Assembly: GCF_017815535.1 (NCBI RefSeq)
Contig: NZ_CP072596.1
Span: forward strand, 124,001 to 188,000
Length of the DNA stretch: 64,000 nucleotides
Direction: 5' to 3'
Source: Tessaracoccus sp. MC1865
GTDB lineage: Bacteria > Actinomycetota > Actinomycetes > Propionibacteriales > Propionibacteriaceae
Both the position numbers and the translations under genes were made by a program. How positions within the stretch are numbered: the first letter of the stretch is position 1; every line of letters starts with the position of its first letter. Positions 1 to 64,000 of this stretch are shown here, piece by piece. The notes below the pieces were generated by a model. The model was not told the DNA's origin. It did not search any database and saw nothing but the letters and a program-made list of their open reading frames with translations.

Positions 1-1
1 G

Positions 2-412
2 GAGGGCGGCGCGCTGGCCACCTTCGAGGCAACACGTTTCGCGACAGGCCGGAAGAACTCCATCCGGATCGAGCTGAACGGCTCCGACGGGTCACTGGCC
101 TTCGACTTCGAAGACCTCAACGTGCTTCACGTGCTCGACGGCCGGGGTGCGGACTCCGGCTTCACCCGCGTGGTGGTGACCGAACCGGAGCACCCCTACC
201 TCTCGGGCTGGTGGCCGCCGGGCCACATGCTCGGCTACGAACACGGCTTCACGCACCAGGCCGTGGATTTCCTCAGCGCTATCGCCGAAGACCACCAACC
301 GCATCCGAATTTCCGCGACGGTCTCGGCATCCAGCGCGTGCTGGACGCCGTCGCCCAGAGCGCCACGCAGAGTGCCGTTTGGACGCCGATCAATCTGGAA
401 AGGAGGACCTGA
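2..412 (+). CDS. Gfo/Idh/MocA-family oxidoreductase, C-terminal fragment (cut by window edge)
   Basis: The open frame enters from the left edge (first full codon at base 2) and stops at 410-412, leaving about 136 residues. The visible part fits the C-terminal alpha/beta domain of NAD(P)-dependent sugar oxidoreductases: a GxDGSLAFDFEDLN-like strand followed by a late helix (HQAVDFLSAIAED) and the DGLGIQRVLDAV segment typical of the family's end. The nucleotide-binding N-terminus lies outside the window, so cofactor and substrate cannot be judged. It precedes three TIM-barrel sugar isomerase/epimerase-like genes on the same strand, suggesting a sugar-oxidation operon. An unrelated Gfo/Idh gene occurs at 27864. 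Confidence 0.8.
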   Translation, partial: EGGALATFEATRFATGRKNSIRIELNGSDGSLAFDFEDLNVLHVLDGRGADSGFTRVVVTEPEHPYLSGWWPPGHMLGYEHGFTHQAVDFLSAIAEDHQPHPNFRDGLGIQRVLDAVAQSATQSAVWTPINLERRT

Positions 413-490
413 CCATCAGCGCGAGCCGCTCGCGATCCACTCACCACTCGTCACAAAGACCCATCAACGTCTCTTGGAAAGGAGACCTTC

Positions 491-1612
491 GTGTCCACCT
501 ACGACGATGTAGCACCAGATCGACTCGAACTCGGCCGCAGACTCGGCCTGTCCCGCCGCCAGCTCTTCGCGGCCTCCACCGGGATCGCGGCAGCCGCGGC
601 CTTCCCGCTCCAGGCTGCCGCCAATCCCGGCACTTCCAACGCCCAGTTGGTCCCCGGTCCGCGCCGCGGCATCATCCTCTACACGGTCCGCGACGCCATC
701 TCCCGTGACCCCGCCTCCACACCCTTCGCCTCCGGTTTCCGCTCGGTATTCGAAGCGCTGGCCGAGATGGGTTACCGGCAAGTGGAGTTCGCCGGCTACA
801 ACCAGCATGCCAACGCCGAAGGTGGTCGCTCTCTGGGAACCCCAGAAGGCGCCCGGCTGCTCCGCAGTTGGCTCGACGACAACGGGCTGGTCGGCCAGGG
901 CAGCCATGGCAGCGTCCCGGGCGCCATCTCGGACTCCAGCCTGGCGTCGTTCGATGCCGCCTGTGAGGTGGCCAACATCCTCGGGATGAAGCACGTCGGC
1001 ACCGGTTCGGATCCGACGGGCAGTAACTACAAGGCGGACTGGGACCTGGCCGTCGACCGGTGGAACTTCCTCGGGGAGCGGGCCTGGAACAAACACGGCC
1101 TGAAGCTGTACACGCACAACCACGACGCCGCCTACAACTTCCTGCTGGACAGCGGACCGGAAGATGCGCTCGGAAGGCCAACCCGTTCGTCGGGCATCCG
1201 AAAGCTCGAGTACTTCATCGCCCGGACCGAGCCGAAGTACGTCCACTTCGAACTGGACATCTACTGGGGCATGGTCGCCCAGTACAAGCACCAGATGTTC
1301 ACGGCACCCGACGGGGAGCAGGTCGAATCGATCTTCGATCCGTTGGCGGTCGTACAGGCACAGACATCGCGGTTCCCGCTATTCCACGCCAAGGACGGCC
1401 GGATCAACACCAGCGTGTCCAACGGCTATGAAATGGTCCCCTTCGGAACCGGTGACATCGATTTCGCCACGTTCTTCAAGAACATGGGCGCCCGCGGCAA
1501 CCACCACCCCATGTATGAGCAGGACAACGCACCCGGCGGTGCGGCCAATCCCGGCCAGTCGCTGGAGTTCGCTGCTCTGAGCTACCAGAACATGGCTAAC
1601 CTGCGCGGCTAG
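491..1612 (+). CDS. Tat-exported sugar phosphate isomerase/epimerase-like TIM-barrel protein
   Basis: A 373-residue protein with a GTG start at 491 behind an AAAGGAG ribosome site. The N-terminus carries a twin-arginine signal: SRRQLFAAS (Arg22-Arg23), an Ala-rich hydrophobic stretch, then LQAAANPG. This predicts export of a folded, probably metal-loaded enzyme. The rest matches the AP-endonuclease-2/xylose-isomerase-like barrel family (PF01261). Likely metal ligands are His in THNHD, the acids in FELDIYW, His in LFHAKD and Glu in MYEQDN. Relatives next to Gfo/Idh dehydrogenases often act on oxidised sugars or glycosides; the substrate here is unknown. It sits 78 bp after the oxidoreductase and before two cytosolic homologues. 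Confidence 0.85.
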   Translation: MSTYDDVAPDRLELGRRLGLSRRQLFAASTGIAAAAAFPLQAAANPGTSNAQLVPGPRRGIILYTVRDAISRDPASTPFASGFRSVFEALAEMGYRQVEFAGYNQHANAEGGRSLGTPEGARLLRSWLDDNGLVGQGSHGSVPGAISDSSLASFDAACEVANILGMKHVGTGSDPTGSNYKADWDLAVDRWNFLGERAWNKHGLKLYTHNHDAAYNFLLDSGPEDALGRPTRSSGIRKLEYFIARTEPKYVHFELDIYWGMVAQYKHQMFTAPDGEQVESIFDPLAVVQAQTSRFPLFHAKDGRINTSVSNGYEMVPFGTGDIDFATFFKNMGARGNHHPMYEQDNAPGGAANPGQSLEFAALSYQNMANLRG

Positions 1613-1637
1613 CCACCCTGGACACGTGAAAAACCGG

Positions 1638-1691
1638 CCCCCCGGAACGAGAGGTAGAGCCCGATTCCGCGGGCTCTGCCTCTCCGGGGGG
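1638..1691 (+). terminator. Long imperfect hairpin in an operon gap (attenuator or stabiliser)
   Basis: An outer 8-bp arm CCCCCCGG/CCGGGGGG and an inner 14-bp arm (AGAGGTAGAGCCCG against CGGGCTCTGCCTCT, one G-U pair) enclose a 6-base loop; four bases bulge on the left side. No T-run follows. It could be a partial terminator, or a stem protecting the mRNA of the exported protein from 3' decay. Confidence 0.5.
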
Positions 1692-1755
1692 ACGGCCACG
1701 CTCCCTAATGACACAAGGACGTGTCCCAGAACCATATCTTCAGGAGGTCTTCCAG

Positions 1756-2763
1756 ATGTCTCGTCCGATCACCCTTTTCACGGGCCAGTGGGCCGATCTG
1801 CCGTTCGAGGAGGTGTGCAAGCTGGCTGGCGACTGGGGCTACGACGGCCTCGAGATCGCTACTTGGGGCGACCATTTCGAGGTTGACAAGGCGTTGAATG
1901 ATGATGGTTACATCCAGTCGCGCCGCGAGATCTTGGAGAAGAACGGCCTCAAGGTTTTCGCGATCTCCAACCATCTCGTCGGGCAGGCTGTCTGTGACGA
2001 CCCCATCGACCACCGCCATCGCGACATCATCCCCACCGACATCTGGGGCGACGGTGACCCCGAGGGAGTCCGCCGGCGCGCGGCCGAACGGATGAAGGAC
2101 ACCGCCCGGGCCGCCGCCAAGCTTGGCGTCAAGATCGTCACCGGCTTCGCCGGCTCGCCCATCTGGAAGTACATCGCCATGTTCCCGCCCGTCGGGGATG
2201 ATGTCATCCGGGCCGGCTACCAGGAGTTCGCCGATCGCTGGCACCCCATCCTCGATGTCTTCGACGAGGTGGGCGTGCGGTTCGCGCACGAGACGCATCC
2301 CAGCGAAATTGCGTTCGACTACTGGAGCACCAAGGCCACCCTGGAGGCGATCGGGCATCGCGAGGCGTTCGGGATCAACTGGGATCCGAGTCACATGGTG
2401 TGGCAGCAGATCGACCCCGTCGGCTTCATCCTCGACTTCCACGAGCGGATCTACCACGTGCACTGCAAGGACACCAAGGTGCGCCTGACCGGCGGGCGCA
2501 ACGGCCGCCTGTCGTCGCTGCTGCCGTGGGCAGACCCCCGCCGCGGCTGGGACTTCATCTCCGTGGGTCACGGCGACGTGCCGTGGGAGGACGCCATCCG
2601 CGCGCTCAACTCCATCGGGTACGACGGTCCGCTGTCGGTCGAATGGGAGGACGCGGGCATGGACCGACTCATCGGCGCGCCCGATGCCCTTGAGTTCGTC
2701 CGCAAGCTCAACTTCAGCGCGCCGGAGGCCGCCTTTGATGCAGCGTTCTCATCTGGGAACTGA
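1756..2763 (+). CDS. Cytosolic sugar phosphate isomerase/epimerase-like TIM-barrel enzyme
   Basis: 335 residues. I chose ATG 1756 because CAGGAGG lies 7 bases upstream; the frame is open further upstream but without a good ribosome site. The protein opens with a barrel strand ([17 protein letters not shown]) and shows the PF01261 pattern: [51 protein letters not shown], and [11 protein letters not shown] near the end. The His, Glu, Asp and His residues in these motifs are the expected metal and substrate ligands. No signal peptide is visible, so it should act in the cytosol on whatever the upstream exported enzyme and dehydrogenase deliver. Annotation beyond family is not justified. Confidence 0.88.
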
Positions 2764-2768
2764 CAGCT

Positions 2769-3848
2769 GTGGACACACCACTCAACAGCGACCCCCGCTG
2801 GACGTTCCCTCTGCGTCCGTCGGGCGGCTCGTTGTCGGACTGGTCGCCCGCCGAGATCGCTGACGTGGTCCATGCGCTCGCCGAGCGCGGCGCCACGTCC
2901 GTGGTCCTCAGCGACGACGACCTGGTTGGGCCGGACGGCGAACCGGCGGACGACGCCCTCATCACCGTGGTGCCGGCGCTACGGGCTGCTGGCGTGCGCG
3001 TGGCATTGGCGTGGCCTGATGTGACCACCCACCCGGTCTTCGCGGACGGGGCTCTGTGCGCCGCCGGGAAGGGCGTGCGACGGTTCGCTCTGGCCAAGGT
3101 GTTGCGCTTTGTCGACCTCGCCGCTGCGCTCGGCGCGGAGACCTTCGTCCTCCACGAGAGCCGCGGCTCCGGTTGGGGGCGTGACCCGTTCGCGGACGCC
3201 CAGCGACTACGGGAGGCCGTGGACGCGGTCACCCAGTACATCTACGAACAGGGCTTCGAGTTGCGGGTGGCGGTGGTGACCGGACCGGGGTCGCTCCTGC
3301 TGACTGCGGTGGAAGGGCTCGGGTTCCGAGCAGAACTCAACCAGCCCGAGGCGGTGGGCATCGTGTCCTCGGGTGCGGACCTGACGGGGACGGCTTGGGC
3401 CTGGGGGAGTACGGCGCTCACGGGTGTCGACCTGGGCCGCATGAACGGGGATCCGCTCCATCAGTTCAGGATGATCGACCTGCTCGAACGCGGTTCTCTG
3501 GCCGGGCAGATGCCCTTCGCTGGACACCTGGTGTTCCGGTTCCCAGCACCCGCCCAGATCAGCCCGGAACAGTACGTGGCATTGGCCTCTGGAGCGGCCG
3601 CTCGGTACGGGGGGCTCGCCCAGCGGGTGGCCCAGTGGCACCGTGAGCCCGCCGTGGAAGAGGCCCTGTCCAGTGCGGAGCTGACGGTGAGCCTCGACCC
3701 CACTTTCCATCCCGGCGAGACACCGGCCCAGTTGACCCATGCGACCGACACCGGCCAGCCCGAGGCCTGTTCGTCAACTGCGCAACGGCTACGGCAGCTC
3801 ACGTTGCTGCAGGCTCTGGGCGTGGAGGGAAAGGTCAGCGCACGGTGA
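2769..3848 (+). CDS. Xylose isomerase-like TIM-barrel protein
   Basis: 359 residues with a GTG start at 2769, only 5 bases after the preceding stop, so probably cotranscribed. The first half resembles xylose isomerase: WTFPLRPSGGS, a long helix with DDDLVGPDGEP, and FVLHESRGSGWGRDPFADAQRL, like the XylA barrel. Later parts are weaker: LNQPEAVGIVSSGADLTG where XylA has its metal-binding acids, then GVDLGRMNGD, then a helical C-terminal region. Several canonical XylA metal-ligand motifs are not obvious, so true xylose isomerisation is doubtful. The last 14 bases overlap the convergent gene at 3835. Confidence 0.7.
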   Translation: MDTPLNSDPRWTFPLRPSGGSLSDWSPAEIADVVHALAERGATSVVLSDDDLVGPDGEPADDALITVVPALRAAGVRVALAWPDVTTHPVFADGALCAAGKGVRRFALAKVLRFVDLAAALGAETFVLHESRGSGWGRDPFADAQRLREAVDAVTQYIYEQGFELRVAVVTGPGSLLLTAVEGLGFRAELNQPEAVGIVSSGADLTGTAWAWGSTALTGVDLGRMNGDPLHQFRMIDLLERGSLAGQMPFAGHLVFRFPAPAQISPEQYVALASGAAARYGGLAQRVAQWHREPAVEEALSSAELTVSLDPTFHPGETPAQLTHATDTGQPEACSSTAQRLRQLTLLQALGVEGKVSAR

Positions 3849-4569
3849 GCGACCGCGCGCGCTGCGCGACCCGCCCGTCGCCGAGTTCGCCCTGCCTGGC
3901 CGGTCTGCCGCGGTAGGCCTCGATGAGGGCCGCCACCACCCGGGGGTCGGAGTCGATCTGGCTCACGCCCACCTGGAGTTGGGTCTTGTCGGTGGGGATG
4001 AGCAAACGGGCGCCCTTGATCTCCGGCGCGCCGGTGAGCTGGGCCCACGGCACGCGGGTCTCCTTCCCCATGCTCGCGACGGTGGTCACATGGCTGGGTG
4101 AGAGCACCAGACCGGGCGGGTTCCGGTACGCGAACCAGCCGTCGGCGATGCCCCACCCGACGATCAGCGCCAGCATGACGGCGAAGCTCATACCGCCGTC
4201 GTCCGTGAGGTAGCCGGTCAGGCGCAGGGTGATGTCGACGAGCACCACGATGCCGGCGAGGCCGGTCAGCAGCAGCGGAATGAGCCGCGACGACGGCGCC
4301 GGGCCGATCCGCGTCACGCCGTCGCCCAGCGAGAGGCGCAGGGTGCCCGAGCGACCGCGCCGGTTGAGGTACTGGGAGATGAGGATCGCCGAGAGCGCCA
4401 GGGTGATGGCCAGCGACGAGGTGACCAGCCAGGGCATCTCGTAGACGATGGCCAGCACCAGCGCCACGACCGCGAAGATCGGGAACAGGACGGTGCCCAC
4501 CAACGCGGAACCGGGGAAGAGCGGCTCCTTCGGCGCATCGACTTCGATGACGGTGCGGGTCTCGTCCAT
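3835..4569 (-). CDS. Membrane protein with PH-like domain, function unknown
   Basis: 244 residues; the ATG at 4567-4569 is preceded by GGAGG 5 bases away. The frame stays open upstream into low-complexity Thr codons, the antisense of the aspartate tail at 4694, which I excluded. Four hydrophobic segments occur as two hairpins (about residues 20-60 and 85-130: ALVGTVLFPIFAVVALVLA, LVTSSLAITLALSAILI, LIPLLLTGLAGIVVLVDI, MSFAVMLALIVGWGIADG). A soluble C-terminal part follows with VLSPSHVTTVASMGKETRVPW, which looks like a bacterial PH-type strand set. No enzyme motif is visible. It overlaps the convergent gene 2769-3848. Confidence 0.7.
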   Translation of the reverse strand: MDETRTVIEVDAPKEPLFPGSALVGTVLFPIFAVVALVLAIVYEMPWLVTSSLAITLALSAILISQYLNRRGRSGTLRLSLGDGVTRIGPAPSSRLIPLLLTGLAGIVVLVDITLRLTGYLTDDGGMSFAVMLALIVGWGIADGWFAYRNPPGLVLSPSHVTTVASMGKETRVPWAQLTGAPEIKGARLLIPTDKTQLQVGVSQIDSDPRVVAALIEAYRGRPARQGELGDGRVAQRARSLTVR

Positions 4570-4693
4570 GAGGTCCTCCGGGGTTGTGACTCCCTGCATC
4601 CTAGGGCCGCGCAGCGCGGGGGCAGACACAGGGCCGGTCCGCAGCGCGCTGGGGGACGCGCCGGGACAGGCCTGATCAGGAAGCGATGCGGGC

Positions 4694-5302
4694 TCAGTCG
4701 TCGTCGTGGTCGTCGTCGTGGTCGTCGTCGTCCCAGTCGTGGTCGTCGTCGTCCCGGTCGTCGTCGTGGTCGTCGTCCCGGTCGTCGTCCCAGTCATCGT
4801 CGTGGTCGTCGTCCCGGTCATCGTCGTCCCGGTCATCGTCGTCCCAGTCATCGTCGTCGTTGTAGACCGGGGTGGAGGTGGTCTTCTTGACGGTGGCGGC
4901 CTTCGTCTTTGCGGGGGCGGCGACGGACGTCTTGGCCGGGGCGGGGGCCATGCCCGGAGCCGGGGTGAGCGAACTGTCGACGGTGGACGACAGGCCCTGC
5001 TCGTCGTCGCAGGTGAAATTGTTGTCGAGGTCGTCGCACTGGTCTGTGCCGGTGATCACGATGGTCTCGGTGGCGGTTGGGGCCGGCGTGGGCTGTGGCG
5101 TGGTGGGGTCCGCGTCTGGGCTGGCGCTCACCGTCGGGGCCGCCACGATGATGGGCTCCATGTGGGGAGTGGGCGAGACTGCCGGCGAGCTGACGGCCGG
5201 CGCGGGTGTGGGGGATGCGGCGGAGGCCAGCAGCCCACCGCCGACTGCGGCGACACCGAACGCGGCCGCCGCGAGCCAGGTGGTGGAGGTTTTGAGAGCC
5301 AT
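4694..5302 (-). CDS. Exported protein with a C-terminal poly-aspartate tail
   Basis: 202 residues, start supported by GAAGGAG 7 bases upstream. A signal peptide or anchor (TTWLAAAAFGVAAVGGGLLA) is followed by a Pro/Ser/Thr/Ala-rich spacer, one short patch with two cysteines (DQCDDLDNNFTCDDEQG, possibly a disulfide or EF-hand-like calcium loop), a basic Ala/Lys linker (KTKAATVKKTT), and about 55 C-terminal residues that are almost only Asp with scattered Arg, His and Trp. Such a tail would be strongly anionic outside the cell and could bind calcium, other cations or cationic peptides; this is inference. It is divergent from the two-component system at 5469 and has a counterpart at 7607. Confidence 0.85.
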   Translation of the reverse strand: MALKTSTTWLAAAAFGVAAVGGGLLASAASPTPAPAVSSPAVSPTPHMEPIIVAAPTVSASPDADPTTPQPTPAPTATETIVITGTDQCDDLDNNFTCDDEQGLSSTVDSSLTPAPGMAPAPAKTSVAAPAKTKAATVKKTTSTPVYNDDDDWDDDDRDDDDRDDDHDDDWDDDRDDDHDDDRDDDDHDWDDDDHDDDHDDD

Positions 5303-5346
5303 CTGAATACTCCTTCGAAGTGGTTGTTGAGACCATCACACCGGTC

Positions 5347-5388
5347 GCAGATGAGGGGAACCACGCGGGAATCGTGAGAGGTTTCTCA
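5347..5388. promoter_or_regulatory. Shared palindromic box and 9-mer between exported protein and kinase genes
   Basis: TGAGA-N4-TCTCA lies at 5375-5388, and GCAGATGAG at 5347-5355. Both elements recur at 8061-8074 and 8056-8064 upstream of the second poly-aspartate gene, at similar distance from the start codon (73 and 59 bp for the palindrome). The gap is the divergent control region for the gene at 4694 and the kinase at 5469. Binding by the response regulator encoded at 6935 is the simplest reading but is inferred. Confidence 0.5.
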
Positions 5389-5468
5389 TGGGTGAGGGGC
5401 TTCGTCACGAGGGCACGCCGGTCGCCACCGTGTGAGCGCCCGGTCCGCGCTCAGGGCAGGATAGGGAC

Positions 5469-6938
5469 ATGATCTCCCAGCAACCCGACCTCGTCGCCAA
5501 GGTGACGCTGCGGGCGCGCTTGATCACCACGATGGTGCTGCTCGCGGGGCTGGCGCTGCTGACGTCCGGCGCCATCGTCGCGGTGCTGCAGCACCGCGCC
5601 ATCCACAGCGGTGTCGACGACCAACTGACGCGCACGCGCGACGAACTCCGCGTGCTCGCAACGGAGGGCATCGACCCCGCCACCGGCCAGTCCTTCGCCG
5701 GGCCGTCGGAGCTGCTGCACACCTTCCTGGCCCGAACCGTGATCGGCGAGGCCGAGGGGGAGTTGGCCGTCGTGGACGGCCAGGTGCGCTGGGTCGCTTC
5801 GACGGACGTTCCGCTGCGCCCCGAGAACGACGAGGAACTCGTCGGCCACCTGATGCCCATGGCCGCCGGCAACCAGATCCGCATCGACACCGTCCGCACC
5901 CCGGATGGGAACTACCGGGTGCTCGTGGCGCCCGTGCAGTACCCCGGGTCGACGGGTGCGCTGGTGCACGTCTACGACCTGGACCTCGTCGAGGCGGAAC
6001 TGCGCCGCACGATGACGCTGTACGCCGTGGTCGCCGTCGGCACCGTGCTGCTGTTGGTGCTCGTCGCCTGGATCTCCGTGGGCAGGCTGCTGCGGCCCAT
6101 CGAGGAACTACGCAAGGCCGCCGAGTCGATCGACGAGCGCGACCTCACGTCACGCGTGCCGGTGCGCGGCCGCGACGACCTCACCGCCCTGTCCAGCACC
6201 ATCAACCGGATGCTCGACCGCGTCCAGCGCTCCGTCGAGGGCCAGCGCCAGCTGCTCGACGACGTGGGCCACGAACTCCGCACGCCCATCACCGTGGTGC
6301 GCGGCCACATGGAACTCGTCGACCCCGACGACCCCGTCGACGTGCGGGAGACGCGGGACCTCGTCATCGACGAGGCCGACCGGATGGGCGTGCTCGTCAA
6401 CGACATGCTGATGCTGGCGAAGGCCACGGAGTCAGACTTCGTGCAGCCCCGCTGGTTCGACGTGGCGACACTGACGGACCAGGTGCTGGAGAAGGCACGG
6501 GCGCTGGGGGACCGCGCGTGGCGGCTCGAGCGCATCGCCTCGGCCGAGGCGTTCCTCGACCCGGGCCGCATGACGCAGGCCTGGCTGCAACTGGCCGCCA
6601 ACGCCGTCAAATACTCCGACGCGGGCTCGGCCATCACGCTGGGTTCGGCGCTCGAGCGCGGTGAGGTGCTGCTGTGGGTCCGCGACGAGGGCATCGGCAT
6701 CGAGCCCGATCAGCTGGACGTGGTCCGGCAGCGCTTCGGTCGCAGCCGCGTGGGGGCTGCCCACGCGCAGGGCGCGGGGCTGGGGCTCAGTATCGTCGAG
6801 TCGATCATGGCCGCGCACGGTGGCCGCCTGGACATTGAATCGACGGTGGGCGTCGGCTCCCGGTTCACCCTCGTGCTGCCGCTCGGTCCGGTGGAACCCG
6901 CCGAACTCGAACCGACCATCAAGATGGAGAGCTTATGA
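5469..6938 (+). CDS. Sensor histidine kinase (HisKA type)
   Basis: 489 residues. Transmembrane segment 1 (about residues 18-41) and segment 2 (about 182-203) bound an extracellular sensor domain of about 140 residues. A HAMP region follows (WISVGRLLRPIEELRKAAESI), then the H box GHELRTPITVVRGH with phospho-acceptor His268, N box LQLAANAVKYS, G1 RDEGIGIE and G2 GAGLGLSIV. All expected ATPase motifs are present, so it should be active. Its stop overlaps the start of the response regulator (ATGA at 6935). The immediate flanks encode two exported acidic proteins, suggesting an envelope signal such as divalent cations or cationic peptides; that stimulus is inferred. Confidence 0.95.
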   Translation: MISQQPDLVAKVTLRARLITTMVLLAGLALLTSGAIVAVLQHRAIHSGVDDQLTRTRDELRVLATEGIDPATGQSFAGPSELLHTFLARTVIGEAEGELAVVDGQVRWVASTDVPLRPENDEELVGHLMPMAAGNQIRIDTVRTPDGNYRVLVAPVQYPGSTGALVHVYDLDLVEAELRRTMTLYAVVAVGTVLLLVLVAWISVGRLLRPIEELRKAAESIDERDLTSRVPVRGRDDLTALSSTINRMLDRVQRSVEGQRQLLDDVGHELRTPITVVRGHMELVDPDDPVDVRETRDLVIDEADRMGVLVNDMLMLAKATESDFVQPRWFDVATLTDQVLEKARALGDRAWRLERIASAEAFLDPGRMTQAWLQLAANAVKYSDAGSAITLGSALERGEVLLWVRDEGIGIEPDQLDVVRQRFGRSRVGAAHAQGAGLGLSIVESIMAAHGGRLDIESTVGVGSRFTLVLPLGPVEPAELEPTIKMESL

Positions 6939-7603
6939 GCACGATCCTGATCATCGAGGACGAGACCCGCATCGCCGGATTCATCGCCAAGGGGCTGAAG
7001 GCGGCGGGCTTCACCTCCCACACCACCGCGTCGGGGTCCGAGGGCGCCACGCTGGCGGTGCACGGCAATTTCGACCTGGTGATCCTCGACGTCGGCCTGC
7101 CGGACATCGACGGCTTCGAGGTGCTCGAGCAGATCCGCGGGCAGGGGGTCGCCGTGCCGGTGATCATGCTGACGGCCCGGTCCTCCGTCGCGGATCGCGT
7201 GGCCGGGCTCGAGGGCGGCGCGGACGACTACATGCCCAAGCCCTTCTCGTTCGAGGAACTGTTGGCGCGGATCCGGCTGCGGTTGCGCACCGAGTCGCCC
7301 CAGCCGGCCGGGCAGAGCGTGACGCAGTTGTCGCACAACGGCCTGGTGCTGGATTTCCGGACGCGCAAGGCCCAGGTGGACGGCGAGTGGGTGGACCTGT
7401 CCGCCCGCGAATTCACGTTGGCGGAGACGTTCCTGCGCAACCCTGGGCAGGTGCTGAGCCGCGAGCAGCTGCTGAGCAATGTGTGGGGCTTCGACTTCGA
7501 CCCGGGCAGCAACGTCGTCGACGTTTACGTCCGATACCTGCGGGGCAAGCTGGGCAAGGACCGCTTCGAGACGGTCCGCGGGATGGGCTACCGGCTGGCG
7601 TGA
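6935..7603 (+). CDS. OmpR/PhoB-family response regulator
   Basis: 222 residues starting in a 4-bp overlap with the kinase gene. The receiver domain shows the acidic pair EDE near residues 8-10, phospho-acceptor Asp52 in VILDVGLPDIDG, the switch Thr in MLTAR and conserved Lys102 in MPKPFSFEEL. The C-terminal winged helix (about residues 125-220) has the family hallmarks LSAREFTLAETFLRNPGQVL and VVDVYVRYLRGKLG, ending in RGMGYRLA. It is the cognate partner of the upstream kinase. The next gene, convergent at 7607, begins 3 bases after its stop. Confidence 0.96.
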   Translation: MSTILIIEDETRIAGFIAKGLKAAGFTSHTTASGSEGATLAVHGNFDLVILDVGLPDIDGFEVLEQIRGQGVAVPVIMLTARSSVADRVAGLEGGADDYMPKPFSFEELLARIRLRLRTESPQPAGQSVTQLSHNGLVLDFRTRKAQVDGEWVDLSAREFTLAETFLRNPGQVLSREQLLSNVWGFDFDPGSNVVDVYVRYLRGKLGKDRFETVRGMGYRLA

Positions 7604-7606
7604 CGG

Positions 7607-8002
7607 CTAGTCGTCGTCATCGTCATCCACGTCATCGTCGTCGTCGTCATCGGTGGACGGGGCCGGTGCCGGCCTGACCGGGGGCGCGGGCTTGACGGGC
7701 TGCGGAGCCACGGTCGTCCGGGTGGGCGCGGGAGTCGTCGTCGCGGGCGTCGACGCGGTGGTGGGCGTCGGGCTGAGCTCCGGTGTCGCGGTGGCCGCGT
7801 CGACGGTGGGGCTGGGCGTCGGCGAAGGGCTGGGAGTCGTCGTCGTGCTGGCCGGGGACGGTACGGCGGTGACCACGATGGCCGGCTCCGCCGGCGGTTG
7901 CGCGAGGGGCGCGGCGAGCGCGACCAGCAGCCAGCCCACGAGCAGCCCGGCCACGACGGCAGCGGCCACCAGCCCGGCCGTCACCCCGCGTTTCCTGTCC
8001 AT
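7607..8002 (-). CDS. Second exported protein with a C-terminal poly-aspartate tail
   Basis: 131 residues, start preceded by AGGAGG. MDRKRGVTAG leads into one transmembrane segment (LVAAAVVAGLLVGWLLVALAA), then a Pro/Thr/Ser/Ala-rich extracellular stretch and a terminal run of about 15 residues that is nearly all Asp. It is a shorter counterpart of the protein at 4694: signal or anchor, Pro/Thr spacer, Asp tail. They share little alignable sequence outside composition, so they may be convergent rather than recent duplicates. Position next to the two-component genes and the shared upstream palindrome suggest co-regulation. The low-complexity tail is read in a clean frame with a normal stop. Confidence 0.8.
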   Translation of the reverse strand: MDRKRGVTAGLVAAAVVAGLLVGWLLVALAAPLAQPPAEPAIVVTAVPSPASTTTTPSPSPTPSPTVDAATATPELSPTPTTASTPATTTPAPTRTTVAPQPVKPAPPVRPAPAPSTDDDDDDDVDDDDDD

Positions 8003-8051
8003 GCGCTTGCCTCCTGCCTCTAGTGAAGGGTGCCAGGATGAAGGGGAGCGG

Positions 8052-8083
8052 AACGGCAGATGAGAAGACTCTCATCTGCCGTT
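8052..8083. promoter_or_regulatory. 14-bp stem-loop containing the shared TGAGA-N4-TCTCA box
   Basis: AACGGCAGATGAGA and its exact complement surround AGAC. It lies between the fumarase stop (8111) and the start of the acidic-protein gene (8002), both on the minus strand. It can therefore be the fumarase terminator, an operator for the acidic protein, or both. The core matches the box at 5375-5388, which favours an operator. Confidence 0.55.
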
Positions 8084-8110
8084 GTGGCTGCGGCCCTCAG
8101 CGGCTGCGGC

Positions 8111-9811
<1,701 letters not shown>

Positions 9812-9876
9812 CGGACCTCCTTGTAAAGCAATCGATTCAGTCTCCCACGCACGATTTCGTGGGTTAGCGTGGGGGC

Positions 9877-10599
9877 ATGTTGTCACTGAGCGGGAAGCGT
9901 GCCCTCGTCACCGGCGCCAGCAAGGGCATCGGGTTCGCGACGGCGAAGTTGTTGCGCCACATGGGTGCCGAGGTGACCATCGCCGCGCGCACCGAAGAGG
10001 ACCTGCGGGTGGCTGCTGACCAGATCGGCGCCCGCTGGGTGGTGGCGGACGTCTCCACGATCGACGGGGTGCGCGCCGCGGTCGAGGCCGCCGGGGAGGT
10101 CGACATCCTGGTGGCGAACGCCGGCGGGCCCCCGCCCGGCCTGCCGTCGGAGGTCACCGACGAGGGGTGGCACGCGGGTTTCGAGACCACCTTCATGTCG
10201 ACGGCGCGGCTCGTCGACGCGGTGCTGCCGGGCATGCGCGCCCACGGCTGGGGCAGGGTCATCGCGATCACGTCGCTGACGGTGGGTCGCCCGTCGCTGA
10301 CGCTGCCGGTCAGCAACGCCATGCGGGCGGCGGTGACCAACCATCTGCGCACCCTGGCGCTCGAGGTGGGCGCCGACGGGGTGACCTGCAACACGGTGGC
10401 GCCCGGGTACACGGCCACGGACCGGCTCAAGCGGCTGCACACTGATCCCGAGGCGGCGGACGAGATCCGGCACAAGATCCCGGCGCGTCGCTTCGGCGAG
10501 CCCGAGGAGGTCGCGGCGGCGGTGGCGTTCCTCGCCTCCGAGGAGGCGGCCTACATCACCGGCCAGGAGATCCTGGTCGACGGTGGCTACTCCATCTGA
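9877..10599 (+). CDS. Atypical short-chain dehydrogenase/reductase lacking the Tyr-Lys pair
   Basis: 240 residues with an intact Rossmann start (TGASKGIG, residues 12-19), NAGG at 81-84 and a C-terminal [14 protein letters not shown] typical of FabG-like SDRs. The catalytic Ser133 is present in ITSLTVG, but where YxxxK is expected (13 and 17 residues later) the protein has Ser146 and Arg150 (SNAMR). This S-N-x-x-R version is seen in a recognisable subgroup annotated as 3-oxoacyl reductase-like SDRs, whose chemistry is not established. Residues [14 protein letters not shown] are otherwise well formed, so the change is not a frameshift. Monocistronic appearance. Confidence 0.9.
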
Positions 10600-10632
10600 C
10601 GGGGGGCGGATCGGCGAGTCTAGGCTGAGGGG

Positions 10633-11049
10633 ATGGACGAGCACCTGACAGAGCGCCAGAAGGCAGCGCGCATCCGCGCGGAACTGAACGCGAGCCACGC
10701 CCGCAATGAGGCCGCGCGCGCAAAGGTGCTCATCGACGAGTTCCTCGTCGCTGCCCGCGAGCAGGGTCTGGCGCCCCGCCCGCTGAAGGCCGTCACGCTG
10801 GACGGGCACACCGTCAAGACGGACAAGACAGGCTGGTACCTGCGCACCAACCACTCCGTCGCCATCGACACCGAGGGCAACTACTACTCGCTCACGGTTC
10901 CCGGCGGGTTGATGTCGCGGTTCACGGGCGTGAAGCTGCAGCCGCAACTGGCTCCGCTGGTGATCGGCCGCGGCGGCCGCGACGGTGAGACGGGTGACCT
11001 CAAGGAGTTCCTCGCCTGGGTCCTGAACGGCCACATCCCGCAAGACTGA
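10633..11049 (+). CDS. Conserved hypothetical protein, 138 residues
   Basis: Starts at ATG 10633 after GAGGGG. The N-terminal half is a charged helix (LTERQKAARIRAELNASHARNEAARAK); the C-terminal half looks like a small beta fold (LDGHTVKTDKTGWYLRTNHSVAIDTEGNYY) ending in a helix. No signal peptide, membrane segment or catalytic motif is visible. It follows the SDR by 33 bp on the same strand and precedes the palindromic repeat block. I do not recognise a family. Confidence 0.7.
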   Translation: MDEHLTERQKAARIRAELNASHARNEAARAKVLIDEFLVAAREQGLAPRPLKAVTLDGHTVKTDKTGWYLRTNHSVAIDTEGNYYSLTVPGGLMSRFTGVKLQPQLAPLVIGRGGRDGETGDLKEFLAWVLNGHIPQD

Positions 11050-11076
11050 CCGCCCCGTCGTCGTCGCCCCGCCACC

Positions 11077-11286
11077 TCGCTGGGCAGAGTGAAGTTGTGC
11101 AGCTTGTCCGCTGCACAACTCAACAACGCTTGGGTGGGCGTCGTCTCACTCGCTGGGCAGAGTGAAGTTGTGCACCAAGTCCGCTGCACAACTCAACAAC
11201 GCTTGGGTGGGCGTCGTCTCACTCGCTGGGCAGAGTGAAGTTGTGCAGCTTGTCCGCTGCACAACTCAACAACGCTTGGGTGGGCG
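11077..11286. repeat. Three tandem 73-bp units, each with an inverted repeat
   Basis: Units begin at 11077, 11150 and 11223, each opening TCGCTGGGCAGAGTGAAG; the third is cut after GGGTGGGCG. Units 1 and 3 contain AGTTGTGCAGC-TTGTCC-GCTGCACAACT, an exact 11-bp stem with a 6-base loop. Unit 2 has the arm altered (GTGCACCAAGTCC), leaving a 9-bp stem. Apart from that patch the copies are essentially identical, so the amplification is recent. The block fills the gap between two genes on the + strand (11049 and 11317). It could be a REP-like dispersed element, repeated transcription terminators, or protein-binding sites. Confidence 0.85.
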
Positions 11287-11316
11287 AGGGTCCGGCCAGC
11301 CCGTAAGCTCGACGGC

Positions 11317-11640
11317 GTGACGAAGCGGATCTGGTGGGGCACCTGGCCCGGCGCGCTGGCGCTCGGGCTCCTGTCCCTGCTGCTGGTGCTGCCGGGGGCG
11401 CTCGCCGGGCTGCTGACGCTGCTGATCCCTGACACGGGCGGCGCCGGCGTGGACTTCGCCGTGGAAGAGGCGCCGCTCTGGCACCGCGTCTTCGGGATCA
11501 TCTCCCTCGCCGCAGCCGTGGTGCTGCCGTTCCTGACGGTGCGTTGGGCCCGCCGCACCTGGCTCGGCTACGTCCTGCTCGCGCTGGGCCTGAGCTTCGT
11601 CTTCGGCGCCATCGGGCTGGGCCTTTTCGGCGTGGTCTGA
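11317..11640 (+). CDS. Small integral membrane protein
   Basis: 107 residues with a GTG start at 11317 just after the repeat block. Three hydrophobic segments are visible: residues about 10-37 (GALALGLLSLLLVLPGALAG), 58-75 (IISLAAAVVLPFLTV) and 83-105 (GYVLLALGLSFVFGAIGLGLFGVV). Basic residues WARRTW sit between the last two. No family signature is recognised. It is followed 29 bp later by the rhodanese gene, so it may be the first gene of a three-gene unit ending at 12793. Confidence 0.65.
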   Translation: MTKRIWWGTWPGALALGLLSLLLVLPGALAGLLTLLIPDTGGAGVDFAVEEAPLWHRVFGIISLAAAVVLPFLTVRWARRTWLGYVLLALGLSFVFGAIGLGLFGVV

Positions 11641-11669
11641 CGCAGCCCGGCGTGAGGGACAATGGACGC

Positions 11670-12050
11670 ATGGGTTTGCTGGATTTCCTGGGGAAGCGCT
11701 CCGACGACGGGCTGAGCATCGATGAGACGCTGCTGGCGCTGAGCAGGGGCGCCGTACTCATCGACGTGCGCACCAAGGTCGAATACGAGGCGGGTCACGC
11801 GCCCGGCGCCCGCCCGGTGGACACCGGGGCCCTCCACGACAACCCGGTGGACGCCATCCACGGCGACGACCCGCTCGCGGAGCGCGACGCGGCCATCATC
11901 GTCATGTGCGACACGGGCCTGCGTTCCTCCTTCATGGCCGCACTGCTCCGCGAAAAGGGTCTCCTGGCCGAATCCGTGAGCGGTGGGTTGCGCGCCTGGG
12001 CGAAGGACGGCAACCCCGTGCTGCCCGGTCCGTACCGGGGCCGGCGATGA
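11670..12050 (+). CDS. Rhodanese-like domain protein
   Basis: 126 residues from ATG 11670. A single rhodanese fold covers residues about 14-122: LIDVRTKVEYEAGHAPGA is the conserved first motif (usually DVRxxxEYxxGHIPGA), and the active-site loop is IIVMCDTGLRSS with nucleophile Cys80. The loop length suits a sulfurtransferase. The end (GGLRAWAKDGNPVLPG) matches the usual closing motif. Such proteins carry persulfide sulfur or support redox repair; the acceptor is unknown. The stop overlaps the start of the hydrolase gene (ATGA at 12047), indicating translational coupling. Confidence 0.9.
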   Translation: MGLLDFLGKRSDDGLSIDETLLALSRGAVLIDVRTKVEYEAGHAPGARPVDTGALHDNPVDAIHGDDPLAERDAAIIVMCDTGLRSSFMAALLREKGLLAESVSGGLRAWAKDGNPVLPGPYRGRR

Positions 12051-12793
12051 AGCGGCTGCTGGGGCTCCTGGCCGGCGCGGCCGCGGGCACCCTCGTGTCC
12101 GCCGGCGCGGCGTCGTACCTGATGGGCCGGCGCGAGATCGTCCGCCACGTCAACGACTACCGCATCCACTGGGGGGAGTCCCGCGACGGCGGCGAGGACG
12201 CCCTGCACTACGTGGCGCTCGGCGACTCCGCGGCCCAGGGCGTGGGGGCATCCCATGTGGACCACGGCTATGTGCCGCGGATCGGGCGCAAGCTCGCCGA
12301 GGTGACCGGCCGCGAGGTGTTGATCACCAACCTGTCGGTGAGCGGCGCGACCAGCGCCGACGTCGTGCGCGACCAGCTGCCGCAGTTCCGCGACCTCCCC
12401 TTCACGCCGGATCTGGTGACTCTCGACATCGGCGGCAACGACGTCGTGTTCCCCGGCCATTCGCCCGCGTCCTTCGAGGCGAACATGGACGTGGTCCTCG
12501 CGGCACTGCCGGAAGGTTCCTTCGTCGCTGACGTGCCGTGGTTCATGGTGCCGGTGCTGGGCCGCCAGTCGCAGAAGATGGCCGCCGTCGCGTCGATCCT
12601 CATCGAGCGCCACCAGCACCACCTGGTGCCGCTGCACCGCGCCACCCGCGAGGCGGGCACCTGGCGCTACCACCGCTACACCGCGGGGGACTGGTTCCAC
12701 CCCAACGACCTCGGCTACGAGGGGTGGGCCGACGCCTACTGGGCCGCCATCGAGGCCAGCGGGGTCGTCGAGAGGCTGCTGCCGACGGATTGA
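12047..12793 (+). CDS. SGNH/GDSL-family lipase or esterase, probably membrane-anchored
   Basis: 248 residues from an ATG overlapping the rhodanese stop. An N-terminal hydrophobic segment (residues 3-26) suggests a signal peptide or anchor. The SGNH blocks are in order: GDSAAQGVGA with nucleophile Ser61, a Gly in block II (NLSVSGAT), GGND with Asn131, and DWFHPND with Asp215 and His218. The oxyanion and triad residues are therefore complete. Likely substrates are acyl or acetyl esters in the envelope; none can be named from the sequence. The coupling to a rhodanese gene has no obvious functional logic. Confidence 0.9.
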   Translation: MKRLLGLLAGAAAGTLVSAGAASYLMGRREIVRHVNDYRIHWGESRDGGEDALHYVALGDSAAQGVGASHVDHGYVPRIGRKLAEVTGREVLITNLSVSGATSADVVRDQLPQFRDLPFTPDLVTLDIGGNDVVFPGHSPASFEANMDVVLAALPEGSFVADVPWFMVPVLGRQSQKMAAVASILIERHQHHLVPLHRATREAGTWRYHRYTAGDWFHPNDLGYEGWADAYWAAIEASGVVERLLPTD

Positions 12794-12860
12794 GCGGCCG
12801 TTCCCGCCGCGTCGGGCGGTTTGGGATCGGTAGCCCGCAGCCGGTAGTCTGGCTCCTTGG

Positions 12861-12930
12861 CTGACCCCAGGTCAGTTTTGCCCTCCTGCCGCGGGACAGA
12901 CTCGCGGCCGTTAGTCCGAAGGAGGTGGGG
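12861..12930 (+). promoter_or_regulatory. rpsF operon leader with terminator-like hairpin
   Basis: CTGACC-CCA-GGTCAG followed by TTTTG (12861-12879) resembles a short intrinsic terminator or attenuator. A second stem CCGCG/CGCGG spans 12889-12907. The stretch after it carries a CCG trinucleotide (12918-12920) and the GGAGGTGGGG ribosome site. Many bacteria have a bS6:bS18-binding leader at this spot with an exposed CCG; I cannot fold this one confidently enough to assign it. Confidence 0.35.
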
Positions 12931-12937
12931 CTGAAGC

Positions 12938-13225
12938 ATGCGCAAGTACGAGGTTATGGTGCTCATCGACTCAGATGTCGACGAGCGTCAGGTCCCCGCG
13001 CTGGTCGAGAAGCATCTCGAAGTCATCACCAAGGGTGGTGGCACCGTCGACAACCAGGACATCTGGGGACGTCGTCGGCTCGCATACGACATCAACAAGA
13101 AGTCCGAGGCTATTTACGCCGTCCTGCAGGTGACTGCGGATCCGGCGACCGTTGCTGAGATGGATCGCCTGATGACCATCGACGAGCGGGTTGTGCGCAC
13201 CAAGGTGCTGCGCCGCGAGGACTGA
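12938..13225 (+). CDS. rpsF: 30S ribosomal protein bS6
   Basis: 95 residues from ATG 12938 with a strong GGAGGTGGGG site. It begins MRKYEVMVLIDSD and contains GGGTVDNQDIWGRRRLAYDI, the standard bS6 core that contacts bS18 in the platform of the small subunit, ending VVRTKVLRRED. Length matches actinobacterial bS6. It is the first gene of the conserved rpsF-ssb-rpsR-rplI order; the 143-bp gap before ssb may hold a secondary promoter. Confidence 0.98.
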   Translation: MRKYEVMVLIDSDVDERQVPALVEKHLEVITKGGGTVDNQDIWGRRRLAYDINKKSEAIYAVLQVTADPATVAEMDRLMTIDERVVRTKVLRRED

Positions 13226-13368
13226 GTTTTCCACAGCAAAAAAACTGAGTGGAAAATTGTCGGCGCCACCGGCCAAAGTGGTAGACAGATAGATTTTCAC
13301 TCAGACCTCGACGACAAGGCCCAGGCTGTGTCGTCACCAAGTCCGAACTTATCGGAGGCATCAGAAAC

Positions 13369-13908
13369 ATGGCAGGCGAAACCCAGATCACGGTGATCGG
13401 AAACCTCACCGCAGATCCCGAGCTCCGCTTCACGCCCAACGGCGCAGCGGTGGCCAACTTCAGGATTGCGTCGACACCCCGTGTGCTCGACCGTCAGTCC
13501 AACGAGTGGCGGGACGGCGAGGCGTTGTTCCTCAGCTGCTCCGTGTGGCGCCAGTACGCCGAGAATGTGGCCGAAACCCTTCGCAAGGGTATGCAGGTCA
13601 TCATTCAGGGCCGTCTGAAGTCGCGTACGTATGACGACCGTGAGGGAGTCAAGCGCACCGTCTTCGAGATCGATGTCGACGAGGTCGGACCCACCCTCCG
13701 CTTCTCAACCGCAACCGTCACCCGCTCCGGCAGTGGTGGCGGCGGCGGTGGTGGCCAGTGGCAGGGTAACCAGGGTGGTGGCAACACCGGTGGTGGTCAG
13801 GGTAGCCCGCAGGGCGATCCGTGGGCCAGCTCCGGCAACGCCGGAGGCGGCAACCGCGGCGGGAATGACCCGTGGGCGCAGTCGCAGCCGGAAGAGCCCC
13901 CGTTCTGA
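13369..13908 (+). CDS. ssb: Single-stranded DNA-binding protein
   Basis: 179 residues from ATG 13369 behind TCGGAGG. The N-terminal OB fold covers residues about 3-112 ([54 protein letters not shown]). A Gly/Gln/Asn-rich linker follows (about 122-165). The C-terminal tip is QPEEPPF, an acidic tail ending in Pro-Phe, which recruits replication and repair partners; it is less acidic than the usual DDDIPF. It sits between rpsF and rpsR as in most bacteria, so this is the main replication SSB. Confidence 0.98.
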
Positions 13909-13991
13909 TCCATCGCTTATCTAGCTCCCATGGGCTAGCTGGCACATTCCGTCGCAAGACGGGCTTTCAGTAATAGAAGGAGAGCACCACA

Positions 13992-14231
13992 ATGGCCGGT
14001 CCACAGCGCAAGTCTGTGAACAAGAAGAAGATCATGCCGGTGAAGACGACCCGCGTCGCCAACATCGACTACAAGGACATCAACACGCTCAAGAAGTTCA
14101 TCTCTGAGCGTGGCAAGATCCGTGCCCGTCGCGTCACTGGCCTTTCGGTCCAGGACCAGCGCAAGATCGCCATCGCCGTGAAGAACGCGCGCGAAGTCGC
14201 TCTGCTGCCGTACGCGTCGACCGCCCGCTGA
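13992..14231 (+). CDS. rpsR: 30S ribosomal protein bS18
   Basis: 79 residues from ATG 13992, with AGAAGGAGAG upstream. The sequence [18 protein letters not shown] leads into [29 protein letters not shown], diagnostic for bS18, the bS6 partner. The usual zinc-type cysteines are absent, so this is the zinc-independent form. It is 84 bp after ssb and 20 bp before rplI. Confidence 0.97.
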
Positions 14232-14251
14232 TCGGAAGGGATGAAGACACC

Positions 14252-14701
14252 ATGATGAAGCTCATTCTGACCAGCACCGTTGACAAGCTCGGCATCGCCG
14301 GCGACGTCGTCGAGGTCAAGGACGGCTACGGCCGTAACTTCCTCCTGCCCCAGGGCAGGGCCATCCGCTGGACCCGCGGAACCGAGAAGCAGATCGACGG
14401 CATCAAGCGGGCGCGCGACGCCCGTGAGGTGCGCGGCGTCGAGCACGCTCAGCAACTGCGCACGCAGCTCGAGGGCCTCAAGGTCACCGTCGCTGCCCGC
14501 GCTTCGGAGGCGGGCCACCTGTTCGGCTCCGTCACCGCTGCTGACCTGGTTCAGGCAGTCAAGAAGGCCGGTGGCCCCACGGTCGACAAGCGCACCGCTT
14601 CGTTCCCGAAGCCGGTGAAGTCTGTCGGCAGCCACACCGCAGCCATCAAGCTGCACCAGGCCGTCACCGCGTACGTCCCGTTCGAGGTCGTCGCCCAGTG
14701 A
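14252..14701 (+). CDS. rplI: 50S ribosomal protein bL9
   Basis: 149 residues from ATG 14252; a second ATG immediately follows and either may be used (GGAAGGGATG upstream). The N-terminal RNA-binding domain shows KLILTSTVDKLGIAGDVVEV and YGRNFLLPQGRAI. A long connecting helix spans about residues 45-75, and the C-terminal domain includes AGHLFGSVTAADLV and VKSVGSHTAAIKLH. It is the last gene of the operon, followed by a strong terminator. Confidence 0.98.
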   Translation: MMKLILTSTVDKLGIAGDVVEVKDGYGRNFLLPQGRAIRWTRGTEKQIDGIKRARDAREVRGVEHAQQLRTQLEGLKVTVAARASEAGHLFGSVTAADLVQAVKKAGGPTVDKRTASFPKPVKSVGSHTAAIKLHQAVTAYVPFEVVAQ

Positions 14702-14719
14702 TCGTCTGATCGCAACCTG

Positions 14720-14756
14720 CAAGAGCCCCGGCTTCGGCCGGGGCTCTTGTCATTTC
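14720..14756 (+). terminator. Intrinsic terminator of the rpsF operon, also facing the deaminase gene
   Basis: A 13-bp stem CAAGAGCCCCGGC/GCCGGGGCTCTTG closed by a UUCG tetraloop (14733-14736), followed by TCATTTCT. The stem is fully symmetric, so it can also stop the convergent adenosine deaminase transcript. Confidence 0.92.
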
Positions 14757-14765
14757 TCGGGGGAG

Positions 14766-15812
14766 TCAATCGACGGGTGACTGGAGCCAGTCGTCGATCT
14801 CCGCCAGCCAGCGGCGCTTGTCGTCGGCCGGGGCGAAGCTGGCGTTGACCGACGAGCGCGCCAGCCTGGCCAGGGCCGCGTCGTCGAGTCCGTGGACCTC
14901 GCGCGCTGTGACGTACTGGTCCGTGAGCCTGGACAGGAACAGCAGCGGGTCGTCGGCACCGAGAGCGATATCGGCCCCGGCGTCGAGGAGTGTGCGGAGG
15001 GGCACCTCGTCCGGCTCGCGGTAGACGCCCAGCTGCACGTTCGACGCCGGACACACTTCGAAGGTGATGCCCCGGTCGACCATCCGGCTCAGCAGATCGG
15101 GGTTCTCGACGGCGCGGACACCGTGCCCGATGCGGGCGGGCTGCAGGTGCTCGACGACCTCCTCAAGGTGGTCTGCTCCGCGCAGCTCGCCGCCGTGCGG
15201 CACCCCCGGTAGGCCGGCGCGCCGGGCGATCCGGAACGCGCCCTCCCACTCGTGGGTACGGCCCTCGCGCTCGTTGTTGTTGAGCCCGAACGCGCACACC
15301 TCCCCGGCGCCCTGGCCGGCGTGCCGCGCGGCGATCCGCGCGAGGGTGCGGGCGTCCAGCGGGTGCCGGATGCGGGAGGCGGCCACCACCACCCCGATCT
15401 GCACGCCGGAGCTGGCGGAGGCGAGCCGAGCCTCGTCGCACACGATCTCCAGCGCCTCCTGCAGCCCTCCGACGGAGGAGGCGTACGACGTGGGGTCCAC
15501 CTGCAACTCCAGCCGGCGCGAGCCCTCGGCGGCGTCCTCAGCTGCGGCGTTGCGGACCACCGCGCGGAGCGCCTCCTCGCCCCGGACGGCGGCGCGGGCC
15601 ACGTCGTAGAGGTGTTGGAAGCGGTTCCAGCCCCGCCTGTCGTAGGGCACGTCCAGGGCTACGCCGTCGATGAGGGTGGGAGGCAGGTCCATGTCGCGGG
15701 CCTCCGCCAACTGCCGGAGGGCGGGCACACTCAGGGACCCGGTGAAGTGGAGATGCAGATGTGCCTTGGGCAGCGCGGCCAGATCCCGCGTCGGTTTCGG
15801 CTCCTGCAACAT
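14766..15812 (-). CDS. add: Adenosine deaminase-family protein
   Basis: 348 residues from ATG 15812; a longer frame reaches 15854, and neither start has a good ribosome site, so the start is uncertain. It hydrolyses adenosine or a related aminopurine to the inosine-type product with a zinc ion. Visible: KAHLHLHFTGS (zinc HxH), GLPGVPHGGEL (catalytic Glu and His), GHGVRAVENPDL, and ALGADDPLLF, where classical enzymes have LNTDDP. That last change leaves both Asp in place but may alter specificity, so a related aminohydrolase is possible. It is convergent with rplI and divergent from the small gene at 15878. Confidence 0.88.
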   Translation of the reverse strand: MLQEPKPTRDLAALPKAHLHLHFTGSLSVPALRQLAEARDMDLPPTLIDGVALDVPYDRRGWNRFQHLYDVARAAVRGEEALRAVVRNAAAEDAAEGSRRLELQVDPTSYASSVGGLQEALEIVCDEARLASASSGVQIGVVVAASRIRHPLDARTLARIAARHAGQGAGEVCAFGLNNNEREGRTHEWEGAFRIARRAGLPGVPHGGELRGADHLEEVVEHLQPARIGHGVRAVENPDLLSRMVDRGITFEVCPASNVQLGVYREPDEVPLRTLLDAGADIALGADDPLLFLSRLTDQYVTAREVHGLDDAALARLARSSVNASFAPADDKRRWLAEIDDWLQSPVD

Positions 15813-15877
15813 GTGCCGATGGTAGTGAATCAATCTCGTGGGGCAAAGACGCATCTCCGCCTGTAGCCTTGACGCTC

Positions 15878-16102
15878 ATGAGCGCCCGATTCCTCACCAC
15901 ATGGCCGTGCCAGGACGCCTGCGGCACGATCAAGACCGACGAGCTGGTTGAAGGCGCGCCGGTCTACCGCTGCCCGGGGTGCGACACCACGTGGATCGAA
16001 CTCAACGAGCGGACCGAGGTCGCCGGCCAGCAGACCAATAGACACGCCACTGACCGCCCCCGGGACGGGCAGCTTATGACCGGGTCTGGGTCGAACCCCT
16101 GA
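15878..16102 (+). CDS. Small CxxxC/CxxC zinc-ribbon-like protein
   Basis: 74 residues from ATG 15878. Two cysteine pairs (CQDAC near residue 11 and CPGC near residue 33) with 19 residues between them suggest a rubredoxin-knuckle-like zinc site, followed by TTWIELNE. The C-terminal third is polar and probably disordered. It overlaps the convergent LacI gene by 29 bp and could be a short real gene or a fortuitous frame; the regular cysteines favour the former. Function unknown. Confidence 0.5.
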   Translation: MSARFLTTWPCQDACGTIKTDELVEGAPVYRCPGCDTTWIELNERTEVAGQQTNRHATDRPRDGQLMTGSGSNP

Positions 16103-17084
16103 CCTGGATCATCGGCGCGGCAACTACTACCTCCCGTGGCTCTTCACCGCCGAGGAGGTCGAGCAGCAGAGTGGTGGCTTCCGCGCCCAGACCGGCAGGA
16201 TCGTAGGCCAGCGAAGTGATCGGTGGGGAGGCCACCCGGCACAACGTGGAGTCCTCGAAGGACACGATGGCCACGTCGTCCGGGATCCGCACACCCATGG
16301 CAGTGATCGCGCCAAGGCCGCCCAGCATCAGACCCTCGTTGTCATAGATGATGGCCGTGGGCGGATTGTCGGCCATGAGTAACTGCTGTGTGATGGCCTG
16401 GCCGGCGTTGATGCTGCCCGGATTGGTCTCGATCCGCGGGGTCTCGATGCCCAGTTCCCGGCACGACTCGGCAAAGGCAGCGGACCGTCTGAGGGTGTGG
16501 ATCAGGTTCGGGGGAGCCGGGACGTGCGTGATGCGCCGGTGCCCCTGAACTGCGAGGTGGTCCACGATGAAGCGCATGGCCGCAGCGTCGTCGACACGGA
16601 CGTTGGGCAGTTCGTTGCCAGGCAGCGAGCCGATCAACACTGCCGGCATCGTCAGTTCTTCCAGGATGGCGGGCCGGGGGTCGTCCACCACGGGGTCTGT
16701 GAGGATCACCCCGTCGACACGGCGCTCGAAGTGCCAACGGCGGTAGGTTTCGAGTTCCTCTCCCGGGGAAACGATGAACTGGAGCACCAACGCCAACGCG
16801 TGCGCGGTCAGGACTTCCTCGATCCCGGCGATGAGGTGCATCAGGAACCGCTCGCCCGTGGACTCACCAGTGGGTCGTGGCAGCACCATGCCAACTGCCT
16901 GCGCTCGCCCCGCGGACAGCGCCGCGGCGGCGACGCTCCGGTGCCAGCCGATCTCCTGGGCGACCTGCAGCACGCGGGCCCGCGTCGACTCGGAGACGCC
17001 CGGGCGGTTGTTCAGCGCAAACGAGACCGCGGTGGGCGAGACGCCCGCGATGCGGGAGATGTCCTTGATGGTCGGGCGGGGCAT
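16074..17084 (-). CDS. LacI-family transcriptional regulator
   Basis: 336 residues from ATG 17084 (AAGGATGAAGG upstream); the open frame to 17219 is not needed. The N-terminal helix-turn-helix is TIKDISRIAGVSPTAVSFAL (about residues 5-24) with the hinge RSVAAAALSAGRAQ. The periplasmic-binding-like effector domain contains VGMVLPRP, DGVILTDPVVDD, GHRRITHVPAPP, TAIIYDNEGL and VAIVSFEDSTLC, ending MIQVRGSTQTRS. It should sense a sugar or nucleoside. It is divergent from the membrane protein at 17210 and convergent with the cysteine-rich gene; no dedicated catabolic operon adjoins it, so its target is unclear. Confidence 0.92.
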   Translation of the reverse strand: MPRPTIKDISRIAGVSPTAVSFALNNRPGVSESTRARVLQVAQEIGWHRSVAAAALSAGRAQAVGMVLPRPTGESTGERFLMHLIAGIEEVLTAHALALVLQFIVSPGEELETYRRWHFERRVDGVILTDPVVDDPRPAILEELTMPAVLIGSLPGNELPNVRVDDAAAMRFIVDHLAVQGHRRITHVPAPPNLIHTLRRSAAFAESCRELGIETPRIETNPGSINAGQAITQQLLMADNPPTAIIYDNEGLMLGGLGAITAMGVRIPDDVAIVSFEDSTLCRVASPPITSLAYDPAGLGAEATTLLLDLLGGEEPREVVVAAPMIQVRGSTQTRS

Positions 17085-17209
17085 GCCTTCATCCTTCCAT
17101 CGTTCACCCCCCGGAATGCGCACGGGCCGGTGGGAACGAAGAGACACGCAGCCGGAACGCGCATTATCCACCCCCCCGGTACGGTGAGGGTGACGAAGGG
17201 GGCTCGCCT

Positions 17210-18079
17210 GTGAGCGCAACCACTGGAAACCAGGACCCGGTCCAGCAGGACGGCGCCGATGCCACCGCGCCGTGGCGCTCGCTGGTCATCGGTGCCGCAG
17301 CGTTGCTGCTGGCGCTCCTGCCGCACCTTGCCATGGCGGTGAGGGAGGCCTTCCGTGGCGCCTCTGCGGGCGGGCAGTTCCGGCTGGCCCTGAATCTGTT
17401 CAGCTACTACAACTCGGTCTCGGCCGTCGTCATGGCCGCTGCCTTCACCGCGCTCGGCCTGAGGATCTGGCGCGCCAAGCGAGGGCCGGTTGCGGCCGGC
17501 CCGGCGGCGTTCGTCGCGACGGTGGGCATGGCCCTGCTCGTGGTGGTCAGCTTCGTCGACCTCTCCGGGAACGCCCTCAGCCCCAGCCCGCCAGCCATGC
17601 TGGTGATGACCATGGCCGTCGTCGCCGCCTACTCCGGCTACGCGGTGCTGGCCTACTGGCTGCTCATGCGAGGCCCCATCGCCTTCACCGTCGGATTGGG
17701 TCTGCTCTACCTCCCGACGGTCTACTGGCTCACGGGGCTGATGTCCGCGGTGGTGGGCCAGACTGGCTCAGCGGCCATCGTCTACGTGCCCTATGTGGTG
17801 GCCGCCGGCCTCGGCCTCGCGCTCGGCCGCCTCGGATGGGACACGCCACGCCGGATCCTCGCCTGGCTCGCGGTGCTACTCATCGTCACCGTGGGCGTGG
17901 CCGGTCACGTCGCCCTCGACGCGGCGCTCACCATGGGGGGCTTCGAGCAGACGTGGGCGACGTTCTGGATCGTGCTGCAGGGCTCGCTCATTTCCGCGGG
18001 GATCGCCTTGATCGTGGGCGTCCTCGTGCGTCTCATCGACACCCGGCGCGGAGCCAAGTCCGCAGCTTCCGCCGCCTGA
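17210..18079 (+). CDS. Multi-pass membrane protein of unknown function
   Basis: 289 residues with a GTG start. A polar N-terminus of about 22 residues is followed by about seven hydrophobic segments (for example SLVIGAAALLLALLPHLAM, FVATVGMALLVVVSFVDL, AMLVMTMAVVAAYSGYAVLA, IVYVPYVVAAGLGLALGRL, WLAVLLIVTVGVAGHVALDA and the last near residue 265). No transporter or enzyme signature is recognised. It is divergent from the LacI gene across 125 bp and ends at a strong bidirectional terminator. Confidence 0.75.
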   Translation: MSATTGNQDPVQQDGADATAPWRSLVIGAAALLLALLPHLAMAVREAFRGASAGGQFRLALNLFSYYNSVSAVVMAAAFTALGLRIWRAKRGPVAAGPAAFVATVGMALLVVVSFVDLSGNALSPSPPAMLVMTMAVVAAYSGYAVLAYWLLMRGPIAFTVGLGLLYLPTVYWLTGLMSAVVGQTGSAAIVYVPYVVAAGLGLALGRLGWDTPRRILAWLAVLLIVTVGVAGHVALDAALTMGGFEQTWATFWIVLQGSLISAGIALIVGVLVRLIDTRRGAKSAASAA

Positions 18080-18098
18080 CGGCCACCGTCGACAGATT

Positions 18099-18133
18099 CG
18101 GGGGCCGGTGTGGATCATCCACACCGGCCCCCG
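18099..18133. terminator. Bidirectional terminator between convergent genes
   Basis: A perfect 16-bp stem CGGGGGCCGGTGTGGA/TCCACACCGGCCCCCG with a TCA loop. It lies between the stop of the membrane protein (18079) and that of galE (18149) and can serve both. Confidence 0.85.
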
Positions 18134-18148
18134 TTCAGTTGCATTGCG

Positions 18149-19165
18149 TCAGAGGCCAGTGAACCCGTTGGGGTTGTCGTGCTGCCAGCGGTAGGTGTCG
18201 GCGCAGGCGTCGGCCACGGTCTTCTCCGCGTGCCAGCCCAGTTCGTTGTGCGCCTTGTCGACGTTGGCGTAGCTCTCGGCGACATCGCCCGGGCGGCGGG
18301 CCACGATCTCGTACGGGATCTCCTGGCCGGCTGCGGCCTCGAACGCGTGCACGATCTCCAGGACCGAGGACGGCTGGCCGGTGCCGAGGTTCCAGACGTG
18401 GTAACCGGTGTGGTCGCCGAGGTAGTTCAGCGCGGCGAGGTGACCGGCGGCCAGGTCGACCACGTGGATGTAGTCCCGGCGACCGGTGCCATCCGGGGTG
18501 GCGTAGTCGTCGCCGAAGATCATCAGCTTCTCGCGGCGACCGGCGGCCACCTGCGCCACGAACGGCAGCAGGTTGTTCGGAATGCCCTTGGGGTCTTCGC
18601 CGATGCGGCCGGATTCGTGTGCGCCGATGGGGTTGAAGTACCGCAGGATGGCAACCGAGAGCTCGGGGTTGGCGGCCGAGGCGTCCTCGAGGATCTGCTC
18701 GAGCATGTGCTTGGTGCGGCCGTACGGGTTGGTGGCGCCGGTGGGCGCGTCCTCGGTGAACGGGGGCTCCGACTCCTCGCCGTAGACGGTGGCGGAGCTG
18801 GAGAAGACGATGCGGTTGCAGCCGTGCTTGGCCATGGTCTCCACCAGCGTGATCGTGGAGCCGATGTTCTCGCGGTAGTACGTCAGCGGGATCTGTGTGG
18901 ATTCGCCCACGGCCTTCCAGCCGGCGAAGTGGATCACGGAATCCGGCCGGAAGTCCGCGAAGGCCTTGTCGAGAGCCGCCGCGTCGCGAACATTGGCCTC
19001 GACGAACTGGGCTTCGCGCCCGGCGAGGTCTGCGACGCGGCGCAGCGACTCCTCGGAACTGTTGGACAGGTCGTCGACGACCAGGACGTCGTGACCATCC
19101 TGAAGAAGGGCAAGTGTGGTGTGGGAGCCGATGTAGCCGGCGCCACCGGTGACGAGCACGCGCAT
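18149..19165 (-). CDS. galE: UDP-glucose 4-epimerase
   Basis: 338 residues, start supported by GAGGAGG. It interconverts UDP-galactose and UDP-glucose with tightly bound NAD. The Rossmann motif is GGAGYIGSHT (residues 7-16), the catalytic region is IVFSSSATVYGE followed by NPYGRTKHMLE (YxxxK), and substrate-binding segments GRRDYIHVVDLAAGHLAAL, YHVWNLGTGQPSSVLE and ARRPGDVAESYAN are typical of GalE. Length is normal. It may serve cell-wall or exopolysaccharide synthesis as well as galactose use, since no other Leloir gene adjoins. Confidence 0.96.
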   Translation of the reverse strand: MRVLVTGGAGYIGSHTTLALLQDGHDVLVVDDLSNSSEESLRRVADLAGREAQFVEANVRDAAALDKAFADFRPDSVIHFAGWKAVGESTQIPLTYYRENIGSTITLVETMAKHGCNRIVFSSSATVYGEESEPPFTEDAPTGATNPYGRTKHMLEQILEDASAANPELSVAILRYFNPIGAHESGRIGEDPKGIPNNLLPFVAQVAAGRREKLMIFGDDYATPDGTGRRDYIHVVDLAAGHLAALNYLGDHTGYHVWNLGTGQPSSVLEIVHAFEAAAGQEIPYEIVARRPGDVAESYANVDKAHNELGWHAEKTVADACADTYRWQHDNPNGFTGL

Positions 19166-19262
19166 GGGTGGGGTTCCTCCTCGGGTTCAGCCCCAACTCT
19201 AGACCTGTGCAGTTGACGCTGAGCGGTGCGGGTCGCCGCTTAAGCGAATCGCTCAGTGCTCG

Positions 19263-20642
19263 TCAGCACTCGATGAAGGCGACCGCGAGGCCGCCCTCAG
19301 AGGTCTCCTTGTACTTGCTGAGCATGTCGCGCCCGGTATCGCGCATGGTGCGGATGGCCTGGTCGAGTGTCACGCGGTGCCGCCCGTCCCCGTTGAGTGC
19401 CAGCTGCGCCGCGTTGATGGCCTTGACCGACGCCATGGCGTTGCGCTCGATGCAGGGCACCTGCACGAGCCCGCCGATGGGGTCACAGGTCAGCCCGAGG
19501 TTGTGTTCGAGCCCGATTTCCGCCGCGTTCTCCACCTGGGCAGGGGAGCCGCCCATCACCTGGGCCAGGCCGGCGGCCGCCATCGCGCAGGCGGATCCAA
19601 CCTCGCCCTGGCACCCCACTTCGGCGCCGGAGATGGAGGCGTTCATCTTCAGCAGCACCCCGACGGCGGTGGCCGCCAGCAGGAAATCCACCACGTCCTC
19701 GTCCCGGGCGCCGGCCTGGAACTTCATGTAGTACTGCAGCACCGCGGGGATGATGCCGGCGGCACCGTTCGTCGGCGCGGTCACGACGCAGCCGCCCGCC
19801 GCATTCTCCTCGTTGACCGCCAGCGCGTAGAGGTTGACCCAGTCCATGGCCGAGAAGGTGCGGGTGATCAGGTTGGGGGCGTCGTCTCGGGAGATGAGGT
19901 GGCGGTACAGGTCCGGCGCCCGCCGCGGGACGCGCAACCCGCCGGGGAGGAAGCCCTCCTGCAGCACGCCCCGCTCGATGCAGCCGCGCATGGCGGACCA
20001 GATCTCCAGCAGGGCCGCCCCGGTCTCCTCCGCCGGACGCCAGGCCAGTTCGTTGCGGGCCACCAGCTCGGCGACATTCAGGTCGTGCAGCGAGCACAAC
20101 GCCAGCAGCTCCTCCGAGGTGCTGAACGGGAACTCGACGGTGACGTCCGCCACCCCGGTCTCACCGGCCTCGGCCTGCGCCTCGTCGACGACGAACCCGC
20201 CGCCGATGGAGTAGAACGTGTTGGTCATCAGATCCGCACCGTCGTCGCCGAGGGTGGTGACCGTCAGGGCGTTCGGGTGCCAGGGTTTGGATTCGCGGTG
20301 GAACAGCAGATCGGTGGACCAGTCGAACGGCAGCCGGCGCTCCTTGAACATCAGTCCGTCGCCGTGCACCACGGCGTCCACGGCCGCCTTCATCTCGTCC
20401 GGATCAACCCGCTGGGGCTGGAATCCGAGCAGCCCGGCGACGACGGCGCGGTCCGTCCCGTGCCCCAGCCCCGTGGCCGCGAGCGAGCCGTAGAGGTCGA
20501 CGCGGACCCTGGCCACGTCGTCGACCACGGGGCTGGCCAGGAGTTGGGTGCGGAAGAGCGCGCCGGCGCGCATGGGGCCCATCGTGTGGGACGACGAGGG
20601 ACCCACCCCGATTTTGAACAGGTCAAGCGCGCTGATCGCCAT
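19263..20642 (-). CDS. sdaA: L-serine ammonia-lyase, single-chain iron-sulfur type
   Basis: 459 residues. It deaminates L-serine to pyruvate and ammonia with an oxygen-labile [4Fe-4S] cluster. The N-terminal SDH_beta domain starts [23 protein letters not shown]; the C-terminal SDH_alpha domain has [34 protein letters not shown] and [20 protein letters not shown], holding the cluster cysteines. Both halves are fused in one chain as in proteobacterial and actinobacterial SdaA. It lies 98 bp upstream of galE on the same strand. Confidence 0.96.
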
Positions 20643-20657
20643 GTACCGACGATACCC

Positions 20658-21956
20658 TCAGCGCGCGCCTCCGTAGGCGGGGCGGGACGGCAGGGTGGCG
20701 CGGATCCGGAGGGGACGACCCCGCTCGATGTGCAGCCGCAGCCCGTCGTGCACCATGAACCAGGCCAGCACCCCGATGACGGCCATGCCCGTGGCCAGGG
20801 AGGCCACCAGCACCGACGCCCGGGGACCGAGCACCTCGCCGAGCCAGCCGATCAGCGGCGCACCCAGCGGGGTGCCGCCGGCGAAGATCGCGACGTAGAC
20901 CGCCATGACGCGCCCGCGGTACTCAGGCGCGGTGGACAACTGGACCGCCGCGTTCGCCGTCGTCATCACAGTGAGGGCGAAGAAGCCCGAGGGGATCAGG
21001 AGCAGCGCGTAGACGGTGTAGTTGGGCGCGAACGTCAGGGCGAAGGTGCTCACCGCGAAGCCGGTCAGGGCCATCAGCACGGTGCGCAGCGACGGGTTCG
21101 CCCGCCGCGTGGCGCCGAGTGCCCCGGCGAGCGTGCCGATGGCCATGATCGTGCCGAGCAGGCCGAACTCGCGGGCTCCGGCGCGGAACACCTCTGTGGC
21201 CATGGTGGCGTTGAAGATCTGGAAGTTCATGCCGAACGTGCCCAGCATGAAGACCACCACCAGTAACACGATGATGTCCGGCCGGCCGCCCAGGTACCGC
21301 AGGCCGTCCATGGCAGCGCCACGCGCCTTCACCATGGGCGCGGGGTGCAGTTCGTCTGCGCGCATCAACAACAGCGCAGCGATGAAGGCGAAGAAGCTGA
21401 GCCCGTTGATCAGCAGCGTGGGACCCACGCCGACGGCGGCCACCAGGACGCCGGCCAGGCCGGGGCCGATGAGCCGCGCCCCGTTGAACGAGGTCGAGTT
21501 GAGCCCCACTGCGTTGGGTAGCAGTTTGAGCGGCACCATCTCCGACACGAACGACTGCCGCGCGGGGTTGTCGAACGCGGTGATGGCGCCGGTGATCAGC
21601 GCGAAGACGTAGACGTGCCAGAGCTGCACCGTGCCCGTGGCCACCAGGCCCCACAGGGCCAGCGCGGTGGCGGCGAGCGCGAGCTGTGAGATGACGAGCA
21701 CCTTGCGCTTGTCGAAGCGGTCCACCACCGCCCCCGCGTAGGGGGCGAGCAGCGGGATGGCGAGGAACTGCAGCGCCGTGACGATGCCCAGCGCGGTGCT
21801 GGAGTTGTCCGTCAGCTCGGTCAGCACCAGCCAGTCCTGCCCGATGCGCTGGATCCAGGTGCCCAGGTTGCTGACCAGGGCGCCGACGAAGAAGAAGCGG
21901 TAGTTGCGCACCGCGAACGAGGCGAATGTGCGCCAGCGGGTGGTGATCTCAGGCAT
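20658..21956 (-). CDS. MFS exporter (MFS_3/EntS-like)
   Basis: 432 residues with 12 predicted membrane segments. The start (RNYRFFFVGALVSNLGTWIQRIGQDWLV), the loop AGAVVDRFDKRKVLV (the MFS loop-2 motif) and AFDNPARQSFVSEMV are typical of the MFS_3 exporters related to the enterobactin exporter EntS and macrolide efflux proteins. Its start overlaps the end of the MarR gene by 8 bp, so the pair forms a regulator-exporter operon. The substrate is probably a drug or a small metabolite; nothing in the sequence fixes it. A related exporter occurs at 60843. Confidence 0.92.
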   Translation of the reverse strand: MPEITTRWRTFASFAVRNYRFFFVGALVSNLGTWIQRIGQDWLVLTELTDNSSTALGIVTALQFLAIPLLAPYAGAVVDRFDKRKVLVISQLALAATALALWGLVATGTVQLWHVYVFALITGAITAFDNPARQSFVSEMVPLKLLPNAVGLNSTSFNGARLIGPGLAGVLVAAVGVGPTLLINGLSFFAFIAALLLMRADELHPAPMVKARGAAMDGLRYLGGRPDIIVLLVVVFMLGTFGMNFQIFNATMATEVFRAGAREFGLLGTIMAIGTLAGALGATRRANPSLRTVLMALTGFAVSTFALTFAPNYTVYALLLIPSGFFALTVMTTANAAVQLSTAPEYRGRVMAVYVAIFAGGTPLGAPLIGWLGEVLGPRASVLVASLATGMAVIGVLAWFMVHDGLRLHIERGRPLRIRATLPSRPAYGGAR

Positions 21957-22410
21957 GCGACACCTCCAGGAGGAGGTCGGCGGCCTTCCTCAAGAGCGCC
22001 AGCTTGTCGTCGTCGAGGGAATCGATGTGGGTGAGCATCCAGAGGTCGCGGTGCGCGATCGTCTCCTGGACCACCTCGTCACCGGCCTTCGTCGAATGAA
22101 TGAGCACCTGGCGCCCGTCGTGGGGGTGCGGCTGCTTCTCCACGAGGCCGCGCTCGCAGAGGGCGTTCAGCGTGCGGGTCATCGACGGCGTGCTGACGCG
22201 GTCGTCCTCTGCCAGCTGGGTGGGGGTCTGGGGGCCGACGCGATTGACGCGGGCCAACACCGAGAAGAGGTGGGGAGGCAGCTCGCTGGTGGACTCGAAC
22301 CGGACACGGCGCGCGATGCGCTGGCAGGCGAGACGGAGGTCGTTGGCGAGGGCGGGCTTATCGAGGGGCACGGTTGCGGTGCCGGCCGAAGTGGGTGCGG
22401 TATTCGTCAC
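21949..22410 (-). CDS. MarR-family transcriptional regulator
   Basis: 153 residues. The winged helix covers residues about 45-120: LFSVLARVNRVGPQTPTQLAEDDRVSTPSMTRTLNALCERGLVEKQPHPHDGRQVLIHSTKAGDEV, the canonical MarR pattern including the wing DGRQ. It is the first gene of the operon with the MFS exporter (8-bp overlap). A partly symmetric site at 22440-22458 in the promoter fits autorepression relieved by a ligand exported by the MFS protein. Confidence 0.93.
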   Translation of the reverse strand: MTNTAPTSAGTATVPLDKPALANDLRLACQRIARRVRFESTSELPPHLFSVLARVNRVGPQTPTQLAEDDRVSTPSMTRTLNALCERGLVEKQPHPHDGRQVLIHSTKAGDEVVQETIAHRDLWMLTHIDSLDDDKLALLRKAADLLLEVSHA

Positions 22411-22439
22411 GGATTCCTTTCGTGGACCGGAAGTTACCC

Positions 22440-22458
22440 TAGCTCATTACCTCAGCTA
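22440..22458. promoter_or_regulatory. Candidate MarR operator
   Basis: TAGCTCATTACCTCAGCTA has 5-bp perfect outer arms (TAGCT/AGCTA) and one more matching pair inside. It starts 30 bp upstream of the MarR start codon, a normal spacing for autoregulation. Confidence 0.4.
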
Positions 22459-22519
22459 ATCAAAATCCACCTTGGGTTGCGGGAGCGGCGACTAGTGGGA
22501 TGCGTCTGGGCCGAACCTA

Positions 22520-22578
22520 TTGCGTTGCTGAATTCCGGCCTGTACCTTCGGAGGTAACGATTCTGGGAACGATTCCAG
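22520..22578 (+). promoter_or_regulatory. Promoter with LacI-type operator for the sugar-oxidation operon
   Basis: TTGCGT (22520-22525), a 17-bp spacer and TACCTT (22543-22548) form a plausible sigma-70-type promoter. CTGGGAACGATTCCAG (22563-22578) is a 16-bp near-palindrome with the central CG characteristic of LacI-family operators; 12 of 16 positions are symmetric. AACGATTC also occurs as a direct repeat at 22556 and 22568. The operator would cover the transcript start, a classic repression position. The likely binder is the LacI protein encoded at 32870. Confidence 0.55.
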
Positions 22579-22589
22579 TGGAGGTGGTT

Positions 22590-23738
22590 GTGAGCTCATC
22601 CCGCAATGACGCAGGGTCCGGTCCGGATCTGAGGATCGCCCGTATCAAGACGGTGCCGATCATCGCTCCGCTTGCCCGGGAGTTCCGCGGCAGCCACTAC
22701 CACATGACGCACAGGGCGACGCTGATCGTGCAGGTGATCACCGACGGCGGGATCGTGGGGGAGGCCTACGCCGGAGACGAGGACAAGACGCTCCTCGACA
22801 TCGAGGCGATCGTCCACAACGAGATCGCTCCTGCTCTCGTCGGACAGGACGCGCTGCGGACAGAGAAGTGCTGGGACCTCATGTATCCGGTGACCTTCGA
22901 CATCCTCCGTGATCGTCGTCTGGGGCTCGTGGCCATCGGCGCAGTCGACGCCGCTATCTGGGACGCGGTGGGCAAGGCTCTGGGTCAGCCCCTGTGGCGG
23001 CTCTGGGGCGGATTCCGGAACGAAGTACCGCTGGTGGCCATTGGTGGCTACTACGGTGAGCCGCTCGGGACGATCCCCGAGGAGATCCGGTACTACAAGG
23101 ACGCCGGTCTGGCAGGCATGAAGTTCAAGGTCGGCGGCGCGTCCCCCGAGGAGGATGCGCGACGGGTCGAGGCGGCCAGGGCGGCGGCCGGCGACGACTT
23201 CGTCCTCACAGTTGATGCCAACAACGGGTACACGGTTCCCCAGGCGGTGGAGTTCACCACCCGGGTTGCTGACCTCGGCATCCGCTGGTTCGAGGAGCCG
23301 GTGCAGTGGCACAACGATCTGCGCAGCCTCCGGGATGTTCGCTACCGCACGACCATCCCGATCTGTGCTGGCCAGAGCGAGATGTCGCCGTCGGGATGCC
23401 GCGACCTGATGCAGACGGGATCGATCGATGTGTGCAACTTCGATGCCAGTTGGTCCGGGGGACCGACCCAGTGGCGTCGGACCGCAGCAATCGCACTGTC
23501 CTACGACGTCCAGATGGGCCACCACGAGGAACCTCAGGTCTCCACCCACCTCATTGCCAGTCAGCCGCACGGCACGTATGCGGAGTGTTTCCACCCGGAC
23601 CGCGACCCCTTCTGGTGGCACCTCATCACCAACCGGCCGCCTCTCGAGAACGGCCATCTGATCCTGAGTGATGACCCTGGGCTGGGCTGGCAGCTCGACT
23701 GGGACTACATCGACAAGTACCGACTGGACAAACACTGA
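22590..23738 (+). CDS. Enolase-superfamily sugar-acid dehydratase (mandelate racemase type)
   Basis: 382 residues from GTG 22590. I prefer it over the longer frame from 22500 because promoter, operator and GGAGGT site lie between the two. Catalytic groups are complete: the KxK motif in GMKFKVGG, metal ligands Asp in LTVDANNGY, Glu in WFEEPVQ and Glu in AGQSEMS, then Asp in NFDASWSGG and His in MGHHEEP. This matches acid-sugar dehydratases that turn aldonates into 2-keto-3-deoxy acids. Together with the mutarotase next door, rhamnonate- or fuconate-like substrates are reasonable guesses. It is the first gene of the operon, 11 bp from the mutarotase. Confidence 0.9.
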   Translation: MSSSRNDAGSGPDLRIARIKTVPIIAPLAREFRGSHYHMTHRATLIVQVITDGGIVGEAYAGDEDKTLLDIEAIVHNEIAPALVGQDALRTEKCWDLMYPVTFDILRDRRLGLVAIGAVDAAIWDAVGKALGQPLWRLWGGFRNEVPLVAIGGYYGEPLGTIPEEIRYYKDAGLAGMKFKVGGASPEEDARRVEAARAAAGDDFVLTVDANNGYTVPQAVEFTTRVADLGIRWFEEPVQWHNDLRSLRDVRYRTTIPICAGQSEMSPSGCRDLMQTGSIDVCNFDASWSGGPTQWRRTAAIALSYDVQMGHHEEPQVSTHLIASQPHGTYAECFHPDRDPFWWHLITNRPPLENGHLILSDDPGLGWQLDWDYIDKYRLDKH

Positions 23739-23748
23739 AGGAGGGGAC

Positions 23749-24111
23749 ATGGAGCGACTCCTTTTCATCATGAGGATCAAGCCCGGCATGGAGCGCGAGT
23801 ATGAGCGCAGACATGACGCGGTCTGGCCCGCTCTACTGCGCGATCTGCACGACGCCGGCTTCCGCAACTACTCGTTGTTCCGGCGCGATCTCGAGGTTTA
23901 CGCCTACGCCGAATGCCACCCCGACGCCGAGGATGCGTTGGCGGCGATCGGCCGCTCTGCCACGAACGCCGAATGGGGTGCGTGGTTCACAGATGTGCTC
24001 GAAGCGCTCCCAGACGACGCAGGTCTGACGAGGGCCGATGAAGTCTGGCACATGGATGAGTCGCTTGCGGCAGCCAGCGACTCCAACGATCCGTCCCGCC
24101 CGGGCCGGTGA
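23749..24111 (+). CDS. rhaM: L-rhamnose mutarotase family protein
   Basis: 120 residues from ATG 23749 with GAAGGAGGGG upstream. It begins RLLFIMRIKPGMEREYERRHDAVWPAL; Tyr18 and His22 match the positions used for anomer exchange in L-rhamnose mutarotases, and NYSLFRRDLEVYAYAE follows the family pattern. It interconverts sugar anomers so that the dehydrogenase or isomerase receives the right form. The C-terminal 20 residues are polar and extend past the usual length of about 104. Presence of this family points to a rhamnose-like aldose, though the family also acts on other sugars. Confidence 0.85.
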   Translation: MERLLFIMRIKPGMEREYERRHDAVWPALLRDLHDAGFRNYSLFRRDLEVYAYAECHPDAEDALAAIGRSATNAEWGAWFTDVLEALPDDAGLTRADEVWHMDESLAAASDSNDPSRPGR

Positions 24112-24132
24112 CCCCGACAGGAGGAAACCAAA

Positions 24133-25302
24133 GTGTTCATCCGACCGTTGAATAAGGCTCTGGTCAGCGCCGCCGCTGCCCTCGCCCTCGCCACCCTCGC
24201 CGCCTGTGGCGGGGAGACCACCGACAACACCACACCTCCGGTGGAGACCGCCGCTGAGGAGACCTCTCCCGTCGCGCCCGCGGAGGAGACCACCCCTGCC
24301 TCCCCGGGAGAAGAGAGCTCCCCCGCAGAGGGGGAGACCACCGACGAAGCCTCGCCGAGCGAGAGCGAGTCGCCCTCCGGGGAAGCCGAGTTCGTCGAGT
24401 TCCGCGAAGCCGAGCCCGGCAGCGGAGAAGGCATGAAGATCGGCCTCATCGCCCTGAACGACACGATCCCGTTCAGCAAGTTGGTCTCGGACTCGATCAA
24501 GGAGCAGGCCGAGAAGGCAGGCGCCGAACTGGTGTTCTGTGATTCGAAGCTCGACGCCGCCACCGCCCTCGACTGTGCGAAGAACTTCGCGACCCAGGGA
24601 GTGGAGGGCTACCTCAACTTCCAGCCGGTCTCCGATGCGGCGCAGTCGATCTGCGACGCAGGCCCTGATGTACCCGTGATCGCCATCGACATCGCCCAGG
24701 GCGACTGTCAGGACGCCTTCATGGGTGCCAACAACAGCCGCGCGGGATTCGTCGCGGGTGAGGGACTCGGCAACTTCATGAAAGAGCAGTTCGACTGTGA
24801 GTACGACGCGTACGTGTCTCTTGAGGATCTCGGCGTGGGTGAGGTCAATACTCTGCGCATGGATGGCATCCGTGAAGGCTTCCAGTCCGTTTGCGAGGGT
24901 GAGTTGAAGAACGAGCGCGTGCTCGACGCCGGTCGTCAGGACATCGCCCTGACAAAATTCGGCGACACGCTCACTGCGCTGCCGGGTATGGAGCGCATCA
25001 TCGTCGTGGGCATCAACGACGACTCCGTCCTGGGTGCCTATGCTGCGGCGCGCACCGCGGGACGCGGAGAGCACCTCTACATGGCAGGCATGGGGGCTGA
25101 CCCCACGGCGCACTGTGAGATCGCGAACAACCCGAACTGGGCCGGCGACGCCGCGTTCTTCCCCGAGCGCTACGGAGAAATCGGCGTGCCTTACCTGATC
25201 GACCTGATCAATGGTGAGGAAGTTCCGGAGAACCTCCTCGTCAACCACATCTTCGTGAACAAGGACAACGTGTCCGAGTTCTACGACGTGAGCGGCTGCT
25301 GA
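24133..25302 (+). CDS. Sugar ABC transporter substrate-binding lipoprotein
   Basis: 389 residues with a GTG start. A lipoprotein signal ends at LAAC (lipidated Cys25), followed by about 70 residues rich in Glu, Thr, Pro and Ser that act as a spacer from the membrane. The binding domain (PF13407-like) starts near GMKIGLIALNDTIPFSKLVSDSIKEQAEKAG and includes VPVIAIDIAQGDCQDAFMGANNSRAGF and RIIVVGINDDSVLGAYAA. This is the ribose/rhamnose-type binding-protein fold. It contains several extra cysteines. It is followed immediately by its ATPase and permease. Confidence 0.92.
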   Translation: MFIRPLNKALVSAAAALALATLAACGGETTDNTTPPVETAAEETSPVAPAEETTPASPGEESSPAEGETTDEASPSESESPSGEAEFVEFREAEPGSGEGMKIGLIALNDTIPFSKLVSDSIKEQAEKAGAELVFCDSKLDAATALDCAKNFATQGVEGYLNFQPVSDAAQSICDAGPDVPVIAIDIAQGDCQDAFMGANNSRAGFVAGEGLGNFMKEQFDCEYDAYVSLEDLGVGEVNTLRMDGIREGFQSVCEGELKNERVLDAGRQDIALTKFGDTLTALPGMERIIVVGINDDSVLGAYAAARTAGRGEHLYMAGMGADPTAHCEIANNPNWAGDAAFFPERYGEIGVPYLIDLINGEEVPENLLVNHIFVNKDNVSEFYDVSGC

Positions 25303-25312
25303 GAGGCATCTG

Positions 25313-26824
25313 ATGGTCGACGTTCTCCCCCCGACAGGCGTCCCGGTGCTGTCCCTGCGTGGAGTCAGGAAGTCGTTCGGTGGTGTCGAGGTGCTCCACG
25401 GGATAGACCTCGACATCCACCCGGGCACAGTGGTGGCGCTGTTGGGGGAGAACGGGGCCGGCAAGTCCACGCTGGTCAAGATCGTGAGCGGTGACTACCA
25501 GGCCGACGACGGCACCATCATCGTCGACGGCGTTGTGCACAGCCAGATGACGCCGCAGTCCGCTTCTGAACTCGGCATCGGGATGATCTACCAGGAACTC
25601 AACGACGCCCCGTCGCTGACTGTGGCTGAGAACATCTCACTGGGCAAACTGCCCAATCGGATGGGTTTCGTCGATTGGCGTCAGGTCCGCAGTCGTGCCC
25701 GGGCTGTGCTGGAGGAACTTGAGGTGGATCTCGACATCGACCGGCCCGTCTCCACGCTACGGGTGGGCCAACGCCAGGTGATCGAGATCGCCCGTGCCCT
25801 CGTCGATCAGGCCAAGATCCTCGTGCTTGACGAACCGACGGCGGCGCTCTCCGGCGAAGAGACCGCGACCCTCTTCCGGTACATCCGTCGCCTCCGCGAA
25901 CGCGGCACCGCGATGATCTACATCACCCACCGCTTGGACGAACTCAAGGAGGTCGCCGACGATGTCGTCGTCCTGCGCGACGGACACGTCAAGTACCGGG
26001 GCTCGGTGGCGGACAGCCCCCGCGCTGACCTGGTGGAGGCCATGGTCGGGGCACGGCTGGCCGACGCGGGCAGGCCCGCGCCCGCCGGAGCACTCGGTGA
26101 GGTGGTGGCGTCCTTCGACGGGGCCACCTCGCCGGGGGCCTTCACGGATGTGGACCTCGAGGTCCGGGCCGGTGAGGTGGTCGCGCTCTACGGAAAGGTG
26201 GGCTCCGGCATCGCCGAGGTGTGTGAGGCGGCCTTCGGAACCCTTCCGGTGTCGTCGGGCAGCATCGTGCTCAACGGCGGCTACCGGCCGAAATCGCCGC
26301 GGCACTCGGTGAGGGCCAACGTCGGTTACCTACCGGCCGACCGGAAATCCGAGGGCGCCTTCGGAATACTCACCAGCGCCCGCAATCTCGGTGCGGCCAG
26401 CTGGTCGCGCGACGCCCGGGCCTCGCTGTGGGCCGACGCCGGGGCTGAGAATGAGGCCTTCGAGCGCTGGCGGGATGAGCTGAACATCAAGGTGAGCCCG
26501 CAAGGGGCCAACCGCCCCATCTTCAGGCTCTCCGGTGGCAACCAGCAGAAGGTGCTCCTGGCGCGCTGGCTGCACGCGGACTCATCGCTGATGCTCCTGG
26601 TCGAGCCGACCCGAGGGGTGGACGTGGGTGCCCGTCAGGACATCTACCAGGCACTGCGGGATCTCGCCGCGGATGGAATCGGGATCCTGGTCGCCACCTC
26701 GGATTCGGAGGAGGTGGTCCACCTCGCGGACCGGGCCGTTGTGATGGCACGCGGCGAGGTCGTTCGTGAACTGAGCCATGACGAGGTCACCCTTGCCGCG
26801 CTGACTGATGCGGCTGGAGGCTGA
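25313..26824 (+). CDS. Sugar ABC transporter ATPase with two nucleotide-binding domains
   Basis: 503 residues, RbsA/MglA type. NBD1: Walker A GENGAGKST (residues 45-53), Q-loop MIYQELNDAPSLTVAENI, a variant signature STLRVGQRQ, and Walker B ILVLDEPTAALS. NBD2: degenerate Walker A GKVGSGIAEV (as usual in this family), signature LSGGNQQKVLLARWL, and MLLVEPTRGVDVG, where the Walker B Asp of LLDEPTRG is Val. NBD2 is therefore likely to bind but hydrolyse ATP poorly. It powers uptake through the permease at 26827; 10 bp separate it from the binding-protein gene and 2 bp from the permease. Confidence 0.94.
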   Translation: MVDVLPPTGVPVLSLRGVRKSFGGVEVLHGIDLDIHPGTVVALLGENGAGKSTLVKIVSGDYQADDGTIIVDGVVHSQMTPQSASELGIGMIYQELNDAPSLTVAENISLGKLPNRMGFVDWRQVRSRARAVLEELEVDLDIDRPVSTLRVGQRQVIEIARALVDQAKILVLDEPTAALSGEETATLFRYIRRLRERGTAMIYITHRLDELKEVADDVVVLRDGHVKYRGSVADSPRADLVEAMVGARLADAGRPAPAGALGEVVASFDGATSPGAFTDVDLEVRAGEVVALYGKVGSGIAEVCEAAFGTLPVSSGSIVLNGGYRPKSPRHSVRANVGYLPADRKSEGAFGILTSARNLGAASWSRDARASLWADAGAENEAFERWRDELNIKVSPQGANRPIFRLSGGNQQKVLLARWLHADSSLMLLVEPTRGVDVGARQDIYQALRDLAADGIGILVATSDSEEVVHLADRAVVMARGEVVRELSHDEVTLAALTDAAGG

Positions 26825-26826
26825 AG

Positions 26827-27849
26827 ATGAACAGGGAGGAACCCATGAGTGAGACAGGCCCCGAGGTGGGTCAGCCCGCAGCAGCGCCAGACCCGGCTAC
26901 TGCTGACGCGGCGCCCGCCCGCAAGAGGATCACGATCCCTGAGATGGCCGCGCTGATCGGAGTCCTGGCCGTCCTTATCGTCTTCTTCAGCGTGGCGAGC
27001 CCCTTCTTCCTGAGCGCCAACAACCTGCTGAACATTCTCACCGCGATCGCCGTGACGGGCATCCTCGCGGCGCCCGGCACCCTGCTGCTCATCGCGGGGC
27101 AGGTGGATCTGTCGGTGGGTGCGGCGACCGCCCTGTGCGGGATTGTCCTTGCCGTGCTCACCCCCACCCTCGGGTTGCCTGTGGCGGTGCTCACCACCAT
27201 CGCGACCGGCTGCATCATCGGTCTCATCAACGGTGTGCTCGTAACGGTCGTCGGTCTGAACAGCCTGATCGTCACCCTCGGTGGGCTGGCGGCGTTCCGC
27301 GGCGTGGCCTTCCTTCTCGGAGACGGGCAAACGGTGATAATGCCGAACTTCGGCTACCTCGGCACGGCGCGTCCTTTGGGGGTCCCGATGCCCGTCGTCG
27401 TCCTGCTGGCCTTCATGGCGGTGGTCTACGTCGTGCTGCGCTACACCGTGTTCGGGCGCAACATCTATGCCATCGGCGCCAATCCCGTTGCCGCCCGACT
27501 GGTGGGCATCCCGAGCCGCCGAACCATCTTCCTCGCCTTCGTGGCCTCCGGCGTCGCCATGGCGACTGCCGGCATGATCCTCACCTCACAACTGGGGGCC
27601 GCCGTGCCCAATGCGGCCCTCGGGATGGAGTTGATGGTCGTGACCGCCATCGTGCTGGGCGGAGCCAGCCTGTCGGGTGGAAGGGGATCGGTGCTCGGAA
27701 CTCTGCTCGGCCTGGTCATCATCGGAGTGTTGAACAACGGACTCATCCTGATGAACGTCTCGTCCTATTGGCAACAGGTCGCCAACGGCGTCCTGCTCGT
27801 GGCAGCCGTCTCGTTCGACCGGCTACGAGAACGCTTCTCACCAGCCTGA
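26827..27849 (+). CDS. Sugar ABC transporter permease (RbsC type)
   Basis: 340 residues from ATG 26827 (GGAGG 6 bases upstream); ATG 26845 behind GGGAGGAACCC is an equally good start giving 334 residues. About ten membrane segments follow a polar N-terminus. BPD_transp_2 hallmarks: NNLLNILTAIAVTGILA, LIAGQVDLSVGAATALCG, ALGMELMVVTAIVLGGASLSGGRGSVLG and GVLNNGLILMNVSSYWQQV. It forms the channel of the importer, probably as a homodimer with the preceding ATPase. Confidence 0.94.
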   Translation: MNREEPMSETGPEVGQPAAAPDPATADAAPARKRITIPEMAALIGVLAVLIVFFSVASPFFLSANNLLNILTAIAVTGILAAPGTLLLIAGQVDLSVGAATALCGIVLAVLTPTLGLPVAVLTTIATGCIIGLINGVLVTVVGLNSLIVTLGGLAAFRGVAFLLGDGQTVIMPNFGYLGTARPLGVPMPVVVLLAFMAVVYVVLRYTVFGRNIYAIGANPVAARLVGIPSRRTIFLAFVASGVAMATAGMILTSQLGAAVPNAALGMELMVVTAIVLGGASLSGGRGSVLGTLLGLVIIGVLNNGLILMNVSSYWQQVANGVLLVAAVSFDRLRERFSPA

Positions 27850-27863
27850 CAAGGAGAACTGAC

Positions 27864-28922
27864 ATGTCCGCCAAGACCAGAGTCGGCGTCATCGGCGCCG
27901 GATCCTGGGCCCTCGCCTCCCACCTGCCCAACCTGGCCCGCCGCGACGACGTGGAGTTCGTCGCCGTCAACCGGCGCGGGGAGGATGCGCTCAAACGCGT
28001 CCAGAGGGCATATGGCTTCGCCCATGCCCATACCGAGTGGCAGGACGTCCTCGACCACGACATCGACGTCGTGGTCATCTCGAGCCCCACGTCTTTCCAC
28101 GTCGAGCAGGGCGTCGCGGCGCTGGAGCGCGGTATCCATGTGCTGATGGAAAAGCCGGTGGCCATCGACTCCCAGTCCGCCTGGCGGCTGGCCGAAGCCA
28201 GCGAGCGGACCGGCCGTCACGTGGTGGTGGCGTTCGGGTGGAACTTCAAGCCGATGATCCGGCAGGCGAAGCGGCTGATGACCGAGCACGGCATCGGCGA
28301 GGTGGAGGCGGTGAGCCTGCACATGTCGTCGCAGACGAGGGAACTGCTCTCCAACACCGGCGCCTATCCGGACGCGAGCAAGGACCTGCTTCCGCAGAAC
28401 GAGACTTGGACCGACCCGAGTATCTCCGGCGGGGGCTACGCGCAGGCTCAACTCAGCCACGCACTGGGCCTCCAACTGTGGCTGACCGACATGCGCGTGG
28501 ACGGTGCGTTTGCGCGGATGACGGCGCCCCTGAGTGCTCCAGTCGAGCTGCACGATGCCGTGACGCTGCGGTACGAGGGAGGCGCCATCGGGACGATGTT
28601 CGGTGGGTCCAACCACGTCGGGGCCGGAAACAACAAACACCAGCTCAACTTCTTTGCCATCGGGAGCGAGGGCCAACTGCGGGTCGACGTCGAGCGCGAA
28701 CAGGTCTGGCTGTTCCGCTCCGATGGATTCGAAGCGAACCTCCCACTCACCGATAAGGATGGCGCCTACGACTGCATCGGCCCTGTGGACACCGTGATTG
28801 AGTTGGCGCAGGGCGGGCATGTGGAGAACTGCGCGCCGGCATGGCTCGGCGCCCGCACCGTCGAAGCACTGGAGCTCGCTTACGCCAGTGCCGGTTCAGG
28901 GCACTTCGAGGAGCGGAAGTGA
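27864..28922 (+). CDS. Gfo/Idh/MocA-family oxidoreductase
   Basis: 352 residues from ATG 27864 (AAGGAG upstream). The N-terminal NAD(P) fold has VGVIGAGSWALASHLPNLA and VVISSPTSFHVEQGVAALERGIHVLMEKPVA, with the EKP catalytic motif. The C-terminal domain includes GGGYAQAQLSHALGLQLWLT, containing the His at the usual active-site position. It probably oxidises the imported sugar or a derived intermediate. Its stop overlaps the GTG of the SDR gene (GTGA at 28919). Two oxidoreductases in one operon suggest two oxidation steps, or one oxidation plus one epimerisation. Confidence 0.92.
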   Translation: MSAKTRVGVIGAGSWALASHLPNLARRDDVEFVAVNRRGEDALKRVQRAYGFAHAHTEWQDVLDHDIDVVVISSPTSFHVEQGVAALERGIHVLMEKPVAIDSQSAWRLAEASERTGRHVVVAFGWNFKPMIRQAKRLMTEHGIGEVEAVSLHMSSQTRELLSNTGAYPDASKDLLPQNETWTDPSISGGGYAQAQLSHALGLQLWLTDMRVDGAFARMTAPLSAPVELHDAVTLRYEGGAIGTMFGGSNHVGAGNNKHQLNFFAIGSEGQLRVDVEREQVWLFRSDGFEANLPLTDKDGAYDCIGPVDTVIELAQGGHVENCAPAWLGARTVEALELAYASAGSGHFEERK

Positions 28923-29662
28923 CGGGCCTCGACCTGGGCGCCTCTCTGAAGGGACGCGTCGTCGTCGTCACCGGTGCAGCCGGTGCCATCGGGTCCAAGG
29001 TGGCCCTCGCCCTGGACGAGGCCGGTGTGCGTGTGTTGGCGGTCGATCTCCCGGGGAGGACTCCTCCCCACCTGCGGAGTGGGGCCCCCGCGTCGTACGA
29101 CCTGGTGGACGTGGGTGGACATGAGGACCTGTTCGAGCACGCCCGGGCGCTGGGTGAGGTGGTGGGCCTCGTGCACACTGCGGCCATCATCCGCCGCAGC
29201 GCGGTCGACGAAGTGACCGAGGAAGATTTCGACACGCAGGTGGCAGTGAACCTGAAGGCCACCTACTTCCTCAACCGCCAGGCGTGGCGCACGATGCGCT
29301 CAGTGGGGCGCGGCTCAATCGTCAACTACGTCTCGCAGGGCTGGATGTCCGGGGGCTACCAGGGGAGCATCGTCTACGCGGCCACCAAAGGTGCGGTCAC
29401 GAGCATGACGCGGGGTTTCGCCCGCAGCTTTGCGCCTGACGGCGTGCGGGTCAACGCCGTCAGCCCTGGCTACGTGGACACCGAGATGTTGCGCGAGGGG
29501 GTTTCACCGGAGGACCGCCAACGGCTGGTCGACGAGGTACCCCTCGGGCGGCTCGCTGACCCCGATGATCTGGTCGGGGCCACCGTGTTCCTGCTCTCCG
29601 ACGCTGCCAGCTACATCACCGGAGCCGTCATCAACGTCTCCGGTGGGCAACTCATGTACTGA
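28919..29662 (+). CDS. Short-chain dehydrogenase/reductase
   Basis: 247 residues from a GTG overlapping the previous stop. NAD(P) motif VTGAAGAIG (about residues 18-26), SIVNYVSQGWMSG with the catalytic Ser, YAATK (YxxxK) intact, and VNAVSPGYVDTEML followed by ITGAVINVSGGQLMY, the normal FabG-like ending. In related non-phosphorylating pathways, SDRs oxidise either the free aldose to its lactone or the C4 hydroxyl of 2-keto-3-deoxy acids; the sequence alone does not decide. It precedes the E1 genes by 16 bp. Confidence 0.92.
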   Translation: MTGLDLGASLKGRVVVVTGAAGAIGSKVALALDEAGVRVLAVDLPGRTPPHLRSGAPASYDLVDVGGHEDLFEHARALGEVVGLVHTAAIIRRSAVDEVTEEDFDTQVAVNLKATYFLNRQAWRTMRSVGRGSIVNYVSQGWMSGGYQGSIVYAATKGAVTSMTRGFARSFAPDGVRVNAVSPGYVDTEMLREGVSPEDRQRLVDEVPLGRLADPDDLVGATVFLLSDAASYITGAVINVSGGQLMY

Positions 29663-29678
29663 AGGAAGGGGACGCAAC

Positions 29679-30713
29679 ATGCCAAGAATGCGAATGAACC
29701 AGGCCATCTCGGCGGCGCTGGCCGATGCGATGGCGGCCGACGATTCGGTAGTGGTCCTGGGTGAGGACGTGGCGGCCGCAGGTGGCCCGTTCAAGACCTC
29801 GGACGGGCTCCTGGAGCGGTACGGACCGGAGCGAGTCCGCGACACACCCATCTCCGAGATGGCCTTCACCGGGGCCGCTGTAGGTGCCGCCATGCACGGG
29901 CTGCGCCCCGTGGTCGAGATCATGTTCATGGAGTTCCTGGGCGTCGCCCTGGACCAGTTGGCCACCGAGGCGGCCAAGATCCGTTACCTGTCCAGGAGCC
30001 AGTACACGGTGCCCATGGTGCTGAGGGCCTCGGTCGGATCGGGCACGGGTTTCGGCTGTCAGCATTCACAGACCCTGGAGAACTGGGTTTCGGCGACCCC
30101 TGGCCTGTCCGTCGTCAGCCCGAGCGACGCGCAGACCGCGTACAGCCTGTTGCGGGCGGCCATCGAGCACCCGGATCCGGTCGTCGTGCTGGAACCACGC
30201 GTGCTCTACGGCGTGCGCAGTGAGGTCGACACCGGCCACCGGATCGCGATCGGTCATGCCCGTGTCGCACGAGGCGGTGTCGACGCGACGCTGATCGCGT
30301 TGGGCCGCACCACCAGGGTTGCGTTGGAGGCGGCCGAGAGGCTGGCGCAGGAAGGCATCGAGGCCGAGGTCGTCGATCTGCTCACCCTCGTGCCGCTCGA
30401 CCGGGAGTCCGTCCTGTCTTCGGTACGCCGCACGGGGCGTCTCGTCGTCGTGGAGGACTCGCCCCACTCGGGGGGCTGGGGCAGCGAGATCGTCAGTCTG
30501 TGCGCGGCGGAGGCCTTCGGCGACCTGAAGGCCCCACCGTGCCGGGTCAGCGCTCCGGATGTCCCTGTTCCCTACGGCAAGGAGTTGGAAGAGATGTACG
30601 CACCCTCGGCCGACGAGGTCGTCCGTCAGGTCCAGGCGATGGTGGGTGACGGTCAACCCCTGCCCGACTGGTGGGACCGCGAAGGCCTGACTGTGAAGGG
30701 GGCGACGGCATGA
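29679..30713 (+). CDS. 2-oxo acid or acetoin dehydrogenase-type E1, beta subunit
   Basis: 344 residues from ATG 29679 with GAAGGAAGGGG upstream. It has the transketolase pyrimidine-binding domain (MNQAISAALADAMAADDSVVVLGEDV, TPISEMAFTGAAVGAAMHGLRPVVEIMFMEF; the Glu of ISEMAF activates thiamin diphosphate) and the C-terminal transketolase domain (LIALGRTTRVALEAAERLA, VEDSPHSGGWGSEIV). It pairs with the alpha subunit encoded next. The order beta-alpha is the reverse of most pdh, bkd and aco operons. Substrate class (pyruvate, branched oxo acid, acetoin or another diketone) cannot be read from the sequence. Confidence 0.93.
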   Translation: MPRMRMNQAISAALADAMAADDSVVVLGEDVAAAGGPFKTSDGLLERYGPERVRDTPISEMAFTGAAVGAAMHGLRPVVEIMFMEFLGVALDQLATEAAKIRYLSRSQYTVPMVLRASVGSGTGFGCQHSQTLENWVSATPGLSVVSPSDAQTAYSLLRAAIEHPDPVVVLEPRVLYGVRSEVDTGHRIAIGHARVARGGVDATLIALGRTTRVALEAAERLAQEGIEAEVVDLLTLVPLDRESVLSSVRRTGRLVVVEDSPHSGGWGSEIVSLCAAEAFGDLKAPPCRVSAPDVPVPYGKELEEMYAPSADEVVRQVQAMVGDGQPLPDWWDREGLTVKGATA

Positions 30714-31702
30714 GCACCGCCCTGGATCTGCGCGCAGCCCTCGATGACCCGCTGCAGCGCTACCGGCGCATGGTGGAGATCCGGGTGGCCGAGGACACCG
30801 TGAACGAGCTGTTCGCCTCCGGTGCGATCCACGGGACGACACATCTGTGCCAGGGCCAGGAGGCCCTCGACGTGGGGCTGGCCTCGGTGTTACGCGCCGA
30901 CGACGCGGTGACTGCCACCTATCGCGGCCACGGCGTCGCGTTGGCGTTGGGGCTGCCGCTCGAATCCATGTTCGCCGAGATCATGGGAAAGACCACCGGC
31001 TCAACCGGCGGCGTGGGCGGTTCCATGCACCTCTGCCTCGACGAGGTGGGCCTGCTGCCCACCTTCGCCATCGTCGGCGCGGGCCTACCAGTGGCCGCAG
31101 GAGCGGCACTGGCCTTCAAGACCAAGGGGGAGGACCGCGTGGCTGCCGCGGTCTTCGGCGACGGTGCCAGCAACATCGGCGCCTTCCATGAGTCGCTCAA
31201 CCTGGCTGCCATCTGGCAGCTCCCAGTGGTCTTCCTCCTGGACCACAACGTCTACGGGGAGTACAGCCGATGGGACGTCACCACCCCCTTCGAGGATCTG
31301 GTCCGCCGCGCCGCCTCCTACGACATGCCGGGCGAACAGGTGGACGGAATGGATGTTGACGCGGTGCGGAAGGTGGTCGGAGAGGCTGCTGACAGGGCCC
31401 GTGAGGGCGGGGGTCCCACCCTGGTTGAGGCCAAGACGTACCGCTTCTCCGGGCATTCACGCTCCGATACCGCGCCGTATCGGCCCGAGGGCGAGTTGGA
31501 GGAGTGGCGGAAACGGGACCCGCTCACCATCAGTCGCGCGGCACTGCTGGACCGAGGTACCGGTGCCGCCGACCTCGATGGTGTCGAGGTCGAGGCGCGG
31601 GAGGCCGTGCAACGGGCCGTCCAGGCCGCCACTGCGGCAGAGAGCCCGACGTCCGCCGCAATGTTCGAGCACGTCTGGACCGAAGGGGGGTCCCATGGCT
31701 GA
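30710..31702 (+). CDS. 2-oxo acid or acetoin dehydrogenase-type E1, alpha subunit
   Basis: 330 residues from an ATG overlapping the beta-subunit stop. It carries the thiamin diphosphate motif beginning GDGASNIGAFHESLN and ending FLLDHNVYGEYS, plus THLCQGQEALDVGLASVL and YRGHGVALALG, and the phosphorylation-loop-like FSGHSRSD. The compact size (about 330) and the acetoin-dehydrogenase-like GGSMHLCLDEVGLL suit the AcoA branch, which splits a diketone or hydroxyketone, as well as oxo acid E1. It overlaps the lipoyl gene by 8 bp. Confidence 0.93.
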   Translation: MSTALDLRAALDDPLQRYRRMVEIRVAEDTVNELFASGAIHGTTHLCQGQEALDVGLASVLRADDAVTATYRGHGVALALGLPLESMFAEIMGKTTGSTGGVGGSMHLCLDEVGLLPTFAIVGAGLPVAAGAALAFKTKGEDRVAAAVFGDGASNIGAFHESLNLAAIWQLPVVFLLDHNVYGEYSRWDVTTPFEDLVRRAASYDMPGEQVDGMDVDAVRKVVGEAADRAREGGGPTLVEAKTYRFSGHSRSDTAPYRPEGELEEWRKRDPLTISRAALLDRGTGAADLDGVEVEAREAVQRAVQAATAAESPTSAAMFEHVWTEGGSHG

Positions 31703-31928
31703 CATGAAGCTGCCGAAAGTGGCCGACTCAAGCGACACGTACGTCGTCGTCTCGGTCGAGGTCGCGGTGGGCGACCGCGTCGCTCCGGGGGACGTGGTGC
31801 TGGTGGTCGAGACCGACAAGGTGGACGCGGAGGTCGCTGCGGGGTTCTCCGGCGAGGTCACAGCCGTCCTCGTCGGCGAGGACGACGAGGTGGCAGTGGG
31901 CGCGACCGTCCTGGAGTACGAGCCATGA
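31695..31928 (+). CDS. Free-standing lipoyl-domain protein
   Basis: 77 residues from ATG 31695. The whole protein is one biotinyl/lipoyl domain: MADMKLPKVADSSDTYVV, GDVVLVVETDKVDAEVAAG with the lipoylation Lys42 in the DK(V/A) turn, and EDDEVAVGATVLEYEP. There is no hinge, E1/E3-binding domain or acyltransferase domain, so it is not an E2 on its own. It is translationally coupled to E1 alpha before and the amidohydrolase after (ATGA at 31925). It should carry the acyl or hydroxyacyl group produced by the E1. No E2 core or E3 is encoded in the window. Confidence 0.93.
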   Translation: MADMKLPKVADSSDTYVVVSVEVAVGDRVAPGDVVLVVETDKVDAEVAAGFSGEVTAVLVGEDDEVAVGATVLEYEP

Positions 31929-32830
31929 GCATCATCACCGACAGGCTCCCCGCCTTCGTCGACACTCACATCCACCTGTTCGACCTCTCGCACCCCAGCC
32001 TCCGCTGGGACTGGATCGACACGCCGGATGACCACTACGAACTCGGCAACATCGACCAAATCAAGATGCGTGCCTTCACGATGCGCGCGCTCGAGGCGGA
32101 GGCCCGCTTCAGCGGCGTGACGTCGTTCGTCCACGTCCAAGCCGCGATCGGTTCCCCGGATCCCGTCGAGGAGACTCGCTGGCTCGAGGCCATGGCCGTG
32201 GAACACCCCCGGTTGGCGGCCATCGTCGGCCACGTCACGCTCGCTGACCGTGACGCCGGGGACGTGATGGACGCCCACCTTGCTGCAAGCACGCGGTTCC
32301 GGGGGGTGCGGGACTTCGCCGTCGAACCGTGGCTCGCCTCCGGCCGGAACGACCCCGCGATGGAACGGGGCCTCGCGCTGCTCACGGAACGAGGGCTGCT
32401 GCTGGACCTGGACTGCGCATACCCGAACATGTCGGCAGCCCGCAGGATGGCGGGGCGCTACCCGGAACTACCCGTCGTGCTCGAGCACATCGGATTCCCG
32501 CGACGCAGGGACAAGGAGTACTTCGACAACTGGTCCGCCGGCATCCGTGAGTTGGCGCAGGCCGACAACGTCACCTGCAAAATGTCCGGGATCGCCATGA
32601 CCGATCCCCAGTTCACGCTGGATTCGCTCCGGCCATGGGCTGAAACGTGCCTGCAGGTCTTCGGGCCGGAACGCTGCATGATCGGCAGCAACTGGCCGCT
32701 CGACCGGCTGTTTTCCTCCTATGACAGCATTATCGCTGTGTACCGAGAGCTCCTCGGCTCCCTTGATCGCGAGGAGCAGGAGCAGGTGCTGATCACAACT
32801 GCGGAACGCGTGTACCGCCCGGAGCGGTGA
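31925..32830 (+). CDS. Amidohydrolase-2 family hydrolase, probable sugar lactonase
   Basis: 301 residues from an ATG overlapping the lipoyl-gene stop. PF04909 signature: DTHIHLFDLSHPSLRWDWI with metal-binding His15 and His17, LLDLDCAYPNMSAARRMAGRYPELPVVLEHIGFP with a late His, and CMIGSNWPLDRLF with the closing Asp-type position. This subfamily includes L-fucono-1,5-lactonase, L-rhamnono-lactonase-type and 4-sulfomuconolactone hydrolases. In this context, opening an aldonolactone made by one of the dehydrogenases is the best guess. Confidence 0.88.
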   Translation: MSIITDRLPAFVDTHIHLFDLSHPSLRWDWIDTPDDHYELGNIDQIKMRAFTMRALEAEARFSGVTSFVHVQAAIGSPDPVEETRWLEAMAVEHPRLAAIVGHVTLADRDAGDVMDAHLAASTRFRGVRDFAVEPWLASGRNDPAMERGLALLTERGLLLDLDCAYPNMSAARRMAGRYPELPVVLEHIGFPRRRDKEYFDNWSAGIRELAQADNVTCKMSGIAMTDPQFTLDSLRPWAETCLQVFGPERCMIGSNWPLDRLFSSYDSIIAVYRELLGSLDREEQEQVLITTAERVYRPER

Positions 32831-32869
32831 GACGGCGTGCTTCGCCTGCGACGAAAGGAGGTGTGACGA

Positions 32870-33892
32870 GTGACGGGAATTGCTGAACCGGTACCCGGCA
32901 ATGCCACGATCCGGGACGTTGCGAGCAGGGCTCAGGTCGCCCTCTCCAGCGTTTCACGGGTGTTGACCGGTCATCCTGACGTGTCGCCGCAGATGCGGGC
33001 GAAGGTCGAGAAGGCCGCCGCAGAACTCGGCTATGTGCCCGACCACCTCGCCCAGGCGTTGCGGCAGGGACGCACGACCACTGTCGGGTTCCTCCTGCGC
33101 GACATCTCGAACCCGTTGTTCGCCAACATCGCCAAGCGTTGCGAACACGACCTCCGTCAGGCGGGGTACTCCATGATCTTCATGAGCTCGGACGGCGACG
33201 CTGAGGTCGAGACCAGCAACCTGGCGGTGCTGAGACGGCGCCGGGTGGACGGGGTGATCGCCTCACTCGTGACGGAGACCGCCCCCGACACCGTTTCTGC
33301 GCTCCAACAGTTGACCGTCCCGCTCGTCCTGGTCGACCGCGAGGTGGAAGGGGTGAGCGCCGGCGCCGTATTGACTGATCACTATTCGGGCGTGCTGGAG
33401 GCTGTCAGGGCGCTGCTCGCGGACGGACGGCGCCGAATCGCCCTCGTCACCGGCAACCTCGACGTGCGCTCCACCCGCGAACGGACGCGGGCGATGATGG
33501 ACGCCCACACCGAGGCCGGCATCGACTTGGACACCGAGCTGCTGAAGTTCGGAGCCTTCGACTCAGACTGGGGCCACCGGGCCACCGGGGAACTGCTCGG
33601 GATGGACCGGCCGCCCGACGCGATCCTCGGAGGGGGCATCGGTCCTGCGCTTGGAGCGCTCCAGGTGCTGCGTGAGCGGGGCGTCTCCGATGCGATCTCC
33701 ATCGTCGCTCTTGACGAATGGCCGCACTTCGACGTCCTGACACCAGGGATCGCCTCAGTGCGCCGAGATGCGTCGATGGGTGAGGTCATCGCCGCCGAAA
33801 TGTTACGGCTGCTCCGCAGTGGAGAGCCGGAGGTCAGCCTGCTCCCGACGATCTTCGACGGCCGGGGAGTGCTGCCGAAGGAGAGCCGATGA
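32870..33892 (+). CDS. LacI-family regulator of the sugar-oxidation operon
   Basis: 340 residues with a GTG start at 32870 behind AAAGGAGGTG. The helix-turn-helix TIRDVASRAQVALSSVSRVL spans about residues 13-32, followed by the hinge DHLAQALRQGRT. The sugar-sensing domain has VGFLLRDISNPLFANIAKRCE, VDGVIASLVTETAPD, RRIALVTGNLDVRSTRERT and ISIVALDEWPHFDVLTPG. Being embedded in the operon, it probably controls it through the operator at 22563-22578 and is relieved by an imported sugar or pathway acid. Its stop overlaps the next start (ATGA at 33889). Confidence 0.93.
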   Translation: MTGIAEPVPGNATIRDVASRAQVALSSVSRVLTGHPDVSPQMRAKVEKAAAELGYVPDHLAQALRQGRTTTVGFLLRDISNPLFANIAKRCEHDLRQAGYSMIFMSSDGDAEVETSNLAVLRRRRVDGVIASLVTETAPDTVSALQQLTVPLVLVDREVEGVSAGAVLTDHYSGVLEAVRALLADGRRRIALVTGNLDVRSTRERTRAMMDAHTEAGIDLDTELLKFGAFDSDWGHRATGELLGMDRPPDAILGGGIGPALGALQVLRERGVSDAISIVALDEWPHFDVLTPGIASVRRDASMGEVIAAEMLRLLRSGEPEVSLLPTIFDGRGVLPKESR

Positions 33893-35010
33893 TCACCGAA
33901 CTCGAGGCCTGGACAGTGCCCTACACCGAGCCGAACGACCATGGTTCGACACGGTTTGTCACGATCTGCCGGCTGACCGATGACGCGGGTAACCACGGAT
34001 GGGGCGAGGCCGTCACGATCGCTCCGGAGGCCGCCCGCGCCACCACGATCGTGCTGAGAACCTGGGCGGAGTCCATTTTAGGGACCCCCGCCACCCCGGC
34101 AGGAGTGGGACTTTTCGCTGAGCAGCGCGGCTGGTGGTACGGAACGTTCGGTGGCGTTTCGGGCTTCGCAACGGCCGCCCTGGATACCGCAGTGTGGGAT
34201 CTCCTGGGCCGTCGGCTGGGCGCTTCCGTGGTGGACCTGCTCGGGGGAGCCCGGCATGAATCGCTCCCGACGATCGTCACCAGCCACGCCATGCGCGCCG
34301 ATCTCCGGCAAGGCGCAGAAGAGTTCGCACAGTGGGCTCAGCGACTCGGCGCCGCCGGGGTCAAAGTGGGCTTCGGCAAGGCCGGCGACGCCCACCTGGG
34401 CTTCGAACATGAGCGCGACGTGGCGTTCCTGTCCGAAATCCGGCGTGCCCTGGGTGAGAAGGCGCAGATCCTCATCGACGTCTCGCCGCGGGTCGCCTGG
34501 TCTCCGTCGGATGCCATCCGACGCGTGCTGGCGTTCGAAGAGTACGGGCTCCACTGGATTGAGGAGCCGCTGGGAGCGCGGGACCCGGAGGGCTACGCCC
34601 GTCTGAGGGATGCCACCAGCACTTTGATCGCCTACGGCGAGCGTGAATGGACCGTCGGTGGGATGGCGGAGATCCTGGCCACCGGCACCGTCGACGTCCT
34701 AGGGATCGACCCTGGGCGCGCCGGCGGGATCTCGGGCTTCCGGGCCGGGGCCGAGTTGGCCGCCGCGCACCACCGGCAGGTCAATGCCCACGCATTTGCC
34801 GGCCCCATCTCGTACGCGGGTGGGTTGGCCGTGTCGCTGGCCAGCGCCAACTGCCGCCAGTTCGAGGTGGCCCCGTTGCGAAACACGCTGATCACTGAAC
34901 TCTCGCCGGCGCTGCCCCTGCCCGTTGACGGCCTGGTGTCTCCGCTGGAAGGCAGCGGCCTCGGTGTCGAGATCGATGTTGAGCGACTGCTGGCCGTCGC
35001 AGAGACTTAG
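33889..35010 (+). CDS. Second enolase-superfamily enzyme (mandelate racemase type, variant KxK)
   Basis: 373 residues. Metal ligands are present: Asp in ILIDVSPRVAW, Glu in HWIEEPLG, Glu in YGEREW, then Asp in GIDPGRAGG and His in NAHAFAGPISY. The lysine motif reads GVKVGFGK: the first Lys is kept, but the second residue of KxK is Gly when aligned with the paralogue at 22590 (GMKFKVG). This changes the acid/base set, so it may dehydrate the opposite stereoisomer or racemise instead. The two enzymes share only family-level similarity. It overlaps the LacI gene by 4 bp. Confidence 0.88.
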   Translation: MITELEAWTVPYTEPNDHGSTRFVTICRLTDDAGNHGWGEAVTIAPEAARATTIVLRTWAESILGTPATPAGVGLFAEQRGWWYGTFGGVSGFATAALDTAVWDLLGRRLGASVVDLLGGARHESLPTIVTSHAMRADLRQGAEEFAQWAQRLGAAGVKVGFGKAGDAHLGFEHERDVAFLSEIRRALGEKAQILIDVSPRVAWSPSDAIRRVLAFEEYGLHWIEEPLGARDPEGYARLRDATSTLIAYGEREWTVGGMAEILATGTVDVLGIDPGRAGGISGFRAGAELAAAHHRQVNAHAFAGPISYAGGLAVSLASANCRQFEVAPLRNTLITELSPALPLPVDGLVSPLEGSGLGVEIDVERLLAVAET

Positions 35011-35074
35011 CGTCACGCAAATGTCCGTGACAAGGAGTTATCCATCCGAATGCCTCCAGAACCAGGGAGAGAGC

Positions 35075-36505
35075 ATGCTGCACAACTCGTTAGGACTCAC
35101 ACCCCACAGCCGGCCCCGGATGAAGATCGGGCTGGTGAGCGGCGGGTTGGGGGCGTACTGGGAGCAGTTCCCCCAACTCCTGCCGCTGCTCAAGGAATCG
35201 GTCGCCTATGTGTCAGACAGGTTCAGGCGACTTGACGCAGAGGTCATCGACGCGGGCTTCGTGTCGGATCCGCAGGAGTCCCGCAAGGCGGCCGAGGTGC
35301 TGCGCCTCGCCGACTGTGATCTCGTCGTCATCTACCTCACCACCTACCTGACGTCGTCGCAGGTGTTGCCGATCGCGCAGCGGGCGGGTGCGCCCGTACT
35401 GATCATCGATCTCCAACCGTCGGAGAAGATGGATCACGACAGTTTCGGCACGGGTGAATGGTTGGCGTTCTGCGGCCAGTGTCCAGTCCCCGAAGTTGCC
35501 AACGTGTTCATGCGGGCCGGGATCGAGTTCAGGTCCGTCACCGGGTGGTTGCGCCAGGACGACGCCTGGGAGCGGATTCTGCAGTGGGTGCGGGCCGCTG
35601 GGGCTCGGTCCCGGCTCCGGAATGCCCGGCACGGGCTCATGGGGCATCTCTATCCCGGGATGCTGGACGTTTCCACGGATCTGACGACGGTGTCGACCAC
35701 GTTCGGCGCCCACGTGGAGGTCCTGGAGTTCGACGATCTTCGCGAGCGGGTCAACGAGGTCTCCGGCGACGAGGTCGCGGAGAGGGTGGAGTTGGCTCGA
35801 CAGATCTTCACAGTTGACGACACGGTCGCCGAAGAAGACTTCCGCTGGGCCGCCCAGGTCTCGGTGGGGCTGGACCGCCTCGTCGAGGACTTCGACCTCG
35901 ACTCCATCGCCTACTACCACCGCGGTCTTGGCGGCGAGTACCACGAGCGGCTCGGTGCCGGCATGATCCTTGGTGCTTCGCTGCTGACCGCACGGGGGAT
36001 CCCTGCGGCGGGCGAGTACGAGTTGCGCACGGCGATCGCGATGTTGACCGCCCAGTCACTCGGGGCCGGCGGTTCGTTCACCGAGATCCAGGCGCTCAAC
36101 TACGAGGACAACGTCGTCGAAATGGGCCACGACGGTCCGGCCCACTTGGCGATCTCCGCCCGGCGACCCCTCCTGCGGGGACTCGGCGTGTACCACGGTA
36201 AACGTGGGTGGGGGGTCTCCGTGGAGTTCGACGTGGCCCATGGGCCGGTCACGCTGCTCGGGCTCGGCCAGAACTGTGATGGAAGTTACGTCTTCACGAC
36301 GTCTGAAGGCACCGTGGTGGAAGGCCCGCTGTTGAAGATCGGCAACACCACGTCGCGCGTCGACTTCGGCCGCGATCCGGGGCGCTGGGTTGATGACTGG
36401 AGCGCGTCGGGTGTGGGACATCACTGGGCGCTGTGCGTCGGACACCAGGCTGCAACGGTCAAGGCCGTCGCGTCACTGGCGGGAATCGGGTACCGCGAGG
36501 TGTGA
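35075..36505 (+). CDS. L-arabinose/L-fucose isomerase-like protein
   Basis: 476 residues from ATG 35075 (GGGAGAGAGC upstream). The N-terminal domain starts MKIGLVSGGLGAYWEQFPQL, and the middle holds HGLMGHLYPGMLDVSTDLTTVSTTFGAHVEVLEF. The C-terminal domain carries NYEDNVVEMGHDGPAHLAI and AGEYELRTAIAMLTAQSLGAGGSFTEI; Glu and His here fit the metal ligands of AraA/FucI enzymes. It probably interconverts an aldose and ketose. That is unexpected in an otherwise oxidative operon and suggests a branch or an epimer-salvage step. It is the last gene before the terminator at 36504. Confidence 0.85.
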   Translation: MLHNSLGLTPHSRPRMKIGLVSGGLGAYWEQFPQLLPLLKESVAYVSDRFRRLDAEVIDAGFVSDPQESRKAAEVLRLADCDLVVIYLTTYLTSSQVLPIAQRAGAPVLIIDLQPSEKMDHDSFGTGEWLAFCGQCPVPEVANVFMRAGIEFRSVTGWLRQDDAWERILQWVRAAGARSRLRNARHGLMGHLYPGMLDVSTDLTTVSTTFGAHVEVLEFDDLRERVNEVSGDEVAERVELARQIFTVDDTVAEEDFRWAAQVSVGLDRLVEDFDLDSIAYYHRGLGGEYHERLGAGMILGASLLTARGIPAAGEYELRTAIAMLTAQSLGAGGSFTEIQALNYEDNVVEMGHDGPAHLAISARRPLLRGLGVYHGKRGWGVSVEFDVAHGPVTLLGLGQNCDGSYVFTTSEGTVVEGPLLKIGNTTSRVDFGRDPGRWVDDWSASGVGHHWALCVGHQAATVKAVASLAGIGYREV

Positions 36506-36532
36506 GGGCTGCGCCCCGCAGGCGCAGCCCTC
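36504..36532. terminator. Bidirectional terminator closing the sugar operon
   Basis: GAGGGCTGCGCC-CCGCA-GGCGCAGCCCTC, a 12-bp stem overlapping the isomerase stop codon. It faces the convergent cupin gene (stop at 36541) and can end both transcripts. Confidence 0.8.
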
Positions 36533-36540
36533 GCGTCGGA

Positions 36541-37017
36541 TCAGGCCGACTTGTCCTCAGCATCCGGCGCGGGCTGGTGCGACCAGCTCGGCGGCTCGTC
36601 GCCGCCCGCTTCCTCGTCGGCCTCCGCCAGGGCGGCCGTCTCGTGGACGGTTCCCTGCGCATGGTGCGTGGGGGCGTAGACGACATAGAGCTGCAGGGGC
36701 TCCTGGCCCGTGTTCAGGACGTCGTGCCACGTGCCGGCGGGCACCTGGATGGACCAGCCGTCCTCGACCTCCTGCTCGAAGTCCAGGTTGTCCTTGGACG
36801 GGCCCATCACGCACTTGCCCTCACCCGCATCGATGCGCAGGAACTGGTCTGTCTCGGGATGCATCTCCAGGCCGATGGATTCCCCCACCGGGATGGACAT
36901 GAGGGTTACCTGGAAGTACTTCCCCGTCCAGGCGACCGTGCGGTAGTTGGTGTTTTCCCGCGTGGCGGTCTCGATGTCGAACGCGTTGGGCTGAGGCCCG
37001 TTGTCGGTGATCTTCAT
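36541..37017 (-). CDS. Cupin-domain protein
   Basis: 158 residues, start backed by AGGAGGAAATC. One cupin barrel (about residues 25-118): SIPVGESIGLEMHPETDQFLRI carries a partial metal-binding motif 1 (His and Glu), and VPAGTWHDVLNTGQEPLQLYVVYAP is motif 2 with His. The tail is acidic and disordered (EADEEAGGDEPP). Similar small proteins are annotated as mannose-6-phosphate isomerase-like cupins without known activity. It is convergent with the sugar operon and is not clearly part of it. Confidence 0.85.
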   Translation of the reverse strand: MKITDNGPQPNAFDIETATRENTNYRTVAWTGKYFQVTLMSIPVGESIGLEMHPETDQFLRIDAGEGKCVMGPSKDNLDFEQEVEDGWSIQVPAGTWHDVLNTGQEPLQLYVVYAPTHHAQGTVHETAALAEADEEAGGDEPPSWSHQPAPDAEDKSA

Positions 37018-37142
37018 GATTTCCTCCTACCCGCACACATTAGCGGCGCCGGGTGACAGCCGGCGGCGGTGCGGGCGAAGACCACCCTTGGGGCTGGGGT
37101 CCACGCGCCCGTGCGCCGCCCGCAGCCACGTAGGCTGGAGAG

Positions 37143-38036
37143 ATGAACCCGATCGCCAGCTTCCGGTCACTCCTGGGGCGCACCCTGCGTTCGCGGGTCG
37201 CGGGAGAAGACGCCGACGCCAAGGCCGCCCTCATCTGGGGCGCCGAGGGCGATCGGTGGCACGGCCGCGACGACGTCATTTGGCACGTCAACGGCGACGC
37301 CGCGATGTACGCCGGCGGCATCAGGGCGCTGCTGCTGCAGGCGCTGCACCCGGCCGCCATGGCTGGAGTCGCCGGGCATTCCGGCTACCGCTCGGACCCG
37401 TGGGGTCGCCTCCAGCGCACCTCCGAGTTCATCGCGATGACCACTTACGGACCCATCCCGTCCGCCGAGGCGCTCATCGACCGGATCCGCACAGTGCACG
37501 AACGCGTCCGCGGCAAGACCGACGACGGCACGCCCTACCGTGCCTCGGACCCCCACCTGCTCGAGTGGGTCCACATCGCGGAGACCCAGAGCTTCCTGGC
37601 CAGCTTCCAGCACTTCGGCGACCGGCGCCTCACCCAGCAGGAGACCGACGAATACGTCGCGCAGGCGGCCCCCGTCGGCGAGATGCTCGGCGCCGTCGAC
37701 CTGCCACGAACGGAAGCTGAGTTGCTTGCCGCCATCGAGAAGTACCGGCCCGAACTACGCGCTTCTCCGCCCGCCCTCGACACCGTGGACTTCCTGCTCA
37801 AGAACCCGCCCGTGCCCTGGCCCGCCCGCCCCGGCTACTGGATGCTGGCAGCCGGTGCCATCTCGACCCTGCCCCCATGGGCGCGTCGCGAACTGCGGCT
37901 CCCCGCGGGCCGGTGGTTCGACGTGCTGTTCGGTCAGCCCCTCGGCCGCTTCTCGACGACGATCGTGCGTTGGGCGCTCACTCCCGAGGCCCGGCGCGAC
38001 CGGTTGGGTGCCCCGCCCCGCACGGCCGCTTCCTGA
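37143..38036 (+). CDS. Oxygenase MpaB/rubber-oxygenase family protein (DUF2236)
   Basis: 297 residues. Recognisable family segments: IWHVNGDAAMYAGGIRALLLQALHPAAMAGVAGHSGYRSDPWGRLQRTSEFIAMTTYG, and LLEWVHIAETQSFLASFQHFG with the histidines expected to ligate the b-type haem in Lcp/MpaB-like enzymes. A C-terminal hydrophobic helix occurs near residue 230. Actinobacteria carry many such proteins with unknown substrates. The gene appears alone. Confidence 0.85.
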   Translation: MNPIASFRSLLGRTLRSRVAGEDADAKAALIWGAEGDRWHGRDDVIWHVNGDAAMYAGGIRALLLQALHPAAMAGVAGHSGYRSDPWGRLQRTSEFIAMTTYGPIPSAEALIDRIRTVHERVRGKTDDGTPYRASDPHLLEWVHIAETQSFLASFQHFGDRRLTQQETDEYVAQAAPVGEMLGAVDLPRTEAELLAAIEKYRPELRASPPALDTVDFLLKNPPVPWPARPGYWMLAAGAISTLPPWARRELRLPAGRWFDVLFGQPLGRFSTTIVRWALTPEARRDRLGAPPRTAAS

Positions 38037-38159
38037 GCGTTCGCGGGGAGGGAGCGGACTGTCCGCGCCAGACGCAGCCACCCGTCGGGCCCGCGCTAAA
38101 GGGGGTAGCCGGACGTGGAACGCCGCCGTAGCGTTGATGGAACCGAGCAGGAGGTGGAG

Positions 38160-38489
38160 ATGGGCCCCAAGGCATGGAGCGCCAAGCGCGAACGGCAGTA
38201 CGAGCACATCAAGGAGGGCCTCGAGGAGCGCGGCGAGGACGAGGACACCGCTGAGGAGATCGCCGCCCGCACGGTGAACAAGGAGCGCGCTCGGGCAGGC
38301 GAGGCGAAGGAATCCAGCAGGTTGTCCCGCGAGGACATCTCGTCAGGCCGACGCGGTGGCCTCCGCTCCCACAAGGGGGCGGGTGGCCGTACCCGGGACC
38401 AGCTCTATGAAGAGGCCAAGCGCAAGAACATCGAGGGCCGCTCGAAGATGAACAAGGCGGAGTTGGAGAAGGCAGTCGACAAGAAGTGA
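38160..38489 (+). CDS. Small basic protein with Rho-N/SAP-like C-terminus
   Basis: 109 residues; ATG 38160 chosen because GGAGGTGG is directly upstream. A highly charged helical N-terminal half (KAWSAKRERQYEHIKEGLEERG and EIAARTVNKERA) precedes a C-terminal motif RTRDQLYEEAKRKNIEGRSKMNKAELEKAV, the helix-extended-helix fold of Rho N-terminal and SAP-type nucleic-acid binding domains. Similar proteins are labelled plasmid-stabilisation or Rho-N domain proteins. It probably binds DNA or RNA; its role is unknown. Confidence 0.8.
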   Translation: MGPKAWSAKRERQYEHIKEGLEERGEDEDTAEEIAARTVNKERARAGEAKESSRLSREDISSGRRGGLRSHKGAGGRTRDQLYEEAKRKNIEGRSKMNKAELEKAVDKK

Positions 38490-38490
38490 A

Positions 38491-39180
38491 TCAGCCGGCG
38501 TCGCGGACGTCCGCGATAACCTTCTCGCCGAAGTCTGCGCGGTTGAGCAGCGTGATGATCCTGCGCGCCGCCTCGTCGGGCGATGACAGGCGACCCTCGT
38601 CCTTCAGCGACTGGAACTCGTCGCGGCCAGGGAAGTCCGTCGCCCGGAGCGTGGCCTGCATCCCCGTGTCGACGACGCCCGGCTGGATCGACGCGACGCG
38701 GACACCGTCGAGGTTCTCCTCGGCGAGCGCCACGGCGTGCATGTCGACGGCGGCCTTGCCGGCGCAGTAGGTGCTCCAGGTGGCGAAGGGGCGGCGGGCC
38801 GCGCCGCTGCTGACGTGCACCACGCGCAGCGACGCCCCAGCGGTGCGCAGCCTCACCACGGCGTCGGTCAGGATGAGGGGAGCGGTCACGTTGACGTTGA
38901 CCGACCGCTCGATCTCCGCCGGGTCCAGCGTGCCCACGAAGCCGATGGGCGACACCGCCCCCGCGTTGTTGATCAGGATGACGTCGGAGGCGTCCGCCAG
39001 GAACTCCGCGAGTGCGCCGGATTCCAGCCACGCGGCCAGTTCCGACGCCGACCCCAGATCCACCTGGGCGCCGGCAGAGCGCGACACGCCGAGCACGGCC
39101 CAGCCGTCGGCCTCCAACTGCGAGGCGAGCGCGGCACCTAGGCCCTTGCTGTGGCCGGTGACGATGGCTTTCCTGGTCAT
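38491..39180 (-). CDS. Short-chain dehydrogenase/reductase (sepiapterin/benzil-reductase-like)
   Basis: 229 residues. NADP motif VTGHSKGLGAALA, NNAGAVSP, catalytic Ser in VVHVSSGAARRPFATW and YCAGKAAVDMHA (YxxxK) are intact. The short form lacking the usual DGG ending and the finish RIITLLNRADFGEKVIADV fit the YueD/sepiapterin-like group. It is convergent with the small basic protein (one base between stops) and divergent from the S4 gene at 39261. Confidence 0.9.
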   Translation of the reverse strand: MTRKAIVTGHSKGLGAALASQLEADGWAVLGVSRSAGAQVDLGSASELAAWLESGALAEFLADASDVILINNAGAVSPIGFVGTLDPAEIERSVNVNVTAPLILTDAVVRLRTAGASLRVVHVSSGAARRPFATWSTYCAGKAAVDMHAVALAEENLDGVRVASIQPGVVDTGMQATLRATDFPGRDEFQSLKDEGRLSSPDEAARRIITLLNRADFGEKVIADVRDAG

Positions 39181-39260
39181 GGGGTTCCTTTCTGGCAGGT
39201 CTCGTCGCTACCGTACCGGGCCTCCCCGACACCCATTGACCGGGCGATTAGTATCGGCGC

Positions 39261-39626
39261 ATGACCCGACTGGATGCCTGGCTGTGGGCGGTGCGCGTGT
39301 ACAAGACCCGCTCGCTCGCGACCTCGGCCGTGCGCGGCGGGCACGTGAGGGTGAACGACCTGCTGCCCAAGGCGTCGCAGCATGTGGTGGCGGGCCAGGT
39401 CATCCGGGTGCGCAAGGACCAGGACGAGAAGATCCTCGAGGTGGTGGACCCCGGTCTGGCCAAGCGGGTCAGCGCTCCGTTGGCGCAGGCCGCCTACATC
39501 GACCGGACGCCCGAGAAGCCGCCACCCATCCCGGAGATGGTGGGCCGCGTGGCGGTGCGCGACCGCGGAGCCGGCCGCCCGACCAAGCGTGAACGCCGGG
39601 CGATCGAGCAGCTCCGCGGCCACTAG
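39261..39626 (+). CDS. S4-domain RNA-binding protein (Hsp15-like)
   Basis: 121 residues. The S4 fold occupies residues 1-60: MTRLDAWLWAVRVYKTRSLATSAVRGGHVRVNDLLPK followed by VVAGQVIRVRKDQD. A basic tail follows (GAGRPTKRERRAIEQLRG). This is the Hsp15 family, which in E. coli binds stalled 50S subunits carrying nascent chains; actinobacterial homologues are less studied. It is convergent with the alcohol dehydrogenase gene. Confidence 0.92.
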   Translation: MTRLDAWLWAVRVYKTRSLATSAVRGGHVRVNDLLPKASQHVVAGQVIRVRKDQDEKILEVVDPGLAKRVSAPLAQAAYIDRTPEKPPPIPEMVGRVAVRDRGAGRPTKRERRAIEQLRGH

Positions 39627-39632
39627 CGTGGG

Positions 39633-41252
39633 CTAGGCGCCGGCCAGCAACGCCTCCTCGGCCTGCTTGGTCCAGACGCCGTTGTTCAGCTTCGCGGCGA
39701 CATGCGGAAGCTTCTCCGGCATGTCCACCAGACGCGTCAACTCCAGGTCGTGCAGCATCGGGTACACCATGATCTTGCCGCCGCTGGTGCGGTTCATCAC
39801 CGAGTCGATCGCGTCCTGGAAACCCTTCATGCCGGTCACGGCGTCCAGGCTGATGTGGGTGTCGATGATGCCTTCCTCGATCTTGCGCAGCACGGTGCGC
39901 ATGTCCGAGACATCCGAGCCCGAGGTGCCCAGCATGAAGATGCGGCGCTCCACGATCCCCTGGAGGTCGAAGTCCCCCAGGGTGCCGGCAGGGATACCCG
40001 CGAAGGCGTTGAGGATGGCCCCTTCTCCGGCGAGGTCCACGGCCTGGCTGACCAGCGCCGGGACGGGCACCATGCACGCGATGTGCGTGAAACCGTGCTG
40101 CAGTTCCTCGTTGCCGGTGTTGACGTAGGTGATCGGCACGCTGCGGCCGGCGGCGATGGGATCGACGGTGCGCGCCAGGTGCGTCAGGCGGTCGTCGCTG
40201 AGGTCTGTGCCGGTGACGCGGATGCCCTCCACCCCGGAGGTGACGGCGCGGATGGTGTGCATCATGCCCATCGGGCCCGCTGCGCCGATGATGGCGACGT
40301 TGTCACCGGCGCGCAGTTCGCCGTTGGCCGGGACCCAGGCGTAGCCGTCGGCCGGGTCGTCGCCGGTGGTGCCGACGAAGCGGATGAAGTCGTAGTGGAC
40401 GCGGCCGATGTCGAGGGCCACCTTGCGGCCGATCGTCCCGCCGCCGAGCACCAGGCAATAGGTGGCGCGCGTGCCGAGCAGCGGCGCCGTGGCCTCGATG
40501 ACCTCAGGGTCTGAGCCGTAGTAGATGATGTCGTCGAACACCTGGCCCTCGAGCGAGGCGACCTCGCCCGGAGTCACGGAGACGGTCTCTGCAGGCACGT
40601 GCGCCGAGGTGAGCGCGTCCAGCCCGGTGGGTTCGCCGTCGCTCACGACCAGGAGGCGACCGCCGTCCTTGAGGTGGTCGCGCTCCGCCCACGCGTAGGA
40701 GCCTTCGACGGTGGCCCAGGGCTCGATGAGGCCCACTGCGGCGGCGGACGGGCCGTCGGAGACGTGGATCAGGAACTCCTCACCGTTGGGCGCCACGACG
40801 CAGCGCTCGTCGATGAGGGCGTACTCCTGCAGGGCGCCGTCGAAGTTGTACCCGAAGGCGCCGTTCGACTTGGCGGTGCGCAGGTGCTTCCAGTCGGCCT
40901 GCACGAGCACCCGATCGCCCACGGCGAAGTGCGTGACCTGGTCGCCCACCTTGACGATGCGGCCCACGGGCTCGTGCCCCGGAACGACCGGAGCGGCGCC
41001 GGGGTGGTACGACGGGATCTCCGGCAGCGCGTCGAGGTCGATGCCCTTGACCACCTCGGCCTTGCGGGGGTGGGAGTCGAACGCGTGGAGCAGTTTGGTG
41101 TCGGAGAAGCAGATGCCGCACGCCTCCACCTGGAGGAGCATCTGATGCGGGCCGACCTCGTCGACTGGCTTCTCGGTGTTCAGCACGATCTCGTCGACGC
41201 CGACGAACTGGATGGCATGCTGCAGGGCGGGAATCTGGGTCACGAGGGACAC
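39633..41252 (-). CDS. Long zinc-dependent alcohol dehydrogenase-like protein
   Basis: 539 residues if the GTG at 41252 is used; a GTG at 41243 has better spacing to AGAAAGG (536 residues). The GroES-like domain shows EACGICFSDTKLLHAF (catalytic zinc Cys) and PVVPGHEPVGRIVKVGD. The Rossmann region has VAIIGAAGPMGMMHTIRA. It is about 190 residues longer than ordinary medium-chain dehydrogenases, mostly because of an inserted region around residues 200-320 with a second nucleotide-binding-like stretch (YCLVLGGGTIGRKVALDIG). Related long proteins are annotated as L-sorbose-1-phosphate reductases. A SorC regulator is divergent, which supports a sugar substrate. Confidence 0.82.
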   Translation of the reverse strand: MSLVTQIPALQHAIQFVGVDEIVLNTEKPVDEVGPHQMLLQVEACGICFSDTKLLHAFDSHPRKAEVVKGIDLDALPEIPSYHPGAAPVVPGHEPVGRIVKVGDQVTHFAVGDRVLVQADWKHLRTAKSNGAFGYNFDGALQEYALIDERCVVAPNGEEFLIHVSDGPSAAAVGLIEPWATVEGSYAWAERDHLKDGGRLLVVSDGEPTGLDALTSAHVPAETVSVTPGEVASLEGQVFDDIIYYGSDPEVIEATAPLLGTRATYCLVLGGGTIGRKVALDIGRVHYDFIRFVGTTGDDPADGYAWVPANGELRAGDNVAIIGAAGPMGMMHTIRAVTSGVEGIRVTGTDLSDDRLTHLARTVDPIAAGRSVPITYVNTGNEELQHGFTHIACMVPVPALVSQAVDLAGEGAILNAFAGIPAGTLGDFDLQGIVERRIFMLGTSGSDVSDMRTVLRKIEEGIIDTHISLDAVTGMKGFQDAIDSVMNRTSGGKIMVYPMLHDLELTRLVDMPEKLPHVAAKLNNGVWTKQAEEALLAGA

Positions 41253-41327
41253 CCTTTCTCTGAGTGCTACGGATCAAATCTAGGCGCGTTGCCGTCCGAA
41301 GGAAGGCTGTCCGCACGAACTGGGCAT

Positions 41328-42275
41328 ATGCTCACCAAGGTGCTCACCCCCACGCCGAACGACCTCGACCTCGTCGTGCGTGCCGCCTGGCTCTACTACG
41401 AGGACGACCTCACGCAGGCGCAGGTGGCCAAGCGGCTGTTCGTTTCGCGCCAGACCGTCGGCCGGCTGCTCGAAGCGGCCCGCCAGCACGGGATCGTGCG
41501 CATCGAGATGGACTCGCAGTACCTCGCCGCCATGCAGCTGGCCACCAGGCTGAAAGAGGCCTCTGGGCTGACCGACGTCATCGTGGTCCCCACCGCTGAG
41601 GGCAGGCTCTCGCGCGAGCGTACCAACGAGCGCGTCGCCGCCGCGCTGGCCGCCTACGCCAGGCGACACCTGCACCCCGGCGCCGTCGTCGGCGTCTCCT
41701 GGGGTGATTCGGTGGCCCGTGCACTGGTCGAGCTGTCCGAGGAGTCGCTCGACGGTGTGCAGTTCGTCGCCTGCGCCGGCGAGCTGAGCGGGATCGACGA
41801 CGTGCTCACCCGCTCCCCGGGGGTGCTGCGCCGGCTGCGCACCGTGCCCGCCCCGCTGCTGGTCTCGAGCGCCGAGATGGCCAGCGCGCTGGCCGACGAG
41901 CAGGCTGTCCGCGAGGTGTTGGACCTGGCTCGTTCCGCCGTCGTGACGCTGACGGGGATGGGGTCGGCGACCCCCGGCGGCTCGGCTGTCCTGGCCGGCG
42001 TGACCACCGACGAGGAGGTGGCAGAGTTCGCCGCGCGTGGAGCGGTGGGCGACATGCTGGGGGAGTGGTACGACGCGGAGGGCCGGGTGGTCGCCACCCC
42101 GTGGTCCGAGCGGCGCATCGGGCTGGGGTTGGACGAGTTGCGGGAGATGAGCAACGTCGTCGGGGTCGCGGGCGGTGTGGAGAAGGTGGGCGCCATCCGC
42201 GGCGCGATCCGCGGCCGGCTCATCACGGCCCTGGTCACCGACGAGCCCACCGCGCAGGCGCTCCTCGCCGGCTGA
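41328..42275 (+). CDS. SorC/DeoR-type sugar-responsive regulator
   Basis: 315 residues from ATG 41328. N-terminal helix-turn-helix: WLYYEDDLTQAQVAKRLFVSRQTVGRLLEAARQHGIV. The sugar-phosphate-binding domain includes VVGVSWGDSVARALVEL and DLARSAVVTLTGMGSATPGGSAVLAG, where the family binds phosphorylated sugars, and RIGLGLDELREMSNVVGVAGG near the end. Divergence from the long dehydrogenase across 75 bp makes that gene the likely target. Confidence 0.93.
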   Translation: MLTKVLTPTPNDLDLVVRAAWLYYEDDLTQAQVAKRLFVSRQTVGRLLEAARQHGIVRIEMDSQYLAAMQLATRLKEASGLTDVIVVPTAEGRLSRERTNERVAAALAAYARRHLHPGAVVGVSWGDSVARALVELSEESLDGVQFVACAGELSGIDDVLTRSPGVLRRLRTVPAPLLVSSAEMASALADEQAVREVLDLARSAVVTLTGMGSATPGGSAVLAGVTTDEEVAEFAARGAVGDMLGEWYDAEGRVVATPWSERRIGLGLDELREMSNVVGVAGGVEKVGAIRGAIRGRLITALVTDEPTAQALLAG

Positions 42276-42287
42276 GTACCGAGCCGG

Positions 42288-42848
42288 TTACCGCAACTCG
42301 ACGAAGCTGAACATCCCGGCGGCGGCGTTTCGTGTCAGCTTCCCGTCGGCGTCCTTCTCCACGATGATGATGCGCTGCGACGCGGGCAGCACCATCCGGC
42401 CGCCGGGGGCGAGCTGCGCCTCCAGGTCCTCCGGCACGCTCCCGCCGTCGGCCGAGACCAGGATCCGGTCGTAGGGAGCCGATTCGGGCCAGCCCAACAC
42501 ACCCTCCTCCGCCTCCTCGAAGCGCGCCCACGGGAACCGGTTGTCCATGTGCAGGCGACCCATCTGCACGAGCTCAGGCACGATGTCCACGCCGACGACC
42601 GAGCCGCTCTCACCCACCAGGTAGGCGAGCAGGGCGGTGGTCCAGCCCGAGCCGCTGCCCACGTCGAGCACCTTGTCTCCGGGTTGCGGGTCCAGATGCT
42701 CCAGCATGTAGCGCACCGTCCAGGGTTGCGAGTTGGTCGCGTCGTGACCGATCGCCAGCGCCCTGTCCAGATCAGCGAAGGGCTTGACCTTCGGCGGCAG
42801 GAAGTCGGCGCGCGCCACCACGTCGAATGCGTCGTCGAGCTTCGTCAT
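42288..42848 (-). CDS. pcm: Protein-L-isoaspartate O-methyltransferase family protein
   Basis: 186 residues. The SAM-binding motif is VLDVGSGSGWTTALLAYLVGESGSVVGVDIVPELV; ATNSQPWTVRYMLEHLDPQPGD upstream is the family's substrate loop, and GWPESAPYDRILVSADGGSVPEDLEAQLAPGGRMVLP closes it. It probably repairs isoaspartyl residues in aged proteins; however, the order differs slightly from PCMT of E. coli and another methyltransferase role is possible. It is convergent with the SorC gene (12 bp). Confidence 0.88.
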   Translation of the reverse strand: MTKLDDAFDVVARADFLPPKVKPFADLDRALAIGHDATNSQPWTVRYMLEHLDPQPGDKVLDVGSGSGWTTALLAYLVGESGSVVGVDIVPELVQMGRLHMDNRFPWARFEEAEEGVLGWPESAPYDRILVSADGGSVPEDLEAQLAPGGRMVLPASQRIIIVEKDADGKLTRNAAAGMFSFVELR

Positions 42849-42883
42849 GTCTCCAGTCTGCCCCGTCGCGCTGCGCGGGGGGT

Positions 42884-42916
42884 GACAAAGAGGCGCCGCA
42901 CGTGGTGTGCGGCGCC
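42884..42916 (-). terminator. Terminator of the Hsp20 gene
   Basis: On the minus strand GGCGCCGCAC-ACCAC-GTGCGGCGCC (10-bp stem) is followed by TCTTTGTC. It lies 25 bp past the Hsp20 stop. Confidence 0.8.
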
Positions 42917-42940
42917 CCGTGGCAACTCCTGCAGGAGGGA

Positions 42941-43381
42941 TCAGCCCTCGCTGCCCTCCTCGACAACTTCCGAGCGGATCTCGCGCTGACCGCCGGAATG
43001 GGCGACGGACACCTTGCGCGGCTTCGACTCCTCAGCCACCGGCAGCATGACGGTGAGGACGCCGTCGGTGTAGTCGGCCTCGATCTTGCCGGCGTCGATG
43101 CCGCGTCCCAACATCAACTGGCGGGCGAACGTGCCGGTGGCGCGCTCCCGCGTCAGCCACTGGGTGTCCTCCGCGGCCTTGCTCTGGCGCTCGGCGCGGA
43201 TGGTGAGCGTGCGGTCGTCGATGTCGATGTCGATGCTCGACGGGTCAACGCCAGGCAGGTCGATCTCGGCCACGAAGTGATCGGCCGAACGATAGACATC
43301 CATGTTCATGCCCGGCTGGGAGGTGGAGCGCTGCTCGAACAGGCGCTCCATGTCGCGGAACGGATCAAACGTGCGTGCCAT
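42941..43381 (-). CDS. Hsp20/alpha-crystallin small heat-shock protein
   Basis: 146 residues, start with AAAGGGAA upstream. It begins ARTFDPFRDMERLFEQRS, then the alpha-crystallin domain (about residues 28-130): YRSADHFVAEIDLPGVDPSSIDIDIDDRTLTIRAERQS, GTFARQLMLGRGIDAGKIEADYTDGVLTVMLPVAE. It prevents aggregation of unfolded proteins as an oligomer. The C-terminal IxI-type anchor is weak (VSVAHS). Two HAIR-like sites upstream indicate HspR control, as for actinobacterial Hsp18-type genes. Confidence 0.95.
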   Translation of the reverse strand: MARTFDPFRDMERLFEQRSTSQPGMNMDVYRSADHFVAEIDLPGVDPSSIDIDIDDRTLTIRAERQSKAAEDTQWLTRERATGTFARQLMLGRGIDAGKIEADYTDGVLTVMLPVAEESKPRKVSVAHSGGQREIRSEVVEEGSEG

Positions 43382-43410
43382 GGTTTCCCTTTCTCTGTGT
43401 GCAGCTCGGG

Positions 43411-43431
43411 GTTGAGCCTCTTGGACTCAAG
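43411..43431. promoter_or_regulatory. HAIR element 1 (HspR operator)
   Basis: GTTGAGC-N7-ACTCAAG, compared with the HAIR consensus CTTGAGT-N7-ACTCAAG: the right half is exact, the left half differs at its first and last bases. Located 30 bp upstream of the Hsp20 start codon. Confidence 0.8.
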
Positions 43432-43463
43432 TTTAATCCGAGACCGCGGTGAGTCAAGCCCGG

Positions 43464-43484
43464 GTTGAGCGAACTGCGCTCAAC
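43464..43484. promoter_or_regulatory. HAIR element 2 (HspR operator)
   Basis: GTTGAGC-N7-GCTCAAC, a perfect inverted repeat with the HAIR spacing. It lies 33 bp from the first site and 58 bp before the divergent sortase start at 43543, so HspR could also affect that gene. Confidence 0.75.
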
Positions 43485-43542
43485 TTTATTTTCTGCCGAT
43501 CGGCCGACTGTCGCCCGTCAATCGCCGCGTTACGCTGGGTTG

Positions 43543-44289
43543 GTGACTGGAGCGACGCGCCGCAGGGGGTGGCGGGCAGGCCTGTGGGTGCTGCTCGCCG
43601 TGGCACTGACCATGGGCGGTGGGTACCTCGTCTGGTCCGGGCTCCAGGAACGTCCGCCGGGGGAGACCCCGGAACCCAGCCGGCAGTTCTCCATGAGCGC
43701 CGAGGAGGCCATCGCGGCCAGGCCGTCGGCGGCCCCCGACGTCGAGCCGCTCGTGATCGAGGAAGAGGCCAAGGCTGAACTGGGGCCGTTCGTGCGTACC
43801 GAGCCGGTCGAGGAACCTCCGGCCGATGGTGACGGTGGCGGAAGCTTCGTCAGTCGCCTCCAGATCCCGTCGATCTACGTGGATGCCGGCATTGTGAACC
43901 AGGGAGTCTCCGCGGACAATGCGATGACTTTGCCGCGCAACCTCTCGAAGGTGGGCCTTCTCAACACCGTCCAGCCGCTGCGGGCCGGCACCGGGTCCAC
44001 TCTCCTCGCCGGCCATGTCGTCTACAGCGGGGACCGCGGCGCTCTCTACTACCTGGGGGAGGTCGAACCGGGCGCCAGCATCAGCACCTGGGACGACCGG
44101 GGCCGACGCCAGGAGTGGGTGGTCAGCGGCGTGCACCTGTACCGCCAGACCGAGCTCCCGGACAGGCTCTTCGCAACAGACGGCGAACGCCGGCTCCACC
44201 TGGTGACCTGCGGTGGGGATTTCATCCGGACGAGCCGCGGCTGGATCTACTCGGACAACATCGTCGTGACCGCCGTCCCCGTGTCGTAG
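43543..44289 (+). CDS. Class E/F-like sortase
   Basis: 248 residues from GTG 43543; a longer frame from 43465 would begin inside HAIR element 2, so I rejected it. One N-terminal membrane anchor (GLWVLLAVALTMGGGYLVW) and an acidic Pro-rich spacer (about residues 40-100) precede the sortase barrel. Catalytic His158 is in LLAGHVVY, Cys223 in LHLVTCGG, and Arg229 or Arg232 follows in DFIRTSRGW. The TLxTC motif appears as HLVTC. It joins sorting-signal proteins to the wall or to each other. Its probable clients are the two giant proteins encoded next, both on the same strand. Confidence 0.9.
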   Translation: MTGATRRRGWRAGLWVLLAVALTMGGGYLVWSGLQERPPGETPEPSRQFSMSAEEAIAARPSAAPDVEPLVIEEEAKAELGPFVRTEPVEEPPADGDGGGSFVSRLQIPSIYVDAGIVNQGVSADNAMTLPRNLSKVGLLNTVQPLRAGTGSTLLAGHVVYSGDRGALYYLGEVEPGASISTWDDRGRRQEWVVSGVHLYRQTELPDRLFATDGERRLHLVTCGGDFIRTSRGWIYSDNIVVTAVPVS

Positions 44290-44632
44290 CCGCGCGTAAC
44301 TCCGTGAGGTAGGAGGGGCGAGCTCGACGTCTTTTTCCCGCCATGATTCACTTGCGCCCGCCAATCCCCCCACAATGCGCTGACCAGCCGCTCAACCCTT
44401 TGCAGGCACGTAAAGAATTGCCTGAAAGTTCATTACCAAAAGGTGGCGACAAACGGGCCCGTGGGGGCATATGGTGCTGAACAAGGGTTTAAAGGGGGGC
44501 ACCGTCCGGCGTGGGGGACAACTACTGACACAACGGTCATTCCCTGACGTACGACAGACGCCTCCTGGCCGATCCCGGGGCAGCTGCGGCGCCGATAGCC
44601 GTGGCCCCCGCAGACCGAAGTGGGGAAGATTG
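44290..44632 (+). other. Upstream region of the first repeat protein with conserved leader block
   Basis: 343 bases without a convincing gene; the repeat-protein frame is open back to 44471 but that extension is unlikely to be translated (no signal-peptide character). A G-rich block at 44483-44519 (AAGGG-N5-AAGGGGGG...GGGGGAC) has a counterpart at 49173-49211 before the second repeat protein. No known riboswitch fold was recognised. Confidence 0.5.
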
Positions 44633-47600
44633 ATGTCTGGGCAGTCGCACACATTAGGCCATGTTCCATGGCGAAGCCGCACGTGGAGAGTGGTCTCCAC
44701 CTGGTCCGCGTTCATCCTCGTACTCCCGCTGATGGGAATGCTCGGAGCACAGGCCGATACTGACGCGCCGGGGGAGGTGACCCCCGCCGTCGCTGCGATG
44801 GCCGAGGAATCCCCCACCGTGACCCTGACGGAGGCTGCGCCGGAGGAGACTCCAGTAGCGCCGGAACCGTCAGTGAGTGAAGAGGCGCCGCCGCTCGAAG
44901 AGCCGGCGCCACCGCCGGCAGAGGAGCCGGTGCCGGTTGAGGTGGTTGAGGAGACCGCGCCCGAACCAGAGCCGGCTCCCGCACCGGCGCCTGAACCGGT
45001 GAGCGAAGAGCCGGCCACCGTGGTCGAGGAAGCGGCGCCCGTTGAAGAAGCGCCTGCTCCCGCCGAAGAGGCCGCACCGGAAGAGCCCGTGAAGGAAGAG
45101 GCGGCCCCGTCGGTCGCCGTGGCTCCCGAGGGTGAGCTTCCTGCGCTCGACGAAACCGCACCACTCGCCGCCCCGGAAGCCGAGATCGGCGTCCTGGCAA
45201 CAGAGGACTGCAGTGTCGACGCGTTGACGCCGATCAACTGGAGCGGTTCGCCGTCGTTCGTGTACGACGCCTGTGGCAGCGAGACGGACGACGTGTTCGT
45301 GCAGGGATCTCACGAACCGGATCCGCCGTCAACCTGGAAGCAGAGCGACGCGGGTGTGGGACAGAGCACCGATCTGGTCAGCGCAGCAGTGGACATCGCC
45401 TACGTGGATGGCAAGCCGACGCTCTATTTTGGGTTCAACCGCTTCTCCGGTAGCGGCGACGGCGGCTTCTACCTGGAACTGAACCAGAAGCCAAACGTGG
45501 TCAACAGTCACGACGCCACTGTGCCCAACCGCACGGTGGGCGATCTGCGCTTCGTCCTGGCTACATCGACCAATGGCGGCTTTACGCAGCCCACGGTGTT
45601 TGAGTGGAACGGAACGACGTGGGTGGAGAAGTCCGTCCCGCCCGGCGCCTTCGACTACGCCTCAGAAGGCGACACGGCAGAGTTCACCTTCGACCTGACG
45701 GCTCTTATCGGCCAGAACGGCGGGCAAATCGAGTGCGGCCGCCTGTCGTTCAACTCCGTCTATCTGCGTTCGAGTGCCTCTTCGCAGGAGAAGTCCCAGC
45801 TCAAAGACTTCCTCACGGGCTCTGTCGATGTTGACGCGTGCCCTGGCCTGGACATCGAGAAGCGCGACATGGACGGCGACCTGGTTGGCGGGGCGACCTT
45901 CCGCATCTCGCCTGACCCGCGTGACCGCAGCATCGCCTCGGTGACCGTCACCGACAACGGCGCGGGCGACGACTCCGACACGCTCGGCATCATCCGGTTC
46001 GACGAGGCCAAGAACGGCGTGTACACGATCGAAGAGATCACGCCGCCCACCGGCTTCCTGCTGCCCGCCCTGGCGGGCCGCACACAGCAGGTCACCGTCG
46101 GGTTGACCGACGACGTGAGCGTCGTGTTCGTCGACCCGCAGGTCCCCACCATGACCAAGACCGCCGTCGCCACCTTCCACGAGACCTACGTGTGGGCCAT
46201 CGAGAAGACCGTCGACGGTGAGACGGAAGTGACCTACCACGTGGGAGGCGAGGCCCCGGTCGTCGCCAACTACGAGGTTGAGGTTTCGCTCGTCGAGGTG
46301 CAGCGCTCGGCGTACTCACTGACCGGTGTCATCACCGTCAGCAACCCGGATGTCGCACTGAAGGCCTCGTTGACCGACCAGCTGGCTCCGGGGATGGACT
46401 GCACCGTCACCGGCGTGGCCGCCGGCACCGGAAATGTCGAGCTACCCATCGGAACCAGCACCTTCAACTACTCGTGCATCAGCAACGGGCAGCTGGGTGA
46501 TGTTCCGCTGAGCGGCACCAACACCGCCACGCTGAAGGTCAGCAAGGCGAACTGGGCCACCGCGTTCCCGACCGGCGCAGATGATGCCACGGTCACCGCC
46601 ACGGCCGACTACATGTTCGGCTCGTCGACCAAGACCAACCAGAGCGTGACCGTCACCGACACCTTCAACGGCTCGACCACCACGCTCGGCACCGTCACGG
46701 CCAATGACGCCGGCACCTCGGTCACCGCAGTGGGCACCACTGCCACCGCCACGGTGTCCGGGACGACGGCGACGTTCACTTACACCAGGAACCTCGCGCC
46801 CAACACCCAGGGCGACGAGTGCGCGGTGTACGACAACACGGCAACCATCACGCAGACCCAGCAGACCTCGGAAACCGAGGCCACGGTCTGTGTGCCGGAC
46901 ATCACGCTGACCAAGACCGCTTCGCCCACCACGTACGACTCGGTCGGCGACGTGATCACGTATACCTTCCTGGCCACCAACACCGGCCAGTCCGTCCTCA
47001 CGAACGTGACGATCTCTGATCCGCTACCCGGCCTGTCCGCCCTCGTCTGCGTTCCCGCGCAGCCGACGACGCTGGATCCGGGAGAGTCGATGCAGTGCAC
47101 CGGCACGTACGCGGTGACGCAGGCGGATCTCGACTCGGGCTCGGTCTACAACGTGGCCACCACCACCGGCACCCCGCCGAGCGGCCCGCCGGTGACCGAC
47201 ACCGATGACGAGACGATCACCGGCGACAAGCTCCCGTTGATCGACCTGGTCAAGACGGCGGATGTGGAGAGCTACGACGAGGTGGGCGACGTGATCACCT
47301 ACACGTTCGTCTCCACCAACACGGGCAACGTGACGCTCACCGATGTGACGATCACGGACCCGCTGCCCGGCCTCTCCGACCTGACATGTGATCCGGCCCA
47401 GCCGGCAACGTTGGCCCCGGGGGAATCGATGGAATGCACGGCCACCTATGAGGTGACCCAGGCCGACCTCGACAACGGTTCCGTTGACAACACCGCCACC
47501 ACCGTCGGCACGCCGCCGGAGGGTGAGGATGTCACCGACACCGACGACGAGACCGTGCCTGCAGAGCAGATGCCGGCCATCAGCCTGGTCAAGACGGCGG

Positions 47601-48766
47601 ACGTCGCGACCTACGACGCCGTGGGTGACCTCGTCACCTACACGTTCCTGGCCACCAACACCGGCAACGTGACCCTCACAGATGTGACGATCACCGACCC
47701 GCTGCCGGGCATGTCAGCCCTCGTCTGCGATCCCGCGCAGCCGACCACGCTTGATCCCGGGGAGTCGATGGAATGCACCGCCACCTACACGGTGACGCAG
47801 GCGGATCTCGACGCCGGCTCGGTCTACAACGTGGCCACCACCGTCGGCACGCCGCCGGAGGGTGAGGATGTCACCGACACCGACGACGAGACGGTTCCGG
47901 GTGACCAGAATCCGGCTATCTCCCTGGTGAAGACGGCTGACCGCGAAGAGTACGCCGAAGTTGGCGAGATCATCACCTACACCCTGCTGGCCACCAACAC
48001 CGGCAACGTCACGCTGACCAACGTGGTCATCGACGACGAAGTGCTCGGCGTCGAAGACGCCTTGTGCGCCGAGTCGTTGGCTCCGGGGGAGGAATGCGTC
48101 ATCGAGTTGAAGCACGAAGTGACGCAGGCGGATCTCGATGCCGAGTTCATCCACAACATCGCAGTGGTCGAGGGAACGGCGCCGGATGACGAGATCGTGA
48201 CCGACGAGGACGACGCCCTGGTCGAGGCTCCTGCCCCGTCCGAACCCGTCCTCACGCCCGGGATCGACCTGGTGAAGCACGCCGACAAGGCTGGCCCCGT
48301 CCGCTTCGGCGACCGGATCATGTACAGCTTCACGGTGACCAACACCGGTGAGACGCTGTTGACCGACGTCCGCGTCGATGATCCGAAGCTGAAGGCTGCG
48401 GGCATCTCCGTCACCTGCCCGGTGACAGAGCTGGATCCGGGTGAATCCACCACCTGCGCCGCAACCGCGGCCTACGTGGTCACGGCCGCCGACGTGGCGG
48501 CGGGCAAGGTTCTCAACCTGGCGACGACGACAGGCCTCACGCCTGACGACAAGCCCGTGACGGATCAGGACGATCACCAGGTGCCGGCAGAGCCCACCCC
48601 TGCACCGGCAACGCGCCCCATGGCCCCGGCCCCGAAGCCGATGGTCAGGAGTGGTGATCCCACAGGTACCGGTCCCGATTCCGGGCTGGTGCTCACCGGT
48701 GTGGCGCTCCTCGCGCTGGCCGGCGGTGCCGCGGCGATGGCAGGCAAGAAGCGTCGCCGTAGCTGA
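44633..48766 (+). CDS. Surface protein with five DUF11-type repeats (1377 residues)
   Basis: ATG 44633 is used because it starts the segment shared with the paralogue (SGQSHT, WRSRTWR, STWSAFILVLPLMG, GAQADT), a long signal peptide. Order: signal (1-42), Glu/Pro/Ala-rich wall spacer (about 45-185), a beta-rich N-terminal domain (about 188-400), an SpaA/prealbumin-like domain (DIEKRDMDGDLVGGATFRI to YTIEEITPPTGFLLP), an intermediate DUF11-like region, then five repeats of about 113 residues from residue 756. The C-terminus has SGDPTGTGPDSGLVLTG, a hydrophobic helix and KKRRRS, a sorting-type tail without LPXTG. It probably forms an adhesive or pilus-like stalk anchored by the adjacent sortase. 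Confidence 0.88.
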   Translation: MSGQSHTLGHVPWRSRTWRVVSTWSAFILVLPLMGMLGAQADTDAPGEVTPAVAAMAEESPTVTLTEAAPEETPVAPEPSVSEEAPPLEEPAPPPAEEPVPVEVVEETAPEPEPAPAPAPEPVSEEPATVVEEAAPVEEAPAPAEEAAPEEPVKEEAAPSVAVAPEGELPALDETAPLAAPEAEIGVLATEDCSVDALTPINWSGSPSFVYDACGSETDDVFVQGSHEPDPPSTWKQSDAGVGQSTDLVSAAVDIAYVDGKPTLYFGFNRFSGSGDGGFYLELNQKPNVVNSHDATVPNRTVGDLRFVLATSTNGGFTQPTVFEWNGTTWVEKSVPPGAFDYASEGDTAEFTFDLTALIGQNGGQIECGRLSFNSVYLRSSASSQEKSQLKDFLTGSVDVDACPGLDIEKRDMDGDLVGGATFRISPDPRDRSIASVTVTDNGAGDDSDTLGIIRFDEAKNGVYTIEEITPPTGFLLPALAGRTQQVTVGLTDDVSVVFVDPQVPTMTKTAVATFHETYVWAIEKTVDGETEVTYHVGGEAPVVANYEVEVSLVEVQRSAYSLTGVITVSNPDVALKASLTDQLAPGMDCTVTGVAAGTGNVELPIGTSTFNYSCISNGQLGDVPLSGTNTATLKVSKANWATAFPTGADDATVTATADYMFGSSTKTNQSVTVTDTFNGSTTTLGTVTANDAGTSVTAVGTTATATVSGTTATFTYTRNLAPNTQGDECAVYDNTATITQTQQTSETEATVCVPDITLTKTASPTTYDSVGDVITYTFLATNTGQSVLTNVTISDPLPGLSALVCVPAQPTTLDPGESMQCTGTYAVTQADLDSGSVYNVATTTGTPPSGPPVTDTDDETITGDKLPLIDLVKTADVESYDEVGDVITYTFVSTNTGNVTLTDVTITDPLPGLSDLTCDPAQPATLAPGESMECTATYEVTQADLDNGSVDNTATTVGTPPEGEDVTDTDDETVPAEQMPAISLVKTADVATYDAVGDLVTYTFLATNTGNVTLTDVTITDPLPGMSALVCDPAQPTTLDPGESMECTATYTVTQADLDAGSVYNVATTVGTPPEGEDVTDTDDETVPGDQNPAISLVKTADREEYAEVGEIITYTLLATNTGNVTLTNVVIDDEVLGVEDALCAESLAPGEECVIELKHEVTQADLDAEFIHNIAVVEGTAPDDEIVTDEDDALVEAPAPSEPVLTPGIDLVKHADKAGPVRFGDRIMYSFTVTNTGETLLTDVRVDDPKLKAAGISVTCPVTELDPGESTTCAATAAYVVTAADVAAGKVLNLATTTGLTPDDKPVTDQDDHQVPAEPTPAPATRPMAPAPKPMVRSGDPTGTGPDSGLVLTGVALLALAGGAAAMAGKKRRRS
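46898..48600 (+). repeat. Five tandem DUF11-like units in the 1377-residue protein
   Basis: Units of about 339 bp. Core pattern: VKTADV-x-Y-x-x-VGD-V-I-TYTF, NTGNVTLTDVTI-DPLPG, T-L-PGESMEC, VTQADL, TDTDDETV. Units 1-3 are close to each other; unit 4 is the SLAPGEECVIELKH variant and unit 5 the KAGPVRFGD variant, the same final order as in the longer paralogue. Confidence 0.9.
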
Positions 48767-49348
48767 GGCGTGACCTCCGGACAGGGCCAGTCCCCCGTCC
48801 CCGTCCGGAGGGCTGCCGGGTCCGGCCTCGACTGGATCGAACAGGGCCGCCCCTGCGTCAAATGACGCAGGGGCGGTTCACTGTGACAAAAGTCACGGCG
48901 GGAGGCGACAAAAGTAACTTACGTTACGTAAATGCGTTGCTTAATTCGGAGATGCCTGTCGGCTGAACGGATGACAGTCTCGCGCAGCTCGAGTGCAGTT
49001 TCTTTCCCCGATGTCGGGCGCATGGGCACATTCCGCGCTCAGGAGGGGAGCCATGGCACCCGAGCAGCGGGCGTTTACGGATCTTGTGAAAGTCCTGAGT
49101 GACGGGGAAAAATAGAAACTTCCTTACGTTGTCTCCGAGACAGAAACGCAAAGGTGCCCTACAGTGCCTTCTAAGGGGTAACAAGGGGGGAACCTTTCGA
49201 CCTCGGGGGACGGTTGTGTGGAACTGGTTGTCGCCAGTTCCGTGGCTGCTTTTCCTCTGACTTCGAGATGACCTCCCTCGGCCATCCCCGGGGAAGCAGA
49301 AGGCGCGCAGAGCCGCTGCTCCCCAGGAGATCCGAAAGAGGAAGTCAC
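48767..49348 (+). other. Long gap between the two repeat-protein genes
   Basis: 582 bases without a credible gene. It holds the terminator at 48847-48876, a 14-bp inverted repeat GTAAC-TTAC-GTTAC (48914-48927) adjoining the palindrome TTACGTAA (48924-48931), a 13-bp palindrome TGTCTCCGAGACA (49130-49142), and the G-rich leader block 49173-49211. The inverted repeats sit where a promoter for the 3473-residue protein would lie, so separate, regulated expression of the two paralogues is likely. Confidence 0.5.
48847..48876 (+). terminator. Terminator after the 1377-residue protein
   Basis: CCGCCCCTGCGT-CAAATG-ACGCAGGGGCGG, a 12-bp stem (14 if the inner CA/TG also pair), followed by TTCACTGTG. 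A stem with similar ends, CCGCCCC/GGGGCGG, follows the paralogue at 59851. Confidence 0.85.
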
Positions 49349-52300
49349 ATGCCTGGGCAGTCGCACACCACAAGTCATCATTCGTGGCGGAGCCGTACGT
49401 GGAGGCTTCTCTCCACCTGGTCCGCATTCATCCTGGTGCTCCCACTGATGGGGGTCCTGGGTGCCCAGGCCGATACCGAGAGCACCCAACCCGAATCGCC
49501 GGCGGCAATCGCGCTGGAGGAGGGCTCCGTGACCCTCAGCGAAGTGGCGGCGGAGAGCCCCACAACTGCCCAGGTGACTGCGGAGGAGACGCCGTCGGAG
49601 GCGCCCAGCGCCGAAGCGGTCCCCGTCGAAGTGGTCGAGGAGACCACCCCGGAGCCCGTGGTGACGGAGGAGCCACCAGTTGTGGAGGAACCAACTGAGC
49701 TTCCGGAGCCGGCGCCTGCTGTGCAGAAGCCAGCCGCGCAGAAGCCGACTGTGGAGAATCCTGCGGCTGAAGAGCGGGGTAATCCCAAGCCAGAAGAACC
49801 AGCCAAGACCTCAGATGCCCTGGCTCCCGAAACGGTGGAGCCGGCTGAGCCGATCGCGAATGTGGGTCCGATGATGGATCCCAAGGCTCTACTGGCTCCG
49901 CAGGCCAACGTTGGCGGCATTCAGGCGCGACTTGTCGACCATCACGGGTTGACAGAGTCCGATTCGACGAACTGCATCCGGTACCGGCCGGCTGCCACCT
50001 CCACTTCCAGTGGTTGGGTCTCTCCCGGTCAGGAAGCACTCACCGCCCATGGCTACGACAACTCCTGCCCCAGCACGCTCGACACAGGCAAGCAGAGCGC
50101 CATCGGTTTCACCCCGTCGTCGGTGACGGACCTGCCGCTAGGTACTTCGGTGAGCCTGGGCACCATCAAGCACTACAACAACCCCATCACCGGAAATGCA
50201 GATGAGCGCTACACCGGCACGATGCAGGTGCAGTTGCCCGGTGTTCAGAGCAGCCCGATCTTCAGCTTCCCTTGGACTTTGTGGGAGACGCCGAACGACT
50301 CCAACCAGCCGGACGACTACGTCAAGATCACCGTTCAGTCGCCAGAGCAGATCATCTACCTCAGTGATGGGGCCGGTGGCACGTTGCCTTACCGCATGGT
50401 GCTCAGCGGCTTCGCGAGCAGTTGCACGTCGGGCACCCCGAAGAGTGAGTGGTGGACGAAGGAGCGGTCGACGACGACGTCGCAGCTCTGCGCCCAGCTC
50501 ACCCAGGTGCGCAGCCTTGAAATTGTCAAGCAGGTGCAAGTGCCCGCTGGTTACAACGGCACCGTCCCGGCTTTCGGCTTCGATTCCAGCACGACCATGA
50601 CCAACCTCGACGGTGTTCCTTCCTTCTGGAAGGACGACTTCTCGCTGACCCCAACCGCGACTACGGCCGCCACCACCGGGTCCAAGTCGGTACTGGTGCC
50701 CAATCAGGACGTCACCGTTTCCGAGAAGCAAACGTCCGGCTGGGAATTTGTATCGGTGGTGTGTCAGGGAGTGGGTGTCACCACATCGGGGTCGTCCATC
50801 ACCTTTGACGGGGTGGAAGTGAAGAAGGCTTCCGAACTGCCCGTGAAGTGCACCTTCGTGAACCGCCCAACGATGAAACCGCTGACGATCGTGAAGACGA
50901 CCAGCAATCCCACCTACACGCAGGCGTGGACGTGGGCAATCGACAAGTCGGTGACTCCGGCCAATACCGTGGCCAACCCGGCGGTGAGCCCCACCACCTT
51001 CACCTACGCGGTCAAGGTGACCCCGGCCAAGGGTCAGCGCAGCGACGGGAAGTACACGACGAACCTCACCATCAAGAACGACAATGCGTTCCCCATCTCG
51101 AACGTGCAGCTCGTTGATACGCCCTGTGTCGTGAATGAGCCCACGTTCAACTTGGCGGCGGGACAGACGAAGACCGTGACGTTGAACTGTTCAGCGCCCG
51201 CCGTCGCCAACGGCACCAATACGGCGACCATTTCCTGGACCAGCCCGTACGGGCAGACGGGGAACGCCTCCGCCAGCGCGAACTACAGCTTCGACAACGC
51301 GACGGCGGTGCCGGGTGCCAACGCATCCATCAAGGTGGCAGACACCTTTGCCGAGTTTGCGGCCAAGTACCCGAACTCGACGGTGCAGGGCACCGCGGGT
51401 GTCAAGACCTTCACGTATGACGTGACCCACACCTCACCCGCTGGGCAGTGCCGTGAGTACACCAACACCGCGAGCATCGTGGAGACCGGACAGAACGACA
51501 GCGCCAGCGCCAAGGTGTGCAACCAGGCTGATCTGGAGACATCGAAGAATGTGATCTCCAGCATGGATCGCACCTACGCCTGGTCCATCGACAAGTCCGT
51601 CGACCAGTCCGAGGTCTACGTGGACGCGAACGGCCAGGCCTCGGCCGATTACACCGTGACCGTCACCGAGGGCGCGGCAACGGATTCCAATTGGTCGATG
51701 ACCGGTCAGATCACCGTCGTCAACCCGAACAACTACAAGGACGCCATCGTCAACGTGACGGACGCCACCAGCATCGGCGGATCCTGCAGCGTCGTCGGAG
51801 GAGTGAACGCTTTGGTGCCGCGAGCCGGCCAGATCGTTCTGGACTACTCGTGCACTTGGAACCAGAAGCCATCGAGCTATGACGGGGTCAACACTGCAAC
51901 CGTGCACTGGGCTGACCAGTCTCGGCCGTCGGTCTATGCGGCGCCGTTCTCGGCCGCCGACTGGAACATGACCGAGAAGGTCAAGCAGGCCGTCGTCTCG
52001 GACACCTTCCCGTCCCTCGCTGACGAATACTCGGCTGCCGAGCGCACCTTGGTGTGGTCGCAGGCAGGTAAGAAGCACGAATTCACCTACACCCATGTCT
52101 TCGCTGGGAACGACCTTCCCGCTACCGGAGAGTGCCGTGAGGTTGTCAACACGGCAAGCTTGAACATTGGTGGTCAGGATTCAGTCAAGACGTCCATCTG
52201 TGCCGCTGACATCTCGTTGACGAAGTCGGCCTCCCCGGCAACTTTCAGCGCTGCAGGTGACGTGATCACCTACACGCTGACGGCGAAGAACACCGGGCCG

Positions 52301-55300
52301 GTCACGCTCACCGATGTGAGCATCACCGACGGCGCACTCGGCGCGACCGATGCCTTCTGCGCGGAGGAGTTGGAACCGGGTGAGACCTGCATTGTTGAGC
52401 TCACTTACAACATTCTCCAGACCGATGTCGACTCGGGCAGCTTCTACAACACCGCCACGGTGACGGGTACCGACCCCGGCGGCAATGACCTCACGGACAC
52501 CGACGACGAGACTGTCACGGGGCGTTATGCGCCGGCCATCTCGCTGACCAAGACAGCAGGTGTTGCCAACTACGACCAAGTGGGCGATGTGATCACCTAC
52601 AAGTTCGTGGCGAAGAACACGGGCAACGTCACGCTGACCAACGTCTCGATCGCCGACCCGCTGGATGGCCTTTCGGCTCTGGTGTGTGCCCAGCCGGTCA
52701 CGCTGGCTCCGGGGGAATCGTTCGAGTGCTCGGCCACCTACACGGTGACCCAGGCTGATCTCGACGCGGGTTCTGTGGACAACACCGCCACCACCGTCGG
52801 CACCCCGCCGGTCGGTGAGCCGGTGACCGACACCGATGACGAGACGGTGCCGGCTATCCAGTCGCCGTCGATCGAGCTGACCAAGGACGCCGACGTGGCG
52901 ACCTACGACGCGGTGGGTGATGTGATCACCTACACGTTCGTGGCCACCAACACCGGCAACGTGACGTTGAGCAATGTGACGATCGCCGACCCGCTGCCGG
53001 GCCTCTCGGCGCTGGTCTGCGCCCCGGTCCAGGGCTCCACCCTGGCTCCGGATGCCACCATCACCTGCACCGCGAGCTACACCATCGGCCAGGGCGACCT
53101 TGACCGTGGTTCCATCTACAACCTCGCCACCACCACCGGCACGCCGCCGGCGGGTGAGGCTGTGACGGCCACGGACGACGAGACGGTCACCGGCGACAAG
53201 TTCCCGGCCATCTCGCTCACTAAGGACGCCGATGTGGCGAGCTATGACGCGGTGGGTGATGTGATCACCTACACGTTCGTGGCCACCAACACCGGCAACG
53301 TGTCGCTGAGCAATGTGACGATCTCTGATCCGCTGCCGAACCTCTCGGCACTGACCTGTGACCCGGCCCAGCCCACGACGTTGGCGCCCGGGGCCTCGAT
53401 GGAGTGCTCGGCCACCTACACGGTGACCCAGGCTGACCTCGACGCGGGTTCTGTGGACAACACCGCCACCACCGTCGGCACCCCGCCGGTGGGCGAGGAT
53501 GTCACTGACACCGACGACGAGACCGTCCCGGCGACCCAGTTGCCCGCGATCTCCATCGTTAAGACGGCCGACGTGGCCACCTATGACGCGGTCGATGACG
53601 TGATCACGTACACGTTCCTGGTGACCAACACCGGCAACGTCACCCTGACTGATGTCCAGGTGACTGATCCGCTCGAGGGCCTTTCGGCGCTGGAGTGCAC
53701 GCCGGCGATGGGCGCCACCTTGGCTCCGCAGGAGACCATGGAGTGCTCTGCCACCTACAGCGTCACCCAGGCAGATCTCGACAACGGTTCTGTCGAGAAC
53801 ACCGCCACCACCGTCGGTACGCCGCCGGTGGGCGAGGATGTCACCGACACCGACGACGAGACGGTGCCGGCCACCCAGTCGCCTGCGATCGAGCTGACCA
53901 AGGACGCCGACGTGGCGACCTACGACGCGGTGGGTGATGTGATCACCTACACCTTCATCGCCACCAACACCGGCAACGTGGCGCTGAGCAATGTGACGAT
54001 CTCTGATCCGCTGCCGAACCTCTCGGCACTGACCTGTGATCCCGCGCAGCCCACCACGCTGGCGCCCGGGGCCTCGATCGAGTGCTCGGCCAGCTACACG
54101 GTGACCCAGGCCGATCTCGACAACGGTTCTGTGGACAACACCGCCACCACCGTCGGCACGCCGCCGGTCGGTGAGCCGGTGACCGACACGGACGACGAGA
54201 CGGTCCCGGCCACCCAGTCGCCTGCGATCGAGCTGACCAAGGACGCCGACGTGGCGACCTACGACGCGGTGGGCGACGTGATCACCTACACGTTCGTGGC
54301 CACCAACACCGGCAACGTGACGTTGAGCAATGTGACGATTTCTGATCCGCTTCCCGGCATGTCCGAGCTCACCTGCGTCCCGGTGCAGCCGGCGACGTTG
54401 GCTCCGGGTGCCACCATGACCTGCACCGCGGCCTACGCGGCGACGCAGGCTGATCTCGACGCCGGCTCGGTCTACAACCTGGCCACCACCGAGGGCACCC
54501 CGCCCGCGGGTGAGCCGGTGACCGACACGGACGATGAGACAGTCACGGCTGCCGTCGAGCCGGCGATCCTGCTGGTCAAGACGGCTGACGTTGAGAGCTA
54601 CGACGCGGTGGGTGATGTGATCACCTACACGTTCGTGGCCACCAACACCGGCAACGTGACCCTCACGAACGTGACGATCACGGATCCGCTGCCGAACCTC
54701 TCAGACCTGACGTGCGTCCCGGCGCAGCCGACCACGTTGGCTCCGGGGGAGTCGTTCGAGTGCTCAGCCATCTACACGGTGACCCAGGCCGACCTGGACA
54801 ACGGTTCTGTGGACAACACCGCCACCACCACCGGCACCCCGCCCGTCGGTGAGCCGGTGACCGACACCGACGATGAGACCGTCCCGGCCACCCAGTCGCC
54901 TGCGATCGACCTGACCAAGGACGCCGACGTGGCGACCTACGACGCGGTGGGTGATGTGATCACCTACACGTTCGTGGCCACCAACACCGGCAACGTGACG
55001 TTGAGCAATGTGACGATCGCCGATCCGCTGTCGGGTCTCTCGGCGCTGGTCTGCGCCCCGGTCCAGGGTTCCACCTTGGCTCCGGATGCCACCATGACCT
55101 GCACCGCGACCTACACCATCGGCCAGGGCGACCTCGACCGTGGTTCCATCTACAACCTCGCCACCACCGAGGGCACCCCGCCCGTGGGTGAGCCGGTGAC
55201 CGATACCGACGACGAGACCGTGACTGCGGCCACCGAACCGTCGATCATGATCGTGAAGACCGCCGATGTGGAGTCCTATGACGCGGTGGGTGATGTGATC

Positions 55301-58300
55301 ACCTACACCTTCGAGGTGACCAACACCGGCAACGTGACGCTTGACGATGTGACCGTCTCTGACCCGCTGCCGGGCCTCTCGGCGCTGGTCTGTACTCCGG
55401 TTCAAGGCTCGTCCCTCGCTCCGAACGCGACCATGGAATGCAGCGCCACCTATGCCGTGACGCAGGCAGATCTGGACGCGGGTTCTGTGGACAACACTGC
55501 CACCACCGTCGGCACCCCGCCGGTCGGCGACGATGTGACCGACACCGACGACGAGACGGTGCCGGCCAGCCAACTGCCCGACATCGATCTGGTCAAGACG
55601 GCGGATGTTGAGAGCTACGACGCGGTGGGTGATGTGATCACCTACACGTTCGTGGCCACCAACACGGGCAACGTGACGCTCACCGATGTGACGATCTCTG
55701 ATCCGCTGGAGGGGCTTTCGGCACTGACGTGCGTCCCGGCGCAGCCCACCACGCTGGCGCCCGAGGCCTCGTTCGAGTGCTCGGCCACCTACACGGTGAC
55801 CCAGGCCGACCTGGACAACGGTTCGGTGGACAACACAGCCACCACCGTCGGCACGCCGCCGGTCGGTGAGCCGGTGACCGACACGGACGATGAGACCGTC
55901 CCGGCCGCCCAGTCGCCTGCGATCGAGCTGACCAAGGACGCCGATGTGGCGAGCTACGACGCGGTGGGTGATGTGATCACCTACACGTTCGTGGCGACCA
56001 ACACCGGCAACGTGACGCTCACCGATGTGGTCATCACGGATCCCTTGGAGGGTCTGTCGGACCTGACGTGCGTCCCGGCCCAGCCGACGACGCTGGCGCC
56101 CGGGGCCTCGTTCGAGTGCTCGGCCACCTACACGGTGACCCAGGCTGATCTGGACGCGGGTTCTGTGGACAACACCGCCACCACCGAGGGCACCCCGCCC
56201 GCGGGTGAGCCGGTGACCGACACCGACGACGAGACGGTGCCGGCCAGCCAACTGCCCGACATCGACCTGGTCAAGACGGCGGATGTGGCGACCTACGTCG
56301 CCGTGGGCGACGAGATCACCTACACCTTCGTGGCCACCAACACCGGCAACGTGACGTTGAGCAATGTGACGATCTCCGATCCGCTGGAGGGCCTCTCGGC
56401 GCTGGTCTGCGCCCCGGTTCAGGGTTCCACCCTGACTCCGGGTGCCACTATGACCTGCACCGCGGCCTACGCGGCGACGCAGGCTGATCTCGACGCCGGC
56501 TCGGTCTACAACCTGGCCACCACCGAGGGCACCCCGCCCGCGGGTGAGCCGGTGACCGACACCGACGATGAGACAGTCACGGCTGCCGTCGAGCCGGCGA
56601 TCCTGCTGGTCAAGACGGCCGATGTTGAGAGCTACGACGCGGTGGGTGATGTGATCACCTACACCTTCGTGGCCACCAACACCGGCAACGTGACCCTCAC
56701 GAACGTGACGATCACGGATCCGCTGCCGAACCTCTCAGACCTGACGTGCGTCCCGGCGCAGCCGACGACGTTGGCTCCGGGGGAGTCGCTCGAGTGCTCG
56801 GCCATCTACACGGTGACGCAGGCCGACCTGGACAACGGTTCTGTGGACAACACCGCCACCACCGTCGGCACGCCGCCGGTCGGTGAGCCGGTGACCGACA
56901 CCGACGACGAGACGGTGCCGGCCAGCCAACTGCCCGACATCGACCTGGTCAAGACGGCGGATGTTGAGAGCTACGACGCGGTGGGTGATGTGATCACCTA
57001 CACGTTCGTGGCCACCAACACGGGCAACGTGACGCTCACGGACGTGGTGATCACGGATCCGCTCCCGGGTCTCTCGGCACTGACCTGTGATCTCGCGCAG
57101 CCCACCACGCTGGCGCCCGAGGCCTCGATCGAGTGCACGGCGACCTACACGGTGACCCAGGCCGACCTGGACAACGGTTCGGTGGACAACACGGCCACCA
57201 CCACCGGCACCCCGCCGATTGGTGACGACGTGACCGACTCGGACGACGAGACGGTGCCGGCGACGCAGTCGCCTGCGATCGAGCTGACCAAGGACGCCGA
57301 TGTGGCGAGCTACGACGCGGTGGGTGATGTGATCACCTACACGTTCGTGGCGACCAACACCGGCAACGTGACGCTCACCGATGTGGTCATCACGGATCCC
57401 TTGGAGGGGCTGTCGGACCTGACGTGCGTCCCGGCCCAGCCGACGACGCTGGTGCCCGGGGCCTCGATGGAGTGTTCGGCCAGCTACTCGGTGACCCAGG
57501 CTGATCTCGACGCGGGTTCTGTCGACAACACCGCCACCACCGTCGGCACGCCGCCGGTGGGCGAGAATGTGACGGACTCGGATGACGAGACGGTGCCCGG
57601 CACCCAGTCGCCTGCGATCGACCTGACCAAGGACGCCGACGTGGCGACCTACGACGCGGTGGGTGACGTGATCACCTACACGTTCGTGGCCACCAACACC
57701 GGCAACGTGACGCTGAGCAATGTGACGATCACCGATCCGCTGCCGAACCTCTCGGCACTGACCTGTGATCCCGCGCAGCCCACCACGCTGGCGCCCGGGG
57801 CCTCGATCGAGTGCTCGGCCAGCTACACGGTGACCCAGGCTGATCTCGACGCGGGTTCTGTCGACAACACCGCCACCACCGTCGGCACCCCGCCGGTGGG
57901 CGACGATGTCACCGACACCGACGACGAGACCGTCCCGGCCACCCAGTCGCCCGCGATCTCCATCGTCAAGTCGGCCGACGTGGCCACCTATGACGCGGTC
58001 GATGACGTGATCACGTACACGTTCCTGGTGACCAACACCGGCAACGTCACCCTGACTGACGTCCAGGTGACGGATCCGCTCGAGGGCCTCTCGGCGCTGG
58101 AGTGCACGCCGGCGATGGGCGCCACCCTGGCTCCGCAGGAGACCATGGAGTGCTCTGCCACCTACAGCGTCACCCAGGCAGACCTCGACGCCGGTTCTGT
58201 CGACAACACCGCCACCACCGTCGGCACCCCGCCGGCCGGCGATGACGTGACCGACACCGACGACGAGACGGTGCCCGCCACCCAGACGCCCGCCATCCAG

Positions 58301-59770
58301 ATCGTCAAGTCTGCGGACCTGACGAGCTACGATGCGGCCGGCGACGTGGTCACCTACACGCTGACGGTGACCAACACCGGCAACGTGACGCTGTCCGATG
58401 TGTCCGTGTCCGACGAGATGCTCGCCGTGGATGCCGCGGCCTGTGCGGCGACCCTGGTTCCGGGAGCGAGCTGTGAACTCAGCTTCGAGTACACCGTGAC
58501 CCAGGCCGACGTGGATGCGGGCAGCATCTACAACCTGGCGTCGACCACGGGTACGCCTCCCGGCGAGAACCCGCCGGTCACCGATGAGGATGACGAGACC
58601 GTGCCCGGGGACCAGTTCCCGGCCATCGAGATCATCAAGACCGCTGACGTCGAGTCGGTGGACGCTGTCGGTGACGTGGTCACCTACACGCTGACGGTGA
58701 CCAACACCGGCAACGTGACGCTGACCGACGTGGTCATCTCCGACGAGATGCTGGACATCGAGAACGCGCTCTGCGCCGAATCCCTGGCCCCTGCCGAGCA
58801 GTGCTCGGTGGAGCTGGAGCACACGGTGACGCAGGCCGACCTCGACGCCGGCGAGATCGTCAACGTCGCGACGACGACAGGTACGCCTCCTGGCGACAAC
58901 CCGCCGCCCACCGACGAGGACGACGAGACCGTCGTGGTTGACCAGCTGCCGGCGATCTCGCTCGACAAGTCGGCGGACAAGGTGCAGTACGTGGTCGTGG
59001 GTGAGGTCATCACCTACAACCTCCTCGCCACCAACACCGGCAACGTCACGTTGACCGACGTGGTGATCAGCGACGAGATGTTCGACCTGACAGACGTGCT
59101 GTGTGCCGAGTCGCTGGCCCCGGGGGAACAGTGCCTGATCGAGCTCAAGCACACCGTCAGCCAGGGCGACATCGATGCGCGGTTCGTGCACAACATCGCG
59201 GTCGTCGAGGGCACCGCCCCCAACGGTGACATCGTCACCGACGAGGACGACGTCCTGGTCGAGTCTCCCGAGGTTCTCCCCGGCAGCGGCGACATCGAGA
59301 TCATCAAGAGCGCCAACGTTGCCGGGCCGGTGCGGCTCGGGGACAAGATCGTCTACAGCTTCAAGGTGACCAACACCGGAGATACGACGCTGACCGACGT
59401 CAGTGTCGATGATCCGAAGCTGAAGGCGGCGGGCATCTCGGTGACCTGCCCGGTGACCGAGCTCGCGGCCGGCCAGTCGACCACTTGCACCGCTTCGGCG
59501 GCCTACGTGGTCACCGCGGCAGACGTGGCGGCGGGCAAGGTGCTCAACGTCGCGACCGTCACGGCGATCCCGCCGGACGGCAAGCCTGTCACTGACCAGA
59601 GCGACCACCAGGTGCCGGCGCGCCCCGCTCCGGCCCCGAAGCCGATCGTCAAGAGTGGCGACCCGACGGGCATGGGGACCGATACCGGCCTCATCCTGAC
59701 CGGTGTCGCGCTGCTCCTGATGGCCGGTGGAGCTACCGCGATGGCGACGAGGAGCCGTCGGCGTAGCTGA
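49349..59770 (+). CDS. Giant surface protein with 22 DUF11-type repeats (3473 residues)
   Basis: ATG 49349 with AGAGGAAG upstream; N-terminus PGQSHT, WRSRTWR, STWSAFILVLPLMG, GAQADT parallels the shorter protein. Order: signal (1-42), Glu/Pro-rich spacer (about 45-185), an anchor-type beta domain with cysteine pairs (about 190-395: NCIRYRP, YDNSCPSTLD, GFASSCTS), three or four diverged Ig-like regions with TWAIDKSV and YAWSIDKSVDQS motifs, then 22 repeats (residues about 954-3424). The tail is KSGDPTGMGTDTG, a hydrophobic helix and RSRRRS, with no LPXTG. Fully extended, 22 Ig-like modules would reach far beyond the envelope. Codon use and GC match the neighbours, so it is not obviously foreign. 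Confidence 0.92.
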   Translation: MPGQSHTTSHHSWRSRTWRLLSTWSAFILVLPLMGVLGAQADTESTQPESPAAIALEEGSVTLSEVAAESPTTAQVTAEETPSEAPSAEAVPVEVVEETTPEPVVTEEPPVVEEPTELPEPAPAVQKPAAQKPTVENPAAEERGNPKPEEPAKTSDALAPETVEPAEPIANVGPMMDPKALLAPQANVGGIQARLVDHHGLTESDSTNCIRYRPAATSTSSGWVSPGQEALTAHGYDNSCPSTLDTGKQSAIGFTPSSVTDLPLGTSVSLGTIKHYNNPITGNADERYTGTMQVQLPGVQSSPIFSFPWTLWETPNDSNQPDDYVKITVQSPEQIIYLSDGAGGTLPYRMVLSGFASSCTSGTPKSEWWTKERSTTTSQLCAQLTQVRSLEIVKQVQVPAGYNGTVPAFGFDSSTTMTNLDGVPSFWKDDFSLTPTATTAATTGSKSVLVPNQDVTVSEKQTSGWEFVSVVCQGVGVTTSGSSITFDGVEVKKASELPVKCTFVNRPTMKPLTIVKTTSNPTYTQAWTWAIDKSVTPANTVANPAVSPTTFTYAVKVTPAKGQRSDGKYTTNLTIKNDNAFPISNVQLVDTPCVVNEPTFNLAAGQTKTVTLNCSAPAVANGTNTATISWTSPYGQTGNASASANYSFDNATAVPGANASIKVADTFAEFAAKYPNSTVQGTAGVKTFTYDVTHTSPAGQCREYTNTASIVETGQNDSASAKVCNQADLETSKNVISSMDRTYAWSIDKSVDQSEVYVDANGQASADYTVTVTEGAATDSNWSMTGQITVVNPNNYKDAIVNVTDATSIGGSCSVVGGVNALVPRAGQIVLDYSCTWNQKPSSYDGVNTATVHWADQSRPSVYAAPFSAADWNMTEKVKQAVVSDTFPSLADEYSAAERTLVWSQAGKKHEFTYTHVFAGNDLPATGECREVVNTASLNIGGQDSVKTSICAADISLTKSASPATFSAAGDVITYTLTAKNTGPVTLTDVSITDGALGATDAFCAEELEPGETCIVELTYNILQTDVDSGSFYNTATVTGTDPGGNDLTDTDDETVTGRYAPAISLTKTAGVANYDQVGDVITYKFVAKNTGNVTLTNVSIADPLDGLSALVCAQPVTLAPGESFECSATYTVTQADLDAGSVDNTATTVGTPPVGEPVTDTDDETVPAIQSPSIELTKDADVATYDAVGDVITYTFVATNTGNVTLSNVTIADPLPGLSALVCAPVQGSTLAPDATITCTASYTIGQGDLDRGSIYNLATTTGTPPAGEAVTATDDETVTGDKFPAISLTKDADVASYDAVGDVITYTFVATNTGNVSLSNVTISDPLPNLSALTCDPAQPTTLAPGASMECSATYTVTQADLDAGSVDNTATTVGTPPVGEDVTDTDDETVPATQLPAISIVKTADVATYDAVDDVITYTFLVTNTGNVTLTDVQVTDPLEGLSALECTPAMGATLAPQETMECSATYSVTQADLDNGSVENTATTVGTPPVGEDVTDTDDETVPATQSPAIELTKDADVATYDAVGDVITYTFIATNTGNVALSNVTISDPLPNLSALTCDPAQPTTLAPGASIECSASYTVTQADLDNGSVDNTATTVGTPPVGEPVTDTDDETVPATQSPAIELTKDADVATYDAVGDVITYTFVATNTGNVTLSNVTISDPLPGMSELTCVPVQPATLAPGATMTCTAAYAATQADLDAGSVYNLATTEGTPPAGEPVTDTDDETVTAAVEPAILLVKTADVESYDAVGDVITYTFVATNTGNVTLTNVTITDPLPNLSDLTCVPAQPTTLAPGESFECSAIYTVTQADLDNGSVDNTATTTGTPPVGEPVTDTDDETVPATQSPAIDLTKDADVATYDAVGDVITYTFVATNTGNVTLSNVTIADPLSGLSALVCAPVQGSTLAPDATMTCTATYTIGQGDLDRGSIYNLATTEGTPPVGEPVTDTDDETVTAATEPSIMIVKTADVESYDAVGDVITYTFEVTNTGNVTLDDVTVSDPLPGLSALVCTPVQGSSLAPNATMECSATYAVTQADLDAGSVDNTATTVGTPPVGDDVTDTDDETVPASQLPDIDLVKTADVESYDAVGDVITYTFVATNTGNVTLTDVTISDPLEGLSALTCVPAQPTTLAPEASFECSATYTVTQADLDNGSVDNTATTVGTPPVGEPVTDTDDETVPAAQSPAIELTKDADVASYDAVGDVITYTFVATNTGNVTLTDVVITDPLEGLSDLTCVPAQPTTLAPGASFECSATYTVTQADLDAGSVDNTATTEGTPPAGEPVTDTDDETVPASQLPDIDLVKTADVATYVAVGDEITYTFVATNTGNVTLSNVTISDPLEGLSALVCAPVQGSTLTPGATMTCTAAYAATQADLDAGSVYNLATTEGTPPAGEPVTDTDDETVTAAVEPAILLVKTADVESYDAVGDVITYTFVATNTGNVTLTNVTITDPLPNLSDLTCVPAQPTTLAPGESLECSAIYTVTQADLDNGSVDNTATTVGTPPVGEPVTDTDDETVPASQLPDIDLVKTADVESYDAVGDVITYTFVATNTGNVTLTDVVITDPLPGLSALTCDLAQPTTLAPEASIECTATYTVTQADLDNGSVDNTATTTGTPPIGDDVTDSDDETVPATQSPAIELTKDADVASYDAVGDVITYTFVATNTGNVTLTDVVITDPLEGLSDLTCVPAQPTTLVPGASMECSASYSVTQADLDAGSVDNTATTVGTPPVGENVTDSDDETVPGTQSPAIDLTKDADVATYDAVGDVITYTFVATNTGNVTLSNVTITDPLPNLSALTCDPAQPTTLAPGASIECSASYTVTQADLDAGSVDNTATTVGTPPVGDDVTDTDDETVPATQSPAISIVKSADVATYDAVDDVITYTFLVTNTGNVTLTDVQVTDPLEGLSALECTPAMGATLAPQETMECSATYSVTQADLDAGSVDNTATTVGTPPAGDDVTDTDDETVPATQTPAIQIVKSADLTSYDAAGDVVTYTLTVTNTGNVTLSDVSVSDEMLAVDAAACAATLVPGASCELSFEYTVTQADVDAGSIYNLASTTGTPPGENPPVTDEDDETVPGDQFPAIEIIKTADVESVDAVGDVVTYTLTVTNTGNVTLTDVVISDEMLDIENALCAESLAPAEQCSVELEHTVTQADLDAGEIVNVATTTGTPPGDNPPPTDEDDETVVVDQLPAISLDKSADKVQYVVVGEVITYNLLATNTGNVTLTDVVISDEMFDLTDVLCAESLAPGEQCLIELKHTVSQGDIDARFVHNIAVVEGTAPNGDIVTDEDDVLVESPEVLPGSGDIEIIKSANVAGPVRLGDKIVYSFKVTNTGDTTLTDVSVDDPKLKAAGISVTCPVTELAAGQSTTCTASAAYVVTAADVAAGKVLNVATVTAIPPDGKPVTDQSDHQVPARPAPAPKPIVKSGDPTGMGTDTGLILTGVALLLMAGGATAMATRSRRRS
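52208..59620 (+). repeat. 22 tandem ~337-bp coding repeats
   Basis: Each unit encodes about 112 residues (TKDADVATYDAVGDVITYTF ... NTGNVTLSNVTI ... VTQADLDAGSVDNTATT ... TDTDDETVPA). Units 1 and 19-22 are divergent caps; units 3-18 are nearly identical. Higher-order copies are visible: units 7-8 recur as 13-14 (VTAAVEPAILLVKTADVESY), unit 5 recurs as 18 (AMGATLAPQETMEC), unit 3 resembles 9 (TIGQGDLDRGSIYNLA), and unit 12 resembles 16. This points to expansion by unequal recombination of multi-unit blocks. Confidence 0.92.
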
Positions 59771-59850
59771 GTTGTGAGTCTCCGGGGCGGGTATCGTCCC
59801 CCCATCCCGCCCCGGAGGCCCGCCTGGTTCGCTCACCACGGATCAGAAGG

Positions 59851-59882
59851 ACCGCCCCCGCGCCTGATGGCGCGGGGGCGGT
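59851..59882 (+). terminator. Terminator after the 3473-residue protein
   Basis: ACCGCCCCCGCGCC-TGAT-GGCGCGGGGGCGGT, a 14-bp stem followed by TCTGTTG. Placed 80 bp after the stop; also convergent to the small gene ending at 59909. Confidence 0.88.
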
Positions 59883-59908
59883 TCTGTTGACGGGTCGAAT
59901 CCGGTGGG

Positions 59909-60199
59909 TCAGGTGTCGAGGTGCGTCATCGAAACGTTGGTCAGGCGCACCTGGGGCATCGTCTCCGCGCCCCGGCGCAACAACTCGGCGACTGCCATCG
60001 ACGCCACCACATTGGGCGACTGGGCCAACAGGGCGTCGAGATCCGCCCCGGGCGTCTGCTCCCCCTGGTAGCCGATGTCCTCGCCGCGCATCGTGGCGGC
60101 GTCCACGCGGTCAGCCAGGTGTTGCCTACCGATCGCCTTCGCGCCCTCCGGGTCCACCACGTCGATGGTGAAGTCGAGCCGCATGTGGTGCTTCGTCAT
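59909..60199 (-). CDS. Hypothetical protein, 96 residues
   Basis: The ATG at 60199 has GGAGGG 5 bases upstream. Sequence starts MTKHHMRLDFTIDVVDPEGAKAIGRQ, then helices (LDALLAQSPNVVASMAVAELLRRG) and a final strand (QVRLTNVSMTHLD). No signal peptide, cysteine or catalytic motif. It lies 21 bp downstream of the lipoprotein gene on the same strand and is probably cotranscribed. No family recognised. Confidence 0.65.
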   Translation of the reverse strand: MTKHHMRLDFTIDVVDPEGAKAIGRQHLADRVDAATMRGEDIGYQGEQTPGADLDALLAQSPNVVASMAVAELLRRGAETMPQVRLTNVSMTHLDT

Positions 60200-60220
60200 G
60201 GCGTCCCTCCGGTGCCCGGC

Positions 60221-60745
60221 TCAGCCGAGCGCGCCGGCCGGCGCCGAGCGTGCGTTGAGGACGCAGCGGCTGGCGGCGTCGGGGATCTCGGTCTCAAGCG
60301 TGAAGTCGAGGGTCTCCCCGGCAGGAACAGCCTCTTCCTGGAACACCTTGACCGACAGCGAGCTGCCGCTGCCATCCTTGCCGAGCCAGATGACGGCCAC
60401 GACGAGGTCGCGGGCTTCGTCGGCGGTGTTGGTGACGGTACCGGAGGCCTTCACGGGGCCGGCCTCGAGGCCGCATTCCTCAAGCTTGACGTCGGAGGCG
60501 ATGCCCGCCTCCTCGGCGCCGAGTGCTGGGATCTCCTCGCGCTCACCGTGCGCAATGGGCGAGGGTTCCACCGCGGGGGTGGAGCTCTCCATGGGTTCTG
60601 CCGACGGCGACTGGCTGTCTGCGGTGACCGCCGTCGTGCTGGTCGTCGTCGAATCGGGCGTCGGGCCCTCTTCTGCGGCGCCGGTGCAGCCGGTGAGGAT
60701 CACACCGGAAAGTGCCACGGCAGCGAGTGTTCTGCGGAAATCCAT
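60221..60745 (-). CDS. Lipoprotein with FxLYD-like beta domain
   Basis: 174 residues. Lipoprotein signal RRTLAAVALSGVILTGC with lipidated Cys20, a Thr/Ser/Pro-rich spacer to about residue 85, then a beta-rich domain: VKASGTVTNTADEARDLVVAVIWLGKDG and VPAGETLDFTLETEIPD, the pattern of FxLYD-type domains. Two cysteines (LEECGL and SRCVLN) may form a disulfide. Such proteins are extracytoplasmic and usually of unknown role. The ribosome site is weak. Confidence 0.8.
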   Translation of the reverse strand: MDFRRTLAAVALSGVILTGCTGAAEEGPTPDSTTTSTTAVTADSQSPSAEPMESSTPAVEPSPIAHGEREEIPALGAEEAGIASDVKLEECGLEAGPVKASGTVTNTADEARDLVVAVIWLGKDGSGSSLSVKVFQEEAVPAGETLDFTLETEIPDAASRCVLNARSAPAGALG

Positions 60746-60842
60746 GTCAGTAGCCCCATCTCATCTTGGTTCCGTTTCGGAATCAGACTACTGCACCTTG
60801 TACCCTCGCCGTCGTGGAGAGAACGGTGGCCGTACGGTGAGC

Positions 60843-62120
60843 ATGGTGGCAGGGTTGCGCCGCCTGTTCGCGGACACCAGACCCTTGCGGACACCGGATT
60901 TCCGGCGGTTGTGGACGGCGAATATCGTGACCGTCATCGGCGCCCAGCTCACCGTCGTGGCGGTCCCCGCGCAGATCTACTCGATCACCGGATCCTCCGG
61001 CATGGTGGGGCTCACGGGCTTGTTCGGGCTCGTGCCGCTGGTGGTGTTCGGGCTCTGGGGTGGTGCCCTGGCGGATCACCTGGACCGGCGGCTCCTTCTG
61101 GAGGTCACCACGCTGGGCATGGTCGTCACCTCGGCGCTGTTCTGGCTCCAGGCCTTCCTCGGCATGGGCAACGTCTGGTTGCTGCTGGTGCTGTTCGCCG
61201 TGCAACAGGCGTTCTTCGCGATCAACCAGCCCACCCGCACGGCGATCCTCCCGAAGCTCCTGCCCGAGGACCAGCTACCCGCCGCCAACGCGCTCAACAT
61301 GACGGTGATGTCGGCCGGGGCGATCGCGGGGCCGCTCGTGGGCGGGGCCCTCATCCCGGTGCTGGGTTACTCCTGGCTGTACTTCGCCGACACCCTCACG
61401 CTCTTCGCGACGCTCTATGCGGTGTGGAAGTTGCCCCCGCTGCCCGTCGACAACCCCCAGGGCGCCCCCGGGCTGCGCTCCGTCTGGGAGGGCCTGGCCT
61501 ACCTCACCGGCCACAAGATCTTGTTGCTGAGTTTCCTGGTGGACCTCATCGCGATGGTGTTCGGCATGCCGCGCGCGCTGTTCCCGGAGATCGCGCACGT
61601 GGCGTTCGGGGGCCCAACCGAGGGCGGGACGGAGTTCGCGCTGCTGTTCGCCGCCATCCCCGCCGGTGCGGTGCTCGGCGGTGTGTTCGGCGGATGGGTG
61701 TCGCGCGTCCAGCGCCAGGGCGCCGCGGTGCTGTGGGCGGTGGCAGTGTGGGGAGTCGCGATGACCGTTGCCGGGTTGGCGGTGGGGCTGGCACCGTGGG
61801 CACCGAAGGCGATGCTGGCCTTCATGTTGGGGGCCCTCGTCGTCGGGGGCGCGGCCGACATGGCCTCGGCCGCCTTCCGGCAGACCATCCTCCTCGCGGC
61901 CACGGACGACGCCCGCCGCGGGCGGCTCCAGGGTGTCTTCATCGTGGTGGTGGCCGGTGGGCCCCGCATCGCCGACGTGGTGCACGGCGGCGCTGCTGAG
62001 GCCGTCGGCCCGGCCTGGGCCACGGGCGGCGGTGGGCTCCTTGTGCTGGTGGGCCTCGCCGTCGCTGCACTGGTGTTCCCGGCCTTCCGGCGCTACCGCG
62101 CAGCAGCAACGGCGGGGTGA
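60843..62120 (+). CDS. MFS exporter (MFS_3/EntS-like)
   Basis: 425 residues from ATG 60843; GTG 60837 is an alternative. Twelve membrane segments. Family features: PDFRRLWTANIVTVIGAQLTVVAVPAQIYSITGSS, GGALADHLDRRLLL (loop-2 motif), NQPTRTAILPKLLPEDQLPAANALN and RGRLQGVFIVVVAGGPRIADV near the end. These match EntS-like siderophore and drug exporters. No siderophore biosynthesis or regulator gene adjoins, so the substrate is open. It is divergent from the lipoprotein gene. Confidence 0.92.
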   Translation: MVAGLRRLFADTRPLRTPDFRRLWTANIVTVIGAQLTVVAVPAQIYSITGSSGMVGLTGLFGLVPLVVFGLWGGALADHLDRRLLLEVTTLGMVVTSALFWLQAFLGMGNVWLLLVLFAVQQAFFAINQPTRTAILPKLLPEDQLPAANALNMTVMSAGAIAGPLVGGALIPVLGYSWLYFADTLTLFATLYAVWKLPPLPVDNPQGAPGLRSVWEGLAYLTGHKILLLSFLVDLIAMVFGMPRALFPEIAHVAFGGPTEGGTEFALLFAAIPAGAVLGGVFGGWVSRVQRQGAAVLWAVAVWGVAMTVAGLAVGLAPWAPKAMLAFMLGALVVGGAADMASAAFRQTILLAATDDARRGRLQGVFIVVVAGGPRIADVVHGGAAEAVGPAWATGGGGLLVLVGLAVAALVFPAFRRYRAAATAG

Positions 62121-62144
62121 AGACGCTCATCGTTGGCCGGCTGC

Positions 62145-62837
62145 TCACGTTCCCTGGGTGCGGGCGGTGTCGTCCTCCGGGTGCCCGGCGAGCCTCTTCT
62201 CCAGCCGCTCGCGCCACCGTGGGGGCAGCAGTTCGGAGCGCAGGAGGCGGCGGGCGCCGTCGAGATCCTTCTTGTCGCGGTTCATGACGCGGGCCACCTC
62301 GGCGACGGTGGGCTCCGCGGGGCGTTCCAGGAGTTCGACGGCATCGCCGGCGGCCACGATCCCGGGCTCCAAGACCCGGATGTACCACCCGGACCAGCCG
62401 GTTTCCTGCACCTGGAGCACGAGGTCCTTGACGCCCCAGCGTTGCGCCAGCTTCCAGCAGGGCGAGCGCGGCTGGCTCACCTGCACGACGGCGCCGCCGA
62501 GGCGCCACGTCTCGCCCAGCACGACGGTGGTCTCGTCGGGGCCTGTGCCGCTGAGGTCGCCGAGGGTGACGTTCTCGAAGAAGCCGCCGTCGGGCAGGGT
62601 GAGGCCCTGTTCGGCCCAGCGGGGATAGTGGTGGCCGGCGTAGAGGAGCGCGGCCTTCTCCGGGCCGCCGTGCACCGCGGTGTCCGCCTGCTCGTCGCCG
62701 TCGAAGCCCAGCGGGCCGAGGTGGACCGAGCCGTCGGCCTGGCGCTTCACGGCGCCGCTGCGCACCTCGCGGCCGTCCCAGACGTGGGTCTGCGCGCGGC
62801 CCACCCGCACGGCGTTGACTCGGGCGAGGAACTCCAT
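62145..62837 (-). CDS. MOSC-domain protein (YiiM-like)
   Basis: 230 residues. MOSC core: SVHLGPLGFDGDEQADTAVHGGPEKAALLYAGHHYPRWAEQ, ENVTLGDLSG, VQVSQPRSPCWKLAQRWG with the conserved Cys, and GWYIRVLEPGIVAAGDAVEL. A helical C-terminal YiiM_3-alpha extension follows (TVAEVARVMNRDKKDLDGARRLL). Family members bind molybdenum cofactor sulfur or detoxify N-hydroxylated bases such as 6-hydroxylaminopurine. Length is typical. Confidence 0.9.
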   Translation of the reverse strand: MEFLARVNAVRVGRAQTHVWDGREVRSGAVKRQADGSVHLGPLGFDGDEQADTAVHGGPEKAALLYAGHHYPRWAEQGLTLPDGGFFENVTLGDLSGTGPDETTVVLGETWRLGGAVVQVSQPRSPCWKLAQRWGVKDLVLQVQETGWSGWYIRVLEPGIVAAGDAVELLERPAEPTVAEVARVMNRDKKDLDGARRLLRSELLPPRWRERLEKRLAGHPEDDTARTQGT

Positions 62838-62872
62838 GCCCTCACGATAGGCGCGCCGTAGCCCTTCGGGTC

Positions 62873-62971
62873 ATGTTGGCTGCAGACGATCGACGCTTCC
62901 TGGGCCGCGCCGTCGAACTGGCGGAGGCCGCGCTCGTGCGGGCGCTGCACCGGCGCCGGGTGCGTTCCTGA
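62873..62971 (+). pseudogene. Remnant of a nucleoside-deaminase N-terminus
   Basis: A 32-residue frame, MLAADDRRFLGRAVELAEAA followed by LVRALHRRRVRS, resembles the first helix of tRNA-adenosine/guanine-type nucleoside deaminases (xDDRRFLxRAVELAxxAL), but stops before the zinc motifs HAE and PCxxC. It looks like the 5' end of a deleted gene rather than a functional peptide. Confidence 0.4.
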
Positions 62972-63053
62972 GTTTTATTCCGCGGGCAGGGGCTTTCCGC
63001 CCTCAGCAGACGGGCTAGGAGAGGCGCGGTCCGTCCGCTTAGGCTCCACGTCC

Positions 63054-63536
63054 ATGAGCATCAGCGGATTCCCTGACCCGGTCAACGAGAAGGCGGCGCG
63101 CGTCGTCGCCGCCGGTGTCTGTGCGTCGGCCGTGCTGGTGCTCGCCACCGGTTCGCAGTGGCTCGTCCCGTTCATGGCCGTGGGCTTCCTGCTCCGCGTG
63201 CTGTCCGGTCCGCGCTTCAGCCCCCTCGGGCTCCTAGCCACGAAGGTGGTCGCGCCGCGGCTGGGTGAGCCGGTGCTGGTGTCTGGGCCGCCGAAGCGCT
63301 TCGCGCAGGGCATCGGGCTGGCCGTCACCACCGTCGCCTCCCTGCTCGGCCCCGCGCTCGGATTGGCGCCGGCCGCGTCGGTGCTCATCGGGGTGCTGGT
63401 GCTGTTCGCCTTCCTGGAATCCGTCCTCGGATTCTGCGCCGGCTGCTGGCTGTACGGCCAGCTGATCCGGGCCGGCGTGGTGCGCCAGGACAGCTGCACG
63501 AGTTGCGCCGACATCTGGGCGCCGCGTCAGGCCTGA
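63054..63536 (+). CDS. DUF4395 membrane protein
   Basis: 160 residues. FPDPVNEKAARVVAAGVC at the N-terminus and FLESVLGFCAGCWLYGQLIR near the end are DUF4395 hallmarks, the latter with a CxxC pair in a membrane segment. Four hydrophobic segments are visible. Related proteins often accompany thioredoxin-like or rhodanese genes, but here the neighbours are a MOSC protein and an anion transporter. The C-terminal CTSC adds a second cysteine pair. Confidence 0.88.
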   Translation: MSISGFPDPVNEKAARVVAAGVCASAVLVLATGSQWLVPFMAVGFLLRVLSGPRFSPLGLLATKVVAPRLGEPVLVSGPPKRFAQGIGLAVTTVASLLGPALGLAPAASVLIGVLVLFAFLESVLGFCAGCWLYGQLIRAGVVRQDSCTSCADIWAPRQA

Positions 63537-64000
63537 TCACACGGGCGCCGCCGGGGGAAGCCCCTCGGGCGCGGCCCCGAAAGTCGCCTGGTACCACCGC
63601 ACATAGGCCTGCACCGCCGTCGGGAGCGTGGCGAAGATGCGGTCGTCGCCCACCCTGTCGATGAAGCCAGTGCGCTCCAGCTGGTCCCGCGTCTCCTGCT
63701 TCACGCGCGCCATCGCGAACGAGATGCCCCGGGCCTCGAGGTTCTCGCGGAGGAGCTCGAGGGTGTCGACTGCGGTGAGATCCCATTCGGTGTTGGCCTC
63801 CGCGTTGAGCAGGAACCAGTGCACCGGCTGTTCCGCCGTCTCGACCGCGTTCTCCGCGCGGGCGAGGAAATTGTCGGCGTTGGCGAAGAACAGCGGCGAG
63901 TCGTAGCGGTAGACCACCAGGCCGGGCACCTGCCGGGCGTCGGGGTAGTCGTCCACGTCGTGCATCCCGGGCAGCTTGGGCACGTAGCCCAGCACGCCGT
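63537..64000 (-). CDS. SulP-family anion transporter, C-terminal STAS part (cut by window edge)
   Basis: About 154 visible residues reach the right edge in an open frame. LGYVPKLPGMHDVDDYPDARQVPGLVVYRYDSPLFFANADNFLARA is the linker and start of the STAS domain that follows the membrane part in SulP sulfate/bicarbonate transporters. LLNAEANTEWDLTAVDTLELLRENLEARGISFAMARVKQETRDQLERTG is the STAS core. The stop directly abuts the DUF4395 stop. Confidence 0.92.
   Translation of the reverse strand, partial: GVLGYVPKLPGMHDVDDYPDARQVPGLVVYRYDSPLFFANADNFLARAENAVETAEQPVHWFLLNAEANTEWDLTAVDTLELLRENLEARGISFAMARVKQETRDQLERTGFIDRVGDDRIFATLPTAVQAYVRWYQATFGAAPEGLPPAAPV

Follow-up and report, generated by a model that had tools for sequence, protein, structure and literature searches.

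How does a pathway for the oxidation of a deoxy-sugar end when its genes surround a thiamin-dependent E1 and a lipoyl protein? The operon that raises this question lies in a window of 64,000 nt from Tessaracoccus sp. MC1865 (GCF_017815535.1, NZ_CP072596.1, positions 124,001-188,000, forward strand), which is the whole stretch of DNA analysed and within which all positions below are counted. Between 22590 and 36505 a single strand carries 14 closely packed genes, with those for E1beta, E1alpha and the lipoyl protein in their midst. The operon opens at a GTG codon at 22590, preceded by GGAGG at 22580, and its final stop codon ends at 36505. Adjacent genes range from an 8-base overlap to a 64-base gap, taking 35075 as the start of the last gene. 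The features are as follows.

22564..22577, no strand assigned: LacI-type operator candidate TGGGAACGATTCCA, 12 bases ahead of the GTG at 22590
22590..23738, + strand: MLE1, MR/MLE-family sugar-acid dehydratase candidate with KxK, DxN, EEP and GHH motifs
23749..24111, + strand: rhaM-family mutarotase (PF05336)
24133..25302, + strand: sugar-binding protein of an ABC importer (PF13407, Peripla_BP_4)
25313..26824, + strand: ABC importer ATPase (PF00005, ABC_tran, in two stretches)
26827..27849, + strand: ABC importer permease (PF02653, BPD_transp_2)
27864..28922, + strand: Gfo/Idh/MocA dehydrogenase, candidate sugar 1-dehydrogenase (PF01408, PF22725)
28919..29662, + strand: SDR-family dehydrogenase with Ser150 and catalytic Tyr153
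29679..30713, + strand: E1beta subunit (PF02779, Transket_pyr; PF02780, Transketolase_C; NF006667 at 325.2 bits, cut-off 321)
30710..31702, + strand: E1alpha subunit (PF00676, E1_dh), with Thr43 and Glu184 where the human enzyme has Phe61 and Met200
31695..31928, + strand: stand-alone lipoyl protein of 77 aa (PF00364, Biotin_lipoyl) with an ETDK motif, Lys42
31925..32830, + strand: hydrolase and lactonase candidate by family match (PF04909, Amidohydro_2)
32870..33892, + strand: LacI-family regulator
33889..35010, + strand: MLE2, second MR/MLE-family enzyme, in which KxK is without its second Lys
35075..36505 (alternative start 35120), + strand: isomerase-like protein with weak similarity to sulfoquinovose and L-arabinose isomerases

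Family and reading-frame analysis bore out the gene set and coordinates given in a preliminary description of this DNA. The LacI regulator at 32870-33892 was absent from the gene list of that description. Mutarotase, dehydrogenase, lactonase and MR/MLE families are all present, and none reaches a curated substrate-specific cut-off. The sole curated match of the PF04909 hydrolase was L-fucono-1,5-lactonase, at 106.7 bits against a cut-off of 400. MLE1 matches PDB entries 3msy, 4h83 and 3no1 at E about 1e-194, entries that name no function, and carries the KxK, DxN, EEP and GHH motifs by which we call it a dehydratase candidate. The isomerase-like protein gave no Pfam match and scored 52.6 bits against sulfoquinovose isomerase (cut-off 700); copies 62-64% identical occur in five of 80 related loci. 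Searches of the operon for aldolase, FAH-type hydrolase and sugar-acid kinase families returned no match, as the earlier description had stated, and searches for E2 and E3 found neither. Promoter and terminator scans stayed at chance level.

The two E1 subunits have the features of a 2-oxo acid dehydrogenase E1, namely the E1_dh, Transket_pyr and Transketolase_C domains, a ThDP motif and a catalytic histidine. Against the curated models for pyruvate dehydrogenase they gave a mixed picture, with E1beta slightly above the PDH-beta subfamily cut-off and E1alpha below both PDH-alpha cut-offs (TIGR03182, 319.4 bits against 393.85). The top curated model for E1alpha was PDH_E1_alph_y, which also takes in acetoin-type E1. 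The lipoyl protein combines the PF00364 match with the DK-motif lysine and is thus a lipoyl domain by class, with lipoylation predicted; the motif [ED][TS][DE]K is present in 66 of 68 lipoyl genes of related loci. The pocket of human pyruvate E1alpha includes Phe61 and Met200, according to the part of the source available (PMC6168537). In all 80 relatives the Phe61 position is Thr or Ser and the Met200 position is Glu, in a residue count and tree from which 9 of 107 rows were dropped as having no alignment to the window in the frame read. Equivalents of His63, Tyr89 and His263 are retained in all 80, and that of Arg187 in 67. The pocket of the window E1 is unlike that of human PDH, and also unlike that of the branched-chain-type E1 of the same genome, and on the loss of Phe61 and Met200 we rejected an ordinary pyruvate dehydrogenase as the identity of this E1.

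To whom does the E1/lipoyl pair belong? In a scan of related genomes that was based on 32 of the 120 homologues listed, we kept 80 of 161 confirmed loci; these genomes are not independent, the genes are our own ORF calls and the identity limits were set by eye. Among the 34 relatives whose flanks reach 7 kb or more on both sides, 31 had some MR/MLE homologue, as against one of 20 control E1 loci, and none had an E2 gene, against nine of the 20, the controls being hand-picked E1alpha places, all from the window's taxonomic order, one of them short-flanked (L153) and three from one genome (G050). MLE1, at 45% identity or more, was found in 25 of these 34 well-flanked loci, MLE2 in 20 and one or the other in 30; PF04909 was found in 17, the SDR in 20 and the lipoyl gene in 29. 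With identity and coverage limits applied, MLE1 lies near E1 in 39 of all 80 loci. In three loci (L085, L091, L107) no sugar gene of those tested reached the threshold. The lipoyl gene went unscored in 12 of the 80: one is visible by eye in L031, L060 is at a contig edge and ten, L091 included, show none, four of them Chloroflexi frames that resemble E1beta-E1alpha fusions. Three large ORFs, from L031, L034 and L037, had no Pfam match. The gene set occurs in genomes labelled Planktophila, Nanopelagicales, Micromonosporaceae, Salinibacterium and Acidimicrobiia, and may for this reason matter for the turnover of algal and plant deoxy-sugars. Strains of Phytohabitans, Asanoa and Salinibacterium are among the carriers of the operon.

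A shared operator points the same way. Of the 120 sites found when no more than one mismatch was allowed, 39 fell within the 3.5% of the sequence that lies ahead of operon-type genes, where 4.2 were expected, for a pattern drawn up after the sites had been inspected. Eight relatives have separate sites ahead of the dehydratase and E1beta genes, and 56 of the 80 loci have no site within the upstream intervals. In the window's own genome the motif is not specific genome-wide, with nine sites at two mismatches and eight for a reversed control. The operon is probably under LacI control. Conserved neighbourhood and common operator together support the conclusion that the E1/lipoyl pair belongs with the sugar-acid gene set. 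The neighbourhood search suggested in the preliminary description thus found the recurrence beside MR/MLE genes that it had looked for.

On balance we think it probable that the operon encodes a non-phosphorylating deoxyhexose pathway with an E1/lipoyl ending and with E2 and E3 supplied in trans, most likely for L-fucose (or L-rhamnose). We infer the substrate, the reaction assigned to each enzyme, the supply of E2 in trans and all the steps beyond the acyl-CoA. The sugar would be imported and mutarotated, either the Gfo/Idh or the SDR enzyme would oxidise its C1, and the PF04909 hydrolase would open the lactone. MLE1, MLE2 or both would then dehydrate the sugar acid to a 2-keto-3-deoxy acid. 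E1alpha-beta would add thiamin diphosphate to the C2 ketone and release CO2, a step that would replace the aldolase or diketo-acid hydrolase. The resulting C5 acyl group, which for a 6-deoxyhexose is 3,4-dihydroxypentanoyl, would be loaded onto the lipoate of Lys42, passed to CoA by an E2 encoded elsewhere, and the carrier reoxidised by an E3, also encoded elsewhere. The acyl-CoA might give acetyl-CoA and lactaldehyde through an enzyme resembling CitE or malyl-CoA lyase, or be oxidised and thiolysed. The earlier suggestion that E1 ends a sugar pathway by way of lipoyl and CoA holds in part: the linkage of E1 and lipoyl genes, the catalytic residues and the distinct pocket agree with it; the diketo step by this SDR is unsupported, and the operon has no E2. 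E1 would remove CO2 between C1 and C2 and would not break the chain midway; a second carbon-carbon cleavage requires another enzyme, for which only some relatives carry a candidate, the CitE-like lyase.

The neighbourhoods also bear on the route to CoA. BLAST with the genome's own E2 genes found E2 in two of the 80 related loci, and one regular expression found E3 in none. These two loci (L079, L082) are close kin of each other, and close to E1beta-E1alpha-lipoyl they encode a 248-aa protein that has the catalytic domain of E2 and matches PF00198 only; by eye, their surroundings are not sugar-related. The gene directly after the lipoyl gene there was rejected as the E2, being CobW-like by eye; the E2 domain gene lies further on. 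Two complete genomes with the triplet (L059, L061) have just two PF00198 genes each. CaiB lies near E1 in 30 of 80 loci by BLAST with one reference (25 at 57% identity or more) and a CitE-like lyase in 19, both mostly confined to one group of related genomes. As the window genome has no CaiB and its one CitE-like gene is distant from the operon, the steps after the acyl-CoA are unproved for this Tessaracoccus strain. A fuller version of the scheme is a tentative one, somewhat short of probable: an E2-less E1-lipoyl with a polar pocket (Thr43, Glu184, Arg187) would decarboxylate 2-keto-3-deoxy-fuconate or -rhamnonate and borrow housekeeping E2 and E3 to form 3,4-dihydroxypentanoyl-CoA, from which a CitE-type lyase would release acetyl-CoA and lactaldehyde, across Actinomycetota including Planktophila-type lineages and with relatives in Chloroflexota.

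Could the cleaving enzyme be encoded elsewhere, with E1 serving as an additional pyruvate dehydrogenase to oxidise the pyruvate that the pathway forms? The whole genome has family matches to HpcH/CitE (one), FAH (two), DHDPS (two), PF01081 (one, marginal) and class II aldolase (two), so candidates exist, and E1beta is barely over its PDH-beta cut-off. Against this reading stand the pocket, which differs from the human enzyme in every relative, the E1alpha scores, and the neighbours of the lyase and hydrolase genes, which by eye are housekeeping, gentisate-like, DapA-like, NanA-like, AraA/AraD-like or rhamnose genes, all away from the operon. We rejected the two FAH genes as a hidden diketo hydrolase (one has a gentisate-dioxygenase-like neighbour, the other lies in a leu/ilv neighbourhood) and the two DHDPS genes as a hidden KDF aldolase (DapA-like and NanA-like contexts), each by eye, and regard an extra pyruvate dehydrogenase as distinctly improbable. 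Little better are the prospects of a route in which the SDR forms a 2,4-diketo acid, E1 decarboxylates it to a 3-oxoacyl-CoA and a thiolase yields acetyl-CoA and lactoyl-CoA. The SDR gene does immediately precede E1beta, and the available part of PMC11199699 places a 2,4-diketo intermediate in route 3 of L-fucose breakdown. The four L-KDF 4-dehydrogenase types described there, however, all have Arg three residues before the catalytic Tyr, and at this Arg148-equivalent position, three before Tyr153, the window SDR has Ser150 (in orthologues, Ser in 27 of 30, Ala in one and two unread). The window SDR was therefore rejected as an L-KDF 4-dehydrogenase, and the preliminary proposal that it may make a 2,4-diketo acid was not supported; one regular expression over the ORFs of the 80 loci also found no thiolase motif. 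The Arg does occur in five further SDR frames among the 80 loci, including a second SDR of the sister locus L034, so relatives may have a diketo branch.

The least probable reading is an acetoin-dehydrogenase-like E1, acting after oxidation at C5 on an acyloin CH3-CO-CHOH-R to give acetyl-lipoyl and an aldehyde. PDH_E1_alph_y as top model would suit it, as would plasmid-borne E1-E2 sets that adjoin PTS glucitol genes or a sugar importer, but the usual neighbour here is the MR/MLE family, whose dehydratases yield a 2-oxo acid directly, and no C5-oxidising enzyme was identified. The favoured decarboxylation of a 2-keto-3-deoxy acid leaves the choice of sugar. Four nearly full-length GH29 matches, no recognised FucA-type aldolase in the genome, and two class II aldolases that resemble AraD and a rhamnose-operon fusion make L-fucose the likeliest substrate, with L-rhamnose second. 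The same chemistry on L-rhamnose or on some other deoxy or branched sugar, with a different 2-oxo acid as the substrate of E1, would be compatible with our best explanation, and we judge it rather unlikely. GH78 genes near E1 in four of the 80 loci, sister locus L034 among them, keep L-rhamnose possible, and canonical rhamnose genes adjoin E1 in L057, L063 and L072; the window genome, against this, already has a canonical-looking rhamnose operon elsewhere.

The recurrence of E1-lipoyl near dehydratase genes points to what may be an undescribed finish of deoxy-sugar breakdown. A limited literature search found no account of E1-lipoyl ending a sugar-acid pathway, and the non-phosphorylating L-fucose routes described in the available part of PMC11199699 finish in pyruvate plus lactaldehyde or lactate. 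In SAR202 many MR/MLE enzymes, SDRs and COG3618 proteins are assigned to 6-deoxyhexoses; unlike the acyl-CoA ending proposed here, that reconstruction, in the part of the paper available, gives pyruvate and lactate or lactaldehyde, and its main text contains neither 'pyruvate dehydrogenase' nor 'lipoyl' (PMC10444878). If true, a decarboxylating ending would keep this step's energy in a CoA thioester, with acetyl-CoA as a possible direct product, and the E1/lipoyl gene set supplies a sequence signature.

The operon brings together candidates for a mutarotase, a dehydrogenase, a lactonase-type hydrolase and an MR/MLE dehydratase, and this it has in common with the non-phosphorylating L-fucose/L-rhamnose routes 1 and 3. 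It lacks the KDF/KDR aldolase of route 1, for which genome matches lie elsewhere, and the FAH-type diketo hydrolase of route 3 (both FAH genes being elsewhere), as well as the L-KDF 4-dehydrogenase arginine in its SDR, and carries the E1-lipoyl module instead. With the pyruvate, acetoin and branched-chain complexes it has in common E1alpha and E1beta, the ThDP motif, the catalytic His and a lipoyl carrier. In contrast to these complexes the operon has its lipoyl domain on a protein of its own, of 77 aa, with no E2 or E3 alongside, and the E1alpha has Glu and Thr at the equivalents of Met200 and Phe61. A precedent for an E1, a lipoyl domain and an acyltransferase acting in trans is the PDH-ODH hybrid complex of actinobacteria, where OdhA works with the lipoyl domains carried by the PDH E2. 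The operon differs from the hybrid in pairing its lipoyl domain with an E1 of its own and in having no acyltransferase; if our reading is true, it would encode a 2-oxo acid dehydrogenase with a private lipoyl domain and an acyltransferase shared with central metabolism.

The window occupies positions 124001-188000 of the single 3,035,218-base contig of the genome, and the genes flanking the operon appear by eye to be unrelated to it. In the list below, E1beta and E1alpha are 2-oxo acid dehydrogenase subunits, and MLE1 and MLE2 are MR/MLE-family enzymes and candidate sugar-acid dehydratases.

22564-22577: CG-centred palindrome TGGGAACGATTCCA, upstream of the operon's GTG start
22590-36505, + strand: operon, beginning with GTG at 22590
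Operon genes 1-7, + strand, sequential: MLE1, rhaM mutarotase, sugar-binding protein, ABC ATPase, permease, Gfo/Idh, SDR
Operon genes 8-14, + strand, sequential: E1beta, E1alpha, 77-residue lipoyl protein, PF04909 hydrolase, LacI regulator, MLE2, isomerase-like protein
44471-48766, + strand: very long open frame downstream, 1431 residues
49214-59770, + strand: very long open frame downstream, 3518 residues

The preliminary description had drawn attention to an E1/lipoyl set within a sugar operon; that observation stands, and the linkage recurs across related loci. Of the 120 E1alpha homologues among the matches listed, 32 were aligned and the alignment was used to scan named genome contigs, yielding 161 relatives. 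The best 80 of the 161 were retained (L031-L110), with genes scored by identity limits and many contigs stopping close by. E1beta was present in 78 of the 80, directly 5' of E1alpha in 71, and the lipoyl protein was scored in 68. Locus counts for the other operon genes were MLE1 39, MLE2 36, PF04909 33, SDR 30, LacI 22, Gfo/Idh 15, permease 13, ATPase 11, rhaM 10, binding protein 9 and isomerase-like 5. No lipoyl gene was scored in the remaining 12 loci: by eye L031 does have one, L060 stops at a contig edge, and in ten none was found; four from Chloroflexi (L096, L097, L101, L102) carry one long frame that matches E1alpha as well as E1beta. Where at least 7 kb was available on both sides, MLE1 or MLE2 was present in 30 of 34 loci. 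We compared these with 20 other E1alpha places from the window's order, with flanks of about 9 kb. Any MR/MLE homologue was found in 31/34 versus 1/20, PF04909 in 17/34 versus 1/20, a lipoyl match in 30/34 versus 3/20 and an E2 acyltransferase in 0/34 versus 9/20. The association of E1-lipoyl with sugar-acid genes is more general than the window alone could reveal.

By record names the loci belong to several classes of Actinomycetota, Chloroflexota (5), Pseudomonadota (2) and one each labelled Bacteroidota and Acidobacteriota, and some are unassigned. Bin labels such as Bifidobacterium breve and Streptomyces griseus (L042, L044, L046, L047, L048 and others) look wrong; the E1alpha of these environmental bins falls in the clade holding Planktophila. 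Within its genus the operon looks sporadic, since in 35 genomes sampled from the genus the best E1alpha match has an E between 1.9e-17 and 1.3e-48 (the latter for a 46% fragment where a G015 contig ends), far weaker than the window's own (2.8e-218). The nearest named E1alpha homologue among the matches listed, at 79%, is labelled Propioniciclava, which makes a propionibacterium-like source likely.

Operators of LacI-family regulators are alike among themselves. Allowing up to two mismatches, the palindrome upstream of the operon matches once in the window (0.34 expected). Its generalised form, TGGNANCGNTNCCA, a pattern drawn after the sites were seen, occurs with at most one mismatch 120 times across the 80 loci (1,225,696 bases). 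Upstream of operon-type genes (42,834 bases) lie 39 of these (4.2 expected), in 24 loci, 16 before MLE1 and 16 before E1beta; the upstream intervals of the other 56 loci hold none. Exact matches fall there in 10 of 15 cases (0.5 expected), and the control loci (372,000 bases) contain no exact site and 12 sites with a single mismatch. A dehydratase gene and E1beta each have their own site in eight loci (L033, L040, L051, L061, L073, L076, L083, L087). This shared placement supports a single regulon. A second exact site in the window, at 15616, lies within a gene, and the motif is not enriched over its reverse across the genome. Two genes that by eye resemble sulfatases, at 2143-5050 of L087 (Jiangella asiatica), lie near E1beta-E1alpha-lipoyl and two operator sites, a hint of sulfated sugars.

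In an E1alpha tree of 98 of 107 rows the window protein groups with the sister locus L034 (99/92) inside a 51-row clade (100/99), separate from the branched-chain-type E1 of its own genome and from human E1. PMC6168537 names His63, Met200, His263, Phe61 and Tyr89 as catalytic-site residues of human E1alpha. In the alignment the equivalents of His63, Tyr89 and His263 are retained in 80/80 relatives. The Phe61 place holds Thr in 72 and Ser in 8, and the Met200 place is Glu, followed by Tyr, in all 80, with Arg two positions beyond that Tyr in 67. Of 17 other E1alpha rows, one has Glu at the Met200 place and three have Thr at the Phe61 place. We infer a functional 2-oxo acid dehydrogenase whose pocket would be polar. 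Elsewhere in the genome (L114, 521000-535000; feature at 8639-11101) E1alpha and E1beta are fused in an 820-residue protein. Its gene adjoins a PF00198 gene and one resembling dihydrolipoyl dehydrogenase, and the stretch holds several SDR genes. Plasmids of Priestia, Nitratireductor and Sinorhizobium (L117, L118, L119) carry E1alpha-E1beta-E2 sets, lpdA being annotated in two of the three. PTS glucitol genes adjoin two of the sets and a sugar ABC importer the other; the sets perhaps perform acyloin-type cleavage of a sugar.

Although a lipoyl carrier is present, no acyltransferase or E3 (dihydrolipoyl dehydrogenase) family match was found within the operon. All four PF00198 genes of the window genome lie outside the operon, and the two that were scanned carry their own lipoyl and E3-binding domains. 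In ten genomes with a related E1, PF00198 matches number 2 to 6 per genome. The complete, small triplet-bearing genomes reached through L059 and L061 have just two each (frames of 582 and 1347, and 556 and 1253 residues). Judged by length these are a PDH-type E2 plus an OdhA-type fusion, which means that the E1 of these genomes must share an E2 or work without one. Sharing in trans has precedent in the actinobacterial PDH-ODH complex. Two close kin, L079 and L082, encode a 248-residue E2 catalytic domain alone near E1beta-E1alpha-lipoyl, in surroundings that by eye are not sugar genes. On another tree branch, a Sphingobium plasmid (L116, 6974-9230) has an E1alpha-E1beta-lipoyl triplet without an annotated E2, adjoining SDR, cupin and M24 metallopeptidase genes.

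In the preliminary description the SDR perhaps forms a 2,4-diketo acid before the E1 acts. The four L-KDF 4-dehydrogenase types described in PMC11199699 have Arg three residues before the catalytic Tyr. The window SDR has Ser150 at this place, leaving a diketo intermediate unsupported here, and 30 orthologues have Ser (27) or Ala (1), two not being read. Arg does occur there in five other SDR frames (L034, L062, L077, L091, L100), and a diketo branch is possible in some relatives. For the window, given Ser150, we prefer an E1 that would act on the 2-keto-3-deoxy acid itself.

Whole-genome family searches returned HpcH (1), FAH (2), DHDPS (2), class II aldolase (2) and one PF01081 match at 29.9 bits (cut-off 27.8). 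By inspection, one FAH gene belongs to a gentisate-like cluster and the other has leu/ilv neighbours, while the DHDPS genes lie in DapA and NanA contexts. One class II aldolase is next to AraA; the other forms part of a rhamnose operon and is fused to a rhamnulokinase-like protein. Since these genes sit in the neighbourhoods of other pathways, a dedicated lyase is not obvious among the families searched. The gentisate-dioxygenase-like gene (by eye) and FAH-family hydrolase are at 7461-9412 of L125; the fusion, an 835-residue frame with a PF00596 match, is at 8697-11204 on the minus strand of L131 (702000-720000 of the window genome), where the neighbours by eye are a LacI gene and genes resembling rhamnose isomerase, GH3 and rhamnosidase. 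Near the E1 of related loci we observed CitE-like lyases in 19/80 and CaiB CoA-transferases in 25/80 (at least 57%), mostly in one group of related genomes; these fit CoA-thioester chemistry after the E1. A family search found no CaiB in the window genome. A 2,4-diaminopentanoate-dehydrogenase-like protein near E1 in 22/80 loci, including L032, L036 and L040, has no role in the proposed pathway.

L-Fucose would rank first as substrate and L-rhamnose second. The sole curated match of the PF04909 protein is L-fucono-1,5-lactonase (106.7 of 400 bits). Four GH29 matches in the genome span 93-98% of the profile, with one weak fragment besides, and the genome carries a separate rhamnose operon. GH78 genes near E1 in L034, L067, L069 and L078 count against L-fucose. 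Literature searches gave no further route among the matches listed; the main text of PMC13406643 lacks the terms thiamine and acetyl-CoA, and that of PMC10444878 lacks pyruvate dehydrogenase and lipoyl. In PMC11199699, L-fucose is broken down by an aldolase to pyruvate and lactaldehyde (route 1) or by a 4-dehydrogenase and hydrolase to pyruvate and lactate (route 3), route 2 being for pentoses. As a genetic fact, the proposed E1-lipoyl ending of a sugar-acid pathway has good support, and as chemistry it is plausible.
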